Source: a virus. From it: a DNA stretch of 54,242 nt. Positions 1-54,242 of the stretch are shown one piece after another; within the stretch, counting starts at the first letter, position 1, and the number at the start of each line of letters is the position of its first letter. The translations under genes and the position numbers were made by a program. The notes beneath the pieces were generated by a model. It worked only from the letters and a program-made list of their open reading frames with translations. It was not told where the DNA came from and did no database searches. Location: IMG/VR virus record IMGVR_UViG_3300046835_000018, positions 1 through 54,242 of that record; one strand, 5' to 3'.

Positions 1-144
1 TGATCCGGTTTAGACTGGATCATCCCTACGATCCGGAATCGAGACCTCGCTACACAGGTCCGGATCGTCCGATCCACAGCCTCTTTGCTTCCGATCCTGA
101 AGATCTTTTTAGGGGGGGGGGGGGGGTGAAGATGTGGAGGTTCG
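1..144. repeat. Terminal direct repeat, left copy
   Basis: This sequence recurs at 54099-54242. The copies are identical until the poly-G tract, which has 15 G here (112-126) and 19 G at the right end, followed by slightly different bases before both resume at TGTGGAGG. Disagreement only around the homopolymer looks like sequencing noise, so the repeat is most likely the overlap of a circular assembly. A true terminal redundancy cannot be excluded. Confidence 0.9.
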
Positions 145-186
145 TGAGGGTTGCCAACCAATCAACCCTTTCGGAAGGAGACAGTC

Positions 187-528
187 ATGTCGAAGAAGAT
201 CGTGATCGAAGAGAGTGACCGTCAGGTCTACCTGGAGGTCCTCCAGACCGTAGTCAACGGAGACGAGTACTCCGCCTACGCGGTCCACACCGTTCTCAAC
301 CAGATCCTGGTCGCGAACGGTCTGGAGAAGGTCCGCCCGCAGATGATGTACAACTACGCGCGGAACGGTCTGATCGTGTCCGGAGAGAAGATCTTCGGCG
401 CGACGCTCCGTACCTTCACTCCGGTGGAGGTCATGGAGTTCCTCATCCGGTACTGCGTCCGGAACGGAATCGAGATCAAGGTAGGACAGCCTACCGACCC
501 GAACCAGGAAGCCCTGTTCGAGATCTAG
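187..528 (+). CDS. Putative winged-helix/MerR-like DNA-binding protein
   Basis: A 113-residue protein. The ATG at 187 is preferred over an in-frame ATG at 151 because AAGGAG lies 7 bases upstream. The middle (about residues 40-70) reads like the helix-turn-wing segment of actinophage MerR-type proteins, with the core PQMMYNYARNGLI. The same PQ-hydrophobic-Y-x-Y core recurs in the acidic protein at 7291-7794, so the two may share a fold. It is the first gene after the contig join. A regulatory role is inferred only from the motif. Confidence 0.6.
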   Translation: MSKKIVIEESDRQVYLEVLQTVVNGDEYSAYAVHTVLNQILVANGLEKVRPQMMYNYARNGLIVSGEKIFGATLRTFTPVEVMEFLIRYCVRNGIEIKVGQPTDPNQEALFEI

Positions 529-594
529 AAACTGACTGACCCCTCACGAACCTCCTCATGTTCGCCTCTATCCCCTACAGATCGGAGGTACGGC

Positions 595-786
595 ATGATG
601 CCGTACGAATTGAACGCCCGGCACCAACTCGACCGAATCGGAAATTTTGGTTCGGAAAAATGTCCGGGTTGGTTGCTGGATAGACTCGCGGAAGAGAAAC
701 TCTCTGGAGGCTACCTTCCGAAGAGGAATCCAGTGTGTCCGGAGTGTAGGCTCCAGAAAGCGAACTCTGGGGTCTGCGGCTGCTAG
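595..786 (+). CDS. Small zinc-ribbon-like protein
   Basis: A 63-residue protein with GGAGG 7 bases before ATG 595. The C-terminus has CPEC at about residues 48-51 and CGC at the end, a four-cysteine zinc-knuckle arrangement common in short actinophage proteins of unknown role. It is followed at once by a perfect 11-bp hairpin (794-822). The function is not recognisable. Confidence 0.55.
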   Translation: MMPYELNARHQLDRIGNFGSEKCPGWLLDRLAEEKLSGGYLPKRNPVCPECRLQKANSGVCGC

Positions 787-793
787 TTGGGAA

Positions 794-822
794 GGGTACC
801 CTGGCTCATCCCCAGGGTACCC
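794..822 (+). terminator. Hairpin after the 595-786 gene
   Basis: GGGTACCCTGG pairs perfectly with its complement at 812-822 around a 7-base loop. No U-tract follows, so termination is less certain than for the other hairpins; it could instead protect the RNA 3' end. Confidence 0.4.
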
Positions 823-1386
823 GACCCACATGCGATCTCCTCCCTGTCCGAGTGGACTAGTTCGGGATTCCCAGACCGGACCCTGAACCGGTCCTACACG
901 AACACGCTAGCCCAAACGTATACTATATTATAATAGGGGGGGGGGCAAAAAATTGGTATAAAGCAGGGGGGTGAAAAACCGACCTGTCCGGGGCGGCCCG
1001 CGTACGGAATTCACGGCTCCCACAGGGCGTGACTTGTGTCTGTTGGTTAGTTTGTTACCAACCGTAACCCACCAGAAAGCCTAACTCTAATAACAACAAG
1101 CCTCTAACGTATAACACGGACAAAACAACTAATTCCTTCTCCTGTTCATTATCCCTTTCATATATTACTAAGTATTCTTATGTGTAGTATATAAAACCAT
1201 AGGAAACAAGCGGTGTAACCAGGAACTGGCGGAGCTAAAAGTGTGAATGGTCAGTGAACTGACACTTGAATTCGCTAGTGGAATTAGCTGAATCCACTAA
1301 ATCGTCACTAGAAACCTTAGAGGATTCAGCTACTTGCACTAACAAGCCACCTGCTGTATACTTAGAGTAGCAAGCAAGCGTGGTAT

Positions 1387-1410
1387 GTAAGTAACCAGGT
1401 AAGTAACCAG
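1387..1410 (+). repeat. Tandem 12-bp repeat GTAAGTAACCAG x2
   Basis: Two exact head-to-tail copies of GTAAGTAACCAG end 11 bases before the ATG of the next gene, inside its leader. They could be a paired operator or a duplication of the ribosome-entry region (GGAAGG follows). Confidence 0.7.
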
Positions 1411-1421
1411 GAAGGTAGACA

Positions 1422-1880
1422 ATGACTGTACCAGACAATGAGTGGGTCACAGATGAGGAGCTGGCACGTGTCGCAGCATACGATCCTCCAGTAGATCCCA
1501 ACCTCGCTGCCTTGCGGAAACAAGCAAGCCAGTACTTGAACCCGAGTGAGCCACGTAACGCGCAACCCCGCGTGCAAGGTTTGGCGGGCATTGCTGTGAA
1601 GGCGACCGACAAATACCCGTGGGACAAGTGGATCGACGGCCAGTATCACACGGCTGAGCTCAACAAGGACTTCGCCCTGTCGGTCTCGCGGTTCCAGGTG
1701 CTCTTGCACCGTAAGGCTGCAGACCTCGGAATCTACTGCAGGACCGAGAAGGTGAAGGGTGTCTTTCCTCCCACGGTAGGATTCCTGTTCATGGACGACA
1801 AGATGCGCCTGAACAACGAGTGGATCCGCCTCGCAGGCCTGGAGGTGTGGAAGGAGGACGAAGAAGAGCCCCAAAATTGA
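1422..1880 (+). CDS. Early protein sharing its N-terminus with the TerS candidate
   Basis: A 152-residue protein starting at ATG 1422, preceded by GGAAGG. I do not recognise the family. Residues 4-16 (PDNEWVTDEELAR) closely match the start of the small-terminase candidate at 52234-52578 (PDDEWVPDEMLAR). The rest is a soluble alpha/beta-looking sequence with an acidic tail. The shared N-terminus may be a common partner-binding segment or the relic of a duplication. The gene ends just before a likely promoter at 1896-1925. Confidence 0.7.
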   Translation: MTVPDNEWVTDEELARVAAYDPPVDPNLAALRKQASQYLNPSEPRNAQPRVQGLAGIAVKATDKYPWDKWIDGQYHTAELNKDFALSVSRFQVLLHRKAADLGIYCRTEKVKGVFPPTVGFLFMDDKMRLNNEWIRLAGLEVWKEDEEEPQN

Positions 1881-1895
1881 CCCATGAAAGACCCC

Positions 1896-1925
1896 TTGCC
1901 CACCTCGCAAGGTCTGAGCTATAAT
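1896..1925 (+). promoter_or_regulatory. Likely sigma70-type promoter (TTGCCC-18-TATAAT)
   Basis: TTGCCC at 1896-1901 is separated by 18 bases from a consensus TATAAT at 1920-1925. It lies between the gene ending at 1880 and the one starting at 1994 and would begin the string of small early genes. Unlike the other promoters here it lacks the GTC extension of the -35 box. Confidence 0.6.
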
Positions 1926-1993
1926 TAATGTAGCGCCGAAAGTTAAAGTGGCAACAAAGTACCATCACACATCCTCAACGCCTGGAGGTAAAA

Positions 1994-2239
1994 GTGGCAA
2001 TGATCCCAATCGACCTGCGTGACATCGACGCCAGGAGAGAGAAGGATCTCGGATGCATCGACCAAAGAAGTGCGGCGATGATGCAGCCGGGTATCAACAA
2101 AGGCCGCAAGCTGGGGAAGAGGCCGATCTCACGACAAGGGACTCTGAACCAGGGTATCATCGCTCGATCGCCCGGATCTAGGCATCGAGGAATGGACTTC
2201 GTCAAGGCTGTCTATTCCGAGAGGACGGGGCAAGAGTAA
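1994..2239 (+). CDS. Small basic protein of unknown function
   Basis: An 81-residue protein rich in Arg and Lys. GGAGG at 1983 precedes GTG 1994; an ATG two codons later (2000) is also possible. It is the first gene behind the promoter at 1896-1925. No domain is recognised. The basic composition would suit nucleic-acid binding, but that is a guess. Confidence 0.5.
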   Translation: MAMIPIDLRDIDARREKDLGCIDQRSAAMMQPGINKGRKLGKRPISRQGTLNQGIIARSPGSRHRGMDFVKAVYSERTGQE

Positions 2240-2245
2240 AAGGTA

Positions 2246-2316
2246 GTCCAAGGGCAGAACACGTCGCTTGAAGAAGCCCCTGTGGGTCTGTGACATCAAA
2301 TGTACCCTTGGACACG
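2246..2316 (+). ncRNA. Intergenic structured RNA element (A-stem/R-CG family)
   Basis: GTCCAAGGG (2246-2254) pairs perfectly with 2305-2313, preceded by an unpaired A and followed by ACG. A small hairpin (ACAT-caa-ATGT, 2293-2303) sits one base before the closing strand. Between the two strands lies a CCCTGTGGG motif (2278-2286). The layout matches the elements at 2661, 2975, 3253, 3704, 4098 and 4442. Confidence 0.6.
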
Positions 2317-2370
2317 TGGCGAAGGCAAGACACCACATCCCATATCCACCATCACTCCTTAGGAGCGGAA

Positions 2371-2655
2371 ATGGGCAAGCGAATGTATCACCCGGAAGGC
2401 GTGGCAAGCTTAGTAGCCGCCATCTTGTGCACTGGAGACATTGCCAAGCTTCCGACCGATGTGATCCTTCGGGAGAGAAGGGATCTACTGGAGCGAGCGA
2501 TCGACTTCAGGAGAGAACAGATCCTGGAACTAGCCAGGGAGTACTACAAAGTGTACGACCAAGACTACGAGGACAATGTTCCTCTGGTCGAGGTAAGGAA
2601 TGCGGCGAACAACAGGGCCAAGCTCGGGAGGGCGAACCTGATGTTCACTGTATGA
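2371..2655 (+). CDS. Early protein of unknown function
   Basis: A 94-residue protein. The start is ATG 2371, with AGGAG 6 bases upstream, not the in-frame ATG at 2290, which lies inside the upstream RNA element. The sequence is mostly helical-looking (residues 10-75) and charged. No family is recognised. It lies between two structured intergenic RNAs. Confidence 0.6.
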   Translation: MGKRMYHPEGVASLVAAILCTGDIAKLPTDVILRERRDLLERAIDFRREQILELAREYYKVYDQDYEDNVPLVEVRNAANNRAKLGRANLMFTV

Positions 2656-2660
2656 AGGGA

Positions 2661-2706
2661 TCCCTGGAGCGCGTAAGGCGTAGGTTCGAAGCCACTCCAG
2701 GGAGCG
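2661..2706 (+). ncRNA. Intergenic structured RNA with T-arm-like hairpin
   Basis: TCCCTGGAG (2661-2669) pairs with CTCCAGGGA (2695-2703), flanked by A on the left and GCG on the right. Just inside the closing strand is GG-TTCGAAG-CC, a mini-hairpin whose loop is a near-canonical tRNA T-loop. The element ends 6 bases before the AGGAGG of the lipoprotein gene, so it may set access to that ribosome site. Confidence 0.65.
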
Positions 2707-2721
2707 AAAGGAGGTCTCAAA

Positions 2722-2955
2722 ATGAGACTTGCAACACGGACTGTAATCGTAGGCGTTGCCATCCTTGCGGCCCTTGCGGGTTGCGACAGCACTAATGGTG
2801 CAAAGGGAGGTAGCGAATACACCGTCGAGGAGGGCACGTCCATCGACGTCCATGCAGGAGACACCCTCAACATCATCATGAACGGTGGCTTCGAGCGGTG
2901 CGACGATTGGGGTGGTAGCCTACAAGGCAACACCTGCATGGACGTCGACTTCTAA
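2722..2955 (+). CDS. Small secreted lipoprotein
   Basis: A 77-residue protein with AGGAGG 8 bases before ATG 2722. It has a basic N-terminus, a hydrophobic h-region (residues 7-18) and the lipobox LAALAGC with the lipidated Cys at about residue 21. The mature part is short and acidic, with two further Cys that could form a disulfide. It would be anchored outside the host membrane. Early phage lipoproteins of this size often block superinfection; that role is inferred from the family pattern only. Confidence 0.75.
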   Translation: MRLATRTVIVGVAILAALAGCDSTNGAKGGSEYTVEEGTSIDVHAGDTLNIIMNGGFERCDDWGGSLQGNTCMDVDF

Positions 2956-2974
2956 GGCAGCCCCGAAAGGGGTA

Positions 2975-3022
2975 GGGCTGGCGGCTGAGACACGGCCGTA
3001 GCATCGAAGCGACCAGCCCGCG
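2975..3022 (+). ncRNA. Intergenic three-way-junction RNA element
   Basis: Closing stem GGGCTGG (2975-2981)/CCAGCCC (3013-3019), flanked by A and GCG. Inside are P2, CGGC/GCCG (2982-2998), then GTA, then P3, GC-ATCGAA-GC (3001-3010). The same order and the GTAGCATCGAAGC core recur at 4442-4491 and, slightly changed, at 3704-3769. Stem sequences differ while pairing is kept, which argues for selection on structure. Confidence 0.7.
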
Positions 3023-3051
3023 TCCATCGTCGAGTACTCTAGGAGGTACAA

Positions 3052-3246
3052 ATGGACACCTTCGGTTTTGGGCAGTGGGATGACGACATCCTGAACGACG
3101 AGGAGTTCTTCATCGTGGCGAAGTGGACGGACGGCACTTGGAGACGAGAGCTACCGTACAAGTTCGCCACGCTTGAGCAGGCTACTAACGTGGCCGATCA
3201 GGTAGGAGGAGACGTTGTTAGGGTGAGCGTTACCTACCACCCGTAG
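3052..3246 (+). CDS. Small early protein, unknown
   Basis: A 64-residue protein with AGGAGG 7 bases before ATG 3052. It is acidic and aromatic-rich in its first half and has an alpha/beta look. No family is recognised. It lies between structured RNAs at 2975 and 3253. Confidence 0.65.
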   Translation: MDTFGFGQWDDDILNDEEFFIVAKWTDGTWRRELPYKFATLEQATNVADQVGGDVVRVSVTYHP

Positions 3247-3252
3247 AAGGTA

Positions 3253-3303
3253 GGTTCAGGGCGAGAAGCTGTCGTGTATGCCATCAAGGCACCCTGAACC
3301 GCG
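3253..3303 (+). ncRNA. Intergenic three-way-junction RNA element
   Basis: GGTTCAGGG (3253-3261) pairs perfectly with 3292-3300, with A before and GCG after. P2 is CGA/TCG (3262-3274) and P3 is GCC-atcaa-GGC (3280-3290), one A from the closing strand. The inner sequence GAGAAGCTGTCGTGTATGCC is nearly the same as in the element at 4098-4146, although the closing stems differ completely. Confidence 0.7.
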
Positions 3304-3308
3304 TTTGA

Positions 3309-3479
3309 CCTAAGGCGCATAGCCTTAGGACCTTTATACACCGTTGTGGGTCTAATAGGTTTTAGGGCGGAATAAGCTGTCAGAGCACAGTGACTACACA
3401 CCTGAAACGCTTCCAACCTGGAGCTAAAGGGATTAGACCCACAACGGGATATAGAGGGCCTAGGACCTTCATACACCGT
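3309..3479 (+). repeat. Nested hairpin, 16-bp inverted repeat and 21-bp direct repeats
   Basis: CCTAAGGC/GCCTTAGG forms a hairpin (3309-3329). CCGTTGTGGGTCTAAT (3341-3356) has a perfect inverted copy at 3432-3447. CTTAGGACCTTTATACACCGT (3324-3344) is repeated at 3459-3479 with 19 of 21 matches. Inner pairings (GTTTTAG/CTGAAAC and GTCA/TGAC) suggest a folded RNA. It lies wholly between genes. It could be a larger relative of the neighbouring RNA elements or a small mobile relic; no transposase is present. Confidence 0.65.
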
Positions 3480-3527
3480 AAGGGGTTGATGTTAAGGCTG
3501 CGGGGGCCCTACCATCAGGAGGTTGAA

Positions 3528-3698
3528 ATGGTTGCTGACATCGACCGGGAAGAGATGTTCCGTCGTGTTCGTGAGGGTAGCGTGATCGTTGTGCTCGACC
3601 CTCAGGAGTGCGAGACCATGCGGGACATCCTGAGTCGTTTGACGGAAGCCGACCTGAGGCACGAGGACCGCCTTAAGCGGTTCCGGCTCAGTAAGTAA
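3528..3698 (+). CDS. Small early protein, unknown
   Basis: A 56-residue protein starting at ATG 3528 behind AGGAGG. An upstream in-frame ATG at 3390 would run through the repeat block and is rejected. The sequence is amphipathic and charged (EEMFRRVREG, TEADLRHEDRLKR), with a VIVVLD strand. No family is recognised. Confidence 0.6.
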   Translation: MVADIDREEMFRRVREGSVIVVLDPQECETMRDILSRLTEADLRHEDRLKRFRLSK

Positions 3699-3703
3699 GG
3701 TTA

Positions 3704-3769
3704 GAGCTGGTCGGGTATGTGGTCATCAGGACACAAATGGGCCCGTAGCCTCGAAGCAGCCAGCTCGCG
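3704..3769 (+). ncRNA. Intergenic three-way-junction RNA element, long P2
   Basis: GAGCTGG (3704-3710)/CCAGCTC (3760-3766), flanked by A and GCG. P2 is long: CGGG/CCCG (3712-3745) with an inner GTGGTC/GACAC pairing. P3 is GC-CTCGAA-GC (3748-3757). It has the same plan as 2975-3022 with a different stem sequence. Confidence 0.7.
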
Positions 3770-3799
3770 TACCATCACCAACAAGAAAGGAGTCAAGGT

Positions 3800-4087
3800 A
3801 TGCCTTGGCTTCGGATCGAAGAGAAGGTCACCCTCATCCGCTTTATCGAGGTGGACGAGGCGCACTACCCTGGCATGTCGGTCGCGCAGGCGAAGGAAGC
3901 CGAACTCGACGAGCACGAAGTCGACCGGCTCGAGCAGTTCTCCGAGTCGATGCAGTACGCCGTGCTCGAAGGAGACGCGAACGACTTCATCGACACGACC
4001 GGCAACAGGCCAACATTGACCATGGGCTACGGCATCCAGGTCGATGAGGCCGACGAGGAGTGGTGCAAGAACGCCTTCGGCAAGTAA
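3800..4087 (+). CDS. Acidic early protein, unknown
   Basis: A 95-residue, strongly acidic protein with AAAGGAG 9 bases before ATG 3800. A short beta-looking start (WLRIEEKVTLIRFIEV) is followed by an acidic helical middle (residues 27-58). Early acidic phage proteins can mimic DNA or bind host enzymes, but nothing here proves such a role. Confidence 0.65.
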   Translation: MPWLRIEEKVTLIRFIEVDEAHYPGMSVAQAKEAELDEHEVDRLEQFSESMQYAVLEGDANDFIDTTGNRPTLTMGYGIQVDEADEEWCKNAFGK

Positions 4088-4097
4088 GCACCAAGGA

Positions 4098-4146
4098 GAT
4101 CCCGCCCGAGAAAGTGTCGTGTGCCATCGAGGCAGGCGGGATCGCG
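4098..4146 (+). ncRNA. Intergenic three-way-junction RNA element
   Basis: GATCCCGCC (4098-4106)/GGCGGGATC (4135-4143), flanked by A and GCG. P2 is CGA/TCG (4107-4119); P3 is GCC-atcga-GGC (4123-4133) with one A before the closing strand. It is a close sibling of 3253-3303 inside, with an unrelated closing stem. Confidence 0.7.
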
Positions 4147-4175
4147 TAAGGTTTCCATCAAGGAAGGGGCCAGAA

Positions 4176-4433
4176 ATGGCTAAGCTCCGAATCACTACCA
4201 CGGTAGTCGTCGTGCGAGAGCTCGAGGAGTACCAGTATCAGGACCTCGCTGAGGTCGGGAAGATGGATGCGGCACAGGCGAAGTTGTTCCTCGAGCGGGA
4301 AGACTTCGACCAGAAGATGGACGATCTCCAGGAGATCATGCCGTACATCAGCTTCCCGAACTACAACGACGGCTTCAATCACCGACGGACGGCCGGCAGC
4401 GGTACGTTCACTGAGGTGATCGAAGCCATCTGA
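4176..4433 (+). CDS. Early protein, unknown
   Basis: An 85-residue protein. ATG 4176 follows GGAAGGGG; an upstream in-frame ATG (4044) overlaps the previous gene and the RNA element and is rejected. A beta-rich start (KLRITTTVVVVRELE) is followed by helices. No family is recognised. Confidence 0.6.
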   Translation: MAKLRITTTVVVVRELEEYQYQDLAEVGKMDAAQAKLFLEREDFDQKMDDLQEIMPYISFPNYNDGFNHRRTAGSGTFTEVIEAI

Positions 4434-4441
4434 AACGAGGA

Positions 4442-4491
4442 GGGTTGGTCCGCATGCAACATGGCGGTAGCATCGAAGCAGCCAACCTACG
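4442..4491 (+). ncRNA. Intergenic three-way-junction RNA element
   Basis: GGGTTGG (4442-4448)/CCAACCT (4482-4488, one G-U), flanked by A and ACG. P2 is CCGC-ATG/CAT-GCGG (4450-4467) and P3 is GC-ATCGAA-GC (4470-4479). It runs straight into a CCCTGTGGG motif (4492-4500) and the ribosome site of the next gene. Confidence 0.7.
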
Positions 4492-4526
4492 CCCTGTGGG
4501 TGTTTGACTAGAAGGAGGGACCCGCA

Positions 4527-4868
4527 GTGACAAAGGCAACAGAGGCAAAGCACAGGTTCGGCTGTCCGAAGTGTGGTGCTCCCGTAGGGGAGTACTGCAT
4601 GTCCAAGGCAGGCAAGACCGTAACCAACGGGCACCTCGATCGGTTGAGGTTGCTCGATGCTGGGCAGGAGGCCTTCAACGAGGTACTCCAGTCCCAGGAT
4701 GTTGTACAGAGCAGCTGGGATGCACAGGTTGACCGGGAGGAGAGGGTTGCCCAGGTTATGTGGGCGATCAACTTCGCACGGACGGCGCTGCTGGTTCCGC
4801 AGGATGTGCTCGATCGCAACCTCGCGGAGATGATCGTCGGCGCCGAGATGGACCTGAAGTTGTTCTAG
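4527..4868 (+). CDS. Zinc-binding phage protein
   Basis: A 113-residue protein with GTG start at 4527 and AAGGAGG 8 bases upstream. Residues 13-41 carry a zinc motif: CPKCGAPVGEYC, then H in NGHLDRL. This C-x2-C-x7-C-x(n)-H pattern is common in small actinophage proteins thought to bind nucleic acids. The rest is helical. The gene at 5350-5493 has a reduced version of the same motif. Its leader (CCCTGTGGGT...GGAGGGACCC) resembles that of the portal gene. Confidence 0.7.
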   Translation: MTKATEAKHRFGCPKCGAPVGEYCMSKAGKTVTNGHLDRLRLLDAGQEAFNEVLQSQDVVQSSWDAQVDREERVAQVMWAINFARTALLVPQDVLDRNLAEMIVGAEMDLKLF

Positions 4869-4874
4869 GGTCCA

Positions 4875-4907
4875 GGGTGACGAGCCCTCGAAAGCTCGTC
4901 ACCCGCG
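4875..4907 (+). ncRNA. Simple hairpin member of the intergenic RNA family
   Basis: GGGTGACGAG (4875-4884) pairs perfectly with 4895-4904 around the 10-base loop CCCTCGAAAG, flanked by A and GCG. It lacks separate P2 and P3 stems but keeps the flanks and the TCGAA loop. AAAGGAGG follows within 3 bases. Confidence 0.6.
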
Positions 4908-4922
4908 AAAGGAGGTACTACA

Positions 4923-5225
4923 ATGGTACCTGGCAAGGGTCTACACATCGTTCTGAACCAGGAAGGTCTCGACTTCATCGAGGCGTGCCTGGCGGAGATT
5001 CGTCTCGTGTACACCGATGGGGATCACGACGAGAGCCCCAAGGTCGTGCTGGAAGCGCTTCTCGAGAGCGACATGGCCGAGTGGACCGAGGTGAAGGACA
5101 ACTTCGGCCACAAGGTGTTCCGGGGTATGGAGTACAAGGAGGGTGAGCTGCGGGTGACCGTCGTGCTCACCAAGCAGAACGAGCTTCGTCTCGACATCAG
5201 GACGTGGCTCGAGTCGTACTCGTAG
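4923..5225 (+). CDS. Early protein, unknown
   Basis: A 100-residue protein with AGGAGG 7 bases before ATG 4923. It is acidic and alpha/beta in appearance, with FRGMEYKEGELRVTVVLTKQNELRLDI as a likely beta-sheet end. No family is recognised. The gene is bounded by structured hairpins on both sides. Confidence 0.65.
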   Translation: MVPGKGLHIVLNQEGLDFIEACLAEIRLVYTDGDHDESPKVVLEALLESDMAEWTEVKDNFGHKVFRGMEYKEGELRVTVVLTKQNELRLDIRTWLESYS

Positions 5226-5231
5226 TACTTC

Positions 5232-5265
5232 GGGCCTTCGCATGCTCTAGGGCATGTGAGGGTCC
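5232..5265 (+). ncRNA. Long intergenic hairpin
   Basis: A 14-bp stem with three G-U pairs joins 5232-5245 and 5252-5265 around a 6-base loop. It is followed by GTG where the RNA family has R-CG. The wobble pairs suggest RNA-level selection. Membership in the A-stem/R-CG family is uncertain. Confidence 0.5.
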
Positions 5266-5349
5266 GTGGTCCTATGATAGGAGATCGCATGCAGAACTGG
5301 GCCGAACAGAGGGAAGACTACTCGATTCAGGAGGAAGTTCTTGTCGACG

Positions 5350-5493
5350 ATGGCGGTCGAGTGCCCACTGTGCGGAGCGAAGCCTGGGAAGAGATGCAGC
5401 GGACGGACCAAGCTGCAACTCCTGCCACTTCCGCATGGGGAGCGACGTATGAAGGCCCTCGGTGCTACATCGGAAAGCACCAAGGGTAAGTAA
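5350..5493 (+). CDS. Very small zinc-finger protein
   Basis: A 47-residue protein from ATG 5350. An in-frame TTG at 5341 has the better-spaced AGGAGG (5329-5334) and would add three residues. The motif CPLCGAKPGKRC followed by H in LPHGERR matches the zinc pattern of the gene at 4527-4868, which supports this frame. Another open frame starting at ATG 5289 (also with a ribosome site) overlaps almost the whole gene in a different phase. That may be an assembly frameshift or a genuine overlap. Confidence 0.55.
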   Translation: MAVECPLCGAKPGKRCSGRTKLQLLPLPHGERRMKALGATSESTKGK

Positions 5494-5498
5494 AAGGT

Positions 5499-5535
5499 TC
5501 CAGGGCGCAGCTTCAGAGTAGCGGCCCTGGACACG
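5499..5535 (+). ncRNA. Intergenic hairpin RNA
   Basis: TCCAGGGC (5499-5506) pairs with 5524-5531; ACG follows one base later, and AAAGGAGG comes immediately after. The inner GCTTCAGAGTAGC resembles the P3 part of the RNA family. Confidence 0.55.
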
Positions 5536-5547
5536 AAAGGAGGTCTT

Positions 5548-5670
5548 ATGCTACCGAAGCGTAAGCCTGGTAAGGCACTGAAGGATGCCATCAAGGCGAC
5601 TGAGCACTGGTGTCCTGACTGTGCGTTGGCGATCATCGACGGGATGGTGTTTCGTGTCGTCGGAACGTAA
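5548..5670 (+). CDS. Tiny protein with a C-x2-C motif
   Basis: A 40-residue protein from ATG 5548 with AAAGGAGG 6 bases upstream. The N-terminus is basic (LPKRKPGKALKDAIKA), followed by HWCPDCA, a likely half zinc site. Its end overlaps the next gene by 17 bases. Confidence 0.5.
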   Translation: MLPKRKPGKALKDAIKATEHWCPDCALAIIDGMVFRVVGT

Positions 5671-5914
5671 GCTGAAGTTCGAGGCATACGAGGGAGCGGC
5701 TACTACAGCGTTCGCTAAGTACCTCGAAGTGCAGAACCGGATCGACAAGATCGAGATCCGGGCTATTGCCAAGTGCTCGGGGAACAAAGGGGTAGCCGCT
5801 TACGAGCTGAAGACCTCCTCCGAGTACTGGATGTACAGGGATCTTTGTGACGATCGTGATCGGTACATGAAGATCGCTAGCCTGAATGCGTCCATGGCGA
5901 ACATGTACAAGTAG
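5654..5914 (+). CDS. Early helical protein, unknown
   Basis: An 86-residue protein, start taken as GTG 5654 inside the end of the previous gene. An earlier in-frame ATG at 5585 would overlap that gene fully. The product is helical with many charged residues. No family is recognised. A hairpin and promoter follow at 5921-5988. Confidence 0.55.
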   Translation: MSSERKLKFEAYEGAATTAFAKYLEVQNRIDKIEIRAIAKCSGNKGVAAYELKTSSEYWMYRDLCDDRDRYMKIASLNASMANMYK

Positions 5915-5920
5915 CGAGAA

Positions 5921-5988
5921 GGTCCCTAGAGGTATATCTTGACTTCTAGGGACCCTCTTGTAGTCCAAGGTGGGCCGTGTATTATACT
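5921..5988 (+). promoter_or_regulatory. Hairpin plus promoter TTGTAG-19-TATACT
   Basis: GGTCCCTAGA (5921-5930) pairs perfectly with 5945-5954, enclosing GGTATATCTTGACTTCT, a 17-mer repeated exactly at 8810-8826. The -35 TTGTAG (5958-5963, continuing GTCCAA) is 19 bases from TATACT (5983-5988). TTGACTT...AGTCCAA forms an inverted repeat over the -35, a likely operator. Confidence 0.65.
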
Positions 5989-5994
5989 GGATAT

Positions 5995-6219
5995 ATGCAC
6001 ACACTAGAGATGAAGCTAGGGGCCCTGGAAGTGAACTGGATGTTGAACAGGCGGACGCCTTGGTTCAAGAGACAGTTCCGAACACTCGACTTCAGTAAGA
6101 AGCGTCACAACACGCCATATGTGACGACCGCCGGAGCTGCATTGTCGGTCGTCGCTTCTGTTTTGTTGTCCGTGACTCAAGGGTTTTCCATCGAACTCAC
6201 AGGCATCAATCTGGGCTGA
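5995..6219 (+). CDS. Small protein with a hydrophobic segment, possibly leaderless
   Basis: A 74-residue protein from ATG 5995. This lies only about 7 bases after the -10 box, so the mRNA would begin at or next to the start codon. Internal ATGs at 6010 and 6040 are alternatives. The N-terminal half is basic; residues about 44-62 (TTAGAALSVVASVLLSVTQG) are a candidate membrane helix. Function unknown. Confidence 0.5.
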   Translation: MHTLEMKLGALEVNWMLNRRTPWFKRQFRTLDFSKKRHNTPYVTTAGAALSVVASVLLSVTQGFSIELTGINLG

Positions 6220-6289
6220 GGGCCTGCAAAGACCCACAGGGGCCGCTTTTGGGTTTAGGCGCCTTTAAAAGAGCCCTAGATGAGACCCG

Positions 6290-6320
6290 TTGAAGTCGAA
6301 GAGAGTATCCATGGTATAAT
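6290..6320 (+). promoter_or_regulatory. Promoter TTGAAG-19-TATAAT
   Basis: TTGAAG (6290-6295, continuing TCGAA) and TATAAT (6315-6320) are separated by 19 bases. The start site would fall near 6327, 15 bases before the tRNA-like element at 6342, which would make that element the start of the transcript. Confidence 0.65.
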
Positions 6321-6341
6321 TAAGATAGAACAGCAAAGCAA

Positions 6342-6467
6342 GGGGTTGTCGCTCAAAGGGCCTTCTCCCCAGCAGGTTCGCGGTAGAGCTGACGTCGCTG
6401 GCCGACCGTTGACGTCGAACAAGTGTCCTAGCACTTGTGTGGAGGTTCGATCCCTCCCAACCCCACG
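6342..6467 (+). ncRNA. tRNA-like structure with expanded loops
   Basis: A perfect acceptor-like stem GGGGTTG/CAACCCC (6342-6348/6458-6464) is followed by A and CG. A canonical T-arm GGAGG-TTCGATC-CCTCC (6441-6457) is stacked directly on it. A D-like stem GCTC/GAGC (6351-6354/6386-6389) encloses 31 bases ending GGTA. GACGTC/GACGTC (6391-6396/6411-6416) closes a 14-base loop. The 7-bp variable arm ACAAGTG/CACTTGT resembles class II tRNAs. D and anticodon loops are too long for a working tRNA, so it is a tRNA-like or decayed tRNA element. Confidence 0.65.
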
Positions 6468-6494
6468 TATCATCCGGACACACTAGGAGGAATC

Positions 6495-7043
6495 GTGTCT
6501 GAATTGAAGCACATCCCGCTCGGAACGATCTCGTACACTGAGTTCGCTGTGCTCGCACGGCACGCAGTGGAAGAGTCGCAGGAGGAGACGTACGACCAGC
6601 TCCTCGACAGCGGCAGCACCAGTGTTGCCATGGCTGAGACCCTCTTCCAGAGGCTCTCGCAGTTGGTGGAGCGTGCTCGCCTGTATGAGTACGCTCTGAG
6701 CATCCAGGCTCAACGCGAAGAGGAATCCAAGGCTGAACGTCAGGCCAAGATCAAGTCGGACCTCGAGAAGAGGGCCGACGCGATGAGCGACATCTTCAAG
6801 TCGTCACCGGAGAACACCGGCGATGGCACGTTCATCAAGAACCCGAACTACGGTAGCGCCAAGGCGTCGAACCCGACGTTGCTCCAGGAGCACCAGACCG
6901 ACCTGATGTTGGACGGCCTCGACCCGTTCGAGAACACCGCGTTCGACGTTCCCGACACTTCGAAGCCGGCCGGGTGGGCCAACGACGACCATGTGGCACT
7001 CACCGCCGACTTCAGTGACGGGAACAAGAACGAAGCCTTCTAG
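6495..7043 (+). CDS. Helical early protein, unknown
   Basis: A 182-residue protein with GTG start at 6495 and AGGAGG 5 bases upstream. Residues about 35-110 are highly charged and helical (QAQREEESKAERQAKIKSDLEKRADA), a probable coiled coil. The C-terminal third is acidic and low in structure. It is flanked by tRNA-like elements at 6342 and 7075. No family is recognised. Confidence 0.65.
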   Translation: MSELKHIPLGTISYTEFAVLARHAVEESQEETYDQLLDSGSTSVAMAETLFQRLSQLVERARLYEYALSIQAQREEESKAERQAKIKSDLEKRADAMSDIFKSSPENTGDGTFIKNPNYGSAKASNPTLLQEHQTDLMLDGLDPFENTAFDVPDTSKPAGWANDDHVALTADFSDGNKNEAF

Positions 7044-7074
7044 TAGCCGCTTCACCCTGCTGAAGTAGCTGGTA

Positions 7075-7156
7075 TCACCCGCTCCCGTTAGGGAGACTGC
7101 CTCGATCGACATAGGGCAAAGTCGGAAACGGTGGTTCGAATCCACCCGGGTGAACG
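7075..7156 (+). ncRNA. tRNA-like structure
   Basis: TCACCCG/CGGGTGA (7075-7081/7147-7153) forms a 7-bp acceptor-like stem with discriminator A and then CG. A canonical T-arm GGTGG-TTCGAAT-CCACC (7130-7146) stacks on it without a gap. Length (80 bases) fits a tRNA. However, the D position is a tight CTCCC-GTTA-GGGAG hairpin and the anticodon position is GACT-GCC/GGC-AGTC with a 13-base loop. I see no normal anticodon loop. Confidence 0.65.
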
Positions 7157-7219
7157 TAAGCGTGTGATCTTGGAACTAGGATGTTGAAAAAAGCCCCAAA
7201 AACATTTTCAAGATCCCGC

Positions 7220-7249
7220 TTGCAGTCGAAAGTAGTCATCCTGTATAAT
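7220..7249 (+). promoter_or_regulatory. Promoter TTGCAG-18-TATAAT
   Basis: TTGCAG (7220-7225, continuing TCGAAA) is 18 bases from TATAAT (7244-7249). It drives the acidic protein gene at 7291. A GATCTTG...CAAGATC inverted repeat lies just upstream (about 7168-7215). Confidence 0.65.
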
Positions 7250-7290
7250 TAAAACAAGCCACAAAAAGCTGCGACAACAAGGAGACCAAA

Positions 7291-7794
7291 ATGCAGCCGA
7301 GCACTCCCGACTTCGAAGACGCCGGCACTGAGAACGAGCTGGACCTCGAGGTCAACGACGACGCGAACCTGGACGTGGACATCCCGGCTGACGACGAGAC
7401 GGACGTTCCGGTGAGCGAGGGCGACGAGACCAAGGCGGCCAAGCCGGCCAAGGCCACGCGTCCGAAGGCACCTGAAGGCTTCGTGAAGCCCGTCGAGTTC
7501 GCGAAGATCCTGTCGGCGCACCTGGACAAGGTGGTTCCGCCGCAGGTGGTCTACAGCTACGTCAAGAACAACCAGGGCGACACCGCGAAGAACCCGTTCC
7601 CGGTTCACACCGGCTCGGACGGGTACGAGTGGTACATCAAGCCCGAAGAGGGTCTGAAGTGGTGGGACAACAAGAACGCGCGTGTCACCGCTTCCAAGGC
7701 CGCCAAGGCTGAGAAGGCCGCCAAGAAAGCCAGTGCCGCGGAGGCGACGACCATCGCCGACAGCGAGCCTACGGCGGTAGTCGAAGCCGAGTAA
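7291..7794 (+). CDS. Acidic protein with helix-turn-helix-like core
   Basis: A 167-residue protein with AAGGAG 8 bases before ATG 7291. Residues 1-50 are extremely acidic. Residues 65-130 form a compact domain with PPQVVYSYVKNN, matching the PQMMYNYARN core of the gene at 187. The C-terminal 40 residues are an Ala/Lys-rich tail followed by an acidic end. Its own promoter and bias-rich coding suggest strong expression. DNA binding is possible by the shared motif. Confidence 0.65.
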   Translation: MQPSTPDFEDAGTENELDLEVNDDANLDVDIPADDETDVPVSEGDETKAAKPAKATRPKAPEGFVKPVEFAKILSAHLDKVVPPQVVYSYVKNNQGDTAKNPFPVHTGSDGYEWYIKPEEGLKWWDNKNARVTASKAAKAEKAAKKASAAEATTIADSEPTAVVEAE

Positions 7795-7802
7795 GCTTCA
7801 CC

Positions 7803-7852
7803 GCCCCTGAACAAGCCGTGAGGGTGCCCGATCGAATCGGGCCAGGGGCACG
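7803..7852 (+). ncRNA. Mini tRNA-like element
   Basis: GCCCCTG/CAGGGGC (7803-7809/7843-7849), then ACG. GCCCGAT-CGA-ATCGGGC (7826-7842) abuts the closing strand with no gap, as a T-arm does. The remaining 16 bases have no clear fold. The flanking ACG matches the family. Confidence 0.55.
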
Positions 7853-8024
7853 CAAAGCCTCCTATTGAGGCCACCGCAACGCCGAACAGTTTCAACGGCT
7901 TACGCGCGACACGCAAGAGCCACAAGAGGGTCCATCAGGACTCCGGTTGTTGTCGGTGGATAGACGGGAAGCATTGCAGGGAAGGTGTCGGAGAGCGGGG
8001 ACGACTTTTCGACACCTTCCCGAA

Positions 8025-8074
8025 GAGGCGTCAGTGGTAGGGAGGAGCTGGTGTTCGGGCCAGCCTGACGCCTC
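8025..8074 (+). ncRNA. Two-hairpin RNA element
   Basis: GAGGCGTCAG/CTGACGCCTC (8025-8034/8065-8074) closes over GCTGG-TGTTCGGG-CCAGC (8047-8064), which abuts the closing strand. It follows a 12-bp stem at 7979-8021 and precedes the tRNA-like element at 8078. Confidence 0.55.
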
Positions 8075-8077
8075 GAA

Positions 8078-8168
8078 GGGGAAGGTCATATTGGTGATAA
8101 GCACTACTGGGATGACCGCGCAGGCCTGTTCCAATTTTGCTGCAGGTTCGATTCCTGCCTTCCCCACG
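8078..8168 (+). ncRNA. tRNA-like structure
   Basis: GGGGAAG/CTTCCCC (8078-8084/8159-8165), discriminator A, then CG. Canonical T-arm GCAGG-TTCGATT-CCTGC (8142-8158) abuts the acceptor stem. The 57 bases between lack a D-stem/anticodon pattern; ATTGG/CCAAT pairing is possible. It is 89 bases long. It has the 3' half of a tRNA without a normal 5' half. Confidence 0.6.
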
Positions 8169-8277
8169 TGCACAGGTAAGCTGAACACTTCTATTCGACA
8201 GTACCTTTCAGGGACACTCGACCTGGGCGTGTTGCGCGAAACAGCTTACCTGTGCCACTAACTACTTGGAGGGGAAC

Positions 8278-8607
8278 ATGGTCGAAGAGATCACCACTGC
8301 GGATGCCCAGCTCCGTGCCGAGAGGCGCAACAGGGAAGCTGAGGAGGAGCTGGCCCGCAAGCGCAAGGCCATCGAACAGTTCGAGGATCTGACTCAGAGC
8401 CGTGCTGACGGTACGGTAGTCAGGTTCCGCAAGGCGTTCAGCAACGGTGGTACCGCCTACACGTACGCCGCCATCAAGGCGAACGGAGAATGGTACACGA
8501 CAGGCCCTCGAGGCACTGCCTACAGCGATGAGAACTTCTGCCTCTGGCTCGTTTCAGGGCCGGAGATCGCTACGGGCTTCACCATCATGGTGCCGGAAGA
8601 GGGATAA
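8278..8607 (+). CDS. Early protein, coiled-coil start
   Basis: A 109-residue protein from ATG 8278 with GGAGGGG 3 bases upstream. Residues 5-42 form a strongly charged helix; residues 45-109 look like a small beta-rich domain ending VSGPEIATGFTIMVPEEG. No family is recognised. Two terminators follow. Confidence 0.65.
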   Translation: MVEEITTADAQLRAERRNREAEEELARKRKAIEQFEDLTQSRADGTVVRFRKAFSNGGTAYTYAAIKANGEWYTTGPRGTAYSDENFCLWLVSGPEIATGFTIMVPEEG

Positions 8608-8694
8608 AGCTTCATTGAGGCCCCCGTCTTCGTAGATAACTGCGGAGGCGGGGTGCACCAACGAGAGCGCGGGTGATGGCGCGGCTTTCGGTAG

Positions 8695-8742
8695 AAGAAA
8701 AGGGGTTGGAAAGGCTTCAATGCCTGACCAGCCCCTTTTCTT
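8695..8742 (+). terminator. Strong hairpin terminator
   Basis: AAGAAAAGGGGTTGG (8695-8709) pairs with CCAGCCCCTTTTCTT (8728-8742) over 15 bp with one G-U pair. The 3' arm supplies its own U-rich run. Confidence 0.65.
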
Positions 8743-8760
8743 GTGCCCAAAGCTATGCGA

Positions 8761-8790
8761 CACAGGCCTAGTTCGGCCCTGTGGGTTTTT
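8761..8790 (+). terminator. Rho-independent terminator containing CCCTGTGGG
   Basis: CACAGG(CC)...(GG)CCCTGTG hairpin followed by GG and five T (8786-8790). It ends the early block before the promoter at 8836. The 3' arm carries the repeated motif GCCCTGTGGGT (8776-8786). Confidence 0.65.
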
Positions 8791-8809
8791 GGGAAAGGCA
8801 TTCCCGCTC

Positions 8810-8866
8810 GGTATATCTTGACTTCTTAGTACCTCTTGAAGTCCAATAGCATACCAGGCGTATAAT
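8810..8866 (+). promoter_or_regulatory. Operator plus promoter TTGAAG-19-TATAAT
   Basis: GGTATATCTTGACTTCT (8810-8826) is identical to 5931-5947. TTGACTTC and GAAGTCCAA make an inverted repeat over the -35 TTGAAG (8836-8841), 19 bases from TATAAT (8861-8866). It drives the three-gene set starting at 8887. Confidence 0.7.
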
Positions 8867-8886
8867 AGGATATAGAAAGGGAAAAC

Positions 8887-9102
8887 ATGCCACTGGACTT
8901 TACACCTGATCAGCTGCAACTGCTGACGGAGACACTCGAAGAGGCGGAACAGGACGCACGTGATGTCCTGGATGTCTTGATCGAGAAGGAACAGACGGCT
9001 GAAACCGTGGATGAGTTCCTTGAGTGTACTGCGACGCAGCACGAACGCATCGAAGGACTCAAGAAGCTCCAGGAGATGGTGAAAGAATGTCTGAACAGGT
9101 AG
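8887..9102 (+). CDS. Small acidic helical protein
   Basis: A 71-residue, almost wholly helical acidic protein (LTETLEEAEQDARDVLDVLIEKEQ) starting at ATG 8887, 21 bases after the -10 box. It overlaps the winged-helix gene at 9087 by 16 bases, so the pair is probably translationally coupled. Function unknown; a small regulator partner is one option. Confidence 0.65.
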   Translation: MPLDFTPDQLQLLTETLEEAEQDARDVLDVLIEKEQTAETVDEFLECTATQHERIEGLKKLQEMVKECLNR

Positions 9103-9497
9103 ACCTTCACGTCATCCCAGCTGTGTTCGAGCATGCTCAGCGGGTGTACAACAAGATGCTCGAAGAGTCCGAGGAAGACAGCGACGGACTGACGGTGTAT
9201 CAGGGGCACTTGACCCGCTTGTTCAAGGACTTGCGGCTGAGTGTCCCTTACTACACTCTGATCAAGAACAAACTGGTCGCCATGGGCTGCATTGAGCAGA
9301 CACGGCGGGGCGGGGGAAATGGAACAAGTCGGTGGGTCCTTTGGCGTGAGCCGATGTTGCCTGCATGGAACGTGGCAGACGCTGCAAGGGCTCGCAAGGG
9401 GAACAAGACGCTACAGCTCGAAGTACGGATCACCGACCTCACACGTCGGATGGCCTTGCTCGAGCAGACCGTCAAGAGGATGCAGGAGGCGATGTGA
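9087..9497 (+). CDS. Winged-helix DNA-binding protein
   Basis: A 136-residue protein from ATG 9087. Residues 35-85 read as a winged helix: LTRLFKDLRLSVPYYTLIKNKLVAMGCIEQTRRGG, then a TSRWVL wing strand. A C-terminal helix (residues 107-136) may dimerise. It lies between an operator-bearing promoter and the first phased GTCT array (9868), so it is a candidate regulator of either. That link is inference from position. Confidence 0.65.
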   Translation: MSEQVDLHVIPAVFEHAQRVYNKMLEESEEDSDGLTVYQGHLTRLFKDLRLSVPYYTLIKNKLVAMGCIEQTRRGGGNGTSRWVLWREPMLPAWNVADAARARKGNKTLQLEVRITDLTRRMALLEQTVKRMQEAM

Positions 9498-9811
9498 GCT
9501 TGACAACAATCGAGGTCGCCCGTCGATGCCCCAAGTGTGAACAGCCTGGGGAGAAGGTCGGCGAGCGATCAGTCACAGGAGGACAACGAGGAGCGAAGGT
9601 GCACTTGTTCGAGTGCCGCAACGCTCGCTGTAGGTGGTTCGGGCAGATATGCAGAGCAGTGCAGGTGAACCCCGACGGTACGATTCCGGATCCCGTGATG
9701 AAGCGGGAGAAGCAGTACCCAACAGTACCAGATCGGACCCAGCAAGTGAACGAGATGCTCGAGCGTCAGCTCGCCGCAGAACGCAACGGGTCCGGAGAAG
9801 TAGCAACCTAG
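9494..9811 (+). CDS. Zinc-ribbon protein
   Basis: A 105-residue protein. GTG 9494 overlaps the previous stop (GTGA). The zinc ribbon runs CPKC at about residues 11-14 and CRNARC at about 37-42; the remaining tail is charged. This is a common class of small actinophage zinc protein with unknown targets. Confidence 0.65.
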   Translation: MSLTTIEVARRCPKCEQPGEKVGERSVTGGQRGAKVHLFECRNARCRWFGQICRAVQVNPDGTIPDPVMKREKQYPTVPDRTQQVNEMLERQLAAERNGSGEVAT

Positions 9812-9819
9812 TAGACTTT

Positions 9820-9914
9820 CGTTAGACAAATTGGCGCGTCTTTGTAGTGAGGTAGGCTCGTCAGTTTGTCTAACAAGTGTCTAGATAGGTCTGTAAAACG
9901 TCTATAGTAATCCT
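9820..9914 (+). promoter_or_regulatory. Phased GTCT array 1 with adjoining inverted repeat
   Basis: GTCT begins at 9868, 9879, 9889 and 9900 (spacing 11, 10, 11). The third unit reads GTCTGTAAAACGTCTA. GTTAGACAAA just upstream has an inverted copy overlapping the first GTCT. The same 11-10-11 array occurs at 27035, 38334 and 52827. Here it lies directly before the 9931-12000 operon. One-turn spacing puts all four sites on one DNA face, as in OmpR/PhoB-type operators. Confidence 0.75.
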
Positions 9915-9930
9915 ATACCAAGGGGTTAAA

Positions 9931-10371
9931 GTGAGCAGGGTAGACGAGTTGTACCGGTTGGAATACGAGGCCCTTCAGAGCAAGTGGGAGGAGCTCTTCG
10001 AGAACTGTCCGACCCCTGAGGCTGACGCTATCCTCGATGCTTCACACCCACCGCCTGGTCTTGGTCGAATGATCGCCGAGGTCCAGACGGAGCTGATGGA
10101 GAAGCTCGAAGCTCTGGGTGAAGAGGGCGACGATGATGACACACGTGTCATGCGCTTGTTCACAGCAAGCATGAACGCGCTCTCCTTCATGACTGTACGT
10201 TTCTACCGCCTTGGCGGAGCGATGGCATGGCATATGCCTTACGAGAACATGACGCCATGCAGATGTACTGTCGCGCACGACGAAGAACTAAATGACCTAC
10301 TCAGTGAAGGGTTTCCACTCGACGGGGATGGGTGGGTGATTCAGAACTTCGTACCTAGGAGGGAGTCATGA
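9931..10371 (+). CDS. Protein upstream of the SNF2 helicase, unknown
   Basis: A 146-residue protein with GTG 9931 after AAGGGG. It is mainly helical and acidic (residues 1-80), with PCRC at about residues 110-113 in the second half. The stop overlaps the helicase start (ATGA), so the two are coupled and may act together. Confidence 0.65.
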   Translation: MSRVDELYRLEYEALQSKWEELFENCPTPEADAILDASHPPPGLGRMIAEVQTELMEKLEALGEEGDDDDTRVMRLFTASMNALSFMTVRFYRLGGAMAWHMPYENMTPCRCTVAHDEELNDLLSEGFPLDGDGWVIQNFVPRRES

Positions 10372-11822
10372 AGCTTTACCCATTCCAAAAGGAGATGGTC
10401 GACAAGTTCGAGTGTACTCCTGCCGTCCTCTGCGGGGATGACATGGGCGTGGGTAAGACATTCGAAGCACTGGCCCTAGACTTACGTAGGAGAACTACGC
10501 AGCTTAATGGGTACAGGCAAACGGACTGCAAGACACTCATTGTGGCGCCGCTTTCAGTGACGTCGTCGTGGGTTCGTCACGTGCAGACAATTTGGCCAGC
10601 AGCTAAGATCGCTGTGCTGAACCCGAAGAACCGGGACGCTCTCGCCAAGCAGTTGCGAGAGCCTTACCACTACTACGTTGTCCACTGGGAAGCTTTGCGC
10701 CTCATGCCAGAGCTGTACGAAGTGAACTGGTGGCACGTAATCGCCGATGAGGTGCACCGCGCCAAGAACCGTAAGGCGCAGCAAACCATCGGGCTCAAGA
10801 AGTTGAAGACGTCGTACAAGACTGGTCTGTCTGGCACGCCGGCCGACAATCAGCCACAGGATCTCTGGTCAATTCTTCATTGGCTATATCCGAAAGTGTG
10901 GTCTAGTTACCACAGGTTCGTGTACCATCACGTCAAGATCCAGAAGCACCCCGCTGGACAATGTACTGCGTTTGGGTGTGACAAGTACCACAAAAACGCG
11001 TACCAGAAGATCATGGGCGTATCGAATGTAGAAGAGCTGCACAAGAACATACAGCCCTACTACATGCGGCGCACTAAGGAAGAGGTCATCAAGGATCTTC
11101 CTGACAAGTACTTCAGTCAGATCGAAGTCGAGTTGCCGCCGCGTCAGAGGCGGATCTACAACCAGATGAAAGAGTCCATGCTTGCGTGGGTGGGAAAGCA
11201 TGAACAAGAGCCCATCGCAGCGCCCATCATCGTAGCCCAGCTCACACGGTTGAAGCAGTTCGCTCTTGCTTACGCCGAGCTGGAGACCTACTACAAGACG
11301 GACGATCAGGGCGAGAAGGTAGCGTTCCAGCGCGTCAGGCTGACTGATCCATCAACGAAGCTTGATGCGGTAATGGACGTACTCGAAGATTCACTGGAGC
11401 AAGTAGTTGTGTTCAGTGAGTCGAAGCAGATGATCTACCTGCTCAAGGCTCGTCTGGACAAGGCAGGAATCACCTGTGCAACACTGACTGGAGATACTCC
11501 CCACGCAGAACGTGGCAAGATCGTGGATGAGTTCCAGGCAGGCAACATTCGTGTGTTCGCAGGGACAATTGCTGCTGGTGGTGAAGGCATTACGCTGACA
11601 GCAGCAAGCACCGTCATCTTCTTGGACAGAACGTGGAACCCGTCCAAGAACAAGCAGGCAGAAGATCGCCTGCATCGTATCGGACAGAAGAATGCCGTAC
11701 ACGTTATCGACATCGTGGCGAAAGACACAGTCGATGGCGGACGGCTCCAGCAGTTGAAGCTGAAGTGGTCATGGCTGAAGCAGTTGCTGGGTGACAAGAC
11801 AGTGGTGGAGATCGATGCGTAA
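10368..11822 (+). CDS. SNF2-family DNA helicase/translocase
   Basis: A 484-residue superfamily 2 ATPase. Motif I is GDDMGVGKT (about residues 24-32), motif II is DEVH (about 128), motif III is LSGTPAD, motif V is AGGEGITLTAAS, and motif VI is EDRLHRIGQKNAV, which is diagnostic for the SNF2 group. It is a compact single-chain version with no extra DNA-binding domain. Phage SNF2 proteins are thought to remodel or branch-migrate DNA during replication and recombination. It overlaps genes on both sides. Confidence 0.92.
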   Translation: MKLYPFQKEMVDKFECTPAVLCGDDMGVGKTFEALALDLRRRTTQLNGYRQTDCKTLIVAPLSVTSSWVRHVQTIWPAAKIAVLNPKNRDALAKQLREPYHYYVVHWEALRLMPELYEVNWWHVIADEVHRAKNRKAQQTIGLKKLKTSYKTGLSGTPADNQPQDLWSILHWLYPKVWSSYHRFVYHHVKIQKHPAGQCTAFGCDKYHKNAYQKIMGVSNVEELHKNIQPYYMRRTKEEVIKDLPDKYFSQIEVELPPRQRRIYNQMKESMLAWVGKHEQEPIAAPIIVAQLTRLKQFALAYAELETYYKTDDQGEKVAFQRVRLTDPSTKLDAVMDVLEDSLEQVVVFSESKQMIYLLKARLDKAGITCATLTGDTPHAERGKIVDEFQAGNIRVFAGTIAAGGEGITLTAASTVIFLDRTWNPSKNKQAEDRLHRIGQKNAVHVIDIVAKDTVDGGRLQQLKLKWSWLKQLLGDKTVVEIDA

Positions 11823-12000
11823 AAGGGAAGTGGATTGGGAAGGAATTGTTATCGGGTCGCTCATCGCTGTGTTCATTATCGCACTCTTGGTATGGGCAGG
11901 CGTATCGACCATTAGAGACCAACGAGCGAAGAGTGAATGCTTCGCCGGCAACAAGCAGGTAGTCCAAGCAGAACATGGCGAAGGCTGGTCTTGTAGGTGA
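11815..12000 (+). CDS. Small single-pass membrane protein
   Basis: A 61-residue protein. ATG 11815 lies inside the end of the helicase gene. A basic N-terminus precedes one clear membrane helix (IVIGSLIAVFIIALLVWAGV, residues 13-32), then a short external-type tail with two Cys. The gene ends at a strong terminator. Confidence 0.65.
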   Translation: MRKREVDWEGIVIGSLIAVFIIALLVWAGVSTIRDQRAKSECFAGNKQVVQAEHGEGWSCR

Positions 12001-12013
12001 AGGAGCAAGAAAT

Positions 12014-12078
12014 GGTAGCAGGAGCGTTGAGCCTGGAGAACCCGAAAGGGAGGCTCAGCGTTCCTGCTGCCTTTTTTT
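12014..12078 (+). terminator. Strong rho-independent terminator
   Basis: A 21-bp near-perfect stem (12014-12034 with 12051-12071, two G-U pairs) is followed by seven T. This is the clearest terminator on the plus strand and closes the helicase operon. Confidence 0.9.
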
Positions 12079-12102
12079 ATTCCTTCCGTTAGGAGCCATC
12101 CC

Positions 12103-12321
12103 GTGCGCCACACATACCACCGAGAAGGTGTCACAGACCTGAGCGCCTTCCGTGAGGAAGCTCAGCGTCGACTGCTCGACAAGTACTACCCGGATGAGAC
12201 AGTCATCCACCTGCATGACAAGGAACTGTCGTGCAAGGAAAACAAGCACGAAACGGTCCTCTTCGAGAAGCCCGAAGCGACCGTCGATCCCGAGTCAGGT
12301 ATCCTCACCTGGGACAACTAG
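12103..12321 (+). CDS. Small protein, unknown
   Basis: A 72-residue protein from GTG 12103 behind TAGGAG. The composition is His- and acid-rich. The stop overlaps the next GTG. No family is recognised. Confidence 0.6.
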   Translation: MRHTYHREGVTDLSAFREEAQRRLLDKYYPDETVIHLHDKELSCKENKHETVLFEKPEATVDPESGILTWDN

Positions 12322-12479
12322 TGAGTGATACCAAAACCATCGTCAGTATGACGTGCATAGTAGACGATGAGACTCAGGTCGTGAAGGTGTTCGAGACCTT
12401 CAGTCGGGTCGTACTCGGGTTGAGCCTCGACGACATCGACGTCAGCATATCCGTACACAAGATGGAGGAGGTGGAATAA
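12321..12479 (+). CDS. Small protein, unknown
   Basis: A 52-residue protein from GTG 12321, overlapping the previous stop (TAGTG) and ending in a TAATG overlap with the next gene. The sequence is beta-rich and acidic. Tight overlaps on both sides support it as a real gene. Confidence 0.55.
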   Translation: MSDTKTIVSMTCIVDDETQVVKVFETFSRVVLGLSLDDIDVSISVHKMEEVE

Positions 12480-12826
12480 TGGCTAAGTACGTTCTCATAC
12501 AGTTCGACAACGATGACGACGCTGAGGGATTCGTCGGAGGTCTCACAACGACCAACCCGAATGCGTCAGTCAAGGTCGCCGGCATCTTCAAGAAGCCCAC
12601 GCTCTTCTGCGAGTGTGTACCACAGGAAGAGAAGAGCGCTCGCGGAGCCAAGTGGGGATGGTGGATCTGCAAGAAGTGCGGCCGATGCAAGAAGGGTCAA
12701 TGGCAGTCACCTAGGAACCTGCTCGACCCTGCAGACATCCTCTCGAAGGAGCGCACCTCCTTCCTGCAGACGCACGAGCCCATCGGCGAGCGTCTTCCGA
12801 CAGTGACTCTGATCGAGCCCCGATGA
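12479..12826 (+). CDS. Zinc-ribbon protein
   Basis: A 115-residue protein with ATG 12479 in a TAATG overlap. A ferredoxin-like start (KYVLIQFDNDDDAEGFVGGL) precedes a cysteine cluster (CEC, then CKKCGRC at about residues 44-72) that would bind zinc. Function unknown. Confidence 0.65.
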   Translation: MAKYVLIQFDNDDDAEGFVGGLTTTNPNASVKVAGIFKKPTLFCECVPQEEKSARGAKWGWWICKKCGRCKKGQWQSPRNLLDPADILSKERTSFLQTHEPIGERLPTVTLIEPR

Positions 12827-12906
12827 CTTTCGGTGACTGGCTCCTAGCAGGGTTCGTCGTTGCCATGCTCGGACTTCTATTCTTGCTGAGCAAGGGCAAG
12901 ATATAG
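12823..12906 (+). CDS. 27-residue membrane peptide
   Basis: ATG 12823 overlaps the previous stop (ATGA) and TAG is at 12904. The product is almost entirely one hydrophobic helix (WLLAGFVVAMLGLLFLLSKGK). The overlap and the typical helix-plus-Lys end support it despite its length. Confidence 0.5.
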   Translation: MTFGDWLLAGFVVAMLGLLFLLSKGKI

Positions 12907-13016
12907 AGGATCTTGAATGCGTGCCTGTGGAATACAACCACCCACAGGGCGGCTGCAGTGAATGGAGGAACTAATATTGCCTATTGTGTCCTAATCAGTT
13001 CTTTGAAGGGAATAGA

Positions 13017-14222
13017 ATGGGTAAGCACAGAATGTCTTCTCCCCTGCAGAACGCGTGGGAGAAGCAGTGGGGCAACATCAAGAAGTTCGGACCGACTACT
13101 TGTGCCGTCCTCGCCTTGGCGATGTCAGCCTTCCTTGTGGGAGGCCCGACGCCGTCGTCAGCCAATGAGACCACCTTCGTGGACGAGCAAGGCCTGATCT
13201 GCGTCAGGACTGACTTTGAGAATGGAGGTATGAACCTCGTATGCAAGCCTCAACCAGGTACACCGTCACCTACGCCAACGTCCTCAAGCTCCCCGACGCC
13301 GAGCGCAACTCCTTCGGCAACGGAATCCCCTACGTCATCCCCTTCCCCGTCGCCTACTGTGACTCCTTCACCGACCGCGCCTCCGAGTCCGACTACAACA
13401 CCTTCTCCAAGCGCCTCGCCGACGTCGTCGCCAAGCCCGACTACCAGTCCGACCCAGACGACGAACTGCATGCCTGTACCTTCGGCGTGCGGATGGCCGG
13501 ATGCAACCAATACGGGTACTACCGGTAGCCTCGGCATCGTTCCGAATGACGTGACGCTCTCTACGGCCGGCATGGTCTACGAGAACCGTGACGTTCGTGG
13601 CTGCATCACAGTGCGAGCTGTCGGCGTGATCATCCGCAACGTGAAGATCACCTGCAGTGCTGACTACGCGATCGCAGTCAACACGGGACCATCTTCCAAC
13701 CGATGGAATTCACCCAACGCGAACCTGCTCGTTGATCGTGTCGACATCAACATGGCCGGACAGCTCGACGGCAAAGCCATTGCCTTCGACGGCTACACAC
13801 TTCGACGTGCCCACATTCACGGCGGCTCGGACTGCGGACACTTCGGTGAGAATGTCGTCATCGAGGATACGTTCTGCGAGATCCCTGCAGGAGGTCCTCA
13901 GGACGGTCCTCACTACGACGGCTACCAATCCGACGGCGGCCGTAACATCCGAATCAACCACAACACTATCCGAGTTCCCTACTCGCAGACATCAGCCATC
14001 CTGATGTCGACGAACACCTCACCGATCCGTGATGTGACAATCACCAACAACCTGGTAGCAGGTGGTGGCTACAGCATCTACTGCGGAACCGGCCAAGGCG
14101 GTCCTGTACTCGGCAGCTTCACCTTCTCCGGCAATGTCGTCGCTCGAACGTATTTCCCGAACGGCGGCTTCTGGGGTCCAGAGACCGAATGTCCCGCGTC
14201 AGGGTGGCGTTGGGATAGCTAG
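13017..14222 (+). CDS. Secreted right-handed beta-helix protein
   Basis: A 401-residue protein from ATG 13017 behind GAAGGG. Domains: a cytoplasmic basic start, a signal helix (residues 28-45, TCAVLALAMSAFLVGG) with Ala/Ser-rich cleavage region, a small Cys pair, a Pro/Ser/Thr linker of about 70 residues, then a parallel beta-helix (about 165-401) of the pectate-lyase-like type with repeated short N-rich turns. It is expressed with early genes, away from tail genes, and is exported. It could act on host-surface glycans or bind them; catalytic residues are not evident. Confidence 0.75.
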   Translation: MGKHRMSSPLQNAWEKQWGNIKKFGPTTCAVLALAMSAFLVGGPTPSSANETTFVDEQGLICVRTDFENGGMNLVCKPQPGTPSPTPTSSSSPTPSATPSATESPTSSPSPSPTVTPSPTAPPSPTTTPSPSASPTSSPSPTTSPTQTTNCMPVPSACGWPDATNTGTTGSLGIVPNDVTLSTAGMVYENRDVRGCITVRAVGVIIRNVKITCSADYAIAVNTGPSSNRWNSPNANLLVDRVDINMAGQLDGKAIAFDGYTLRRAHIHGGSDCGHFGENVVIEDTFCEIPAGGPQDGPHYDGYQSDGGRNIRINHNTIRVPYSQTSAILMSTNTSPIRDVTITNNLVAGGGYSIYCGTGQGGPVLGSFTFSGNVVARTYFPNGGFWGPETECPASGWRWDS

Positions 14223-14295
14223 TTGAATTGAAGTCGGGTCAAAATCGTACCACAGTGTCTCGTCTAGACATCTATAAAGACGATTTTGACCCCTC

Positions 14296-14326
14296 TTGAG
14301 GTCAACTACGTATCCAAGGGTATAAT
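14296..14326 (+). promoter_or_regulatory. Operator plus promoter TTGAGG-19-TATAAT
   Basis: TTGAGG (14296-14301, continuing TCAA) is 19 bases from TATAAT (14321-14326). TTGACC and GGTCAA (14286-14305) form a perfect inverted repeat overlapping the -35. It opens the recombination/replication operon. Confidence 0.7.
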
Positions 14327-14345
14327 AAATGGAGAAGGGATAAAT

Positions 14346-15593
14346 GTGGATATCTCAAAATATATCGACAATAAACTTACGCATTCACTTCACACCAGCG
14401 AGCGGATGAGCTTCAGGGCTTGTCGTCGTCGCTGGTCATGGCTCTTCCATGATCGTTGGTATCCGACGGTCACGCCTAAACCGTTGGAGTTCGGCTCCGC
14501 ATTCCACAAGGCCATGGAGTCGTGGTACGAGCCAACGATGTGGGACAAAGATCCTGAGACAAGACTTCAGCTCGCCATCGTGACATTCGTGCAGGTCTGT
14601 AATGAGCAGAAGCAGGCCTTCCTGAAGCAGAGCGGCTCGAGCGAACTTGATCCAGAGGTCAAGCTGGACTACGAGGAGAGAATCGAGCTCGGTACTGGAA
14701 TGATCCGGTATCACTGCACCAAGGTATCTCCGGTCAAGGATGTCGGCTTCAAGCCAAAGGCCGTCGAGATCGAGTTCGAGGTCCCGATCACCAACCCTGA
14801 GACAGGCGACCTCCTCTGGTGCAAGTGTGACCACTGCTGGAAGCAGTACTACGAGTGCTCAGACGAGCGCATCATTGCGTTGGGCGCAGTTACTCGCGAG
14901 AGTTGGAATGGTCTTCCCGTCACGTACGGTGGTCGCATCGACATGCTGGCTGAGGACGATCTTGGTCGGCTCTGGATCTTCGACTGGAAGACAGCTGCTA
15001 GGTTGTCCGGACAGGAAGAGGGTGATTCTCCTGACGAGTTCGTCTACCTCGAGGACCAGATCACTTCCTACCTTTGGGCCCTGTGGGGCTTGGGCATCCA
15101 GGTTGCCGGCTTCGTCCACCACGAGATGAAGAAGGCATTCCCTGTCGAGCCTGAGCCGAACAAGACGCAGCGCAAGGGTTGCTGGTACTCCGTCAACAAG
15201 ATGCAGAACACCACATACGACCTGTACCTCGAGACGATCACCGAAGGCGATCCTCAGGGCTTGGCTTCGGGATCGTACGATGACTTCCTGGACTACCTCA
15301 AGTCTTCAGGGCCAAGGTTCTTCAGCCGCAAGCAGGTCCACCGCAACGTGCGTGAACTCCAAAACGCTGGCAAGAACATCTGGCTCGAAGCCTTGGAGAT
15401 GACCGACCCCAACATCCGGATCTACCCTTCGCCCGGTAGGTTCGGATGTACTTTTTGCGCATATCGTCAACCGTGCCTGGCGACAAATCAGGATGAGGAT
15501 GTCGAGTACTTGTTCCTCTCCAACTTCGAGAAGCGCACTCGCAGGTACTGGGAAGAAGCAAAGCCGTCAACTGAATCGAAGGGTGGACAGTAG
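14346..15593 (+). CDS. RecB/Cas4-like PD-(D/E)XK nuclease with Fe-S cysteines
   Basis: A 415-residue protein; GTG 14346 follows GGAGAAGGG and the -10 box. CRRRWSW near the N-terminus and CTFCAYRQPC near the C-terminus fit the split four-Cys cluster of RecB/AddB/Cas4-type nucleases. The catalytic core is GGRIDML (Asp) followed by IFDWKTA (D-x-K). Such phage proteins process DNA ends for recombination with Sak4-type ATPases. It is first in the operon with the ATPase and SSB-like gene, which fits. Confidence 0.85.
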   Translation: MDISKYIDNKLTHSLHTSERMSFRACRRRWSWLFHDRWYPTVTPKPLEFGSAFHKAMESWYEPTMWDKDPETRLQLAIVTFVQVCNEQKQAFLKQSGSSELDPEVKLDYEERIELGTGMIRYHCTKVSPVKDVGFKPKAVEIEFEVPITNPETGDLLWCKCDHCWKQYYECSDERIIALGAVTRESWNGLPVTYGGRIDMLAEDDLGRLWIFDWKTAARLSGQEEGDSPDEFVYLEDQITSYLWALWGLGIQVAGFVHHEMKKAFPVEPEPNKTQRKGCWYSVNKMQNTTYDLYLETITEGDPQGLASGSYDDFLDYLKSSGPRFFSRKQVHRNVRELQNAGKNIWLEALEMTDPNIRIYPSPGRFGCTFCAYRQPCLATNQDEDVEYLFLSNFEKRTRRYWEEAKPSTESKGGQ

Positions 15594-15766
15594 TGCCTAG
15601 GCCAGTTCGTAAATGCCGATTCTGTGGTGAGGAGATCACGATCGGTGGTGGGATGTCTGGTTGGAAGACTACTGAGACCCTCAAGGCCGCTTGCACAGTC
15701 AACCCGCTAGCAGTACACAGACCAGACAACAAACTCATCACACGGCACCAAAGAGTAGAAGAATAG
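15593..15766 (+). CDS. Small protein with zinc-finger start
   Basis: A 57-residue protein. GTG 15593 overlaps the nuclease stop (TAGTG). CRFCGEEI near the N-terminus suggests half of a zinc site; a later Cys could complete it. Position implies co-expression with nuclease and ATPase. Function unknown. Confidence 0.55.
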   Translation: MPRPVRKCRFCGEEITIGGGMSGWKTTETLKAACTVNPLAVHRPDNKLITRHQRVEE

Positions 15767-15784
15767 TCCAACAGTGAGGACGAC

Positions 15785-16594
15785 ATGGTAATCACATCCA
15801 ACAAGATCGCTGGCCTGAACATTCAGAGGGTCAGGGATGTACCGGCACACTTCAACATGCTGGTGTACGGACGGTCAGGTGTCGGCAAGACGCGGCTGGC
15901 TGGATCAGCATTTGAGGTTCCTGAGATGAAGCGAGTTCTCTTCGTCGACATCGAAGGTGGATCTCTCACGCTTCGCAAGGAGTTTCCCGACGTCGAACAG
16001 GTCCGTGTGAAGACCTGGTTCGAGATGCAGGGCTTGTACGATGCCCTGTTCGCTGGCGGCCATGGCTTCAGTACGGTCATCGTCGACAGCCTGACGGAGA
16101 TCCAGAAGTTTAACATGTCGGAGATCATGCGTACGCTGGTCGACAAGAACGAAGAGCGTGACCTCGATGTTCCCTCCCTACGCGAGTGGGGAAAGAACCT
16201 CGAGCAGACACGACGCTTCGTGCGTGCCTTCCGAGACCTTCCGCTCAACGTCATCTTCACTGCCCTGGAGCGTGAGGACAAGGACAGGATGAACCGACCT
16301 GTCAAGCTCCCCTCGCTGTCCGGGAAGATGTCCAACGAGGTTGCAGCCTTCTTGGACATTGTCCTCTACTACAACGTCAAGGAGGTGCACGGAACAGAAG
16401 GAGTCAAACAGCTCAGGGTCCTACAGTCCCAGGCAACCGAATCTACGATCGCCAAGGACCGTTCAGGGTTGCTGCCGCCCGTCATGACGGACCCCAACAT
16501 GGAGCAGCTGTACGATATCATCGTACGAAAGACCTCTTCAAAACCGAAACTCGATGAAGTGACGGACGAAGAACTCGCATCACTCACAAGCTGA
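15785..16594 (+). CDS. Sak4-like RecA-fold ATPase
   Basis: A 269-residue P-loop protein. Walker A is GRSGVGKT (about residues 30-37), a Walker B-like strand is TVIVDSL, and a sensor region is NVIFTALER. Length and motifs match phage nucleotide-binding proteins of the Sak4 type, which help strand annealing or exchange with a phage SSB. The next gene is SSB-like, supporting this. Confidence 0.85.
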   Translation: MVITSNKIAGLNIQRVRDVPAHFNMLVYGRSGVGKTRLAGSAFEVPEMKRVLFVDIEGGSLTLRKEFPDVEQVRVKTWFEMQGLYDALFAGGHGFSTVIVDSLTEIQKFNMSEIMRTLVDKNEERDLDVPSLREWGKNLEQTRRFVRAFRDLPLNVIFTALEREDKDRMNRPVKLPSLSGKMSNEVAAFLDIVLYYNVKEVHGTEGVKQLRVLQSQATESTIAKDRSGLLPPVMTDPNMEQLYDIIVRKTSSKPKLDEVTDEELASLTS

Positions 16595-16604
16595 AAGGTA
16601 TCAC

Positions 16605-17171
16605 ATGTCTGACGAAGAGTATGGCATCGACATCGCACACGACAACATGGGCGAAGATGGTGCTCTGTACATCGACTTCTCGAGCGACGAGGCGGCTTCC
16701 GAGTCGCGTGACATGGAGCCCCTCCCGACCGGCAAGTACCTGGTGAACATCAGCGACGTGACCCTCAAGGAGTCGCAGTCGACGAAGAACCCAGGCAAGC
16801 CGTTCTACGCAATCGAGTTCACCGTGGTCGAGGACCTCGCCGGTGGCTCGTACCGCAACCGCAAGATGTGGACGAACGCGATGCTCTTCTCGCCGGCCCT
16901 CTTCACGATCACTCACATCATGAAGGCGCTCGGCATGCAGGTCAGCGAGGGACGCATGCGCATTCCTCGTCCGGAGGAGCTCGTCGGCTCGGTCCTCGTC
17001 GTCGGCGGTATCAAGATCGGCGAGACGAAGGACAAGAACGACGCGTCGAAGACCTACCCGCCGAAGTTCGAGCCGAAGTCCTTCTTCGGCCAGGACAAGT
17101 GGAAGGGCAACACCGGCGGTGTTGTCGCCACGAAGGCCGGCAAGACCGACGCCGCTTCGCTGCTGAGCTAA
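16605..17171 (+). CDS. Single-stranded DNA-binding protein candidate
   Basis: A 188-residue protein 10 bases after the ATPase. Residues 38-155 look like the DUF669-type OB-fold proteins that sit next to phage Sak4/RecT genes (LPTGKYLVNISDVTLKES, PFYAIEFTVVEDLAGGSYRNRKMW). The N-terminus is acidic; the Gly/Lys-rich C-terminus is flexible. Coding is strongly biased, suggesting high expression, as expected for an SSB. Confidence 0.7.
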   Translation: MSDEEYGIDIAHDNMGEDGALYIDFSSDEAASESRDMEPLPTGKYLVNISDVTLKESQSTKNPGKPFYAIEFTVVEDLAGGSYRNRKMWTNAMLFSPALFTITHIMKALGMQVSEGRMRIPRPEELVGSVLVVGGIKIGETKDKNDASKTYPPKFEPKSFFGQDKWKGNTGGVVATKAGKTDAASLLS

Positions 17172-17191
17172 TCACCTCGGCAGTATAAACG

Positions 17192-17274
17192 AACCCGAAC
17201 GCTTGTAGCCAAAGCACTGCGGCAACAGTAGTGCAGGCCAATCAGCCATAGTTGGATGCAAGCGTTCGGGTTCC
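17192..17274 (+). ncRNA. Intergenic three-way-junction RNA
   Basis: A perfect 15-bp stem (17192-17206 with 17260-17274) encloses two hairpins, GCACT/AGTGC (17215-17235) and CCAA/TTGG (17239-17256). It resembles the early RNA family in plan but lacks the A and R-CG flanks. CTTATACATTTG follows, so partial termination or mRNA protection is possible. Confidence 0.6.
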
Positions 17275-17302
17275 TTATACATTTGAATAGGAGGTGAAGT
17301 GC

Positions 17303-19549
17303 ATGGTACAACCGGATACACTGGAAGAAGATAGAAGTGCTTGGAACATCTTCTTTCGTGTCGTCTTTGGTCAGCGGGTCGATGGGTACGTCTGCATTGC
17401 CTATATGAACATCGGCGACGGTGGAAAGAAGAAGTGGGAAGAACACTTCTTTCAGTGGCCGGAAGAGCTTCCGCGGATGTTGACTCACCTCGAGGTGAAC
17501 TACAAGCAGGGCAATACGTACTTCTGTCCGCAACTCATGCTGACAAAAGATCGCCCTCCAGGAGCCAAGAGCCCACGAGTCAAAGAGAACATCGCACCTT
17601 GCACAGTCGCCTGGGCTGATCTAGATACGTGTTCGCCAGAACTAATGCTGGTAGAGCCTAGCGTAGTGGTCCTAAGTTCGGACAACAGATACCAGGCCCT
17701 GTGGGTTTTCGAGCAACCAATTGACCCTGCCGATGCGGAACAGATCAGCAAGAACATTGCCTACCACCACGTGTCCGATGGCGCTGATGGAGGTGGTTGG
17801 GACCTAACGCAGATGCTGAGGGTGCCTCACACCTACAACATGAAGCGCGACATACCATTTCGTGTCAAGACTCTGAAGATCACCAAGGTCAAGCACACCA
17901 TTGAAGACTTCAACGTCTACAAAGAGTCACGGATCAGTTCTAGAGACCACGACCCGATGCCTCAGGTGCTGCCGACCGAGACGCCATTGGATATCCTGCA
18001 GAAGTATCGCAGGTCATTGAATCCGGTGGCGTTCAGCATCTTCGATGTGACACCACAGATCACCGAAGTCGATGGTGGATGGAGCAAGGTTCTCTGGCAG
18101 CTGATCATGCTTCTATTCGAAGCTGGTCTCTCAAGGGAAGAAGTGTTCGTCGTCGCGAGCGACGCGGCCTGCAACAAGTACAAGCGAGACGGTAAGCATC
18201 CCAAGCTGCTCTGGGAAGAAGTGTGCAGAGCATACCAAGCAACCGTCGAGAAGCTGAACATCCTCGTACCTGAAACAGTCAAGCAAGCACCGCTGATCAC
18301 TCAAGAAGAGCTCGACTCGATCTCACATTATCACACCTTCATCGACCGCTATGTATCGTGGGCAAGTAGACTTGGCGACGCGGCAACACAGTACCATCAC
18401 GCAGGTGCTTTCATGATCCTCAGTTCACTACTCGCAGGCACAATCCGATTGCCCACATCATTCGGCGTGATCATGCCCAACATGTGGTTCATGCTTCTAG
18501 CTGATACGACATTGACACGTAAGTCGACGGCCATGGACATCGCCATGGACATCGTTGACCAGGTCGATGACACCGTCCTACTAGCAACGGATGGTTCACT
18601 AGAAGGTCTTATGCAGTCACTCGAGATCAGACCAGGAAAGCCGTCGATGTTCCTTCGCGACGAGTTCTCGGGCCTAATCGAATCGATGACTCGTAAGGAC
18701 TACATGGCAGGCATGGCTGAAGCACTTACCAAGTTGTACGACGGCAAGACAATGAAACGAGTACTAAAGCGTGAGACAGTAACTGTTCGCGAGCCCTGCC
18801 TCTTAATCTTCGGAGGTGGCATCAAGACGCGAGTGCAGTCACTGCTCACACTCGAGCATGTTGCTTCTGGATTCGTACCTCGATTCATCTTCATTACGGC
18901 TGAATCGGATGTAAGTCGGCTACAGCCACTAGGTCCACCTACTCCTGACAACCTAGCTGAGAGAGACGAGATCGTCGAAGAGCTCATGGAGCTTCGAGAC
19001 AGGTACGTCTTCGATCAGGAGATCGTCGTCAAGGGTAAGGCTATCGGCGTCTCTGAATCTAGGATCATGGCGAGCTTGACCGAAGAAGCTTGGGCTCGCT
19101 ACAACATCCTCGAAGCTACAATGCTGTACGCAGGTGTCAATAGTGATCAGCCAGACATCATGACGCCTGTATACGACCGTCTGGCGAAGTCAATTCTCAA
19201 GGCATCGGTGCTTATTGCAGCATCGAATCAGAAAGAACGTGGCGAGGTAATCGTTACACTGAACGACCTACTCACAGGGTTGAAGTATGGCAGTGAGTGG
19301 TTGAAGTACAGTACCGAGATTGTGAACGGTATCGGACGTACTGCCAATGAGCAGCTACTGCAACGCATCATGCAGAGCATTCGTAGGCACAAGGGCGTAT
19401 CTCGTTCACAGTTGATGCAGTGGTACCACCTCGAAGCTCGACAGGCTGAAATCATCTTCAACACGCTCGAGCAACGAGGCATGATCATTGCAACACGCAT
19501 GGGCAGAACTTGGGTATACGATGCAGTAGGAAGGATCAGGGCAGAATGA
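17303..19549 (+). CDS. Primase-helicase fusion
   Basis: A 748-residue protein. ATG 17303 is preferred over GTG 17294 because AGGAGG (17289-17294) would overlap the latter. The N-terminal ~230 residues resemble archaeo-eukaryotic-type primases of the RepB/PrimPol kind (TVAWADLDTC, SSDNRYQALWVFEQPID, LRVPHTYNMK). The C-terminal half resembles DUF3987-type helicase domains, with Walker A-like ADTTLTRKST and a Walker B/arginine-finger region near FLRDEF and GFVPRFIF. It is the likely replication initiator. Confidence 0.75.
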   Translation: MVQPDTLEEDRSAWNIFFRVVFGQRVDGYVCIAYMNIGDGGKKKWEEHFFQWPEELPRMLTHLEVNYKQGNTYFCPQLMLTKDRPPGAKSPRVKENIAPCTVAWADLDTCSPELMLVEPSVVVLSSDNRYQALWVFEQPIDPADAEQISKNIAYHHVSDGADGGGWDLTQMLRVPHTYNMKRDIPFRVKTLKITKVKHTIEDFNVYKESRISSRDHDPMPQVLPTETPLDILQKYRRSLNPVAFSIFDVTPQITEVDGGWSKVLWQLIMLLFEAGLSREEVFVVASDAACNKYKRDGKHPKLLWEEVCRAYQATVEKLNILVPETVKQAPLITQEELDSISHYHTFIDRYVSWASRLGDAATQYHHAGAFMILSSLLAGTIRLPTSFGVIMPNMWFMLLADTTLTRKSTAMDIAMDIVDQVDDTVLLATDGSLEGLMQSLEIRPGKPSMFLRDEFSGLIESMTRKDYMAGMAEALTKLYDGKTMKRVLKRETVTVREPCLLIFGGGIKTRVQSLLTLEHVASGFVPRFIFITAESDVSRLQPLGPPTPDNLAERDEIVEELMELRDRYVFDQEIVVKGKAIGVSESRIMASLTEEAWARYNILEATMLYAGVNSDQPDIMTPVYDRLAKSILKASVLIAASNQKERGEVIVTLNDLLTGLKYGSEWLKYSTEIVNGIGRTANEQLLQRIMQSIRRHKGVSRSQLMQWYHLEARQAEIIFNTLEQRGMIIATRMGRTWVYDAVGRIRAE

Positions 19550-20382
19550 AGGTACTCGCTGTTGTGTCAGGTGGATTGGACTCCACCACACTCATGTACG
19601 ACCTCCTCTCGGGAGGTGACGAGGTCCAAGCGATCTCGTTCAACTACGGTCAGCGCCACAAGCGTGAGCTGGTGTACGCTGCGGCCAACTGCAAGGCGCT
19701 GAACATTCAGCACGACATCATCGACCTTCGCACTCTGACGGAGTTCCTCAGCAATTCGGCGCTCACGTCGAACAAGGAGATCGAGGTTCCTGAAGGTCAC
19801 TACGCCGAAGACAACATGAAGCAGACGGTCGTTCCGAACCGCAACATGATCATGCTGTCGATCGCCACAGGCATCGCGATCAACCGAGGGCTCAACACCG
19901 TCGCGACAGCAGTTCACGCCGGCGATCACTTCGTCTACCCGGACTGCCGTCCCGAGTTCATCTTCTCACTCGGCCAGGCGATCCTCGATGGCAATCAGGG
20001 CTTCCACAACTTCTTCGTCGAGGACATCGAGCCCATCGTGATCGGCGATCGCACCTACAGCAAGACGGCCAAGCCGCTTACCACTCCGTACATCCACCAG
20101 ACGAAGGAGGAGATCGCAGTTCGAGCCCTCGAGCTCGGCGTGCCTCTTCACCTCACGTGGAGCTGCTACAAGGGTGGTGACCAGCACTGTGGTCGATGTG
20201 GCACCTGCGTCGAGCGTCTCGAAGCGATCCACAATGCGCTCATCACGTGGAACGCTCACACCAGTCCTGCAGAGCGACGCTACGACGCGACACCGTACGA
20301 GGACGAGGAGTACTGGAAGGTCGTCGTCGGCAAGACGAGGGTCGAGACCACCTCTGACGTCACAGCGTACGAGGAGAACTGA
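19546..20382 (+). CDS. queC: QueC, 7-cyano-7-deazaguanine synthase
   Basis: A 278-residue protein. ATG 19546 overlaps the previous stop (ATGA). The PP-loop SGGLDSTT (residues 8-15) activates carboxy-deazaguanine with ATP. The zinc site is CYKGGDQHCGRCGTC (about residues 206-220). It makes preQ0. It is about 50 residues longer than usual QueC, mostly in a C-terminal tail with no known domain. It is first of the preQ0 cluster; the adjacent genes supply its substrate. Confidence 0.93.
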   Translation: MKVLAVVSGGLDSTTLMYDLLSGGDEVQAISFNYGQRHKRELVYAAANCKALNIQHDIIDLRTLTEFLSNSALTSNKEIEVPEGHYAEDNMKQTVVPNRNMIMLSIATGIAINRGLNTVATAVHAGDHFVYPDCRPEFIFSLGQAILDGNQGFHNFFVEDIEPIVIGDRTYSKTAKPLTTPYIHQTKEEIAVRALELGVPLHLTWSCYKGGDQHCGRCGTCVERLEAIHNALITWNAHTSPAERRYDATPYEDEEYWKVVVGKTRVETTSDVTAYEEN

Positions 20383-20849
20383 TGCACAGCATCTTCGTGA
20401 ACCACAACATGGAGATCGCCCACCGGCTCTCCATGCTCCCAGGCAAGTGCCAGAAGATCCATGGACACTCCATGCAGATCACTCTTCGGCTCGACGGTGA
20501 GCTCGACGAGGACGGCATCCTCTGTGGTATGGACTTCGGTGATCTGAAGCGGGCCTTCCGCAACTTCATCGACACCGAGTTCGACCACCGACTCATCCTC
20601 AACGAGTCCGATCCCTGGGCGCGGCAACTGAAGCAGCTCCCCGAAGACAACGGGATCTCAGAAGCATCTGCCCATTACCAACGACTTCCAGGTCTCAAGA
20701 CCACGCCTGGAGATCCCACTACAGAGAACCTCAGCAAGTGGATCTGTGAGTGGGCCGTGGGACAGGTTGAGGTGTTCGGCATCACAGCCGTGCACGTGAC
20801 CATCCACGAGACCGGCACCAATGGTGCTATGACCAAGTGGTCAAAGTAG
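20382..20849 (+). CDS. queD: QueD, 6-carboxytetrahydropterin synthase
   Basis: A 155-residue protein in TGATG overlap with queC. Zinc-binding His residues are in HNMEIAHRL and KIHGHS, with the catalytic Cys in GKCQKIHGH and an acidic/His pair in the C-terminal IHETGT region. It converts dihydroneopterin triphosphate, made by the FolE downstream, to carboxytetrahydropterin for QueE. Confidence 0.92.
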   Translation: MHSIFVNHNMEIAHRLSMLPGKCQKIHGHSMQITLRLDGELDEDGILCGMDFGDLKRAFRNFIDTEFDHRLILNESDPWARQLKQLPEDNGISEASAHYQRLPGLKTTPGDPTTENLSKWICEWAVGQVEVFGITAVHVTIHETGTNGAMTKWSK

Positions 20850-20861
20850 TAAGGAAGTTGC

Positions 20862-21209
20862 ATGTCCGAAATGTTGCTCTCCGCCGATGTCTTCTGGGCA
20901 ATCGCTATGACCCCAGTAACATTGGTCGTACTGGTCCTCCTCGCTTGTGTGCTCAGCAACCGGTCAAGTCGTAGCCCTCATCAGCACGACCTGGCCGACA
21001 CAGCGTTCTGGACAGCGGTAAAGCTCGACCAAGCTTCACGCGGCGCCGTACTTGGTACGCCAGAGCCTCTCGAGCCAGTCGCCGAGACAATCTCGTTGTA
21101 CACAGCAACACTATCTGAAGTGCAGACCTACCTGATCAAGGCACGAGAGGCCCGACGCCTCGAGCGCCGCGAGTTTGGAGCACTTATGCGAATGGCTCGT
21201 ACCGCTTAA
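20862..21209 (+). CDS. Single-pass membrane protein within the preQ0 cluster
   Basis: A 115-residue protein with one membrane helix at residues 13-33 (AIAMTPVTLVVLVLLACVL), followed by a charged cytoplasmic-type domain rich in Arg and Glu. It lies between queD and queE but has no recognisable enzymatic motif. Confidence 0.65.
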   Translation: MSEMLLSADVFWAIAMTPVTLVVLVLLACVLSNRSSRSPHQHDLADTAFWTAVKLDQASRGAVLGTPEPLEPVAETISLYTATLSEVQTYLIKAREARRLERREFGALMRMARTA

Positions 21210-21258
21210 TCCGTCTGGGAGGTCCTCTTCGGAGGACCTCCCCTATCAAGGAGGGCAT

Positions 21259-21951
21259 ATGCGTCTATCAGAGGTGTACACCTCGACGCAGGGAGAAGGA
21301 CCGAAGGTAGGCATTCCAACCACCTTCGTCAGGTTCGCAGGCTGCAACCTGAAGTGTGCTGGATGGGCTTGCGACACTCAACACGCTATCGATCCGAAGC
21401 TGTACCGCAAGGACTGGCTCGAGCTCGGTCCCGAGCAAATCCTCGAGATGATTCTCGATGAGACAGGCAAGACTGGTGCTCGGAACGTCTGCTTCACCGG
21501 CGGCGAGCCTTTCCTTCAGGAGCACGATCGCCTGCTCAAGCTCATCTCGATGTGCGCCATGGAACGCCTCGACATGGAGGTCTTCACCAACGGTACCATC
21601 GAGTGGCCTCATCGAGCCATGCACCGGATGAACTTCGTCATGGACTGGAAGCTCTCAGGATCAGGCGAGAACGTTCGCGAGAGCGACGCCGTGTGGCAGA
21701 ATGCTCTTCGGCTCGGACCGAAGGATGCCATCAAGTTCACCGTCGCCTCCGATGACGACCTGGGCGAGGCGTACGACACATACATGCGCATCCAACCCCA
21801 GGTCCGCGACGTGCAGTTCTTCGTCGGCCCGGTCTGGGGCAAGATGGAACCTTCAGTCGTCGTCGACTGGATGCTCCGAATGGGTCTTCCATGGCGCCTT
21901 AACATCCAGGCGCACAAGTACATCTGGCCAGCCGATGCAAGGAGGACATGA
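21259..21951 (+). CDS. queE: QueE, 7-carboxy-7-deazaguanine synthase
   Basis: A 230-residue radical SAM enzyme. ATG 21259 follows AAGGAGG; a longer upstream frame is rejected. The Fe-S motif is CNLKCAGWAC, that is C-x3-C-x4-C, not the usual C-x3-C-x2-C. GGEPFLQ follows at the SAM site. N-terminal TSTQGEGPKVGIPTTFVRFAGC is typical for QueE. It turns carboxytetrahydropterin into carboxydeazaguanine, the QueC substrate. Confidence 0.92.
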   Translation: MRLSEVYTSTQGEGPKVGIPTTFVRFAGCNLKCAGWACDTQHAIDPKLYRKDWLELGPEQILEMILDETGKTGARNVCFTGGEPFLQEHDRLLKLISMCAMERLDMEVFTNGTIEWPHRAMHRMNFVMDWKLSGSGENVRESDAVWQNALRLGPKDAIKFTVASDDDLGEAYDTYMRIQPQVRDVQFFVGPVWGKMEPSVVVDWMLRMGLPWRLNIQAHKYIWPADARRT

Positions 21952-22313
21952 TGGGTGGTCACCCGATGGAGAACGTTCCCGATCCTCGACACGAGGAGCA
22001 GCAGACCGCCTTGGAGAAGCTGCGAGCACTCTTCGTAGCCCAGCCAAAGCCGTCAGCTCCAAGGCCTGAGGTTACTCCGAACCGCAAGGACCTTCGCTCG
22101 AAGGGAATCGGCACGAGCAAGTCGTTCACCAAGGGTACTCCTTTCGCGAGGATGACCCGCTACAAGGTGAACGGATCCGATCTCGACCGCTACGTCACGT
22201 TCTACTACAAGGACGAGAACGGCAAGACGACCAAGAGGGTCACGCTCCCGAAGGACAAGGTCGACATGGACTCGGTTCGTGCCCAGAGAGAGGCTCAACG
22301 TGCCGCTCGGTGA
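21948..22313 (+). CDS. Basic protein, unknown
   Basis: A 121-residue protein with ATG 21948 (or 21951) overlapping the queE stop. It is Lys/Arg-rich; residues 68-105 look like a small beta domain (ARMTRYKVNGSDLDRYVTFYYKDENGKTTKRVTL). It sits between queE and folE. DNA binding is plausible from charge alone. Confidence 0.6.
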   Translation: MMGGHPMENVPDPRHEEQQTALEKLRALFVAQPKPSAPRPEVTPNRKDLRSKGIGTSKSFTKGTPFARMTRYKVNGSDLDRYVTFYYKDENGKTTKRVTLPKDKVDMDSVRAQREAQRAAR

Positions 22314-22974
22314 TCCGCTCCGCAACATCAATCCTGAACTGCGACTCAAGATCGAAGAGAGGATGGCCCACATGACCAACGCACTCGGAGCGGACGGACC
22401 TACATTCCGTCAGATGGCCTTGGACAAGGAGGCTGAAGAGGCTGCCGAGGTTGTTCTTCGCCTCGCTTGCGACCTCGACGTGAACGACATGCACGGCAAG
22501 GAGACACCGCTGCGCTTCGTCCAGATGCTTCGGGAGCTCACCACGCCGCAGCCAATCAAATGGAAGACGTTCCCGAACGAGGGATACGATGAGATGATCA
22601 TCGAGCGGAACATTCCGTTCACAAGCCTCTGCAACCACCACGTCATCCCATTCATCGGCGTCGCTCATGTCGGCTACATCCCCGACAAGATCGTTCCGGG
22701 TCTCAGCAAGATCGCCCGAGTCGTCCAGCACTACGCCAAGGCTCTCCAGGTTCAGGAGAAGCTGACCAAGCAGGTCGCAGACTTCCTGGAAGAGAACATG
22801 CAGCCTCTCGGTGTCGCCGTCGTGCTCGAGGCTGAGCACATGTGCATGACGATCCGAGGCGTGCAAGTTCCCGGCACAACAACGTACACGGCTGCAATGC
22901 GTGGACGCTTCGCCGACCACGAGAAGACCGCAAAGGCTGAGTTCCTCAGCCGTATCAACGGGAGTCACCGATGA
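22300..22974 (+). CDS. folE: FolE, GTP cyclohydrolase I
   Basis: A 224-residue protein. GTG 22300 or GTG 22279 are both possible; both overlap the previous gene. Zinc and active-site residues are seen in CNHHVIPFIGVAHVGYIPD and EAEHMCMTIRGV, with GLSKIARVV and the C-terminal TTYTAAMRG motifs of the family. It makes dihydroneopterin triphosphate from GTP, the first step to preQ0. It gives the phage a pathway independent of host folate supply. Confidence 0.92.
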   Translation: MPLGDPLRNINPELRLKIEERMAHMTNALGADGPTFRQMALDKEAEEAAEVVLRLACDLDVNDMHGKETPLRFVQMLRELTTPQPIKWKTFPNEGYDEMIIERNIPFTSLCNHHVIPFIGVAHVGYIPDKIVPGLSKIARVVQHYAKALQVQEKLTKQVADFLEENMQPLGVAVVLEAEHMCMTIRGVQVPGTTTYTAAMRGRFADHEKTAKAEFLSRINGSHR

Positions 22975-23306
22975 CCGAGCCTGAAGAAGTCGATCCTGCA
23001 AAGGTCGAGTTCGCCCAGTTCATCACCGAACTCAGCAAAGAGTTCGACGATGTAACCTTCGATCGACACAAGATGGGCGCCGAGAAGTATGGCGCTGGCA
23101 AGTTCCTCACGGTCGACACGATCACCGAGGCGTTGGAGGAGATTGCCGACTTCTCCAACTACATGCGGTACACCTACATCCGACTGCGCCTTCTACAGGA
23201 GCGCATCTTCATGATGCAGGCCGAGAACTTGCCGGAAGAGACCGTTCCGATCACCGGCTTCATCAAGTCGTCCGAGGCAACAGCAGTTCGACCTCCGAAG
23301 GAGTGA
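22971..23306 (+). CDS. MazG-like nucleotide pyrophosphohydrolase candidate
   Basis: A 111-residue protein in ATGA overlap with folE. KMGAEKYGAGKF followed by TITEALEEIADFSNYMRYTYIRL resembles the E-E-x-x-D helical motif of all-alpha NTP pyrophosphohydrolases and phage dATP/dGTP diphosphohydrolases. It could adjust purine pools for deazapurine synthesis or DNA replication. The family match is by motif reading only. Confidence 0.55.
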   Translation: MTEPEEVDPAKVEFAQFITELSKEFDDVTFDRHKMGAEKYGAGKFLTVDTITEALEEIADFSNYMRYTYIRLRLLQERIFMMQAENLPEETVPITGFIKSSEATAVRPPKE

Positions 23307-23307
23307 C

Positions 23308-23430
23308 ATGAAAGAGTTCTTCCTAGACATGATGGCAAACCTCATTGGAACAGGTCTTGCCTTCGTGTGCCTCATGGTGGCTATCAAGTGGCAAGACAGT
23401 AGCAACAAGAAGCGGAAGGCAGGAGAGTGA
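23308..23430 (+). CDS. 40-residue membrane protein
   Basis: ATG 23308, TGA 23428-23430; the end overlaps the next GTG. One hydrophobic helix (LIGTGLAFVCLMVAI) follows an acidic start, ending in SSNKKRKAGE. It lies between the MazG-like and dpdA genes. Role unknown. Confidence 0.5.
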   Translation: MKEFFLDMMANLIGTGLAFVCLMVAIKWQDSSNKKRKAGE

Positions 23431-24170
23431 AGGCTGCACTGATTGCTCCGAAGGGGTACGAGCACACAGTACTCCAAAGCGACATCCACCTCATCCTTCC
23501 CTTCAAGGACACGCTATCCAATCCCAACTACCTCCGAACCTACATGGACGCGAAAGACCGAGGGGATTATATCATCCTCGATAATGGTTGTGCTGAGGGT
23601 GACCTGGTAACCAACCAGGCACTCGCAGAGGCAGCTCACGTTTTCCAGCCAGATGAAGTCGTCGCTCCTGACGTCATGGGTAGCTACACAGGCACTCGTG
23701 CACTCACTCATGAGTTCCTTCGGGAATTCGAGGGCGACTACAAGATCATGGCTGTCCTTCAGGGCGAGTACTGGATCGACCTCGAAGCTCTTCTGGCGTA
23801 CTACGTCACAGAAGCTCGGATCACGACCATCGGCATCCCGAAGGTGCTCGTAAAGAACCGAGGTGATACCATGCGAGTTCGTATTGCCAGACACATCGCG
23901 GCAACGTATCCTGATCGCTTCGACATCCATCTCCTCGGAGCGAGTCCTCACTTCACGGACGAACTGGACCTGCTTAGCTTCTCTTCAGGGATCAGGTCTA
24001 CCGATTCAGCTCTCCCGTACAAGTTCACGTACGCCAAGCAGGAGCTCGGCTTCGACAAGGCTCACGTCAAGCGTTGGCCTGGCTACTTCAAAGAAGAGGT
24101 GAACCTCGATCCTGAACTGCTGGAATCCAACGTTCGCACCTACATGAGATGGGCGGCGAGGCATAAGTGA
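23427..24170 (+). CDS. dpdA: DpdA-like DNA 7-deazaguanine transglycosylase
   Basis: A 247-residue protein from GTG 23427. The sequence has features of the TGT/DpdA barrel: LDNGCAEG, VVAPDVMGS (candidate catalytic Asp), MAVLQGE, GIPKV and the FSSGIRSTDSALP loop. DpdA enzymes exchange guanine in DNA for preQ0. With QueC, QueD, QueE and FolE next to it, and no tRNA-type zinc domain, DNA is the likely substrate. No QueF-like or amidotransferase gene is seen, so unmodified preQ0 is the predicted base. Confidence 0.82.
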   Translation: MKAALIAPKGYEHTVLQSDIHLILPFKDTLSNPNYLRTYMDAKDRGDYIILDNGCAEGDLVTNQALAEAAHVFQPDEVVAPDVMGSYTGTRALTHEFLREFEGDYKIMAVLQGEYWIDLEALLAYYVTEARITTIGIPKVLVKNRGDTMRVRIARHIAATYPDRFDIHLLGASPHFTDELDLLSFSSGIRSTDSALPYKFTYAKQELGFDKAHVKRWPGYFKEEVNLDPELLESNVRTYMRWAARHK

Positions 24171-26551
24171 AGGCGCAGCATCTAGGTGCTGACTGTGACA
24201 ACTGCCCTCTTCGCAGCGCCGCGTACGTGCCTACCAAATACCCACAGGGGCAACCGCAATTGGGCGAAGGCGCCAAGAAGATAGCGGTCGTAGGTGAAGC
24301 GCCAGGGTTTTACGAGGCGACATTCGGTCAGCCGTTCACTGGTCCTAGTGGCAAGTTGCTCAACACCATCCTCCAGCACCATGGCATCGAGCGCAACGAG
24401 GTGCTCCTAACCAATGTCACCCTATGTCGTCCTACGGATAATGCAACGCCTAGTAAGGATGCGGTTGCTGCATGCTCGGGTCGCCTCGCTCGTGAGCTTG
24501 CCGAGTGGGGTGCTACAGATGTACTTGCACTTGGTGGGACCGCTGGGACTCTGCTCGTGGCGGATACAGGGACGATCACTACCTTACGGATCGGGCCGGC
24601 AAAGAGTCCATCCCGACTTCTCACCAACAACGGAGTTGCGAGTACTACACGAGTTGTTGCGTCATGGCACCCGGCGTACTGCCTCCGAAACGCAGATGCG
24701 TTTCCAGCTCTGGTCACGGACGTAGGCAAGCTGTTCGAGACAAACGCCAAGGCATGGAGAGAGCCCGAGTGGCATCTGGCTGACGAAGAGGAACCAGCTC
24801 TCGACTACATCAAGATGCTCCAAGGGCTTGACCAGCCGATCATGATCGACATCGAGACAGGTCTCGACAAGGACGTCGACTTCGACCATCCGAACAACTA
24901 CGACATCCTGTGCGTCGGTATCGCATATGGACCTGACAGCGTTATCGTGATCGGCGAAGAGGCTCTCAAGTTCGACAGCGTGAGAGCCTCACTCAAGAAG
25001 TTGCTTCAGACCAAGAAGCTGATCGCTCAGAACGGTAAGTACGACCTCTCCGGCTTGTTCCCTTTGTTCGGCGCGCTCGAGCTTTGGTTCGACACGATGC
25101 TCGCCCACTACGCATTGGACGAACGACCTGGAGGTCATGGCCTAGACGTCATGGCGATCGAGCTTCTCGGATCACCTGACTGGAAAGCCGAGATCAAGAA
25201 GTACGTCCCGAGGCGTGGTAACTACGCAAACATTCCTCGACCGATCCTGTACAAGTACAATGCCCTCGACTGCGCTAACACGTGGCGACTGTACGAGGTC
25301 TTCGATGAGCAGCTCGAACGAACAGGCATGCGCCATGTTCACGACTTCCTCGTCAAGGCAGCTAACCAGCTCATGTTCCTCGAGCTGAATGGTATTGCAC
25401 TGGACAAGGACTACAGCAACCAGCTCATGAACGAGTACATCGAACGGCTTGATGTCATCGAGCAGGAGCTGGACGACATCGTCAGAGCGTCGACAGGTCA
25501 CCTCGAAGATGGACCGCTGCTCGGTATCAACCCTCGTTCACCGATGCAGGTGAAGAAGTACCTCGAGTCGCAGGGGGTCAAAGTTGCATCTACGAACGAA
25601 GCAACACTCACAGCGGTGCTCCCTCGACTGCGTGAGGGGAGTTCCCGACGAAGCTTTGTCGAGACTCTTCTCAGATACCGACGACAGCATAAGCTCTACA
25701 GTACATACATTGTTGGAATCCGCAAACGGGCTTACCGGGGACGTGTTTACACAACTTACATGCTCCATGGTACGACGAGCGGACGGCTGGCATCTCGAAA
25801 CCCGAATCTCCAGAACATTGTCCGTGATAAGGAGATCCGACGGCAGTTTAGTGTCAGTCGACCTGGTAACGTACTGATCCAGGCTGACTACAAGCAAGCC
25901 GAAGCACGTGTCATGACCTTCCTCGCTCAGGATGAGTATCTGCGAGAGATCCTGTCACGTGACGAAGAAGGGTATGACTTCTTCAACGAACTCTCAGATC
26001 AGCTGTACGGAGCTGGCAAGTGGGGTAAGGAACAACGAATCAGGACGAAGGCGTTCTTCTACGGCATCGGCTACGGTCGTGAGGCGTTCTCGATCGGCAA
26101 GGAGTACGGACTCACACCTGTCGAAGCTCAGAAGGCCTACGACGACTTCACCAACCTGATCCCAGGCATCGTCGCTTGGCAGGAGAGCATCAAGCGAACT
26201 GTCCTGTCAGGCAGGCCACTCCAGACGCCCTTCGGACGTCGTCGACACTTCTTCCTCATCACCGACCAGAACAAGAAGGATGTTCTCAATGAAGCCCTGT
26301 CCTACCTGCCACAATCTACTGCATCAGATATTTGCCTCAGCGCCCTTATACGAGTGCGTCCACTGCTTCGTGGTCTGGGTTTTCTCCGGCTCACGATTCA
26401 CGACGCCCTTGTTGCCGAGTGTGCCGAGGAAAAACAAGAGGAGGTCAGTAACCTACTCCGTGAAGTCATGGCCGACGAGGGACGTAAGTTCACAGGATAC
26501 CTCCCTTTCCCAGTCGACATTAGCGTCGGCAAATCCTGGGGCGAGCTCTGA
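24167..26551 (+). CDS. Uracil-DNA glycosylase / family A DNA polymerase fusion
   Basis: A 794-residue protein from GTG 24167 (GTGA overlap). The N-terminal ~200 residues form a family-4-type UDG: CDNCPL, GEAPGFYEATFGQPFTGPSGKLL and late WHPAY. Next is a 3'-5' exonuclease (MIDIETG, about residue 225). The polymerase has DYKQAEARVM (motif A), RTKAFFYGIGYG (motif B) and IHDALVAE (motif C, HDA in place of HDE). This is the replicative polymerase. The fusion is known in some actinophages and would remove uracil near the fork. Confidence 0.93.
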   Translation: MKAQHLGADCDNCPLRSAAYVPTKYPQGQPQLGEGAKKIAVVGEAPGFYEATFGQPFTGPSGKLLNTILQHHGIERNEVLLTNVTLCRPTDNATPSKDAVAACSGRLARELAEWGATDVLALGGTAGTLLVADTGTITTLRIGPAKSPSRLLTNNGVASTTRVVASWHPAYCLRNADAFPALVTDVGKLFETNAKAWREPEWHLADEEEPALDYIKMLQGLDQPIMIDIETGLDKDVDFDHPNNYDILCVGIAYGPDSVIVIGEEALKFDSVRASLKKLLQTKKLIAQNGKYDLSGLFPLFGALELWFDTMLAHYALDERPGGHGLDVMAIELLGSPDWKAEIKKYVPRRGNYANIPRPILYKYNALDCANTWRLYEVFDEQLERTGMRHVHDFLVKAANQLMFLELNGIALDKDYSNQLMNEYIERLDVIEQELDDIVRASTGHLEDGPLLGINPRSPMQVKKYLESQGVKVASTNEATLTAVLPRLREGSSRRSFVETLLRYRRQHKLYSTYIVGIRKRAYRGRVYTTYMLHGTTSGRLASRNPNLQNIVRDKEIRRQFSVSRPGNVLIQADYKQAEARVMTFLAQDEYLREILSRDEEGYDFFNELSDQLYGAGKWGKEQRIRTKAFFYGIGYGREAFSIGKEYGLTPVEAQKAYDDFTNLIPGIVAWQESIKRTVLSGRPLQTPFGRRRHFFLITDQNKKDVLNEALSYLPQSTASDICLSALIRVRPLLRGLGFLRLTIHDALVAECAEEKQEEVSNLLREVMADEGRKFTGYLPFPVDISVGKSWGEL

Positions 26552-26700
26552 TGAGGCTCCTGCTATGGCTAGCGCATAAGTTCGTAGACTTCCTCATCTG
26601 GATTGTCAGTCACGCAGACAAGTGCATACACGGCAAGCCGATGTGTGATGCATGCAAACGCGAATGGCACAAGACCCGTCACTCGGCAGGAGGCTGGTAA
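26551..26700 (+). CDS. Small membrane-associated Cys protein
   Basis: A 49-residue protein from ATG 26551 (TGATG overlap) to TAA 26698. A hydrophobic start (LLLWLAHKFVDFLIWIV) is followed by HADKCIHGKPMCDACKREWHK, a compact His/Cys zinc-like cluster. The next gene begins immediately. Confidence 0.55.
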   Translation: MRLLLWLAHKFVDFLIWIVSHADKCIHGKPMCDACKREWHKTRHSAGGW

Positions 26701-27036
26701 GTGAGAGGAACTGAATCTGAGATCGGCACGGAGCGTGTATCTGCGAATGGATACCGCTACCGGAAGATCTCCAACGGCAAGTGGATACTCGTTCACCGTC
26801 TCATGGCTGAAGAGATGCTTGAACGAGAACTCCACGAGAGTGAGTACGCATCCTTCAAGGATGGCGATCGGACCAACTTCGATCCTTCGAACATCGTCGT
26901 GCTCACCCGAGGTGCTCGGTCGCTCAAGAAGCGTCAGGCACAACTCACAGTACGTATCCAAGAGCTTCAGGCTGCCCTCGCCGACGTCAACAGCCGACTA
27001 GAGGTCAGAGAGTCTCTCGGTAGTGATGTAGAATAG
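26701..27036 (+). CDS. HNH endonuclease
   Basis: A 111-residue protein with GTG start at 26701. ILVHRLMAEEML then FKDGDRTNFDPSNIVVL matches short HNH nucleases (His, Asn, and the DxxNxxPxNI loop). A C-terminal coiled coil (residues 75-105) is unusual and may dimerise it. It may be a homing-type or packaging-related nuclease; position between polymerase and resolvase does not decide. Confidence 0.75.
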   Translation: MRGTESEIGTERVSANGYRYRKISNGKWILVHRLMAEEMLERELHESEYASFKDGDRTNFDPSNIVVLTRGARSLKKRQAQLTVRIQELQAALADVNSRLEVRESLGSDVE

Positions 27037-27080
27037 ACGTTCTACAGACCTAGTTAGACTCTTTGTAGACTAAGTGAATC
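27035..27080 (-). promoter_or_regulatory. Phased GTCT array 2
   Basis: On the minus strand GTCT recurs at 11-10-11 spacing (AGAC at 27035, 27046, 27056, 27067 on the plus strand), with GATTC 10 bases ahead. The conserved core reads GTCTGTAGAACGTCTA. It lies directly after the HNH gene and before the 27192 operon. A further GTCT pair with 11-base spacing follows near 27112-27123. Confidence 0.75.
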
Positions 27081-27147
27081 TATAGCCTCACTAGATGGAG
27101 CTGCAGAATCGTCTCTTTGCGGTCTAACGCGTTCGTAGTTGTCACTC

Positions 27148-27190
27148 ACCCACAGGGCCGATGAGCCGCTATTGGGAATGGAGGAACTAA
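27148..27190 (+). promoter_or_regulatory. ACCCACAGGGCC motif and ribosome-site leader
   Basis: ACCCACAGGGCC (27148-27159) is followed by GAATGGAGGAACTAA (27176-27190) before ATG 27192. The same pair, motif then identical 15-mer, occurs at 12940-12974. The leader is therefore a repeated unit. Confidence 0.6.
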
Positions 27191-27191
27191 G

Positions 27192-27686
27192 ATGTTCGTT
27201 GTGACTGGTGGTAGAGCGTCTGGGAAGACCTCTGCCATCGTTAGATGGTTGCTAGAGAATCCTATGGGACGGGGTGTGGTGGTGCTCAATGAGCAGCGCC
27301 GGACTCACCTACTGCGCATGCTGCAAGATCGTCTGCCTCGGCATGACTGGAGGCCTCACGTCATCTCGATCGCAGGCATTGACCTTCGTGGCCTGCCTCG
27401 ACGCGGACGACTGTTCGGGTTCCACGAGATGGCGGTCGACGACCTGCAGGAAGTCTTCACCGAGATGTTCGGCAGCGACTTGGAGTTCGCAACGCTGAAC
27501 GCTACGTGGCTACCTCTCGGAGGTGAGGAGCCGGTCAAGGCTGAAGCCGAGTACTACCCAACGGCCCTCGAGCTGATTGACCGGGAGCTCAACGAAAACC
27601 CTCCGACGTCCAAGAAGAAGGTTGCACCTTCACCGATGCTCGCTGTTCGCAGAAGAGCGATCACGGGGACGGTCGATGAAGCCTAA
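27192..27686 (+). CDS. P-loop NTPase
   Basis: A 164-residue protein from ATG 27192 with GGAGG 8 bases upstream. Walker A GGRASGKT lies at residues 6-13. RGVVVLNEQRR is a plausible beta-strand/arginine region. It is short for a helicase; kinase-like or DNA-transaction ATPase roles are possible. It overlaps the RuvC-like gene. Confidence 0.7.
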   Translation: MFVVTGGRASGKTSAIVRWLLENPMGRGVVVLNEQRRTHLLRMLQDRLPRHDWRPHVISIAGIDLRGLPRRGRLFGFHEMAVDDLQEVFTEMFGSDLEFATLNATWLPLGGEEPVKAEAEYYPTALELIDRELNENPPTSKKKVAPSPMLAVRRRAITGTVDEA

Positions 27687-28188
27687 GGTCATCATCGCCA
27701 TCGACCCCGGAGGTACTACTGGCATTGCCTGGTGCACCTTAGGGCCTGATGGTCCTATCTGGGGTCGCGAAGAGATCGGCCCTTGCACCGACGATGCTGA
27801 GCTGGCTCTAGTGCTGCGGTACATCACCGACGTCACAAGGTACGCTGAGCCCTTCAACAACAGGCCTGACCAGGTCGTTGTGATCTGTGAGCGTTTCGAG
27901 TTCAGGCTCGACGAACGCTCTCGAACCAAGATCGACTACACCGCCGCTGAGGTTATCGGCGCCTTAAGGATATGGGCGCACGAAAGGCCTTACGTCAGAT
28001 TGGTTATGACAGGTGCAGGCCTCGGAAAGGGCTTCTGGTCTGACGACAAGATCAAGACTCTCGGCCTGTGGGTGCCTGGCCAGCGGCACGCCACTGACGC
28101 ACTTCGGCACCTGCTCCGCTACCGATTGTTCGCAATGAACCACACCGAGCTGCTTCAGCCATTCAAGCCTGAGCCGTCTTCCGAGTAG
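27676..28188 (+). CDS. RuvC-like Holliday-junction resolvase
   Basis: A 170-residue protein from ATG 27676. The RNase H fold is indicated by IAIDPGGTTGIAW (first acidic residue), VVVICERFEF (second) and RHATDALRHLLRYRL (last Asp on a helix). Phage RuvC-type nucleases resolve branched DNA before packaging. It is the last gene of the plus-strand arm. Confidence 0.85.
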   Translation: MKPKVIIAIDPGGTTGIAWCTLGPDGPIWGREEIGPCTDDAELALVLRYITDVTRYAEPFNNRPDQVVVICERFEFRLDERSRTKIDYTAAEVIGALRIWAHERPYVRLVMTGAGLGKGFWSDDKIKTLGLWVPGQRHATDALRHLLRYRLFAMNHTELLQPFKPEPSSE

Positions 28189-28192
28189 AGCA

Positions 28193-28236
28193 CTAGCCCG
28201 GCATCGCAGGGGAGGGTATCCTGGATGCCGGGCTAG
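28193..28236. terminator. Bidirectional terminator between converging arms
   Basis: CTAGCCCGGCATC (28193-28205) pairs perfectly with 28224-28236 over 13 bp. It separates the converging plus and minus operons. CTCTTT follows on the plus side. A shared terminator is the natural reading. Confidence 0.8.
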
Positions 28237-28244
28237 CGGTCTCT

Positions 28245-28598
28245 TTAGCAGAAATTCCCTGGTACAGGCAGGGGATTCTGCGAGCGCTCGAGATCTGTCC
28301 GTGTGCGTGTAGCTACGTACTCCTGCAGCGCCTTCAGTGTTTCAGCGCCTGTGGTCGAGCTGAGAATGGATGTGACCATGTCGTCGGTGGCTTTCCTGTC
28401 GTCAAAGCTCGCACGGTCACGGGCTCTAAGAGCAGCAGCACTCGCCTCACTGTACGCCGCCTGGCAGCGGTAGAGTCGAGTGACTTGGTACGATGCAACG
28501 AAACTCAGGATGATCGACAGTACCACCAAAAGGCGTAGGACTGTTTCACCCATCTTACTGACAAGGAAGTCTTGTGCCTTTCGTAGTAGCTGACCCAT
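28245..28598 (-). CDS. Membrane-anchored protein, lysis-cassette candidate
   Basis: A 117-residue protein. Residues 20-39 (VLRLLVVLSIILSFVASYQV) form a membrane helix; the C-terminal ~75 residues are soluble and helical. It is last in the late operon and adjoins two other small membrane proteins. The layout resembles holin/accessory-lysis sets of actinophages, but no family can be assigned. Confidence 0.6.
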   Translation of the reverse strand: MGQLLRKAQDFLVSKMGETVLRLLVVLSIILSFVASYQVTRLYRCQAAYSEASAAALRARDRASFDDRKATDDMVTSILSSTTGAETLKALQEYVATRTRTDLERSQNPLPVPGNFC

Positions 28599-28601
28599 TC
28601 G

Positions 28602-28697
28602 TTATCGCCTTCTCGTTACCCTCACTGCTACTCCTATGAACAGACCAACGATGTGCAGGACCATCATGATGACCAGAACTCTTTGCCAGTACGTCAT
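28602..28697 (-). CDS. 31-residue membrane peptide
   Basis: ATG at 28697 overlaps the previous stop (ATGA). The product is one helix (VLVIMMVLHIVGLFIGVAVRV) with a basic RRR end. Tight coupling to its neighbours supports a real gene. Possible pinholin-like or antiholin-like role. Confidence 0.55.
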   Translation of the reverse strand: MTYWQRVLVIMMVLHIVGLFIGVAVRVTRRR

Positions 28698-28891
28698 TGT
28701 GGTGGTGGCTCCTGCTTCTTGGTTGGGAATGGTGGGTTGAGCGCCAGCCATACCATTCCAGGTACTCCCCAGATTGCAGGATCGGGAATAGCCTCGCCGG
28801 CGAAGATCCACTTGCCGACTCCCACCAACATATAGATGGTCCAGACAATTGTAACTGCTGCCATGACGGCGCTTTTGATCCATCGATCCAC
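28694..28891 (-). CDS. Small membrane protein, holin candidate
   Basis: A 65-residue protein from GTG 28891. Two hydrophobic segments (residues 7-29 and 38-52) and a charged, Pro-rich C-terminus suit a class II holin. The ribosome site is weak. It lies directly after the tail genes. Confidence 0.55.
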   Translation of the reverse strand: MDRWIKSAVMAAVTIVWTIYMLVGVGKWIFAGEAIPDPAIWGVPGMVWLALNPPFPTKKQEPPPQ

Positions 28892-28909
28892 GCCGTCGCC
28901 TACCCCTCA

Positions 28910-29650
28910 CTAGAACGGTTCAACCAGGATAAGCCTGTCTGCGTAGTTGCCTGTCACACCAGTAGGGCTGGCACGATACATCATCTTGAACGTGTTAAGC
29001 CCTGGGTTGAGAACCGGCAGGCCTGCAATAGCCGGATCGAAGATGTGTGTGTACGAAGCCCTGAAGACACGGTGGTACAAAGTGCCACCAATGCTTGGAC
29101 TGATCTCTAGCAGGTCACCCAACGACCAGTCACCATTGCCTGCAAAGGTGGTTGCTCCTGAACACTCGAAGCTGATGCCGCAGTTGGATGATACAAGAGG
29201 GTTGGCAAAGGAGTGCTCGAGCGCTGCACCAATAGTTACCTTACATCGACGCGATTCTCCTACCAGTGCCGTTACCGTAGGACCAGCTGTTCCAGTAGTC
29301 GGATCAGTATAGCCCATACCAGTAAGCCCAGTTATCGTAGCTGCGCCTGTATCGAAAGAGCCCCCTTGCCCAAAGGCTAGGGCCGCCAAGCGTACCTCTT
29401 CACCAGAGGAAGTCTCGACAGCTGCGATGTCGTACGAGCCGTCATCGAGCAAGCCAATGCGAATGGTTTCGTTGCCATCAGCATCGACAATGACGATGCG
29501 ACCTTCCCTGATTGTCAGCGTGCCTCGGTCGATCGTTGAGCTGCCGAGTCGAGTCGTTGACTCCATCACACCGAGTCTTCGTTCGAGCTCAGCTACACGT
29601 GCGATGATATCTGTGTCGTCGCTACGATAGCGACCACGTGTACTAGACAT
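28910..29650 (-). CDS. Minor tail protein
   Basis: A 246-residue protein from ATG 29650, overlapping the hub gene by 8 bases. Residues 10-35 form a short coiled coil (IIARVAELERRLGVMES), followed by beta-repeat DRGTLTIREGRIVIVDADGNETIRIG, a pattern seen in phage tip and fibre proteins. The C-terminal domain is beta-rich. Likely part of the tail tip. Confidence 0.65.
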   Translation of the reverse strand: MSSTRGRYRSDDTDIIARVAELERRLGVMESTTRLGSSTIDRGTLTIREGRIVIVDADGNETIRIGLLDDGSYDIAAVETSSGEEVRLAALAFGQGGSFDTGAATITGLTGMGYTDPTTGTAGPTVTALVGESRRCKVTIGAALEHSFANPLVSSNCGISFECSGATTFAGNGDWSLGDLLEISPSIGGTLYHRVFRASYTHIFDPAIAGLPVLNPGLNTFKMMYRASPTGVTGNYADRLILVEPF

Positions 29651-30728
29651 CCGGATCTCCCTCGAATACCAAGCTTGCCTCTTCAGCATTCTCGGAGCTC
29701 TGCGGTGTAAGCTCCCACTTCAGTAGCCTCTTGCGAAGGAAGATACCATTTGGGAACCTAGGATCCTGAATAGAGATACCGCAAGTATCTCCCAGGCCGT
29801 AGCTGCCAAAGACTGGCTCGAGGTTCGACTTGACTTGAAGCTTGATGACAGGCATCGGAGGTCGGCGCTTTACAGCCTCGAGCGCGGCGACGCTATCAAT
29901 GATGGTCTGGTCGTGGATGTCTTTGCGACTGATGTGAACATCCCATCGAGCAAAGCCCAGAGCCAGTAGGTCATCGTTGTTGGACTCACCATAGATCATG
30001 GTAGAGCCCTCGCCCTCACCAAGGACAGAGACGTGAGTGCCTGCATCACTCATCGCTTCGGTGAAGTAGTACTGAGTGATGTTCCCGGGGAACTCAAAGA
30101 CCGTCATACCTTGGAAAGGGTTTGTGCCTAGGTATGGGTAGCCGATGAGCAACTCCTTGTGATAGAAGTTGCCGTCCTTGGTAACGTTGATATACCAGTC
30201 AAAGCCATCTTCCGTGTTGGCTAGCTGACTGATTGCTTCCCAGTAGAACTTCCTGTCCGTAGCTAAGGCACTGAAGTCCTTCAAGACTGCATCAGAGTAT
30301 GCAGCCGGCACGACGATGTTCAGGTCGCTACCTGCGTCGTCCTGAAGCTGAGTCCACAGCCCGCGCATGATGTTGCGTTGCTCAGTAGCGACGTAGGTAG
30401 TGTCTTGAAGGATGCGGCGCTTCTCGATGTAGTGCTCGAACGACAAACCGAATAGCTGCACGGTCTTGGACTGAGCTGAGTACACTCGGCTCCAGATGTA
30501 TCCATGCCAGATACATTGACCGTTACGTTCGACAGCTACCCACGTCCGACCAGGCTCAGTCGCATCGAGAAGCGCCGAGTTATCCTTGCCGTCCTGGTCA
30601 AGCTGGAAGGTGCCTTGGAACTGACCTCCGACATTCAACTCCATGTTCATATACACACCGAAGATGGGAATCTCTTCAACCACCTGCTCGCTGCGTAGAG
30701 TCCCAAAGATGTATCGGAAGTCAGTCAT
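29643..30728 (-). CDS. Tail hub protein, ReqiPepy6 Gp37-like
   Basis: A 361-residue protein. The start FRYIFGTLRSEQVVEEIPIFGV and following beta-rich hub-like sequence (WVAVERNGQCIWHGYIWSRVYSAQSKTVQLFGLSFEHYIEKR) resemble Gp37-like tail hub proteins of actinophages. It would form the baseplate ring below Dit. It shares TAATG-type coupling with the upstream peptidase gene. Confidence 0.7.
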   Translation of the reverse strand: MTDFRYIFGTLRSEQVVEEIPIFGVYMNMELNVGGQFQGTFQLDQDGKDNSALLDATEPGRTWVAVERNGQCIWHGYIWSRVYSAQSKTVQLFGLSFEHYIEKRRILQDTTYVATEQRNIMRGLWTQLQDDAGSDLNIVVPAAYSDAVLKDFSALATDRKFYWEAISQLANTEDGFDWYINVTKDGNFYHKELLIGYPYLGTNPFQGMTVFEFPGNITQYYFTEAMSDAGTHVSVLGEGEGSTMIYGESNNDDLLALGFARWDVHISRKDIHDQTIIDSVAALEAVKRRPPMPVIKLQVKSNLEPVFGSYGLGDTCGISIQDPRFPNGIFLRKRLLKWELTPQSSENAEEASLVFEGDPDV

Positions 30729-31540
30729 TAGACAGGCTTTCCAGTTCCCTTGAGCTCGATGCTCAGGTTGGCGACGCCGCCTGTACCAACGGCAGCCAGG
30801 TCGACCCCGCAGATGCGAGTTCCGACGTTGAAGCTCTTGAGGTTGCTGCCTTCCTTGATCTGCTTGTCAGGCATGCCGTAGAACGAGCGGTCCTTCAGGA
30901 ACTGCTGCTCGCCGCCAGGGTAGTCCTTAGGCACCCGGAAGAAGCCTGTCCAGTCGTTGTTGATCGCGATCATCTGACCAGTCTCGTCACGCGCGATGAA
31001 AGCCATGTCCTCACCCTCCTCAGTACTACTGTTCCAGTCCTCCCAAGACTGTCCCGAGAGAACAGATGCGATTGCCTTCTGCGCATCCATATCGTCGGCG
31101 TACTCGGTGAACTCCGAGATGTGATCGTGCCAGAGGTGACTATCGTCCGACGTCACCCATACCCAGTCACCTGTACCGGTCTGACTGAGGCCAGTAACGT
31201 TGTTCAGGTCGACTGTTCCGTAGAACTCTCGTACTCCGTAGAGACGATTGTCCTCCGGGTGCTGTGCTGACGCAATCAGGTACCCTGTACGAAGCACCAT
31301 CTGATTGTCGTCCATGGTAAGATCGATGGCCCGAGCCTTGTTGTCAGGCATCGTTAGATCCAGCGGAAGCCGAATCGAGTAGTCGCCAGGCCAACCCTTT
31401 TTGTTCGAGTTGACTGAGTTGTGGTATCCCGACTTGTTCGCGTAGATACCACCGAGGCGGACACCTGGGATGAATGTCGTACACTCTTCCCAAAGCCACC
31501 ACATCGCATCTGTAATATGAGACGGATCGGGATTCGTCAT
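30728..31540 (-). CDS. M15-like peptidoglycan peptidase, endolysin candidate
   Basis: A 270-residue protein. SGYHNS, ARAIDLTM and DDSHLWHDHIS supply the His, Asp and His-x-His pattern of M15/LAS-type zinc peptidases that cut peptide cross-links. The C-terminal ~90 residues (from about FRVPKDYPGGEQ) are a separate domain that may bind the wall. Its place among tail genes means it may be either the lysis enzyme or a tail-borne wall-piercing enzyme. Confidence 0.6.
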   Translation of the reverse strand: MTNPDPSHITDAMWWLWEECTTFIPGVRLGGIYANKSGYHNSVNSNKKGWPGDYSIRLPLDLTMPDNKARAIDLTMDDNQMVLRTGYLIASAQHPEDNRLYGVREFYGTVDLNNVTGLSQTGTGDWVWVTSDDSHLWHDHISEFTEYADDMDAQKAIASVLSGQSWEDWNSSTEEGEDMAFIARDETGQMIAINNDWTGFFRVPKDYPGGEQQFLKDRSFYGMPDKQIKEGSNLKSFNVGTRICGVDLAAVGTGGVANLSIELKGTGKPV

Positions 31541-31707
31541 TCCAACCCCTCCGGACTCACACCCTCGTTACGAAGCTGATCGAACTGCTCGTGCGTGAGC
31601 TCGAAGATTGTTTCATCCTCGCGCTTCACCAACCAGTGCTCACCCTCGCGTTTGACGAAGTAGTTCTTCTCAGCGTCAAACAGGTGCCAATCATGATCCG
31701 TAGGCAT
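31537..31707 (-). CDS. Small protein, unknown
   Basis: A 56-residue protein: ATG at 31707 behind GGGAGGG, stop at 31537-31539 overlapping the next start. It is acidic with repeats of Trp/Lys/Arg-Glu (HWLVKREDETIFELTHEQFDQL). No family is recognised. Confidence 0.6.
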   Translation of the reverse strand: MPTDHDWHLFDAEKNYFVKREGEHWLVKREDETIFELTHEQFDQLRNEGVSPEGLE

Positions 31708-31718
31708 CTCTGCCCTCC

Positions 31719-32450
31719 CTACTTCGCCCTAGTAACCGAGCACGGCGAGTAAGCGACGTGAGGGATTCGCCAATCACCAACCATGCCACACAAAGGTTGA
31801 GCCACATCCGGAAGACCGAACTTGGCACGGATACGGTTGTAGATCAGGATTGCCTTCACGTCGTACCCAGCCGGCGACGGATGAATACCGTCTTCGCTGA
31901 GGTACCACTCAGGAATCTGCTGGTAGTCAACAGGAGGCCATATGACTCGAGGACCCTTAGCAGAGTTCATGGTCACGCGGTAGATGGAGTCGTTCACTAG
32001 CGACTCCGCATTCTGAAAGCCTGTGCCGCCGAATCGGTAAGAGGTGTACTGAATCCAGCCCGGAAGAATTACTGCTTGAGGTGCTTGAGCTAGCAACGCA
32101 TCTAGCAGTGAATTGTACGGTCCATCAATCGTAGGAACGAACGCATCATTCGTTCCACAGTCGATGATGACCAGCTCAGTGTTAGTCGGAACCTGTGGCA
32201 CCAGCGACTGAAGCATCCCGCAGCTCCAACCACCATGAGCAACCGTCGTGAGGCGCGATGTTACACCTGCTTGGGCCAGCAGTGCTTCGAGCTGCGGAGC
32301 GTATGACGGCCCGAGAGAGATCGAGTCGCCGAACATGACGACATCGAATTCTCCATCAATGCGAGCTTGGGAGCCGAAGGCTGTCTGCGAGAACGTTACG
32401 CTCGCAACAACTAGTATTGCAACTGCAAGTGCTTCCAGTACCTTTCTCAT
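31719..32450 (-). CDS. Secreted SGNH/GDSL esterase
   Basis: A 243-residue protein. A signal peptide (residues 1-26, ALAVAILVVASVTFSQTAFG) precedes GDSISLG (Ser nucleophile), GTND (oxyanion Asn) and DGIHPS (Asp/His), the SGNH-hydrolase blocks. It is exported by its own signal, unusual for a virion part. It likely removes acyl groups from host envelope polysaccharide or lipid during lysis or adsorption. Substrate cannot be told from sequence. Confidence 0.85.
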   Translation of the reverse strand: MRKVLEALAVAILVVASVTFSQTAFGSQARIDGEFDVVMFGDSISLGPSYAPQLEALLAQAGVTSRLTTVAHGGWSCGMLQSLVPQVPTNTELVIIDCGTNDAFVPTIDGPYNSLLDALLAQAPQAVILPGWIQYTSYRFGGTGFQNAESLVNDSIYRVTMNSAKGPRVIWPPVDYQQIPEWYLSEDGIHPSPAGYDVKAILIYNRIRAKFGLPDVAQPLCGMVGDWRIPHVAYSPCSVTRAK

Positions 32451-32468
32451 TTACCCTCCTAGTATTCA

Positions 32469-33539
32469 TTACGCAGCTTCGTACACAATAGAGCAGAGGA
32501 TCGTATCGTTGACGGCCCAAGCCGTACCCGGACCAGCCGCTCCAATAGTAGTACCACTGGACAGGAACACGACCACGTGAGTCGCATCGGCATCGAAGGT
32601 GCAGGCGCCCGTTATCAATGCTGTACCTGAGTCGTTAACGAAGACCTTGCCTACGGCAACTCGACTGCTCTCACAAGCAACCGGAACCAGGAAGCTGTAC
32701 GAGCCTGTTCCGGCAACGAAGGTAGACCCAATCGTCACCTTGAAGTTATACAGAACGTCCTTACCGTTCTGCTTGTACTTTGCGACGTAGGTCGAGTTGC
32801 CCTTAGTAGGGTTGACACTGCTTGCTGTGACAGTGAACGTGGAGGAGTAGTCTGTCCAGGCTGTGGCGCGCTGAGCAATGACGCCCCAGTCGGTACCGTT
32901 GTACACCTCCATCGCCTTTGTGTCACGTCGCCAGCAGCACATGCCGTCGTACAAGCCAAGCAGCAAGTCACGCTCAGCCTGATTGGCAACCGAGATCAGT
33001 CCGCCAGTACCAGCCAGGTAGACTCGCATGTCAGTGATCTCGCCGTTGGTGATCGACGTATCGTTAGCAACAATCGACACCTGGGCAAGCTCGATGCAGT
33101 TCGCAGGAAGCGTAGGAGCGGCCGGCGACGATGCCGGAGTGCCTGCAACGACTACCAGGCTGCTCGTGTTCGCTACACCTGAGTAGGCGCTGTCCTCGAC
33201 CTTGAAGACAATCCTGTCGATCCGATGCAGCGTGGCATGTGAGGCACCGATGCTCAACGTGACATCAGCATCATTGAGGCACATGTACACGCCTTGCTTG
33301 GTTCCCTCCGTACCCATGATAGCTGCATGTCCTGACTTGACGATAACGCTCATGCCGGGAGAAGCGGACTGGGTTACCTGCAGCTTGTTACCAAGGCTCG
33401 GATTGATTCCACCTCGAGCGATGAGGCTTGTAGACGCCTTAGCTCCTGCCAGGAGGATACCACTCCAGTTGCGGAACTGTTCAGCAGTATGCGTAGCTCC
33501 AGCATTCTGAAGGAACCCTGGAGGGTTAAGAACCGTCAT
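32469..33539 (-). CDS. Tail fibre / baseplate protein
   Basis: A 356-residue protein from ATG 33539 with GGAGG upstream. The N-terminal half resembles baseplate proteins of actinophages (GFLQNAGATHTAEQFRNWSGILLAG, then VVKSGHAAI); the C-terminal half is beta-rich. Likely fibre or upper baseplate part contacting the host. Confidence 0.65.
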   Translation of the reverse strand: MTVLNPPGFLQNAGATHTAEQFRNWSGILLAGAKASTSLIARGGINPSLGNKLQVTQSASPGMSVIVKSGHAAIMGTEGTKQGVYMCLNDADVTLSIGASHATLHRIDRIVFKVEDSAYSGVANTSSLVVVAGTPASSPAAPTLPANCIELAQVSIVANDTSITNGEITDMRVYLAGTGGLISVANQAERDLLLGLYDGMCCWRRDTKAMEVYNGTDWGVIAQRATAWTDYSSTFTVTASSVNPTKGNSTYVAKYKQNGKDVLYNFKVTIGSTFVAGTGSYSFLVPVACESSRVAVGKVFVNDSGTALITGACTFDADATHVVVFLSSGTTIGAAGPGTAWAVNDTILCSIVYEAA

Positions 33540-33543
33540 TACG

Positions 33544-34410
33544 TTACCTCCAAGCCGATCTGAAGTTGATGTCCAGAGTAGCGCCTGTTCCAGACAATCC
33601 GCCAAAGCCAATGATGTTGTCGCCAGGCTCCAAGTGGAACCACTCAGCAGGTGAGTTCAACGTGTTGCGCCTGTTGACATTGCCATTCAAGTACACAGTG
33701 CGGTTACGTGTGTTGATCGTCAACGTGTCGGACGCAGTCAATTCGATGGTGAAGCCTAACGTGTCGTCAGTCGTACTGTTCGTGATGACCGGATTGATAA
33801 TCGGTCCAGTGATAATGAACTCGACAGGAGCTGGACGGTTACCTTCATTAGTAACCGTAGCACCTCCCGGAGTAGCACCACCGCCGAAGTCGATGCTGAA
33901 CCCCGCACTGAAAGCCAAACCTAGACCAGCATCGCCGCCGTAGCTGACCGTGGTCTGACTTTCCTCCGCAGTATAGATTCGAGGGTCCTCTGCGAACATC
34001 ATGAGCTGGATTGGTGTGATGCCAATCCGTCGAAGCAGTTCCCAGTTGTACCGAACGCCTCGAGGCTTGACGAAGATCAATCGCTCCTCGACACCCGGCA
34101 CAGAGAACACGAACGGTATCGGTGTCTGAACTGGTGCGTAGTTAGCCTTGATGCTATCCAAGTAGACTTCAGTGGCTGTAGCATCAGCTGCGTCGCTAGC
34201 GTACACCGTACCCTCTAGGACGACGTCGCGACCACGCTCGAACTCAGCATCGATGAATCCGCCATCAGAGCCTTCATGGTCTCGAATGGTTTCTCTGTAA
34301 GGCGCAGAGTCCAACCCGACGACTTTTTCCACATCCACAAAAGGCAGTGTAGTGTCATCGTTGAGTAACACCCCACTATCCAACTGGAACGTGTAGTCAT
34401 CCAGAGGCAT
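33544..34410 (-). CDS. Distal tail protein (Dit-like)
   Basis: A 288-residue protein from ATG 34410 in TAATG overlap with the tape measure. The N-terminal domain (DIY-type start, RDHEGSDGGFIDAEFERGRDVVLEGTV) and the C-terminal galectin-like beta domain match siphovirus Dit proteins. Its position right after the tape measure is the standard one. Confidence 0.8.
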   Translation of the reverse strand: MPLDDYTFQLDSGVLLNDDTTLPFVDVEKVVGLDSAPYRETIRDHEGSDGGFIDAEFERGRDVVLEGTVYASDAADATATEVYLDSIKANYAPVQTPIPFVFSVPGVEERLIFVKPRGVRYNWELLRRIGITPIQLMMFAEDPRIYTAEESQTTVSYGGDAGLGLAFSAGFSIDFGGGATPGGATVTNEGNRPAPVEFIITGPIINPVITNSTTDDTLGFTIELTASDTLTINTRNRTVYLNGNVNRRNTLNSPAEWFHLEPGDNIIGFGGLSGTGATLDINFRSAWR

Positions 34411-37400
34411 TAGTACCTCCCCGCCAAAAGCCACCCGAGCTCAGCAGACTGTCGAACTGGATTGATCTCCTGAGTGTTGACAGTAATTTCTTGGTTCACC
34501 GTTCGTCCTGCATTGCCCGTCCCAGGAGCAGGCAGGATTGACCCTCTAGCATTCGTCGCTAGCGCTGCTGAGGACCCTTGCACCATCAAGTCCTGCGAGT
34601 TCATTCCATCCGCGAGCTGACGGATCATCGTCTGTCCGGCTTTGTACAAGCTGCCAGAACCTGACAGCGGACCAGTCTTGGCTGGCGAGAATGGGAAGTG
34701 GTCCCGAATCTTCTGGGCGAGCTCTTTGATCTTCTCAGTCGCTGCTTCGATGCGACTACTGATACCATCGATGAACGAGTTGATCAGGTTCTGTCCCGCA
34801 TCGTACATCCAACCGAAGTTGACTGTGAAGAAGTGTTTGACAGCTTCCCACGCATCTACGATCACCTGCTTCGCGGTATTGATCCTCTGACCGATGGTGT
34901 CCTTGATCTGAGTGAACGTCTTGTCAGCCAAGTACTGAATCTCGGACCACTTGGAGCTGAGCCAACTAGTAATGAAGTCCCAGGCATTCAGGATGACGTT
35001 CTTAATATCCTCACCAGTACCGGTAAAGAAGTTCTTGATGTTCCCCCAGATGGTTTCTGCAACCGCCTGAATAATACCCCAGACACCTTCGACGTAGGGA
35101 CCAATGAAGTCCCAAACGGCTGTAATAGTGTCCTTAATGCTGCCCCAAACGAAGTCCCAACCAATCTTGAGCATTTCCAAGCCCCAGAGGATGACGAACG
35201 TCACTGAGGCCATAGCTAGCTCGACGGTACCCTTGATGAACTCCCAGATAGCGACGAGCAAGCGTCCGATGTGACCTTCCCAGAACTGCTGCCACAGACC
35301 CTTTAGGTACTCGATGGACTGATTGAACTTGTCAACGACATAGTCCCAAGCCTGAGTCGTGACCTCCTTAATGGAAGTCCAGACATCGCTGACCTTAGTC
35401 TTGAAGCCTTCCCACTTTGCCCCAGCTTCGTCACCCTTGGCACCGATCTTGTCCCAGGCTGTCTTAAGCCATTCGCCAAGCTCCTGACCCTTTTCGTACA
35501 CCCAAACGAAGACCATGCCAATCCCAGTTAGCACAGCTCCGAAGGCCAAGAAGATAGCTAGGATCGGACCGCCAAAGGCTATAGCCAATACCCCGCCAAC
35601 GATCAGTGCAATGATCAACAACCACTTCGCAAGCCAGATTGCAGCACCGACTAGCTTGTCGATCGTTTCCTTGTGGTCATTGTAGTACTTGATCGCCTTC
35701 TCGATAGCTGGGATGACATAGTTGTCGATGATGTAGCCCAGGACTTCGAAGGCCTTTGCCAGCACATCCTTGACGTCGTTCGCTACTTCCTTAGCAGCTG
35801 GAATGATCTTGTCAACGAACATCTGGTACAACTCACGAGCAACAGGCATAACCTTTTCTTCGAGCACCGCCCGGAAACGTTCCAGGGCAGGTGCGAGATG
35901 CTCGTCGAATGCAGCCTTAACTTCCTGAGCAAACGGTATGATAACCTCATGCCATAGCCGTTCGACAGCGGCTCTGACATCGTGAATCATGTTTCGGAAC
36001 TGTTCGCTCTTCTCCCAAGCAATTCCGAAGCCGGCAGCCAGTACTCCTAGTCCTGTCACGAGTAGGGCAATTGCACCGATCAGGTAGAAGAAGGCTGCGC
36101 CGGCCGTTACTACAGCTGCAACCACACCAGCAAGGATGCCCAATAGGATTAGGACAAGACCTGCAACAATTGAGAACGCTGCACCGAGGGCCGCCAGGAT
36201 GACGATAATCTTCTGAGTGCGAGGGTCTAGCTCGTTGAACTTATCCAGTACCTTCTGCAGCCACTTGATCACCGAGACGAAGGCAGGTGTCAAGATGCGG
36301 CCAACAGCCTCTTGAAGGATCTTCCACTTGTTGCGAAGTAGTTCGGTCTGCGAAGCTACAGACTCGCTCATCTCGTTGTAGGCAGAGTCGAAGGCTCCAG
36401 CCGAGTCCTTCATGTCGCCCAAGTACCCGATGAACTCCTCTAGCTCGCCAGGACGAAGAAGAACCTGGTCGAGGAATCGTCGAGCCTGAATCGTTCCGCC
36501 GGCACCCTTGAAGATGTCTACCAGAGCAGCAACTCGATCAGCCTGAGGCAGCGCATCGAGTTTGTCTCGAAGGCCCTTGAGGATCTGTTCCAGAGGAAGC
36601 ATGTTGCCAGCAACATCGCGAACCTGGATGCCTAGGTTCTCCATGTTCTGTACAGCCGTTGGGTTGGAGATCGCATCCAAGGCACGTGCGAAGGAGCTAG
36701 AAGCCATCGCAGCACTAAGACCGTTACGAGTAAGGTAAGCTAGACCAGCAGCAACCTCTTCGAAGTTCTGACCGGCTCGAGTCGCCGATGGAACGACTCG
36801 ACCAAGAACAGATGCGAACTCGCCGTAGGTACCAACACCCTTACGAACGAGCTGGAACTGAATATCCAGGATCCTATTGACATCTTCAAGCGGAATGTTG
36901 AAGGCGTTCAGGATCGGGATAGTACCCTTAGCTGCGTCCTCCAGAGACACTTGACCAGCAACAGCCGTCTTCGCGAATGCCTCGAGCAGCACCGTAGCCT
37001 GTTCGAGGTTAGCGTTTGTCGAAGACAGGATGTTGTACAGTGCTGGTTGAATCTCTTCGAATGGTACAGCGATACGGTTGGCAATATCCAAACCAACCTG
37101 AGAGAGTTCATCAAGGCTAGCAGTGAAGTTGTCAACCTGTGTTGCTGTCTTTCGAACTTGTTGCTCGTAGTCTCTAGCTACGTTAATCGAGCTCATGAAG
37201 AAGGCGAGACCTGCGCCACCGGCGATTACTAGACCTGAGCCTACAGTGATGATCGATGACGAGACTGTATGCAAGGCATTCGAGAACCTGACAGCCTGTC
37301 TTCGAGAAGCTTCAAGTCCAGCTGCAGTATTCTTGAGGTGCTTCGCAAGCTGTTTCTGTGCATCGATCTCTGCCTGCGAAGCACCTACCGACTCTAGGTA

Positions 37401-37559
37401 CATAGCTCGCTCGGCAGCCAAACGAGCACCGGCACGGGCTGACTCAGCCTGGGCCAGAGCACCAGCCCGAGTCAGCTCACGTCCGAAGCCACGCACAACA
37501 CGAGACGCCTCATCCCTAGCTTTCAGGACAAGGTACAAGTTTCGTGTTGCTAGTGCCAT
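34410..37559 (-). CDS. Tape measure protein
   Basis: A 1,049-residue protein, the longest in the genome. A long helical N-terminus (residues 1-90), then a phage tail tape-measure-type region (ARDYEQQVRKTATQVDN...), then several hydrophobic segments (about residues 455-510 and 650-700) for membrane insertion, and a Trp-rich helical repeat zone (about 720-930). At the usual ~1.5 angstrom per residue the tail would be about 150 nm; this is an estimate. Confidence 0.93.
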   Translation of the reverse strand: MALATRNLYLVLKARDEASRVVRGFGRELTRAGALAQAESARAGARLAAERAMYLESVGASQAEIDAQKQLAKHLKNTAAGLEASRRQAVRFSNALHTVSSSIITVGSGLVIAGGAGLAFFMSSINVARDYEQQVRKTATQVDNFTASLDELSQVGLDIANRIAVPFEEIQPALYNILSSTNANLEQATVLLEAFAKTAVAGQVSLEDAAKGTIPILNAFNIPLEDVNRILDIQFQLVRKGVGTYGEFASVLGRVVPSATRAGQNFEEVAAGLAYLTRNGLSAAMASSSFARALDAISNPTAVQNMENLGIQVRDVAGNMLPLEQILKGLRDKLDALPQADRVAALVDIFKGAGGTIQARRFLDQVLLRPGELEEFIGYLGDMKDSAGAFDSAYNEMSESVASQTELLRNKWKILQEAVGRILTPAFVSVIKWLQKVLDKFNELDPRTQKIIVILAALGAAFSIVAGLVLILLGILAGVVAAVVTAGAAFFYLIGAIALLVTGLGVLAAGFGIAWEKSEQFRNMIHDVRAAVERLWHEVIIPFAQEVKAAFDEHLAPALERFRAVLEEKVMPVARELYQMFVDKIIPAAKEVANDVKDVLAKAFEVLGYIIDNYVIPAIEKAIKYYNDHKETIDKLVGAAIWLAKWLLIIALIVGGVLAIAFGGPILAIFLAFGAVLTGIGMVFVWVYEKGQELGEWLKTAWDKIGAKGDEAGAKWEGFKTKVSDVWTSIKEVTTQAWDYVVDKFNQSIEYLKGLWQQFWEGHIGRLLVAIWEFIKGTVELAMASVTFVILWGLEMLKIGWDFVWGSIKDTITAVWDFIGPYVEGVWGIIQAVAETIWGNIKNFFTGTGEDIKNVILNAWDFITSWLSSKWSEIQYLADKTFTQIKDTIGQRINTAKQVIVDAWEAVKHFFTVNFGWMYDAGQNLINSFIDGISSRIEAATEKIKELAQKIRDHFPFSPAKTGPLSGSGSLYKAGQTMIRQLADGMNSQDLMVQGSSAALATNARGSILPAPGTGNAGRTVNQEITVNTQEINPVRQSAELGWLLAGRY

Positions 37560-37786
37560 TACTTCACCTTAGCCGTCTCACGTTCTTGACGCTTGTTGTC
37601 AGCCTCAAGAACTATGTTGGTCAGGTATACGAAGTACGCGTCTTGATTGAAAAGGCCGCCTGGCAAAGGTAGTGCCTGAAACGCTTGACACATCCGAACC
37701 AAGTTCACAACCTGGACTACGTCCCGATCTGCAGGCCTGCTCATTAGGATCGATGCTTCGATCCTGTAGATCAGACCTGGGACGAT
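37559..37786 (-). CDS. Tail assembly chaperone, frameshift extension (gpT part)
   Basis: This frame is open from the slippery site to 37559 and has no ribosome site of its own. A -1 shift at GGGAAAA (37792-37786 on the minus strand), in the canonical X-XXY-YYZ phase G-GGA-AAA, joins it to the upstream chaperone. The fusion would be about 210 residues, 75 of them from this part. It ends in TAATG with the tape measure start. This is the classic lambda G/GT arrangement. Confidence 0.8.
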   Translation of the reverse strand: MVPGLIYRIEASILMSRPADRDVVQVVNLVRMCQAFQALPLPGGLFNQDAYFVYLTNIVLEADNKRQERETAKVK

Positions 37787-38190
37787 TTTCCCTTGTCGTC
37801 CGTCGATGAACGCTTGGACTGCCGCTCGAAGTCATTCAGCTCAGCGAGCAGGTCGTTGATCTCCTGACCCACGCGAGGATCCAACGAGCGCACGTCTTCG
37901 TGCTTCTGGAAGTTGAGCTTGATCCCGTTCTCGTTCTCCAGGTTGTGATCGAGGACACACCGAGAGAACTCGACGAGAGTGACCATCTCGTTGATCATGG
38001 CGACCTCGGCATCGAGAGCTCGCTTGCCATCACCCTTGTCGCCGGTGTCGGTAGCGAAGCGCATCTTCATCGCCTCTTGGTCCTTCTGGAGCTTCTCACC
38101 AAAGGAGAGGCGACGAATCTCAACCCAGCCACCTTCGACTGTTTCGAGGTCGCGCCTCTCCGCGGTGAGTACAACTGTAGCTCTAGGCAT
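37771..38190 (-). CDS. Tail assembly chaperone (gpG-like)
   Basis: A 139-residue protein from ATG 38190 with GGAGGG 3 bases upstream; an upstream open extension is rejected. It is acidic and helical. The stop lies 15 bases after the slippery site GGGAAAA. Ribosomes that do not shift make this form, the more abundant chaperone. Confidence 0.8.
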   Translation of the reverse strand: MPRATVVLTAERRDLETVEGGWVEIRRLSFGEKLQKDQEAMKMRFATDTGDKGDGKRALDAEVAMINEMVTLVEFSRCVLDHNLENENGIKLNFQKHEDVRSLDPRVGQEINDLLAELNDFERQSKRSSTDDKGKSSQV

Positions 38191-38401
38191 TTCACCCTCC
38201 AGTTTGCGCCTAGTGAACGTGGTCAGCGCGCCCATGTGCTTTACATTCCCCACAGGGCCGCGCGCGATAACTTCCGGATAGTTTAAAGAGATTAGCTTTA
38301 GACATATTTGCAGTACTAAGCACGTGAGGTGTAGATTCAAGTAGTCTAGTAGAGGTCTAAGCATGTCTGTTTAACGTCTACGGGAAGTTGTAGCCTAGCT
38401 A
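38191..38401. promoter_or_regulatory. Tail-module regulatory gap with phased GTCT array 3
   Basis: GATTC (38334) and GTCT at 38344, 38355, 38365 and 38376 repeat the 10/11-10-11 pattern; the core is GTCTGTTTAACGTCTA. A CCCACAGGG motif lies at 38249-38257. The minus-strand leader from that motif to ACATGGGCGCG resembles the leader at 52198. It splits the structural operon between the major tail protein and chaperone genes. Confidence 0.75.
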
Positions 38402-39661
38402 CTACGTGACATTCTCTTGGGTTTTGACGGTGATGGTGTAGGAGTTACCAGAACCGTCGATTGGCATCTGGTAGGCGATGCTCGCTCGTACGAGGTCGCC
38501 CTGACCGCTCAGACCCACTTCGTAGGTGTCCTTGATAGACACCGCAGTGAGAAGTGTGATCGAGTTGTTCACGCCCTTGGTTGCCACGAACGTGATTGAC
38601 TGCGACGTGAGTGCCTTGAAGGCATCGTAGTCAGTCTTGTTCAGGAAGTCGCGCTCGACATTCAAGCCGAGCGCACGCTCGCCGTACTTGATGTACTGAG
38701 CTCCTCGGCCAGTGTCCTTCAGACGGAACTGAGGCTCGGCGTTGTCCTCACACGTCCACTCGAAGGTGTCAACATCGAACACCTGCGAAGCCGTGGGAAT
38801 GGAGATCGCGTACTGGCCGGCACCGAACGGCACGGTCGTCGTGAACGTCGGAACTGGTGTCGCCTGAGTAGCCTCGTCCTGTCCAACGATGCTGACGTTG
38901 AACATCAGGAGACCTTCGTTGATCGTGAACTTGAACGATCCGACGACGCAGCCAGTGTAGCCGAAGACGATGCCGTTGCGCTCCACCGTGAGGCTCAGCG
39001 TACGCACCGGGATAGCCGCCGGTGTGGGTGTTGCGACGTACGTGTAGTTCGAGGATCCGGTCTTGACGATCGAGCACCGGGCGGCATACATGAAGTGGGC
39101 GACCACGTCCTCGAGCGCCTCGATCTCGATGTCACCCTCGCAGTGGGCATTGCCTGCGACAGCGCCGATGATGTCAGCACTCTTGCGAATCGGCCGACGC
39201 CAGATCGTTGCCTGCTGGTACTGAAGCGACTCGCTGACGAATGGGAAGTACTTCGTCGGAGCCACGTAGGTGCCAGAAGCAGATGCTGTGTTGACCGTCG
39301 GGAAGGCTCCGGCAGGAGAGCCGACAGCAGCGTCGTTGTACAGCAGCACGACGCCAAGAGTAGCCAGCAGCAATTCGGTACCAGAAGCGCCAGCAGCGGC
39401 GGTCCGGTACACCTTGTAGCCAGTTGCTCCCGTGACGGCGCCCCACGTCAGGCCGGCCGTCAGGTTACCCGCAGCTGTGGTGACCGTGATCTCGTTGCTG
39501 ACCGAGGTCTCACCGAGCGCGTTGATCGCCGTGACGTAGTACTTGTATGCGCCAGCAGTCAACGCACCGCCAGCGGTAGCACTTCCGGCGAGCACAGGTG
39601 GCGTGAGTACCTCAGCAGCCAGTCCCATTTGCCCGCCAGCACCAATGCCTGGAGACGTCAT
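38402..39661 (-). CDS. Major tail tube protein with Ig/FN3-like insertion
   Basis: A 419-residue protein. Residues about 20-130 form an FN3/Ig-like domain (AYKYYVTAINALGETSVSNEITVT, ATGYKVYRT), the same type as in the gene at 51607. The rest (about 140-419) is tail-tube-like, with polymerisation-type strands and a characteristic C-terminal beta-rich end. The decorated domain probably projects from the tube. Confidence 0.75.
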   Translation of the reverse strand: MTSPGIGAGGQMGLAAEVLTPPVLAGSATAGGALTAGAYKYYVTAINALGETSVSNEITVTTAAGNLTAGLTWGAVTGATGYKVYRTAAAGASGTELLLATLGVVLLYNDAAVGSPAGAFPTVNTASASGTYVAPTKYFPFVSESLQYQQATIWRRPIRKSADIIGAVAGNAHCEGDIEIEALEDVVAHFMYAARCSIVKTGSSNYTYVATPTPAAIPVRTLSLTVERNGIVFGYTGCVVGSFKFTINEGLLMFNVSIVGQDEATQATPVPTFTTTVPFGAGQYAISIPTASQVFDVDTFEWTCEDNAEPQFRLKDTGRGAQYIKYGERALGLNVERDFLNKTDYDAFKALTSQSITFVATKGVNNSITLLTAVSIKDTYEVGLSGQGDLVRASIAYQMPIDGSGNSYTITVKTQENVT

Positions 39662-39892
39662 TTAGCCCTCCTCACCCTTCTCCGCCTCGGACGTAACCTC
39701 AGCATCGGACTCTTCGATGGTCAAGGTGCAGGTCACTCCGGCCGTGAAGAAGCCCTGTGCGACCGGATACCCGTAGACCGCTTCGAACTGCATCTGTGTG
39801 TGCTCCGGGATGACCTTGGTCTCTCCCGGTTCGAACGTGCCGAGCACTGGGATTTGACCGCCATGCTCGGACGTGATCTCAATCTTCAACAT
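39662..39892 (-). CDS. Small tail/connector protein
   Basis: A 76-residue protein from ATG 39892 (GGAGAG upstream); a longer start at 39943 is less likely. Beta-rich start, acidic C-terminus (EESDAEVTSEAEKGEEG). It lies between the tail terminator and tail tube genes. Confidence 0.65.
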   Translation of the reverse strand: MLKIEITSEHGGQIPVLGTFEPGETKVIPEHTQMQFEAVYGYPVAQGFFTAGVTCTLTIEESDAEVTSEAEKGEEG

Positions 39893-39903
39893 GTCGTTCT
39901 CTC

Positions 39904-40398
39904 CTAAGCGAACGGCAACGACGTCTTGTTCTTGCCGTACCATGTGAGTCGTGCTGTCCTGTACAGTGTGCCTGCCTTGTACGTGTATCCGGATTCATTG
40001 GATCGCACGAAGCCATGGATCATGTACGGGTCAGCTGCATCACCATTTGTCAGCTGCAGGTCCTGGTGAAGGAACAATTCTACAGCATACGCAAGCTGGT
40101 CCACTTCCAGCCTGGTCGTCTCGTTGCTCTGAACCTTGTTGTGGTAGATCATCAGGTAGATCTCGAAGATGTTCTCAGTCATGTTCGGAACGCCTGCAAG
40201 CGTCCGTGACTTGTCATTCGGCTCGACACAGATCGCAGGTGTACGTGGAATGCGATCCTGATCGCCGTAGAAGACATCCTGCGCAGCGACTGGCGCAAAC
40301 AAACTCTTCTGCGCGTCTATCATAGTAACAAGTCGCGAGGCTACGACAGCAATGCTTCCTGGGTAGGTAGGATATGGTTGAGTCATCGAACGTGCCAA
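39904..40398 (-). CDS. Tail terminator-like protein
   Basis: A 164-residue protein overlapping the upstream gene by 16 bases. Length, beta/alpha mix and position directly before the tail tube suit a tail terminator/completion protein. The motif support is weak. Confidence 0.55.
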   Translation of the reverse strand: MARSMTQPYPTYPGSIAVVASRLVTMIDAQKSLFAPVAAQDVFYGDQDRIPRTPAICVEPNDKSRTLAGVPNMTENIFEIYLMIYHNKVQSNETTRLEVDQLAYAVELFLHQDLQLTNGDAADPYMIHGFVRSNESGYTYKAGTLYRTARLTWYGKNKTSLPFA

Positions 40399-41084
40399 CC
40401 CCTTCCTACCTGATCAGCACGCTTCTCCATCCACTCGATGAAGATCTCCTGGATGGCTTCCACATCCTCATCCTGGAACAACGCGAACTCGCGCTGTGGG
40501 ATTACGAACTTGGTCTGCGTCGATGCTACGATAGGTGACTTGTCGCCCATCGACAACGCATTAGCAAGTCGCTCGATGTCACCGCGACTTGCCTGGGGTC
40601 CCAGTGTGCGCCTTGCGAGCATTCCGATGCTACCATAACCACTCTGGTGGAGGTTACCGTACCAGACATTAGAAGGTAGCTGTCGGATGGAAGCTGTCTC
40701 ATTTGTGATTGCCCACACTTCGAAGCTTGATGCCACACTCCGTAGTGCTCCTGATCGAACGAGGATAGGCTCAGTAGCGCCACCACGTTGTTCGACCGTA
40801 TAAGGAGCCAAAGGTTCCCATGCAGTAGGACGTCCACCCTCTGTGAAGTTCCGGAAGATGGAAGGTTCCATAACCGCTCGGATAGCTGTCACGAGCGGAA
40901 GTCTAAAGGACTGAAGTTCCAAGCCTAGCTTGTAGATGTCCTTAGCCACAAGACCAGGTGCAGGGTAGAAAGACCAGCCAGCATACAAGACACGCTGGAA
41001 CTTAAGACCGCCAAAGCCCCCACGTCCGTAGACCGCATACTTGATGTCGGACGGACGGAGAGGACCTAGAAACGGTGATGTCAT
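40383..41084 (-). CDS. Virion morphogenesis protein (Mu gpG-like)
   Basis: A 233-residue protein. FTEGGRPTAWEPLAPYT followed by ILVRSGALRSV is the typical core of Mu-gpG-type head-tail completion proteins; HQSGYG follows as in that family. It works at the head-tail joint. Confidence 0.75.
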   Translation of the reverse strand: MTSPFLGPLRPSDIKYAVYGRGGFGGLKFQRVLYAGWSFYPAPGLVAKDIYKLGLELQSFRLPLVTAIRAVMEPSIFRNFTEGGRPTAWEPLAPYTVEQRGGATEPILVRSGALRSVASSFEVWAITNETASIRQLPSNVWYGNLHQSGYGSIGMLARRTLGPQASRGDIERLANALSMGDKSPIVASTQTKFVIPQREFALFQDEDVEAIQEIFIEWMEKRADQVGRGWHVR

Positions 41085-41096
41085 CTACCCTCCAGT

Positions 41097-41543
41097 CTAG
41101 AAGCGCATCCCCATCGAGAATGCGGCTGGACCGAGGGAAGGATCGGCGCGAGTAGGCTCCAAAGCCGACGAAGCATCCGTAGGATAGAATGCCGGCGAGC
41201 CACTAATGTCCTCGACGCCCGGTAGTTCGATTGTTCCATCGAGCAACCCTAGCATGAGCATCTCAGCGTTAGCCTTGAGACGGTCAGCGTAGTTGCTACC
41301 CTGCTCGATGTCTTCACTGTACTGACGGTCGTATACCCACGCCACGTAGAACTTCGAGATGATCGTTCGAACAAGCTTCGGCGTAGTAGCCTCAGTCAGC
41401 CAAAGTGTCGTGTCTGTGATGCTGCTCAGTCGAGTGATGACCTCTGTTGCCAAGTGGTCTTCGAGTTGGAGATCAAGAGCGGAGAGAGACAGCTTGGTAC
41501 CCTCGACCCAGGCTTGCGCTTCAGGCACTGAGATGTGCGCCAT
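41097..41543 (-). CDS. Head-tail adaptor
   Basis: A 148-residue protein with GGAGG before ATG 41543. Mostly helical with a tailing Pro-rich end; resembles Mu gp36-type adaptors (YDRQYSED, ANAEMLMLGLLDG). Its place after the capsid genes supports an adaptor role. Confidence 0.65.
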   Translation of the reverse strand: MAHISVPEAQAWVEGTKLSLSALDLQLEDHLATEVITRLSSITDTTLWLTEATTPKLVRTIISKFYVAWVYDRQYSEDIEQGSNYADRLKANAEMLMLGLLDGTIELPGVEDISGSPAFYPTDASSALEPTRADPSLGPAAFSMGMRF

Positions 41544-41586
41544 GCTGTCCCCCTCCTCTCTTGGTTACGCTGGCCGTGCCAACGAA

Positions 41587-41961
41587 CTACGCGTTCGGGT
41601 TGCTGAGGTCGAGGTCCTCGACCGGCGCCGGGGCAGGCTCGCCCGGAAGACCCTGGTCGGGAGCCGGTCCGCCCTCCGGAGGAGTGGTGCCCTCCGGCGA
41701 AGCAGCCTCGACCTCGGTGTCGAGCTGCTCGTTGGCCGCGATGACCTTGTCGAGCTCGGCGATGGCCGCGGTGGTGTCGCCCGACTCGATGAGCCGGCGA
41801 ACGTCCTTCAGCAATTCGGTCTGTCCTGCCTGGAGCTCGGCGATACTCGCCATCAGCTCAGCCTGTCCTGCCATGAGGCTCTCACCCTTCTTGATGATCT
41901 TGGTCGTGAGTGTGATCAGGTCGTAGATCTTCTGGATGACTGGATCAGTTGGTGCTGTCAT
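41587..41961 (-). CDS. Helical head-region protein
   Basis: A 124-residue protein overlapping the upstream gene by 17 bases. Helical coiled coil (residues 10-90, AELMASIAELQAGQTELLKDV) with a Pro/Gly/Asp-rich C-terminus. Possibly a head-fibre or scaffold-like minor protein. No close family recognised. Confidence 0.6.
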   Translation of the reverse strand: MTAPTDPVIQKIYDLITLTTKIIKKGESLMAGQAELMASIAELQAGQTELLKDVRRLIESGDTTAAIAELDKVIAANEQLDTEVEAASPEGTTPPEGGPAPDQGLPGEPAPAPVEDLDLSNPNA

Positions 41962-42331
41962 CCTTGTTGTCCTCGTCCTTCAGCGGCTGTGCCACCGTGC
42001 CGACGAGCTCGGAAGCGATCTCCGGGCTGTTCGGGGTCGGGTTGGGAGCGAGGCCCGGGATCTCGTTGGCGTCCCGAGGAGGGTTATCCTCGGCTGCCTT
42101 CTTCTCGGCCTCGATCGCTTCGATCTGAGCCTTGAGGCGGTCGATCTCGTCGTCACGGTGATCGCGAGGAACCTGGTTCGGGTCGACCTCGCGCAGGACG
42201 CCCGACTGCCACAGCCGAACCATGACCTCCTTGGAGAGGCCAGTGACTTCCTCGCCAGCCTCGAACACCTTGATCTCGCCGCCAGCTTCGCCGTGACGGA
42301 TCTGGTTGACTGCAAAGTACTGCTTCGCCAT
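41945..42331 (-). CDS. Head-region protein with N-terminal beta domain
   Basis: A 128-residue protein, AGGAGG upstream. Residues 1-55 form a compact domain with GEAGGEIKVFEAGEEVTGLSKEVMVRLWQSGVLREV; the remainder is a charged helix and a disordered acidic tail. It lies immediately after the major capsid gene. Role unknown; a capsid accessory is likely. Confidence 0.6.
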   Translation of the reverse strand: MAKQYFAVNQIRHGEAGGEIKVFEAGEEVTGLSKEVMVRLWQSGVLREVDPNQVPRDHRDDEIDRLKAQIEAIEAEKKAAEDNPPRDANEIPGLAPNPTPNSPEIASELVGTVAQPLKDEDNKDDSTN

Positions 42332-42364
42332 TTCGTTACACCTCCTCAGGTGTGTCGACGCCGC

Positions 42365-43357
42365 TTAAGCGACGGCATCCTTGATCAGGTATCCGCCGAT
42401 GGCCTTGGCCGCCGTGCCGACGGCACCGTCGCCGAGAGCGGTGAGCTTCAGGTCGTAGTAGCGGCAGACGCGAATGAGGTCGCTCTTCCGCTGCTCCTCA
42501 CGCCACCGGTCGACGTACTGTGCCTGGCCGCCAGGATTGCCGACCCACTTGTACTCGTACCCGTAGGCAGGAATCTTCAGGCCGGCACGCTGAGGCACGT
42601 ACGCCAGGATGACGTCCTTGCCCCAGAGGTAGCCGACCGCGATCGGCTGGCCGAGGTTGGTCGAGCCGATGCCGACGCCCGGAACGACGATCTTCGGCAG
42701 GCCGACGATCGCAGCGATCAGGTCCGCGGAGACGATGCCCCGCTCGGAGTACTTGATGCGCTCGAGGAAGTCCGGGTGGTCTTCCAGCTTGGTCATCACC
42801 TGGTACGGGAAGATGCCCACGTTGGGTTCCGTGAAGATCTTCGAGTGGATGGCAACCTTGCCGGTGCGCAGGTCACCGATCGGGTCGGAGTTGACGTAGT
42901 CGCTCCACTGCGTGGTGCCGGAGAGCGTGGTCGTGTTGGTCGAGTTGTAGTTGGCCGCAGTCGTCGCGAGGTCCTTCATGGCCTTCTCGCGCCCGAGCCA
43001 GATCTTGCTGGTGACGAGTTCGGCACCGTCACGATCCGGCGACAGAGGACTGTCGGAGTTCCAGCGCTCTTCGTCCGTCACCGGAATCTGGAGCGAGTGC
43101 TCCTGGGCGTAGTAGGTGTCAGTTGACACAGCGAGACCAGTGATCTCGTTGGCCAACGTGCCCGGTGCCCGCAGGTCGTTCTCGACGAGCCATCCTTCGC
43201 GGCCGAACACGTAGTACTTGTCCGACTGCTTGTTGACATTCACGCTGGGGAAGAGGTTCTCCCCGACGAGACCGTTGTTCGGCCACGCAACGCTGATCTG
43301 AGTGAGGATCTGATCAACGTGAACGTTGCCGGCACCGGTCGGCTGGTACACAGTCAT
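42365..43357 (-). CDS. Major capsid protein
   Basis: A 330-residue protein with GGGAGG before ATG 43357 and strong codon bias. The sequence fits Mu-T/lambda-E-like HK97-fold capsid proteins: VHVDQILTQISVAWPNNGLVGENLFP at the start, AQEHSLQIPVTDEERWN, and a C-terminal RVCRYYDLKLTALGDGAVGTAA. Placed after the protease/scaffold and decoration genes, as expected. Confidence 0.85.
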   Translation of the reverse strand: MTVYQPTGAGNVHVDQILTQISVAWPNNGLVGENLFPSVNVNKQSDKYYVFGREGWLVENDLRAPGTLANEITGLAVSTDTYYAQEHSLQIPVTDEERWNSDSPLSPDRDGAELVTSKIWLGREKAMKDLATTAANYNSTNTTTLSGTTQWSDYVNSDPIGDLRTGKVAIHSKIFTEPNVGIFPYQVMTKLEDHPDFLERIKYSERGIVSADLIAAIVGLPKIVVPGVGIGSTNLGQPIAVGYLWGKDVILAYVPQRAGLKIPAYGYEYKWVGNPGGQAQYVDRWREEQRKSDLIRVCRYYDLKLTALGDGAVGTAAKAIGGYLIKDAVA

Positions 43358-43376
43358 GCTTTACCTCCCTCAGATG

Positions 43377-43808
43377 TTAGAGCGCCGGGCAACCGGGCGT
43401 GAGCAGCACGTCGATCAGGTCACCGTCGGCAGGAGTGCCGATCGGGTATGGGCCCACGACGATCCCAACCGGAATGTTCGTGGACACCGCGAGCTTCACG
43501 CCGCCGGCCGTGGAGGCTGCGACGATCGACCCGAACAGGATTGTTCCAGGAGTAGCAGCGACACGCACCTTGGAGATGCCGAGCAGCCGCACGCTCGCCC
43601 CGACCTTGCCCGTCGCGATGTCGGCAGCGTCGACGCTCTCCTGGAGAATACCCAGAGAGCGCGTGGTCGCCGTAGCGTTCAGGTCGATCTTGCCAGTCGA
43701 CGTGCTCGCAGTGACACACCGGTAAGCCAGTGCACCCGCAGCCGCCGAGCTGTTGTACGTCGACAAGACTTCGAAGGTCTTGTCGAGAACGAAGTTAGCG
43801 CCAGCCAT
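43377..43808 (-). CDS. Capsid decoration (cement) protein
   Basis: A 143-residue beta-rich protein, GAGG upstream. Small, Ala/Gly/Val-rich with DUF2190-like character (LGILQESVDAADIATGKVGASVRLLGISKVRV). It lies between protease/scaffold and major capsid genes, the usual place for cement proteins. Confidence 0.75.
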   Translation of the reverse strand: MAGANFVLDKTFEVLSTYNSSAAAGALAYRCVTASTSTGKIDLNATATTRSLGILQESVDAADIATGKVGASVRLLGISKVRVAATPGTILFGSIVAASTAGGVKLAVSTNIPVGIVVGPYPIGTPADGDLIDVLLTPGCPAL

Positions 43809-43821
43809 GATTTACCTCCCC

Positions 43822-44988
43822 CTACGCCTTGAACTGGTAGCTGGACTCGCGGTACTCGTTGAAGAGCCGCGGGTTCATTCGGGCGACCTGCTCGACGGCG
43901 TCGGCGAAGCCCATGTTCTTGTCGGTCTCCATGAGAGCCTTGACGGCCTCATTGAACTGACGTGTTGCGTCAGCGCTCTGCTCGCCGCGCTGACCGGTGA
44001 AGCCACGCTCCGAGAGGTCGACCAGGCCCTGACCGTTGACGATCCGACCCAGCACCTCGGTGAGCTGCTTGCCAGCCTCCGGAGAGGCCTTGAGGAGGAG
44101 GTTCTTGATCTCCTCCTTGATCAGCGGCGAGAGGGCGAACGCCTTGCCCTTCTGCACCTCGGCGATCTGGTTCGTGACCTCAGCGAGACGCACCGAAGCC
44201 TGGAGCTCGGAGTTCTGCTTCTTCTGGGTCTCGAGGCTCTCCATGAGCTTCGCGAACGCCGGACTGGCCTCGACGAGCTTCTTCAGCTCGGGGTCGAGCT
44301 CGTCGCTCTCACCCTTCTTGGCCTTCTCGAGCTCCTCGGTCAGCTTGGTGACCTGCTCGTCGGTCTTCTTCTTGTCCTCAGTCAGCGTCGTGACAGCCTT
44401 GCCGAGCTCGCCCAGCTTGGCGAATACCTCGTCGTCAGTCGTCGTCTCGGCGAGCCCGAGGGCAATCCTCAGCTTCTTTCCATCCACTTCCTGTTCCTCC
44501 TTGCTTGGCTCGTCGAAACGGAGCTCCGAGAGGTTGACCGGCAGGAGGTTCTTCATGTACGGACGGTTTGTAAGACCGCCGCCCAGAAGCACATCCTGAT
44601 GTACGACGCCCTGCGGATCTTGCCAGGAGTCCACGAACTCCGCGGAGAAGTAGCGGTACTTCTTCTCCTTGATCTCGGTCGTGGCATCCGTGGTGAAGTC
44701 GACCTGAAGGTGAAGACCGTCGGCGTCGACTCGAGCGTCCTTGACCCATCCAGCGGCCTGGTGCCCCTTGGCTGGGTCGGTCTTGTGGTCGTAGTCGATG
44801 TCGGGATCGATGCCGCGAACTTTCGACTTGACGCTGTTGGCAAGTGCAGTGAGCTTCGCTGCGTCGAACCGCATCTCGCCGTGCAGGGGATGCTGGTACT
44901 TGCCGAACGGCAGTGCATGCACCCAGGTTGTCGAATCCGAGAGAGTGACCTTACTGAGGTCTACCCACCACCCGAAGTGCTTGTCCAT
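43822..44988 (-). CDS. Prohead protease/scaffold fusion (Mu I-like)
   Basis: A 388-residue protein with GGAGG before ATG 44988. Residues 1-150 resemble the Mu gpI protease (DIDYDHKTDPAKGHQAAGWVKDARV, YFSAEFVDSW). Residues 170-300 are a charged coiled coil typical of scaffolds (LTEELEKAKKGESDELDPELKKLVEA). It probably cuts itself out of the prohead. Its own minus-strand promoter lies just upstream. Confidence 0.85.
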   Translation of the reverse strand: MDKHFGWWVDLSKVTLSDSTTWVHALPFGKYQHPLHGEMRFDAAKLTALANSVKSKVRGIDPDIDYDHKTDPAKGHQAAGWVKDARVDADGLHLQVDFTTDATTEIKEKKYRYFSAEFVDSWQDPQGVVHQDVLLGGGLTNRPYMKNLLPVNLSELRFDEPSKEEQEVDGKKLRIALGLAETTTDDEVFAKLGELGKAVTTLTEDKKKTDEQVTKLTEELEKAKKGESDELDPELKKLVEASPAFAKLMESLETQKKQNSELQASVRLAEVTNQIAEVQKGKAFALSPLIKEEIKNLLLKASPEAGKQLTEVLGRIVNGQGLVDLSERGFTGQRGEQSADATRQFNEAVKALMETDKNMGFADAVEQVARMNPRLFNEYRESSYQFKA

Positions 44989-45008
44989 TTACACCTCCAC
45001 CTTCTCTT

Positions 45009-45038
45009 AGTATAGCTTAGTCACGAACAATTCCACAA
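45009..45038 (-). promoter_or_regulatory. Minus-strand promoter TTGTGG-18-TATACT
   Basis: On the minus strand TTGTGG (45038-45033) and TATACT (45014-45009) are separated by 18 bases, in the gap between portal and protease/scaffold. It would boost the abundant scaffold, decoration and capsid genes. Confidence 0.55.
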
Positions 45039-45071
45039 CGTTTCCAGATATCTCAGTTACACCTTCACGTG

Positions 45072-46634
45072 TTACCCTCCCGAACTGTCGCGTCCGGAGT
45101 TGGACCTGGGAGGTGCAGCCTTAGGCTTCGCCTGCCTAGGAGGTCCTACCTTCGGAGGAGCAGGCGCTTTAGGCTTGTTACTATCGCCCCCTTCGCCACC
45201 ATCACCTTCAGGTCCCTGAGGCGTCTCAACGATCCGGGCTGTCGTAGGATCGCGGTGCGGAAGGTCGAGCTCGTCACGAAGGAAGTCCTCGAGCTTGTCA
45301 TCGGGGATGATCGCGGACGAGCCTACCAAGTTTCGGAAGGCGAACGACCACGTACGAAGATCGTTCCACTCACCAATTCGGCGAGCTCGGATCTTCGGGT
45401 ACTTGCCACGTTTGAAGTTCAAGTCCACGAGCTGCGGGATGATGTGCTTGTTGATGATGTTCGCAACTGACTGAGCCAAGTACCTCGTGGACTTGAAGAA
45501 CATGTCCATCGAGTCAGTACCAGCATTAGCCTGGTCCATGAACGGTGCGAGGATGTTTACCTGGATCTGGGAGTTGTGGTGATCGATCGATTCGATGCAC
45601 GATACTGGCTGACCTTCCAGCTTAGCAAAGCCAATCTCCCAGTTCGCCGGGATGACAATGTGCGCACGATCGTTGGTACGAAGGTTTCTACCCAGCTGCT
45701 CGGCGAGCAGTTTGTCTTCAGCCGAAAATCCCGGTGGAAGCTTGATGATAGGCACTCCAATACCGTGACGCTCCTTCTGAATGGCATCAATCTTGTAAAG
45801 CGTATCCTTGTAGTACCAGTGCTTGTACGCACTACGGAGAACGCTGATGCCACGAAGGTCACCCGCCTCGGCTTCGAGTGAGAAGATAGCCAGCTTGCGA
45901 ATCGGGATGAACTGGCCTAGGCTCACGCCCTGCTGGTTGTTCTCAGGAAACTGAGGACCAGGAACGAGATTGCCATATGGAACGAACGGCTCCATGACGA
46001 TGCCGGACGGTCCACCGTTAGCGTCGAATACCCACTCTCGGATGTCCAGCGGATGCCTCGGTGCAAGCTTCCTCAGGACGACCTTTCCGTCCTCGTTGAA
46101 CTTGTACACCTTCTCCATGACGATGTAGCCGTACTCGAACATCAGCAGGATGTCGTCAAGCACCTGCGACCAGTCGACGTTGAGATCCTCGAAGAGGCAC
46201 TTCTCAACGAACTTGGCGATGTTCTCATCGAGTGTGCTGTCACTCGCAGGCTCGACAAACCAACGAGCTGCCTGGATAGGCGTCTTCAGTTGGCGAAGCG
46301 TTCCACGAACAGTTCCGTCGTTACGCTTCATGTCGTACCACTTGCGAATGCCGAGCTTGTCACGCAAGTCTGGAATGAGCTCATCACGCGTCCATGCAGT
46401 CCAAGGACTCATGGAGGTGTAGCCAAGCTCCTGCATACCGAAGTTGGCATCGATACTCGGGTCGCGAAGCCGAATACCATTATACGCTTCGTTGTTAGGC
46501 CTCTCCGCCACGACAATGAAAGCGTTGCCACCACTCTGAGCCGTCACAACATCGTGGCTCATCAGGAGCTCCTGCAGGGAAGTTTCCCGCCACCGGGAAA
46601 GCTCCGCGCTGCCCACGTCTTGAACAGTGTCCAC
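45072..46634 (-). CDS. Portal protein
   Basis: A 520-residue protein from GTG 46634 behind GGAGGGACCCC. The core has the Mu gp29/DUF935-type order: LRQLKTPIQAARWFVEPAS, VDWSQVLDDILLMFEYGYIVMEKVY, LRGISVLRSAYKHWYYKD, and a late helical region SVANIINKHIIPQLVDLNF. The C-terminal ~60 residues are Pro/Lys/Gly-rich and disordered. It forms the DNA-entry ring. Confidence 0.85.
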   Translation of the reverse strand: MDTVQDVGSAELSRWRETSLQELLMSHDVVTAQSGGNAFIVVAERPNNEAYNGIRLRDPSIDANFGMQELGYTSMSPWTAWTRDELIPDLRDKLGIRKWYDMKRNDGTVRGTLRQLKTPIQAARWFVEPASDSTLDENIAKFVEKCLFEDLNVDWSQVLDDILLMFEYGYIVMEKVYKFNEDGKVVLRKLAPRHPLDIREWVFDANGGPSGIVMEPFVPYGNLVPGPQFPENNQQGVSLGQFIPIRKLAIFSLEAEAGDLRGISVLRSAYKHWYYKDTLYKIDAIQKERHGIGVPIIKLPPGFSAEDKLLAEQLGRNLRTNDRAHIVIPANWEIGFAKLEGQPVSCIESIDHHNSQIQVNILAPFMDQANAGTDSMDMFFKSTRYLAQSVANIINKHIIPQLVDLNFKRGKYPKIRARRIGEWNDLRTWSFAFRNLVGSSAIIPDDKLEDFLRDELDLPHRDPTTARIVETPQGPEGDGGEGGDSNKPKAPAPPKVGPPRQAKPKAAPPRSNSGRDSSGG

Positions 46635-46676
46635 CGGGGTCCCTCCTTTCTCACATACCCACAGGGCGGGAATCGA

Positions 46677-48437
46677 TTATGTTCGCCACACTAGAGTTGC
46701 TGTGCTGTCTCTGCATGTGACGTTTTGATTCTCTCGACTACTGAACTCGAGAGACCTGATCGGGACGTAGACATCAATTGGGACATTTTCAGGTGTGGTA
46801 TCGAAAGCGCCTGTGAAGGTGACTGCGATGCCTCTACTGCCTGAAAGGCTCCAGGTGCCACTAAGTGAAGCTGTCGCACTTGCTAGGATGGTTAGGAAGC
46901 CCGAGAGACCACGTTCTGCTAGAAGCGCTGCGGTGGTTGTCGATGTGACTGTGAGAGAACCGTCAGCATTACGTTCGAGCGTGAGTGCGGCGGTGATGGT
47001 TGCTGTGATGGAACTGTTGCCTGACAGTGTGTGAACTACGTCGAGTGAAGCTGTTATTGAGGTGGTTGTGGTAGCTGTGCCTTGGAGTGTCTGCTGTCCT
47101 GCCAAGTCAGCATCACCCGTACGCGATGCCAGGATGGTCAGGATGCCACTCAGCGTATGATCGACGTTGATCGTAGCTGTTCGGGTGTTTGTGACTGGGA
47201 GGCTGCCATCGTAGGTGTGATCGACAGCTGTAGTGCCTGTGAGGGATGCTGTGGTAGCACGGTTGCCTGAGACAACAAGGTCTGTCGCAAGAGTTGAAGT
47301 GCGTGAAGCAGTTACAGCCAGATCACCTTGTAGAGCATGGTCGACGTTGACTGTACCAGTTCGGGTGTTAGTGATTGCGAGGGTACCATCGACTGGCTTG
47401 CCCGTCTCGATGGCTCCTGTGATCGTTGCTGTGGCAGTTGTAGTACCCGAGTAGGTATGATCAACAGCCGCTACGCCAGTGATCGCAGATGTCGCAGCAA
47501 GAGTGCCTGCAAGTGTATGGTCCGCGTTGAGGGTAGCTACAATAGCTGCGGTAATAGGTGTAGTGCCGGAGTAAGTGTGATCGGCATTTAAGGTTGCTGA
47601 GGTGGTTACTGTAGTTGCACGATTGCCGTCGTATGTGTGGGAGACATTGACTGTACCTGTTTCGGTTGCCGTTGTTGCTCGGCTACCATCAAGGGTGTGA
47701 TCAACGTTGAGTGTGCCTGCTTGTGTTGAGGTGGTTGCACGGTTGCCATCAGCATCGACAGAACCGCTCGAGGGCTTCATCTCAGCCCATACGTAGTTCC
47801 ACGTCGTTGATGTTGGCGCAGTAAGGCTTAGGGTGACAGTTGAGCCTGATGTGGTTGGTGTAGTCTGTCGTAGTGTTGCACCGTTGATCGACGAGCCAGG
47901 GCTGGCTGAATCAACGATGGTAGTCCCGGAAGCTGCTGTGAACGTAGTTGAAGACACGTCCCAGTCGGAAGCTGCCGCGAACCCCATCGAGTTTGCAACA
48001 GTGGACGTATACGACAGAGCGTCTAGGCCACCTGTGGTATCAGAGCCCTCACCATTCGAAGCAACTGGTGTAGTGGTGTCTACACCAGTTAGTACGACGA
48101 CCTTCAGTCGTGCATGCCTGCTACCTGATGTTGCATTGTTCGTGATCGTGACCGTCATAGAGCCTGGAGCTGAACCTACAGTGGCTCTCCAGATCGCAGC
48201 TTGACCTTCACGTCCTGAAGCGTCAGCCTCGGTGCGCAAGCCGATCTGAGTGAACGACTGCCCGCCTGTGTTGGCGATGCTAGGTGCTGTAGGTGCAGTA
48301 GCCTGGCTGTTACCTGCCCAGCAAGCTAGGATGACCGATCCTGCTGGAGGTGAGAACGATGGAGAAACGACAGTGGTAGTAGCACCGTTAGTCTGGCTTG
48401 CACCAGCCGGCGTACTGCCATCTATCGCAATTGCCAT
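46677..48437 (-). CDS. Virion protein with ~16 tandem 20-residue repeats
   Basis: A 586-residue protein. Residues about 1-230 form a globular beta domain (SFSPPAGSVILACWAGNS, MTVTITNNATSGSRHARLKVVVLTGVD). After that come about 16 head-to-tail 20-residue repeats with the pattern G-x-x-x-x-T-x-T-x-T-x-T-x-x-V-D-H-T-h-x, likely a beta-solenoid or fibre shaft. The C-terminal 30 residues differ. No enzymatic motif. It is placed between TerL/minor genes and the portal. Possibly a head fibre or adhesin. Confidence 0.75.
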   Translation of the reverse strand: MAIAIDGSTPAGASQTNGATTTVVSPSFSPPAGSVILACWAGNSQATAPTAPSIANTGGQSFTQIGLRTEADASGREGQAAIWRATVGSAPGSMTVTITNNATSGSRHARLKVVVLTGVDTTTPVASNGEGSDTTGGLDALSYTSTVANSMGFAAASDWDVSSTTFTAASGTTIVDSASPGSSINGATLRQTTPTTSGSTVTLSLTAPTSTTWNYVWAEMKPSSGSVDADGNRATTSTQAGTLNVDHTLDGSRATTATETGTVNVSHTYDGNRATTVTTSATLNADHTYSGTTPITAAIVATLNADHTLAGTLAATSAITGVAAVDHTYSGTTTATATITGAIETGKPVDGTLAITNTRTGTVNVDHALQGDLAVTASRTSTLATDLVVSGNRATTASLTGTTAVDHTYDGSLPVTNTRTATINVDHTLSGILTILASRTGDADLAGQQTLQGTATTTTSITASLDVVHTLSGNSSITATITAALTLERNADGSLTVTSTTTAALLAERGLSGFLTILASATASLSGTWSLSGSRGIAVTFTGAFDTTPENVPIDVYVPIRSLEFSSRENQNVTCRDSTATLVWRT

Positions 48438-48445
48438 GGAAGGCC

Positions 48446-48838
48446 TTACGCTGCGATCGGCGTGAAGGAGATGGTGTGGGCAGTGACGTTGACGGTATCG
48501 CCGTTGGCTACTGCCTTGGATGCTGTGAAGGCGAACGAGTAGAGGAAGTTGCCAGCCGAGATGTTGTCCCAGACACTTGCGTGGCTCAGTGTCTCAGTGC
48601 CGGCCGACCAGGTAGCCCACTGCGGAAGCGTCGCGGCGATGGCCTTCGAGCCAGCGCTCGCAGCACTCCAGGTCAGAGCCTTCCGAGTGGTCTCAGCACT
48701 CGCTGCGGTAGTACCTGCCGATCCTGGATCGGCCGTGTGCAGCTTCATGTTGGTGCTTGACGGTGCAGTGAAGGCTGTAGCAGCCAGCATGTCCAACCAC
48801 TTGTTGGCCAAGTTCACTGCGTGAAGACCGACTGTCAT
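48446..48838 (-). CDS. Virion protein of the actinophage 'LHAVNLANK' type
   Basis: A 130-residue protein from ATG 48838 (ATGA overlap). Start GLHAVNLANKWLD and Thr/Ala-rich remainder match a common small structural protein family of actinophages often found near the tail fibre or head genes. Role in virion not known. Confidence 0.65.
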   Translation of the reverse strand: MTVGLHAVNLANKWLDMLAATAFTAPSSTNMKLHTADPGSAGTTAASAETTRKALTWSAASAGSKAIAATLPQWATWSAGTETLSHASVWDNISAGNFLYSFAFTASKAVANGDTVNVTAHTISFTPIAA

Positions 48839-49110
48839 AGAATGCCCTCCTTCGGGACAAAGTTGAAACGAGCATCGAGCTCGTTCATGATCTTGCACGA
48901 GAGGTCGTTGAGGTAGTGCATGACGACCTCGGCAGTGTCTGACTCAGCCATCTCGGGATCGACACTTGCAAGCAGCGCGTCCAAGATGACTCGACGAACT
49001 GGTCCGGGCGTCACGTCAGCCTCCCCAGTGATCTGAAACTCGTACAGCTCACCTTCGATCAGCATCTTGTTGTCGCCAACGAGCTTCGTTTCTGCCTGCT
49101 CTGTATCCAT
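48835..49110 (-). CDS. Small protein, unknown
   Basis: A 91-residue acidic protein with GGAGGG before ATG 49110. Helical C-terminus. It is coupled to the downstream structural gene (ATGA). No family recognised. Confidence 0.6.
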   Translation of the reverse strand: MDTEQAETKLVGDNKMLIEGELYEFQITGEADVTPGPVRRVILDALLASVDPEMAESDTAEVVMHYLNDLSCKIMNELDARFNFVPKEGIL

Positions 49111-49139
49111 CCCACTACCCTCCAGTAGTTCAAAGCTCG

Positions 49140-49502
49140 CTACGGCAACGCGTCACGTGACACTGCGAGATCCAGATACGCAAAGCCCTTCATCGGCCGA
49201 AGCCGGTTAGCAGCTGTCGTGAACACTTCGAGATCGTACACCCCGCTCGTCCAAGTCATGACAGCTGTCACGTCTGCAGGAACTAGGATGCGTACGACAC
49301 CTTCAGGACCGTCTACCGTGATGTAGTCGTTGGCCGTCGAGGCTTCCATCAGGACGACCTCAGATGCGACTTCCGAACGAACCTGTAGACGAGCGTCGTA
49401 GCCCGTCAAGTCCTTGATAGTGCCATCAGTATTCTGTACAGCCACATTCATGGCGAAGTTGGCGCCCTGAGGCACTGTGATGTCCCTGACTAGAGGTATC
49501 AC
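49140..49502 (-). CDS. Beta-rich virion protein
   Basis: A 120-residue protein from GTG 49502. Beta-sandwich-like sequence (ANFAMNVAVQNTDGTIKDLTGYDARLQVR, GVYDLEVFT) as in the small N-terminal domains of baseplate/receptor-binding proteins. The ribosome site is distant (AGGAGG, 13 bases). Likely a minor structural protein. Confidence 0.55.
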   Translation of the reverse strand: MIPLVRDITVPQGANFAMNVAVQNTDGTIKDLTGYDARLQVRSEVASEVVLMEASTANDYITVDGPEGVVRILVPADVTAVMTWTSGVYDLEVFTTAANRLRPMKGFAYLDLAVSRDALP

Positions 49503-49519
49503 GTTAGTTACCTGGCCTC

Positions 49520-51001
49520 CTAGAAGCGCTGACCTAGACCAGCTGAGTCGAAGAAGGAACTTGGAGTTCCGTTCTCGAAGAAGCTATTGTTCTGTCGAAC
49601 CAGTTCCTCGAGGTCGTAGAACTCACTCAGCCTGTACGTAGCGCCGAGCTTGAAGATGTGCATCAAGGCATATCGGATCGCATCGAGAGCGTGGTCATCG
49701 AACTTGCGAGCGTCTTCGCGAATGTTTCTGTCACCGCGGCCAGTATCTGGGGCTCGATAGTTGTTGAACTCGCGGATGGTGTTTCCACAGCTTGGGTCGA
49801 TCGTGAGCCAGGCCTCTTCGAGCGGAGTGCCAAATTCGTCAGCGACTCCGACAACTCGTGGCTTGAGATAGGACTTGACAAGCTCCACTCCCTCTCGCCA
49901 ACCGGACTCACGAGTGTGACGTCCTTGTGTCTCGTTCGTAACCTTAGCTGTACCAGACTTGCTTCGGGGATCTGCCAGGCACGGAACAAGACTGGTACTG
50001 ACCTTTAGAACGGATTCGGGAGAAGCTGCATCTCCGAATGCCATGTCGAGGTGGTACCCGAAAGGCTGATCACGTGCCTTGAGAAGCCTGATGTGATCGT
50101 CCAGCATCAGCCCTCCCTTGTAGTGCTCACGCCAAATGTAGACCTTCTCAGTTCCTGGATCAACTTGGAACTCGATCGCCGCAAGCGGGTTCGTAAATCC
50201 CCAGTCGAACGCTATGTAGTTCGGCCACTCAGGACGGAAGGTATGCGGTTTGACGTGCAAGATCTCATTGAACTCTTCGTAAATCTTTCCGACGAAGGCG
50301 TTGAACATGGCTGCGATCTCTTGGTCAAAGAAGGCAGGTAGTACCGTCGCCTGGATCAAGGCGATCTCAGGATCAGCTTTTCCGCCCGGGTAGACATAAG
50401 GGTTATCCCAGCTCGGAAACTGCCAGCTTTCGTAATCCTTATATACCTTATCCGTGTTTCGACCAAACGCCCAAAGATCATACAGCCAGTTGAAGCCTTC
50501 TGGAGTCGTCGGAAATGTAGCCCAGCCACGAGCATCTGCAAGGGCGGGACGTATGAAACGTTCCCAAGTATCCTTACGATGCTTCGCGGCCTCGGACATG
50601 ATCGCCCCGTGAAGCTTTTCACCAACCAAGTTCTCGGGGTGGTCAGCTGATCTACACTCCACCCTTGTCTGCCAGGGGAACTCAATCCACATCTCCCCCG
50701 ATCGCTTGGAGTAGGACTTCTTGACCCTCTTGTCTAGGCCAAGCTTCTGACCGATGATCAAGTCGTCCCAGATTACCCGGAACTCCTTCTCGGCGAGGTC
50801 GTAGGTAGGACCAACGATCCAGAACCTTCGCTTCGGAAGGAAGAGCTCAGCACCGCAGTCCCGACCAGCCATGTGGGACTTCCCAAACCGTCGTCCGCAT
50901 ACGGGCACTCGAAAGCGACTCAGTGAGTCATGGAACAACTTCTGCTTCGGGTGTGGCACGTAGCCCACCAGCTCGAAGTAGTTCGCTTTCGAGAGAGGCA
51001 T
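49520..51001 (-). CDS. terL: Terminase large subunit
   Basis: A 493-residue packaging motor. Walker A-like VCGRRFGKSH (about residues 32-41), Walker B region near HGAIMSEAAK, C-terminal RNase-H-like nuclease with IAFDWGFTNP (Asp) and FDDHALDAIRYAL (Asp). It starts in TAATG overlap with the holin-like gene. Coupling to a membrane protein is unusual. Confidence 0.93.
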   Translation of the reverse strand: MPLSKANYFELVGYVPHPKQKLFHDSLSRFRVPVCGRRFGKSHMAGRDCGAELFLPKRRFWIVGPTYDLAEKEFRVIWDDLIIGQKLGLDKRVKKSYSKRSGEMWIEFPWQTRVECRSADHPENLVGEKLHGAIMSEAAKHRKDTWERFIRPALADARGWATFPTTPEGFNWLYDLWAFGRNTDKVYKDYESWQFPSWDNPYVYPGGKADPEIALIQATVLPAFFDQEIAAMFNAFVGKIYEEFNEILHVKPHTFRPEWPNYIAFDWGFTNPLAAIEFQVDPGTEKVYIWREHYKGGLMLDDHIRLLKARDQPFGYHLDMAFGDAASPESVLKVSTSLVPCLADPRSKSGTAKVTNETQGRHTRESGWREGVELVKSYLKPRVVGVADEFGTPLEEAWLTIDPSCGNTIREFNNYRAPDTGRGDRNIREDARKFDDHALDAIRYALMHIFKLGATYRLSEFYDLEELVRQNNSFFENGTPSSFFDSAGLGQRF

Positions 51002-51309
51002 TAGTGCAGGTCCTCATCACCAAGTACGAATCGGTGCTTCGACCCAACCGTCTCAGCCTGGGCGGTTGGAATCGGTCCGTCAGTCGCTTCGGTCACCTGC
51101 AGCGTACTGGGTGATGTCTGAACCGTCGTGACCTTGTTCGTCGCATTCGGAACAGCCCACGTCAGGCCGCCGCCGGCGAGAACAGCACTCACTACGGTAG
51201 ACCACTCATCGGCAGTCATACCGTCATTCCGAAGTGCGAAGAACATCACCAGACCTGCGACAAGTGCCGACGTGATCGCCTTGGCGTGCTCATTCAGCCA
51301 CTGTGTCAC
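51001..51309 (-). CDS. Holin-like membrane protein
   Basis: A 102-residue protein. GTG 51309 has AGGAGG 8 bases upstream; a GTG three codons earlier overlaps that site. Two hydrophobic helices (residues about 12-27 and 38-55) connected by a short acidic turn (RNDGMTADEWSTVV), with a charged C-terminus: typical of small actinophage holin/membrane proteins. It precedes terL rather than an endolysin, so the role is not certain. Confidence 0.6.
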   Translation of the reverse strand: MTQWLNEHAKAITSALVAGLVMFFALRNDGMTADEWSTVVSAVLAGGGLTWAVPNATNKVTTVQTSPSTLQVTEATDGPIPTAQAETVGSKHRFVLGDEDLH

Positions 51310-51365
51310 CCGGTCCACCTCCTCACTAGATATATAATGAAGTCATATCCAAGCTATTTTACGCC

Positions 51366-51593
51366 CTAATTCGGTACCCAATACGGGTAAGTCGCTGGGT
51401 GTAGGTTGTCAGGATCGCGGTCTTTCCGGTCAACATTCGACACGTTTGTCCCTGTGTGCCCGATCCGAACTCCTACGTTCGTCGCGCTGTTCACCACCAG
51501 CACTTGCGCACTAGTTACGGTCACGACGCCAGCTGCTTCTTGGAACAGCTGCACGCCGTGACCGACCCTAGGTAGCCTGTAAGGCCCTGCCAT
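51366..51593 (-). CDS. Small virion-like protein
   Basis: A 75-residue protein (weak ribosome site) with a beta-strand look: VVTVTSAQVLVVNSATNVGVRIGHTGTNVS. Likely a small structural or decoration protein by neighbours. No family recognised. Confidence 0.55.
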   Translation of the reverse strand: MAGPYRLPRVGHGVQLFQEAAGVVTVTSAQVLVVNSATNVGVRIGHTGTNVSNVDRKDRDPDNLHPATYPYWVPN

Positions 51594-51606
51594 TTCTGGA
51601 TCTGCC

Positions 51607-52137
51607 TTACCGCTTGATGTACACGTTGGTATCGACTCGCGTGACCATCTTCGTAGCAGTCACACCGAGCTGCCCGCCGACCAGGCCTCCTGTTGGGTTC
51701 AGCAGGCCGACACGGCCATCAGCCGTCGGCAGTGCTCCAGAAGGCGTGATCGCCCCGGTGTCATCCCACGTTCCAGCCACACCAGGAGTCACGGTAGCCA
51801 TGAACACCTCAGTGCCGGCGCTGCGTCCGTAGACCTTGTAGACGCTGGTCGCAGTCGCGTTCGGGAAGGTGATCGTAACCTTGTTCGTCGTGCCACCGCC
51901 AACCACGGTTGTCTTGGCCGAAGCAACAGGTGCCGATTCCACACCCTGCACCACGTTGGTGATCTTGTACGAGTACGTCGCTGCCGTAAGCGTACCACCC
52001 GTACCACTGTTCGCCACCGTGAAGTCTCCAGCAGCCGGAATCGCAGGCTGCGTCTGTATCACGGTTGCATTGCGTGTCTTGCCGGCCGCATTCCGAAACT
52101 GCACGGTATCGCCGACAACTGCTGTCTGGACTGGCAT
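51607..52137 (-). CDS. Ig/FN3-like decoration protein
   Basis: A 176-residue beta protein with AAGGAGG before ATG 52137. Residues 45-130 form a FN3/Ig-like domain (ATYSYKITNVVQGVESAPVASAKTTV, VYKVYGRSAG) closely similar in pattern to the insertion in the tail tube protein at 38402. Probably exposed on the virion surface. Confidence 0.65.
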   Translation of the reverse strand: MPVQTAVVGDTVQFRNAAGKTRNATVIQTQPAIPAAGDFTVANSGTGGTLTAATYSYKITNVVQGVESAPVASAKTTVVGGGTTNKVTITFPNATATSVYKVYGRSAGTEVFMATVTPGVAGTWDDTGAITPSGALPTADGRVGLLNPTGGLVGGQLGVTATKMVTRVDTNVYIKR

Positions 52138-52233
52138 TCTGCCTCCTTCACTGTCGGGCGCTCCTGCTCACTCCGCGCCCATGTCCTGCCTGCAAACACC
52201 CACAGGGCCGGCTCAAGTAATGTTCGCACAGCT

Positions 52234-52578
52234 TTAGGCTCCGCGCTGAGGCATCCCAGCGTCTGAGCGCTCAGCGTCGTTGTCTGCCAGCTTGTTGACC
52301 AGGGCGATCAGCAGGTCGTCAGCGCCGCCAGTGACCTTGAAGCCGCCACCGATAACGCCATCGATGATGTACTTGGCCGCGCTGAGCCGAACGTTCTCGT
52401 TGCCTGCGTACGAGGACAACCAGGCAACACTCTGCGCAGCTCCTGGAGCCGCCTGCATCAGGATCTTGCGAGCGAGCTCCTCATCAGTGAGCTCTGCCTC
52501 AACAACCCTCTGCATATTCAGACGCGCGAGCATCTCATCCGGGACCCACTCGTCATCCGGTACGATTTCCCTAGGCAT
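52234..52578 (-). CDS. Small terminase subunit candidate
   Basis: A 114-residue helical protein, first in the late operon and four genes before terL. The size and the helix-rich ARKILMQAAPGAAQSVAWLSSYAGNENVRLSAAKYIIDG region suit a TerS. The first 16 residues (PDDEWVPDEMLAR) are shared with the early protein at 1422. Confidence 0.6.
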   Translation of the reverse strand: MPREIVPDDEWVPDEMLARLNMQRVVEAELTDEELARKILMQAAPGAAQSVAWLSSYAGNENVRLSAAKYIIDGVIGGGFKVTGGADDLLIALVNKLADNDAERSDAGMPQRGA

Positions 52579-53183
52579 CGACGTCTCCCGCTTGCATCTG
52601 AAATGCTGTACACAGTACTGGTCTTCTCTCCTTATTATACCTTATTCAGCACCAAAATGCATACTAACTCATCTATATTAGTACTACAACCAACGCCCTC
52701 CCCCTTGTATCCTCGACCACCTGTCCCTCACTTTCGCTACGAGCATCATCAACCTACCTTAATTCATTAGGCACCCCTCTTAGACTCTAAAGAGACAAAC
52801 AACCGTGACTTTCTAGCTACATAGTAGAGTCCTTTAGTCTCTTATAGGTCTTAACTAGTCTCTTAAACGTCTAAACTGATTCTTAAGCTAGCGTTTAAGT
52901 GACCTACGTACTAGGTGATACATGAACACTGTCACTTCCAAAAACAAGCTCGGCGAGATTTTAGCCCACGGGGAGTAAATGATCTTGAAAAAACTGGTAT
53001 AATATAGTTATAACGTGCGAAACCAAACTAAATCGGACCAAATCGGACCAATCCGGTTCAAGTGGGCGAAATCGGACGTTATCGTCATTTAATAACTCAA
53101 AAGCGGAAGAACCAGACAAAAACGGACCTTATCCGGTCCTACCGTCGTATATCCGGTCAAAACCGGACAAACGGAGGTAAAAC
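52579..53183. promoter_or_regulatory. Late-operon control region with phased GTCT array 4
   Basis: No gene is seen. A minus-strand TATAAT (52639-52634) faces the late operon, without a clear -35. GTCT at 52837, 52848, 52858 and 52869 with GAGTC at 52827 forms the fourth 11-10-11 array; GATTC follows at 52878. A plus-strand extended -10 box (TGGTATAAT, 52995-53003) points toward the terminal genes. The CCGG-rich zone starts near 53050. Confidence 0.7.
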
Positions 53184-53402
53184 ATGATAAGTGCGGCTAA
53201 GCTCGTACAAATCCGCGCAGAAGCGGATTTAGTATGCGAAACATGGCAAAACCATGTTGAAGTATGCGAAATGTGCGAAAAATGGTATGAACTCGGACAT
53301 TTCGAGACATACCAGCTTAAATGCGTCGAAGGTTATATCATTCGAGAGAAAGTAGTACTTTTCCTGCTACTTCTCGACAAACCGGAACATTTCAGCCAGT
53401 AA
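53184..53402 (+). CDS. Small Cys/His protein in the CCGG zone
   Basis: A 72-residue protein with GGAGG before ATG 53184. Residues 24-35 read H-VEV-C-EM-C-EKW, an H-x3-C-x2-C zinc-like motif, and the C-terminus is hydrophobic (KVVLFLLLLDK). The same H...C-x2-C-W pattern occurs in the next gene, so they may be paralogues. AT-richer codons than other genes. Confidence 0.6.
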   Translation: MISAAKLVQIRAEADLVCETWQNHVEVCEMCEKWYELGHFETYQLKCVEGYIIREKVVLFLLLLDKPEHFSQ

Positions 53403-53520
53403 CATAACAAAACCGGATATACGGCGATAAGACCGGATAAGATCTGACGAACCTTGATAAACCGTATCAAATCCGCTTCTACCGGCGCATATTCGGACAA
53501 ACCATCCGAAAGGAGCCGAA

Positions 53521-53709
53521 ATGGGCGAAAATATGGAGATACGCGAACAAATCATGCAATACCTGGAGGATTTGGGCGAAATCGCGACAGAACATGCGAA
53601 TTCGTGCAAAACCTGCTGGAATCCGGAAACTTCCGGACAATGCATGCTAAAAGCGACGATAACGGTCGAAATTATGACCTATCGGCGTAAGTTCTCCGAA
53701 ACCGTCTAA
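53521..53709 (+). CDS. Small Cys/His protein in the CCGG zone
   Basis: A 62-residue protein from ATG 53521 behind AAAGGAG. HANSCKTCWNP gives H-x3-C-x2-C-W as in the 53184 gene; a third Cys follows 11 residues later. Helical start. Function unknown; anti-sigma-like zinc binding is one idea without further support. Confidence 0.6.
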   Translation: MGENMEIREQIMQYLEDLGEIATEHANSCKTCWNPETSGQCMLKATITVEIMTYRRKFSETV

Positions 53710-53843
53710 AACCGGTCCAAACCATCTAATGTCCGGATATGCGTCGATAAAAGCGGATTTGTTACGAAGAAAGAGGATAAACCGTCCTCTATGCGGATTT
53801 GTCCGGATTTAACCGGACATTCGCCGACATAAGGAGGTTTCGT

Positions 53844-53990
53844 ATGAAAAGGTACGTTAAGCGCGAGTTCTGGCCGGTTCGAGCCGATTTAGCCGAGTTT
53901 GCGTCGTATCCGCTCGCTATATGCGGATGTTGCCGGATATTTTCCGGTATCGCCGGATATGGCCGGAGAAAGGACCTAATCATCCGATAA
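53844..53990 (+). CDS. 48-residue protein in the CCGG zone
   Basis: ATG 53844 with AAGGAGG 6 bases upstream. Basic N-terminus (KRYVKREFWPVR), then ICGCCRIF and a basic end. The gene itself is full of CCGG repeats, so its coding status is less sure than its neighbours. Confidence 0.45.
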   Translation: MKRYVKREFWPVRADLAEFASYPLAICGCCRIFSGIAGYGRRKDLIIR

Positions 53991-54098
53991 CTGCCGATAT
54001 GTCCGGACAAATCCGTATAGAAGGCGGTTTATCCTGATTAGTCCGGGTTGAGCCGTTTTGGCCGGATTTGTCCGGCTATATCCGGCTTTAGCCCCAGA

Positions 54099-54242
54099 TG
54101 ATCCGGTTTAGACTGGATCATCCCTACGATCCGGAATCGAGACCTCGCTACACAGGTCCGGATCGTCCGATCCACAGCCTCTTTGCTTCCGATCCTGAAG
54201 ATCTTTTTAGGGGGGGGGGGGGGGGGGGAAGTTGTGGAGGTT
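54099..54242. repeat. Terminal direct repeat, right copy
   Basis: This is the right-hand copy of bases 1-144 and runs through the same poly-G tract (54210-54228). It shows that the contig closes on itself and that unique genome length is about 54,098 bases. The end of the contig falls in a homopolymer, which is a common assembly break and not necessarily the packaged DNA end. Confidence 0.9.

Follow-up and report, generated by a model that had tools for sequence, protein, structure and literature searches.

The early region of this virus genome raises the question of what the structured RNAs are that recur between its genes, and what they might do there. The window, that is, the whole stretch of DNA analysed, comprises the 54,242 nt of IMG/VR record IMGVR_UViG_3300046835_000018. 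The original prediction described 11 intergenic elements in which an unpaired A precedes a long stem that is followed by a purine and CG (A-[stem]...[stem]-R-C-G).

Layout and position of the elements

A script recovered this layout at all 11 sites, each with an unpaired A, a stem of 7–11 bp and then R-C-G. A descriptor combining the layout with a T-loop hairpin gave 11 matches on the sense strand of the early region, none on the antisense strand and none in five dinucleotide shuffles. Three-way junctions, which had been claimed for several elements, were seen upon folding in most of them; the element at 4875 is a plain hairpin. Three more sites had been listed with partial flanks, and two of these belong to the set: 7803 is a full member in which C replaces the A before the stem, and the site at 5499 is a member spanning 5498–5532 with one closing mismatch. 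The third, 5232, was rejected as a plain 15-bp hairpin lacking a T-loop and NCG. The 13 elements are as follows:

2246..2313, + strand, tRNA-like element: 9-bp closing stem; T-loop-like hairpin AC-ATCAAAT-GT; 3′ ACG
2661..2703, + strand, tRNA-like element: 9-bp stem; GG-TTCGAAG-CC hairpin; 3′ GCG abuts AAAGGAGG
2975..3019, + strand, tRNA-like element: 7-bp stem; D-arm-like hairpin and GC-ATCGAA-GC hairpin; 3′ GCG
3253..3300, + strand, tRNA-like element: 9-bp stem; TGCC-ATCAA-GGCA hairpin; 3′ GCG
3704..3766, + strand, tRNA-like element: 7–8 bp stem; GC-CTCGAA-GC hairpin; 3′ GCG
4098..4143, + strand, tRNA-like element: 9-bp stem; TGCC-ATCGA-GGCA hairpin; 3′ GCG
4442..4488, + strand, tRNA-like element: 7–8 bp stem; GC-ATCGAA-GC hairpin; 3′ ACG
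4875..4904, + strand, minimal hairpin: 11-bp stem; T-loop-like loop CCTCGAAA; 3′ GCG abuts AAAGGAGG
5498..5532, + strand, minihelix element: 8-bp stem with a mismatch at its foot; irregular GC-TTCAGA-GT hairpin; 3′ ACG abuts AAAGGAGG
6342..6464, + strand, full-length tRNA-like RNA: 7-bp acceptor; T-arm GGAGG-TTCGATC-CCTCC; no canonical anticodon arm; 3′ ACG
7075..7153, + strand, full-length tRNA-like RNA: acceptor TCACCCG/CGGGTGA; T-arm GGTGG-TTCGAAT-CCACC; 3′ ACG
7803..7849, + strand, minimal tRNA mimic: 7-bp acceptor, short linker, 5-bp T-arm GCCCG-ATCGAAT-CGGGC; 3′ ACG
8078..8165, + strand, full-length tRNA-like RNA: acceptor GGGGAAG/CTTCCCC; T-arm GCAGG-TTCGATT-CCTGC; 3′ ACG

Two other sites with a stem and RCG were not accepted: at 27053 no T-loop stands at the distance expected, and 38104 is located inside a coding ORF. 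We also rejected the reading of the elements as terminators; no intrinsic-terminator-like site on the + strand (a GC-rich stem followed by a U-tract) coincides with any of them.

The elements punctuate the early genes, as had been proposed: with genes curated by hand, one is found in 12 of the 14 gaps from 2239 to 8278. A stop codon lies 3–10 nt upstream of 31 of 46 elements, with a mode of 6, and in 15 of 42 elements a Shine-Dalgarno-like sequence is found no more than 4 nt from the stem.

Resemblance to tRNA

The original prediction knew of no described family with this layout. We find that the elements are tRNA mimics, in which a T-arm-like hairpin is set against the 3′ strand of an acceptor-like stem, and that they form a graded series: three are tRNA-sized, and the rest are smaller, down to a bare acceptor/T-loop hairpin. 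The terminal R-C-G corresponds to the discriminator base followed by CG, and the inner GTAGCATCGAAGC or GCCATCRAGGC hairpin noticed earlier is present and is the equivalent of the T-arm. Most elements have G1, A or G at position 73, and A at position -1. The A at -1 departs from the usual U.

The distance from C56 of the T-loop to the discriminator base is 15–17 nt in 11 of the 11 listed elements, the value in tRNA being 17, against a background of 12.5% of NCG sites in the early regions; these elements had been chosen by stem and RCG, and T-loop spacing formed no part of that definition. Across 53 elements the distance from the T-loop C to N73 is 15–17 nt in 46. A 7-bp acceptor together with a 5-bp T-arm carrying a TTCRANY loop is seen at 6342, 7075 and 8078, and likewise at 7803 with the loop ATCGAAT. 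The short elements without a full T-arm have T-arms of 2–4 bp. In several short elements, loops of 5 or 6 nt are T-loop-like by sequence, and their T-loop fold is presumed. When we searched for the T-arm alone, setting no requirement for a closing stem or flank, 25 matches were obtained in seven genomes, all on the sense strand, and N-C-G followed exactly 7 nt later in 23 of them.

The Rfam tRNA model RF00005 matches 6342–6465 with 30.2 bits (gathering threshold 29), and the match ends exactly at the R; no other element in the window was reported as an RF00005 tRNA. The region 8077–8166 was matched by the tRNA-Sec model only, at a sub-threshold 23.8 bits. In relatives, the Rfam tRNA model matches further elements with 29.7–57.7 bits. 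Our model R1 scored 6342..6464 at 50.0 bits and 8078..8165 at 51.7 bits, both being members of its training set. ARAGORN predicted no tRNA in the window, and a scripted test for an anticodon arm (5 bp, 7-nt loop, U33) with a normal variable loop was negative for all 25 T-arm-type elements. None of the elements has a usable anticodon arm.

Conservation in relatives and hammerhead-like motifs

Six metagenomic relatives carry the tRNA-mimic elements; the minihelix type of 5498..5532 also occurs in G005, G006, G001 and G004. The closing stems had been described as unlike in sequence yet paired, and covariation in the relatives bears this out. Among 18 T-arm-type elements all 11 pairs examined are 100% paired, with 64 double-change cells vs. 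16.4 in shuffles; for the GTAGC-type elements (n = 9) the values are 13 and 3.6. The elements also recur in orthologous gaps. In three orthologous copies the stems have been rebuilt with pairing maintained, and the orthologs of 7803..7849 at L007 9386 and L047 5697 show compensatory stem changes. In some gaps of relatives we observed plain hairpins with neither T-loop nor ribozyme.

A literature search found no earlier description of such intercistronic elements. In viral contigs, the pattern TGTCGTGT-N(0-4)-GCCATCRAGGC gave only two chance matches, in coding DNA (L005, L006). Pattern GTGAGGGTGCCCGATCGA found two relatives along with five unrelated coding matches, and GTAGCATCGAAGCRRCC found five relatives with paired closing stems along with four unrelated contigs. 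Scans of bacterial genomes by helicase alignment and by element pattern yielded no relative. Among GenBank phages there was no near DNA match to the window and no match for the two early proteins tried; terminase, primase and helicase gave only distant matches, the best mostly in actinobacteriophages. Micrococcus phage Kurnik gave no model match.

Some relatives carry ARAGORN-predicted tRNAs: six in L043, ten in L045, and two with an amber anticodon in L047. A comparison of ORF lengths for amber recoding in L047 showed no difference from L046 or L030.

A type II hammerhead has a CUGANGA and GAAA core, a cut site and three stems; we found 11 hammerhead type II-like motifs on the sense strand of 16 clade sequences, none on the antisense strand and none in six shuffles. 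They are carried by seven relatives (G001, G004, G005, L042, L044, L046, and L047), 8 of the 11 have the strict core, and those inspected sit between a stop codon and the start of the next gene. The window contains no such motif. With the Rfam type II hammerhead model the motif in G005 scored 30.4 bits, below the gathering threshold of 37, and none of the other motifs searched was reported at E 0.2. These motifs suggest that relatives sometimes place a putative self-cutting ribozyme in such gaps instead of a tRNA mimic.

A predicted role in transcript cleavage

From the tRNA-like architecture, its compensatory conservation, the position between stop codon and ribosome binding site, the missing decoding arm and the hammerhead-like motifs in relatives we infer cleavage, the enzyme responsible and a benefit to the phage. 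We propose, with a probability of roughly 0.7, that the tRNA mimics mark sites between cistrons at which host RNase P, RNase Z or both cleave the early transcript. RNase P would recognize the acceptor/T-arm-like stack and make its cut on the 5′ side of the stem, between the unpaired A and the first stem base, ∼6 nt past the stop codon. The predicted cut of RNase Z, in addition or instead, lies between the discriminator base and CG, often directly ahead of the Shine-Dalgarno sequence. A long early RNA would in this way be split into mRNAs of one gene each, all with uniform ends, and a small tRNA-like RNA would be left over.

The measuring device of RNase P is the 12-bp acceptor plus T stem (PMC11143913), and the 15–17 nt spacing in 46 of 53 elements fits such a stack of about 12 bp with a T-loop, although the T-loop fold of the short loops is presumed from sequence. 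They end in N-C-G instead of the 3′ RCCA that pairs with GGU of L15, so that one contact of bacterial RNase P is missing and only R73 and C74 could pair with L15. The A at -1, the short loops that resemble a T-loop by sequence, the plain hairpins in some gaps of relatives and the sub-threshold Rfam score of the hammerhead-like motif also speak against the proposal. The features of an RNase Z substrate, a CCA-less acceptor end and a T-arm, are present, and cleavage by this enzyme is a prediction.

Stable stems that start ∼6 nt past the stop codon and finish near the Shine-Dalgarno sequence could also act uncut, as folded barriers or 3′-end caps that block exonucleases or the run-on of terminating ribosomes. 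We regard this as improbable: a plain hairpin would suffice, leaving the T-loop consensus, the 15–17 nt spacing, G1 and N-C-G unexplained, and it gives no account of the hammerhead-like motifs in such gaps. That the elements are decaying or variant tRNA genes, either remnants of a translation set or unusual working tRNAs, is quite improbable. The tRNAs predicted in L043, L045 and L047 and the retained acceptor and T-arm speak for it, but no T-arm-type element (0 of 25) has a canonical anticodon arm, many elements are hairpins of 30–48 nt that could not decode, and decay would neither preserve pairing through dozens of compensatory changes nor give placement ∼6 nt after stop codons.

Defenses that cut tRNA can be countered by tRNAs of phages. 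The elements are numerous, and they vary in their bodies but keep the acceptor/T-loop face conserved, which would suit decoys that sequester a tRNA-binding activity of the host, be it RNase P, RNase Z, EF-Tu, a modification enzyme or a defense nuclease directed at tRNA. Such a role would however explain neither the ribozyme motifs nor why each gap has a single copy at a constant distance from the stop codon, and we consider it very improbable. Processing sites for RNase III in the style of the T7 early region share the intercistronic early context and the stems, but RNase III usually needs roughly 20 bp, far longer than the 7–11 bp found here, and would give no reason for T-loop and NCG; this we find scarcely credible. 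We return to the mimics as sites for tRNA-processing enzymes. It seems somewhat probable to us that this clade of uncultured phages uses a general intercistronic cleavage code, in which nearly all early genes would be set apart by a cutting device at a constant distance from the preceding stop codon, with a tRNA, a mimic reduced to an acceptor/T-loop hairpin or a self-cleaving hammerhead as interchangeable forms of it.

If the proposal is true, the textbook tRNA punctuation of mitochondria is paralleled in a bacterial virus, and the pared-down form found here gives a clue to the true requirements of tRNA-processing enzymes. The elements would supply RNase P and RNase Z with minimal substrates of natural origin, could serve as compact ready-made separators in synthetic operons, and would be a test case for the mutual replacement of tRNA mimics and self-cleaving ribozymes at comparable sites. 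Many phage tRNA-like genes rejected by annotation tools may then be processing signals.

In mitochondria, RNase P and RNase Z/ELAC2 cleave tRNAs that lie between genes. Here, too, tRNA-shaped RNAs lie between most early genes, presumably on one shared transcript, as proposed cut sites freeing individual mRNAs; the differences are that this is a DNA phage and that its separators are mostly not tRNAs, lack a decoding arm and are as short as 30–48 nt. The polycistronic early RNA of T7 is likewise processed between genes, at RNase III hairpins, whereas the separators here are tRNA mimics. Clustered hammerheads flank genes in prophages, where their proposed task is to divide long transcripts into mRNAs the length of a gene (Perreault et al., 2011, PMC3088659). 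Relatives of this phage similarly bear type II-like motifs in early gaps, but the window has none, and its tRNA mimics would require a host enzyme. Non-tRNA substrates of RNase P in phages include M3 RNA, the C4 antisense RNA of P1/P7 and T4 gene 32 mRNA (PMC11143913). As with these, a phage RNA is here the proposed target of host RNase P; they are single sites, in contrast to the series of 13 that one early region carries here and that relatives conserve. Phage ribozymes and tRNAs act jointly in RNA processing in gut phages, where theta ribozymes trim the 3′ trailers of tRNAs, suppressor tRNAs included (PMC10879173), whereas in the present clade the ribozyme motifs and the tRNA mimics occupy separate gaps between coding genes.

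Architecture of the Intergenic Elements

The window comes from an uncultured phage recorded in IMG/VR. All 11 elements of the original prediction (named by their starts: 2246, 2661, 2975, 3253, 3704, 4098, 4442, 4875, 6342, 7075, and 8078) were recovered by script with an A, a 7–11 bp stem and R-C-G. This layout rule combined with a T-loop hairpin gave 11 sense and 0 antisense hits in the first 11 kb of the window, and a mean of 0 in five dinucleotide shuffles of it. Two sites predicted with partial flanks, 7803–7849 and 5498–5532, proved to be members, whereas 5232 did not and was excluded from the set. An element is present in 12 of the 14 gaps between 2239 and 8278, using a gene list curated by hand.

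The folds are closed by a stem and usually contain a D-arm-like hairpin; a second hairpin abuts the 3′ strand. This second hairpin is a textbook T-arm in 6342, 7075, and 8078 (5 bp around TTCRANY). The Rfam tRNA model matches 6342–6465 (30.2 bits; gathering threshold 29), stopping exactly at the R of R-C-G, which corresponds to the discriminator base N73, and the tRNA-Sec model matches 8077–8166 below threshold; the default fast Rfam search reported neither. Elements of related phages also match the tRNA model, with 29.7–57.7 bits. The short elements keep just 2–4 bp of the T-arm, around ATCRA, NTCRNA, or ATCRAAT, and 4875 retains it solely as the loop of a single 11-bp hairpin. N73 follows the T-loop C at a distance of 15, 16, or 17 nt in every one of the 11 elements, although these had been defined by stem and RCG. 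The tRNA spacing is 17 nt, and a 15–17 nt spacing occurs at just 12.5% of the NCG sites that lie in early regions across six phages. The 12-bp acceptor plus T stem has been suggested as a measuring device in a review of RNase P (PMC11143913).

Searching seven related genomes for the T-arm only (GG[TA]TCRANNCC, ≥4 bp), independently of closing stem and flank, yielded 25 matches, all on the sense strand, 23 of which have N-C-G exactly 7 nt after the T-arm. A script looking for canonical anticodon arms (5 bp with a 7-nt loop, U33, and a normal variable loop) found none among the 25, and ARAGORN found no tRNA in the window. We conclude that the predicted elements are tRNA mimics composed of an acceptor-like stem and a T-arm-like hairpin.

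Covariation and Distribution in Related Phages

Element patterns and protein searches led to six metagenomic relatives, five of which (G001, G003, G004, G005, and G006) have a matching early region; G007 is more distant. Their early proteins are roughly 25–70% identical to those of the window, and G005 and G006 carry ∼16 and ∼10 elements, respectively. Further clade members, at 44–51% identity, came from a helicase alignment.

As the 5′ strand was picked by complementarity, which favors the percentage paired, the double-change count is the telling figure: 64 double-change cells against a shuffle mean of 16.4 for 18 T-arm-type elements (11 pairs, 100% paired), and 13 against 3.6 for nine GTAGC-type elements, recognized by their inner hairpin (closing stem 100% paired). 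Shifting the partners by one position makes the score of the former collapse. Downstream of one and the same gene, three orthologous elements, located by synteny and linker and not by stem, keep linker and T-loop and have rebuilt stems:

Rebuilt stems of the three orthologous elements
GCCCCTG/CAGGGGC
GGATCCG/CGGATCC
GCCTCTG/CAGAGGT

The claim that closing stems differ but stay paired is thus borne out, by double changes above shuffles among relatives and by these rebuilt stems.

A covariance model (R1) trained on the 18 T-arm-type elements found 24 sites in twelve sources, every one on the sense strand; the sources extend to relatives absent from the training set (L042–L047 and G004). Its four window matches are not independent because they belong to that set. 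Many sites in L043, L045, and L047 are predicted true tRNAs. On 425 kb from phages whose helicases are more distant, R1 gave one marginal match. ARAGORN predicts 6 tRNAs in L043 and 10 in L045 over the early region, several followed by N-C-G. L047 has two predicted amber tRNAs (anticodon CTA), at 6058–6131 and 6217–6289; an ORF-length comparison gave no sign of TAG recoding there.

Position Between Genes and Neighboring Motifs

Of the 46 elements that could be measured in six phages, 31 start 3–10 nt past a stop codon (mode 6). Many end right at CGAAAGGAGG, and the CG therefore lies immediately 5′ of the Shine-Dalgarno sequence; an SD-like sequence is ≤4 nt away in 15 of 42 elements.

Other features were also seen. 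A multi-stem region at 7855–8075, probably a structured RNA, precedes the element near 8078, and similar-looking regions occur in relatives at L007 9910–10084 and L030 6903–7159; these regions span about 170–260 nt. A long inverted repeat, CCGTTGTGGGTCTAAT ... ATTAGACCCACAACGG, encloses about 70–80 nt at 3343–3448. Promoter-like TTG(A/T)AGTC ... TATAAT recurs between early modules (5960–5990, 6310–6330, and 7230–7255) and was seen by eye in relatives too; a strict promoter scan did not list these stretches. At 19510–21951, consecutive genes encode QueC, a QueD-like protein of the 6-pyruvoyl-tetrahydropterin-synthase kind, and a radical SAM protein, a 7-deazaguanine (preQ0) cluster that probably serves DNA modification.

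In the gap at 3727–3788 of G005, Rfam gave a type II hammerhead match below threshold (30.4 bits; gathering threshold 37). A descriptor requiring the core C[U/C]GAN(N)GA, a GAA, a cut-site pair, and three stems matched 11 hammerhead-like motifs on the sense strands of 16 clade sequences, with 0 antisense and 0 in six rounds of shuffles; the strict core CUGANGA is present in 8 of the 11. The motifs inspected lie between a stop codon and the start of the next gene. The others given to Rfam were unreported at E 0.2 and are candidate ribozymes. The motifs at L007 4188 and rc(G004) 5275 and 5783 have core departures (CCGANGA, CUGAAUGA) and may be inactive or unusual ribozymes.

A Proposed Role as Cut Sites

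The architecture of the elements, the way they are conserved and placed, the missing decoding arm and the relatives' ribozyme motifs are observed; cleavage, enzyme and benefit are inferred. The tRNA mimics most likely act as intercistronic cut sites for RNase P and/or RNase Z. A common transcript of the early genes would be divided into single-gene mRNAs, by host RNase P acting just 5′ of the first stem base and/or by RNase Z acting just 3′ of N73. The hammerhead-like motif of relatives appears to serve the same role. Against cleavage at the mimics stand a 3′ end of N-C-G instead of RCCA and short T-loops. A further weak point is that some relatives' gaps carry other hairpins: five early gaps of L007 (3240, 3540, 6045, 6325, and 6888), for instance, have strong plain hairpins with neither T-loop nor hammerhead, which may be another kind of separator.

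Among the open-licence papers searched we found no description of a phage separating its genes by tRNA mimics. These papers do describe organellar tRNA punctuation, phage RNAs with single RNase P sites, and hammerheads in prophages. Theta ribozymes adjoin phage tRNAs (PMC10879173), and Perreault et al. (2011; PMC3088659) proposed that phage transcripts are divided by clustered hammerheads into mRNAs of gene length.

Follow-up and report, generated by a model that had tools for sequence, protein, structure and literature searches.

A 91-bp, helically phased repeat element at four gene-block junctions of an uncultivated siphovirus group, a probable regulatory site bound by a protein of the phage

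The window analyzed here (the whole 54,242-nucleotide stretch of IMG/VR virus record IMGVR_UViG_3300046835_000018) has overlapping contig ends, its first 60 bases reappearing at 54099, and comes from an uncultivated soil phage, a siphovirus as judged from PHROGs matches to terminase, portal, major head and tape-measure proteins, a family A DNA polymerase and a helicase. A primase was indicated via tblastn matches, and relatives in IMG/VR, with primases 62-71% identical, were collected through it; the DNA polymerase of one relative, G014, is 56% identical to that of the window. Synteny tables showed the same gene order and orientation among the relatives compared. No DNA-level relative was found among isolated phages when a 24-kb stretch of the window was searched. 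Translations from 19546 to 24170 read as queC, queD, queE, folE and a DpdA-like protein, from which the phage DNA is probably 7-deazaguanine-modified; the product of g23427 had no match in PHROGs.

Four exact arrays of GTCT units spaced 11-10-11 are present in the window, beginning at 9868, 38344 and 52837 on the plus strand and spanning 27035-27070 on the minus strand. All four had been located, to the base, by a first-pass annotation; the GTCT half was correctly described, but two inverted AGAC units in every copy were overlooked. Each copy is exactly 91 bp long and is composed of six units, two inverted AGAC units (L1 and L2), a 40-bp spacer and four GTCT units (R1 to R4). L1 and L2 (AGAC-N7-AGAC) are 11 bp apart, lying 55 and 44 bases ahead of the first GTCT, and the L1 of copy C deviates, reading AGAT at 38289. 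Read from the array side, the consensus of the 70-bp core is AGAC-N7-AGAC-NAAAGGAATCTACNNCCTANGTANAAAGC...GTCT-N7-GTCT. The copies are separated by 17.2, 11.3, 14.5 and 11.1 kb round the genome and are placed as follows.

9813..9903, plus strand: copy A, with L1 at 9813 and L2 at 9824 (AGAC) and R1-R4 at 9868/9879/9889/9900 (GTCT), between g9365 and g9931, ahead of the helicase/replication operon
27035..27125, minus strand: copy B, with R4-R1 seen as AGAC on the plus strand at 27035/27046/27056/27067 and L2 and L1 as GTCT at 27111 and 27122, between the DNA polymerase and P-loop/RuvC genes
38289..38379, plus strand: copy C, with L1 (AGAT) at 38289, L2 (AGAC) at 38300 and R1-R4 at 38344/38355/38365/38376, between g38402 and g37771, both minus-strand virion genes
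52782..52872, plus strand: copy D, with L1 at 52782, L2 at 52793 and R1-R4 at 52837/52848/52858/52869, flanked on one side by the small terminase gene (minus strand) and on the other by the early region

The array pattern is not common by chance. It occurred in 0 of 100 dinucleotide shuffles, and ~2.5e-5 arrays are expected from the frequency of GTCT, which together exclude a chance origin. A GATTC or GAGTC placed 10 bases ahead of the first GTCT, also part of the earlier description, occurs in three of the four copies, copy A (9868) being the one without it. The pattern described as common to units 3 and 4 does not extend to the copy at 27035, whose units 3-4 read GTCTGTAGAACGTCTA and break the 'WW' positions.

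To follow the element among relatives, we based a sequence-only profile on 20 cores taken from the phage group. The profile detected four copies each in the window (G000), G004, G008 and G013, three copies and a half-copy in both G002 and G006, and three copies in G012; four copies of four units each were found in G014 by reading. The relatives' copies occupy the same junctions as in the window: A precedes the helicase operon, B follows the DNA polymerase, C separates g38402 from g37771, and D adjoins the small terminase gene. All four junctions stay the same while other genes change. The AGAC and GTCT units are invariant or nearly so and the bases between them are free. L1 and L2 are 11 bp apart in 17 of 17 cases, and L2 and R1 are 43-44 bp apart in 19 of 19. 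The outer R units vary among relatives (11-10-11, 12-9-12, or R3/R4 inverted), so the 11-10-11 spacing of the first description is one variant among several. Among more distant relatives, units with other spacings were seen by eye (for example, 21 bp in G011), and site C of many has no such element.

Outside this group the pattern is rare. An open scan of IMG/VR for the 11-10-11 pattern returned 67 stretches, and the array was rejected as a general phage motif, since only the stretches in relatives were genuine as a group and the others were mostly simple repeats, coding repeats or chance occurrences. The specific core pattern was found in 10 IMG/VR stretches, a number of which belong to relatives already identified. 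Across the ~85,000 genomes of bacteria and archaea in genome_contigs there were only four, chance-like matches, three of them the same Acidimicrobiaceae stretch, which lies inside an ORF in the one genome examined, and one from Streptococcus; no homologues of window proteins were found beside any of the four. As all four core matches in ~85,000 genomes fall outside homologous loci, the element is phage-specific, and it is strongly conserved.

This distribution bears on the proposal, made in the first-pass annotation, of an OmpR/PhoB-like binder. PhoB and OmpR sites are roughly 11-bp direct repeats, and direct-repeat half-sites at 10-11 bp are present here, though two units per element are inverted. 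However, with four non-homologous matches in ~85,000 prokaryote genomes, the host is unlikely to have a regulon built in this way, and part of every element is inverted. Moreover, the Trans_reg_C domain (PF00486) was absent from eight phages, the window and seven relatives, in a search in which control genomes gave matches. Boxes for a response regulator of this type, whether of host or phage, are therefore improbable, and we set aside this part of the earlier description.

Inverted units could also act in RNA, as hairpins serving as terminators, processing elements or leader elements. Folding is strong for copy A (z -5.3) and moderate for copy B (z -3.4), but copies C and D fold poorly (z -1.8 and -1.6), and the stem is not kept by compensatory changes: pairs between the units mostly fail or are neutral, positions between units being unpaired in roughly one-third to one-half of the sequences, although the units themselves are invariant. 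In addition, there are no U-tract terminators at A-C and no match in Rfam, and it would be surprising if RNA hairpins explained the element. Because phasing and junctions are kept and pairing between the units is not maintained, the element is best regarded as a protein-bound, phased DNA site, and the original view of a helically phased site at module boundaries, contacted on one DNA face, is well supported. A different, short hairpin, CCC-ACA-GGG or CCC-TGT-GGG, occurs in the leaders downstream of B (27132-27192) and C (38250-38290) and is kept in relatives, even in those without the element (L103 and L110).

At B and C, the orientation of the element to the next gene is constant across relatives. 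Copy A faces the opposite way in G014; for copy D, the orientation in G004, G008 and G013 is opposite to that in G000, L053 and G014. These flips suggest an action that works either way round, and since orientation to the downstream gene is inconsistent at A and D, a simple one-way promoter is disfavored. From this arrangement, we favor an orientation-indifferent action over a one-way promoter, with a two-way promoter as the alternative. A short minus-strand ORF at 26569-26961, after the DNA polymerase gene, has 37-42% similar ORFs in five relatives, and could be a gene that copy B drives in the opposite direction.

At A, B and C, the scans detected neither a consensus sigma-70 promoter (-35/-10 hexamers) nor an intrinsic terminator (GC stem plus U tract), which would fit promoters that depend on a regulator. 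An extended -10 motif beyond R4, TTGCTAGGCT, looked like a promoter but was not accepted as one, since B and C have the motif too and there it would read antisense. No T7-type RNA polymerase gene was recognized among the ORFs read, and a PF00940 search was uninformative, its controls being without a match. One likely -10 region of a constitutive early promoter was identified near 53000, by eye:

52998..53013 (approximate), plus strand: TATAATATAGTTATAA, without an array and unlisted in the sigma-70 scan

The motif is common to G011, G012 (as TATAATATAGTTA) and G014. At site C of L182 and L183, a start codon and Shine-Dalgarno sequence directly follow unit L1. Placement at junctions is by itself weak evidence for a role in transcription, as a compact phage genome leaves non-coding elements only the gaps.

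If the element is bound by a phage protein, three gene products are candidates.

187..528, plus strand: g187, a small protein with four predicted helices in an HTH-like order
7291..7794, plus strand: g7291, a second candidate binder
9087..9497, plus strand: g9087, with a predicted winged helix and a C-terminal coiled coil, upstream of copy A

We take g187 as the first-choice candidate, with g9087 or g7291 as the others. It is the first conserved gene beside copy D and carries a nearly invariant QMMYNYxRNG segment. By reading, the 13 of the first 30 records that contain g187 are those with arrays; this co-occurrence is only suggestive, because G036, G038 and G039 also have g187 and no array was detected in them. 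The g187 family had no significant match to a known DNA-binding family (fold search and PDB were empty; HTH_17 reached E 0.06 in 1 of 20 members). The g7291 product is a possible paralogue, to judge from 24 residues alike to g187 (hhalign P 1.6e-5). The best matches of the g9087 model are wHTH domains of plasmid initiator (Rep) proteins (E 1e-3), with TubR weaker; g9087 is also present in relatives in which the element was not detected, and it has no homologue among isolated phages. Directly upstream of copy A, 9494-9808 encodes a conserved, zinc-ribbon-like small protein (CPKC...CRNARC) that faintly resembles phage activators of the Ogr/Delta type.

Phased arms on either side of a spacer also recall attP with its Xis and Int arm sites, as if the copies were site-specific recombination sites with att-like arms and core. 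No tyrosine or serine recombinase (PF00589, PF00239) was present in the eight phages, however, although control genomes gave matches, and gene order and orientation are unchanged among relatives. These observations largely refute the reading, which we regard as highly improbable.

Beside copy D, the 1.1 kb from 52990 to 54110 has a strict 10.0-bp periodicity. CCG/CGG words hold their phase modulo 10 nearly throughout, alternating with A/T tracts, and the periodicity power is 58.7; the maximum was 9.2 among 200 triplet shuffles and 7.1 among windows sampled from other places. Periodic DNA lies at the same place in G002, G008 and G012 and is absent in G004, G006, G013 and G014; the stretch overlaps two small ORFs that are homologous to ORFs of L053. 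This DNA is possibly as noteworthy as the four-copy element itself, and it is one of several features that would suit a site of DNA architecture (centromere-like, iteron-like or for condensation), for which the junctions would merely be the available gaps. The orientation flips at A and D, the multi-copy, phased and near-symmetric layout with its spread round the genome, and the resemblance of the g9087 model to plasmid initiator domains and, more weakly, TubR point the same way. Against it, no partition ATPase/GTPase or plasmid replication module was noticed among the genes read, the same four junctions are occupied despite gene changes, and the element can adjoin a start codon. We consider an architectural site rather unlikely.

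A DNA-binding protein encoded by the phage probably uses the element as a control site. More specifically, we give about an even chance to the 91-bp element being an operator at which a phage wHTH-type protein, with protomers spaced one turn apart, controls transcription at the four junctions. Protein binding, the identity of the binder as g187 or g9087/g7291, and the effect on transcription are all inferred here. The protomers would be arranged one helical turn apart on a single DNA face, on both sides of the 40-bp spacer, and the bound protein could fold or bend the element into a compact complex. With one element at each gene-block junction, one early protein could set transcription at all four, whether by activation, repression or insulation against read-through, switching from the early genes to the replication, P-loop/RuvC, tail and head genes. 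Precedent for such an arrangement, by analogy, comes from Apl, Cox, Xis and BldC, which bind direct repeats of one turn or 9 bp and regulate promoters. An unlikely variant is that the four elements are orientation-indifferent boundary complexes, each folded by one protein, that delimit four independently expressed genome domains; if true, they would be to a phage what insulators or the boundaries of chromosomal domains are elsewhere. Should orientation independence hold, it would indicate a role as a boundary or in DNA architecture, of which few phage examples have been described. A single shared control element also makes this uncultivated phage clade recognizable from sequence, and together with the short list of phage proteins that may bind it, the system offers a clean test of one DNA-binding protein coordinating four phage gene blocks.

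Several known systems share parts of this design. The first-pass annotation knew of no phage operator of such a form, but 186 Apl, P2 Cox, and the lambda and Pukovnik Xis proteins recognize direct repeats spaced by one turn of the DNA, and Apl and Cox use such repeats as operators, 186 Apl acting at pR-pL and att (PMC7498355). Like the putative operator described here, these sites are one-turn tandem repeats with several arrays per genome and, as proposed here, a small wHTH protein as binder and a role in transcription control (PMC7498355). They differ in that their sequence is only loosely defined and they belong with an integrase system, whereas the element described here has nearly invariant units, a layout of two inverted plus four units around a 40-bp spacer, and four syntenic copies, in a genome without the integrase partner of an excisionase/RDF (PF00589 and PF00239 absent). 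BldC of Streptomyces, a lone wHTH protein, binds two to four direct repeats cooperatively and head to tail at smeA-sffA and whiI (PMC5859096); its sites differ in their 9-bp repeats, AATTXXXX(C), it is a bacterial regulator, and g187 is not significantly related to it. The stoperators of cluster A mycobacteriophages are likewise phage-specific operator sites repeated across the genome, but they are single, short, asymmetric sites oriented with transcription (PMC4351075) rather than 91-bp composites. The SAS and extended SAS of cluster K are conserved repeats, some inverted and some near start codons, but they consist of 13-bp RBS-like sites and of 17-bp inverted repeats, most of whose spacers measure 4-13 bp, and helical phasing is not described in the parts of that report consulted (PMC3203893). 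The 17-bp palindromic repeats of cluster O are also orientation-indifferent, repeated phage elements with no assigned function, but they occur in more than 30 copies, each a single palindrome, with one third inside genes (PMC4351075). Thus, phased direct-repeat operators were already known; what is new is the fixed, spacing-locked architecture of two inverted plus four units, present in four syntenic copies with orientation flipped at two sites.
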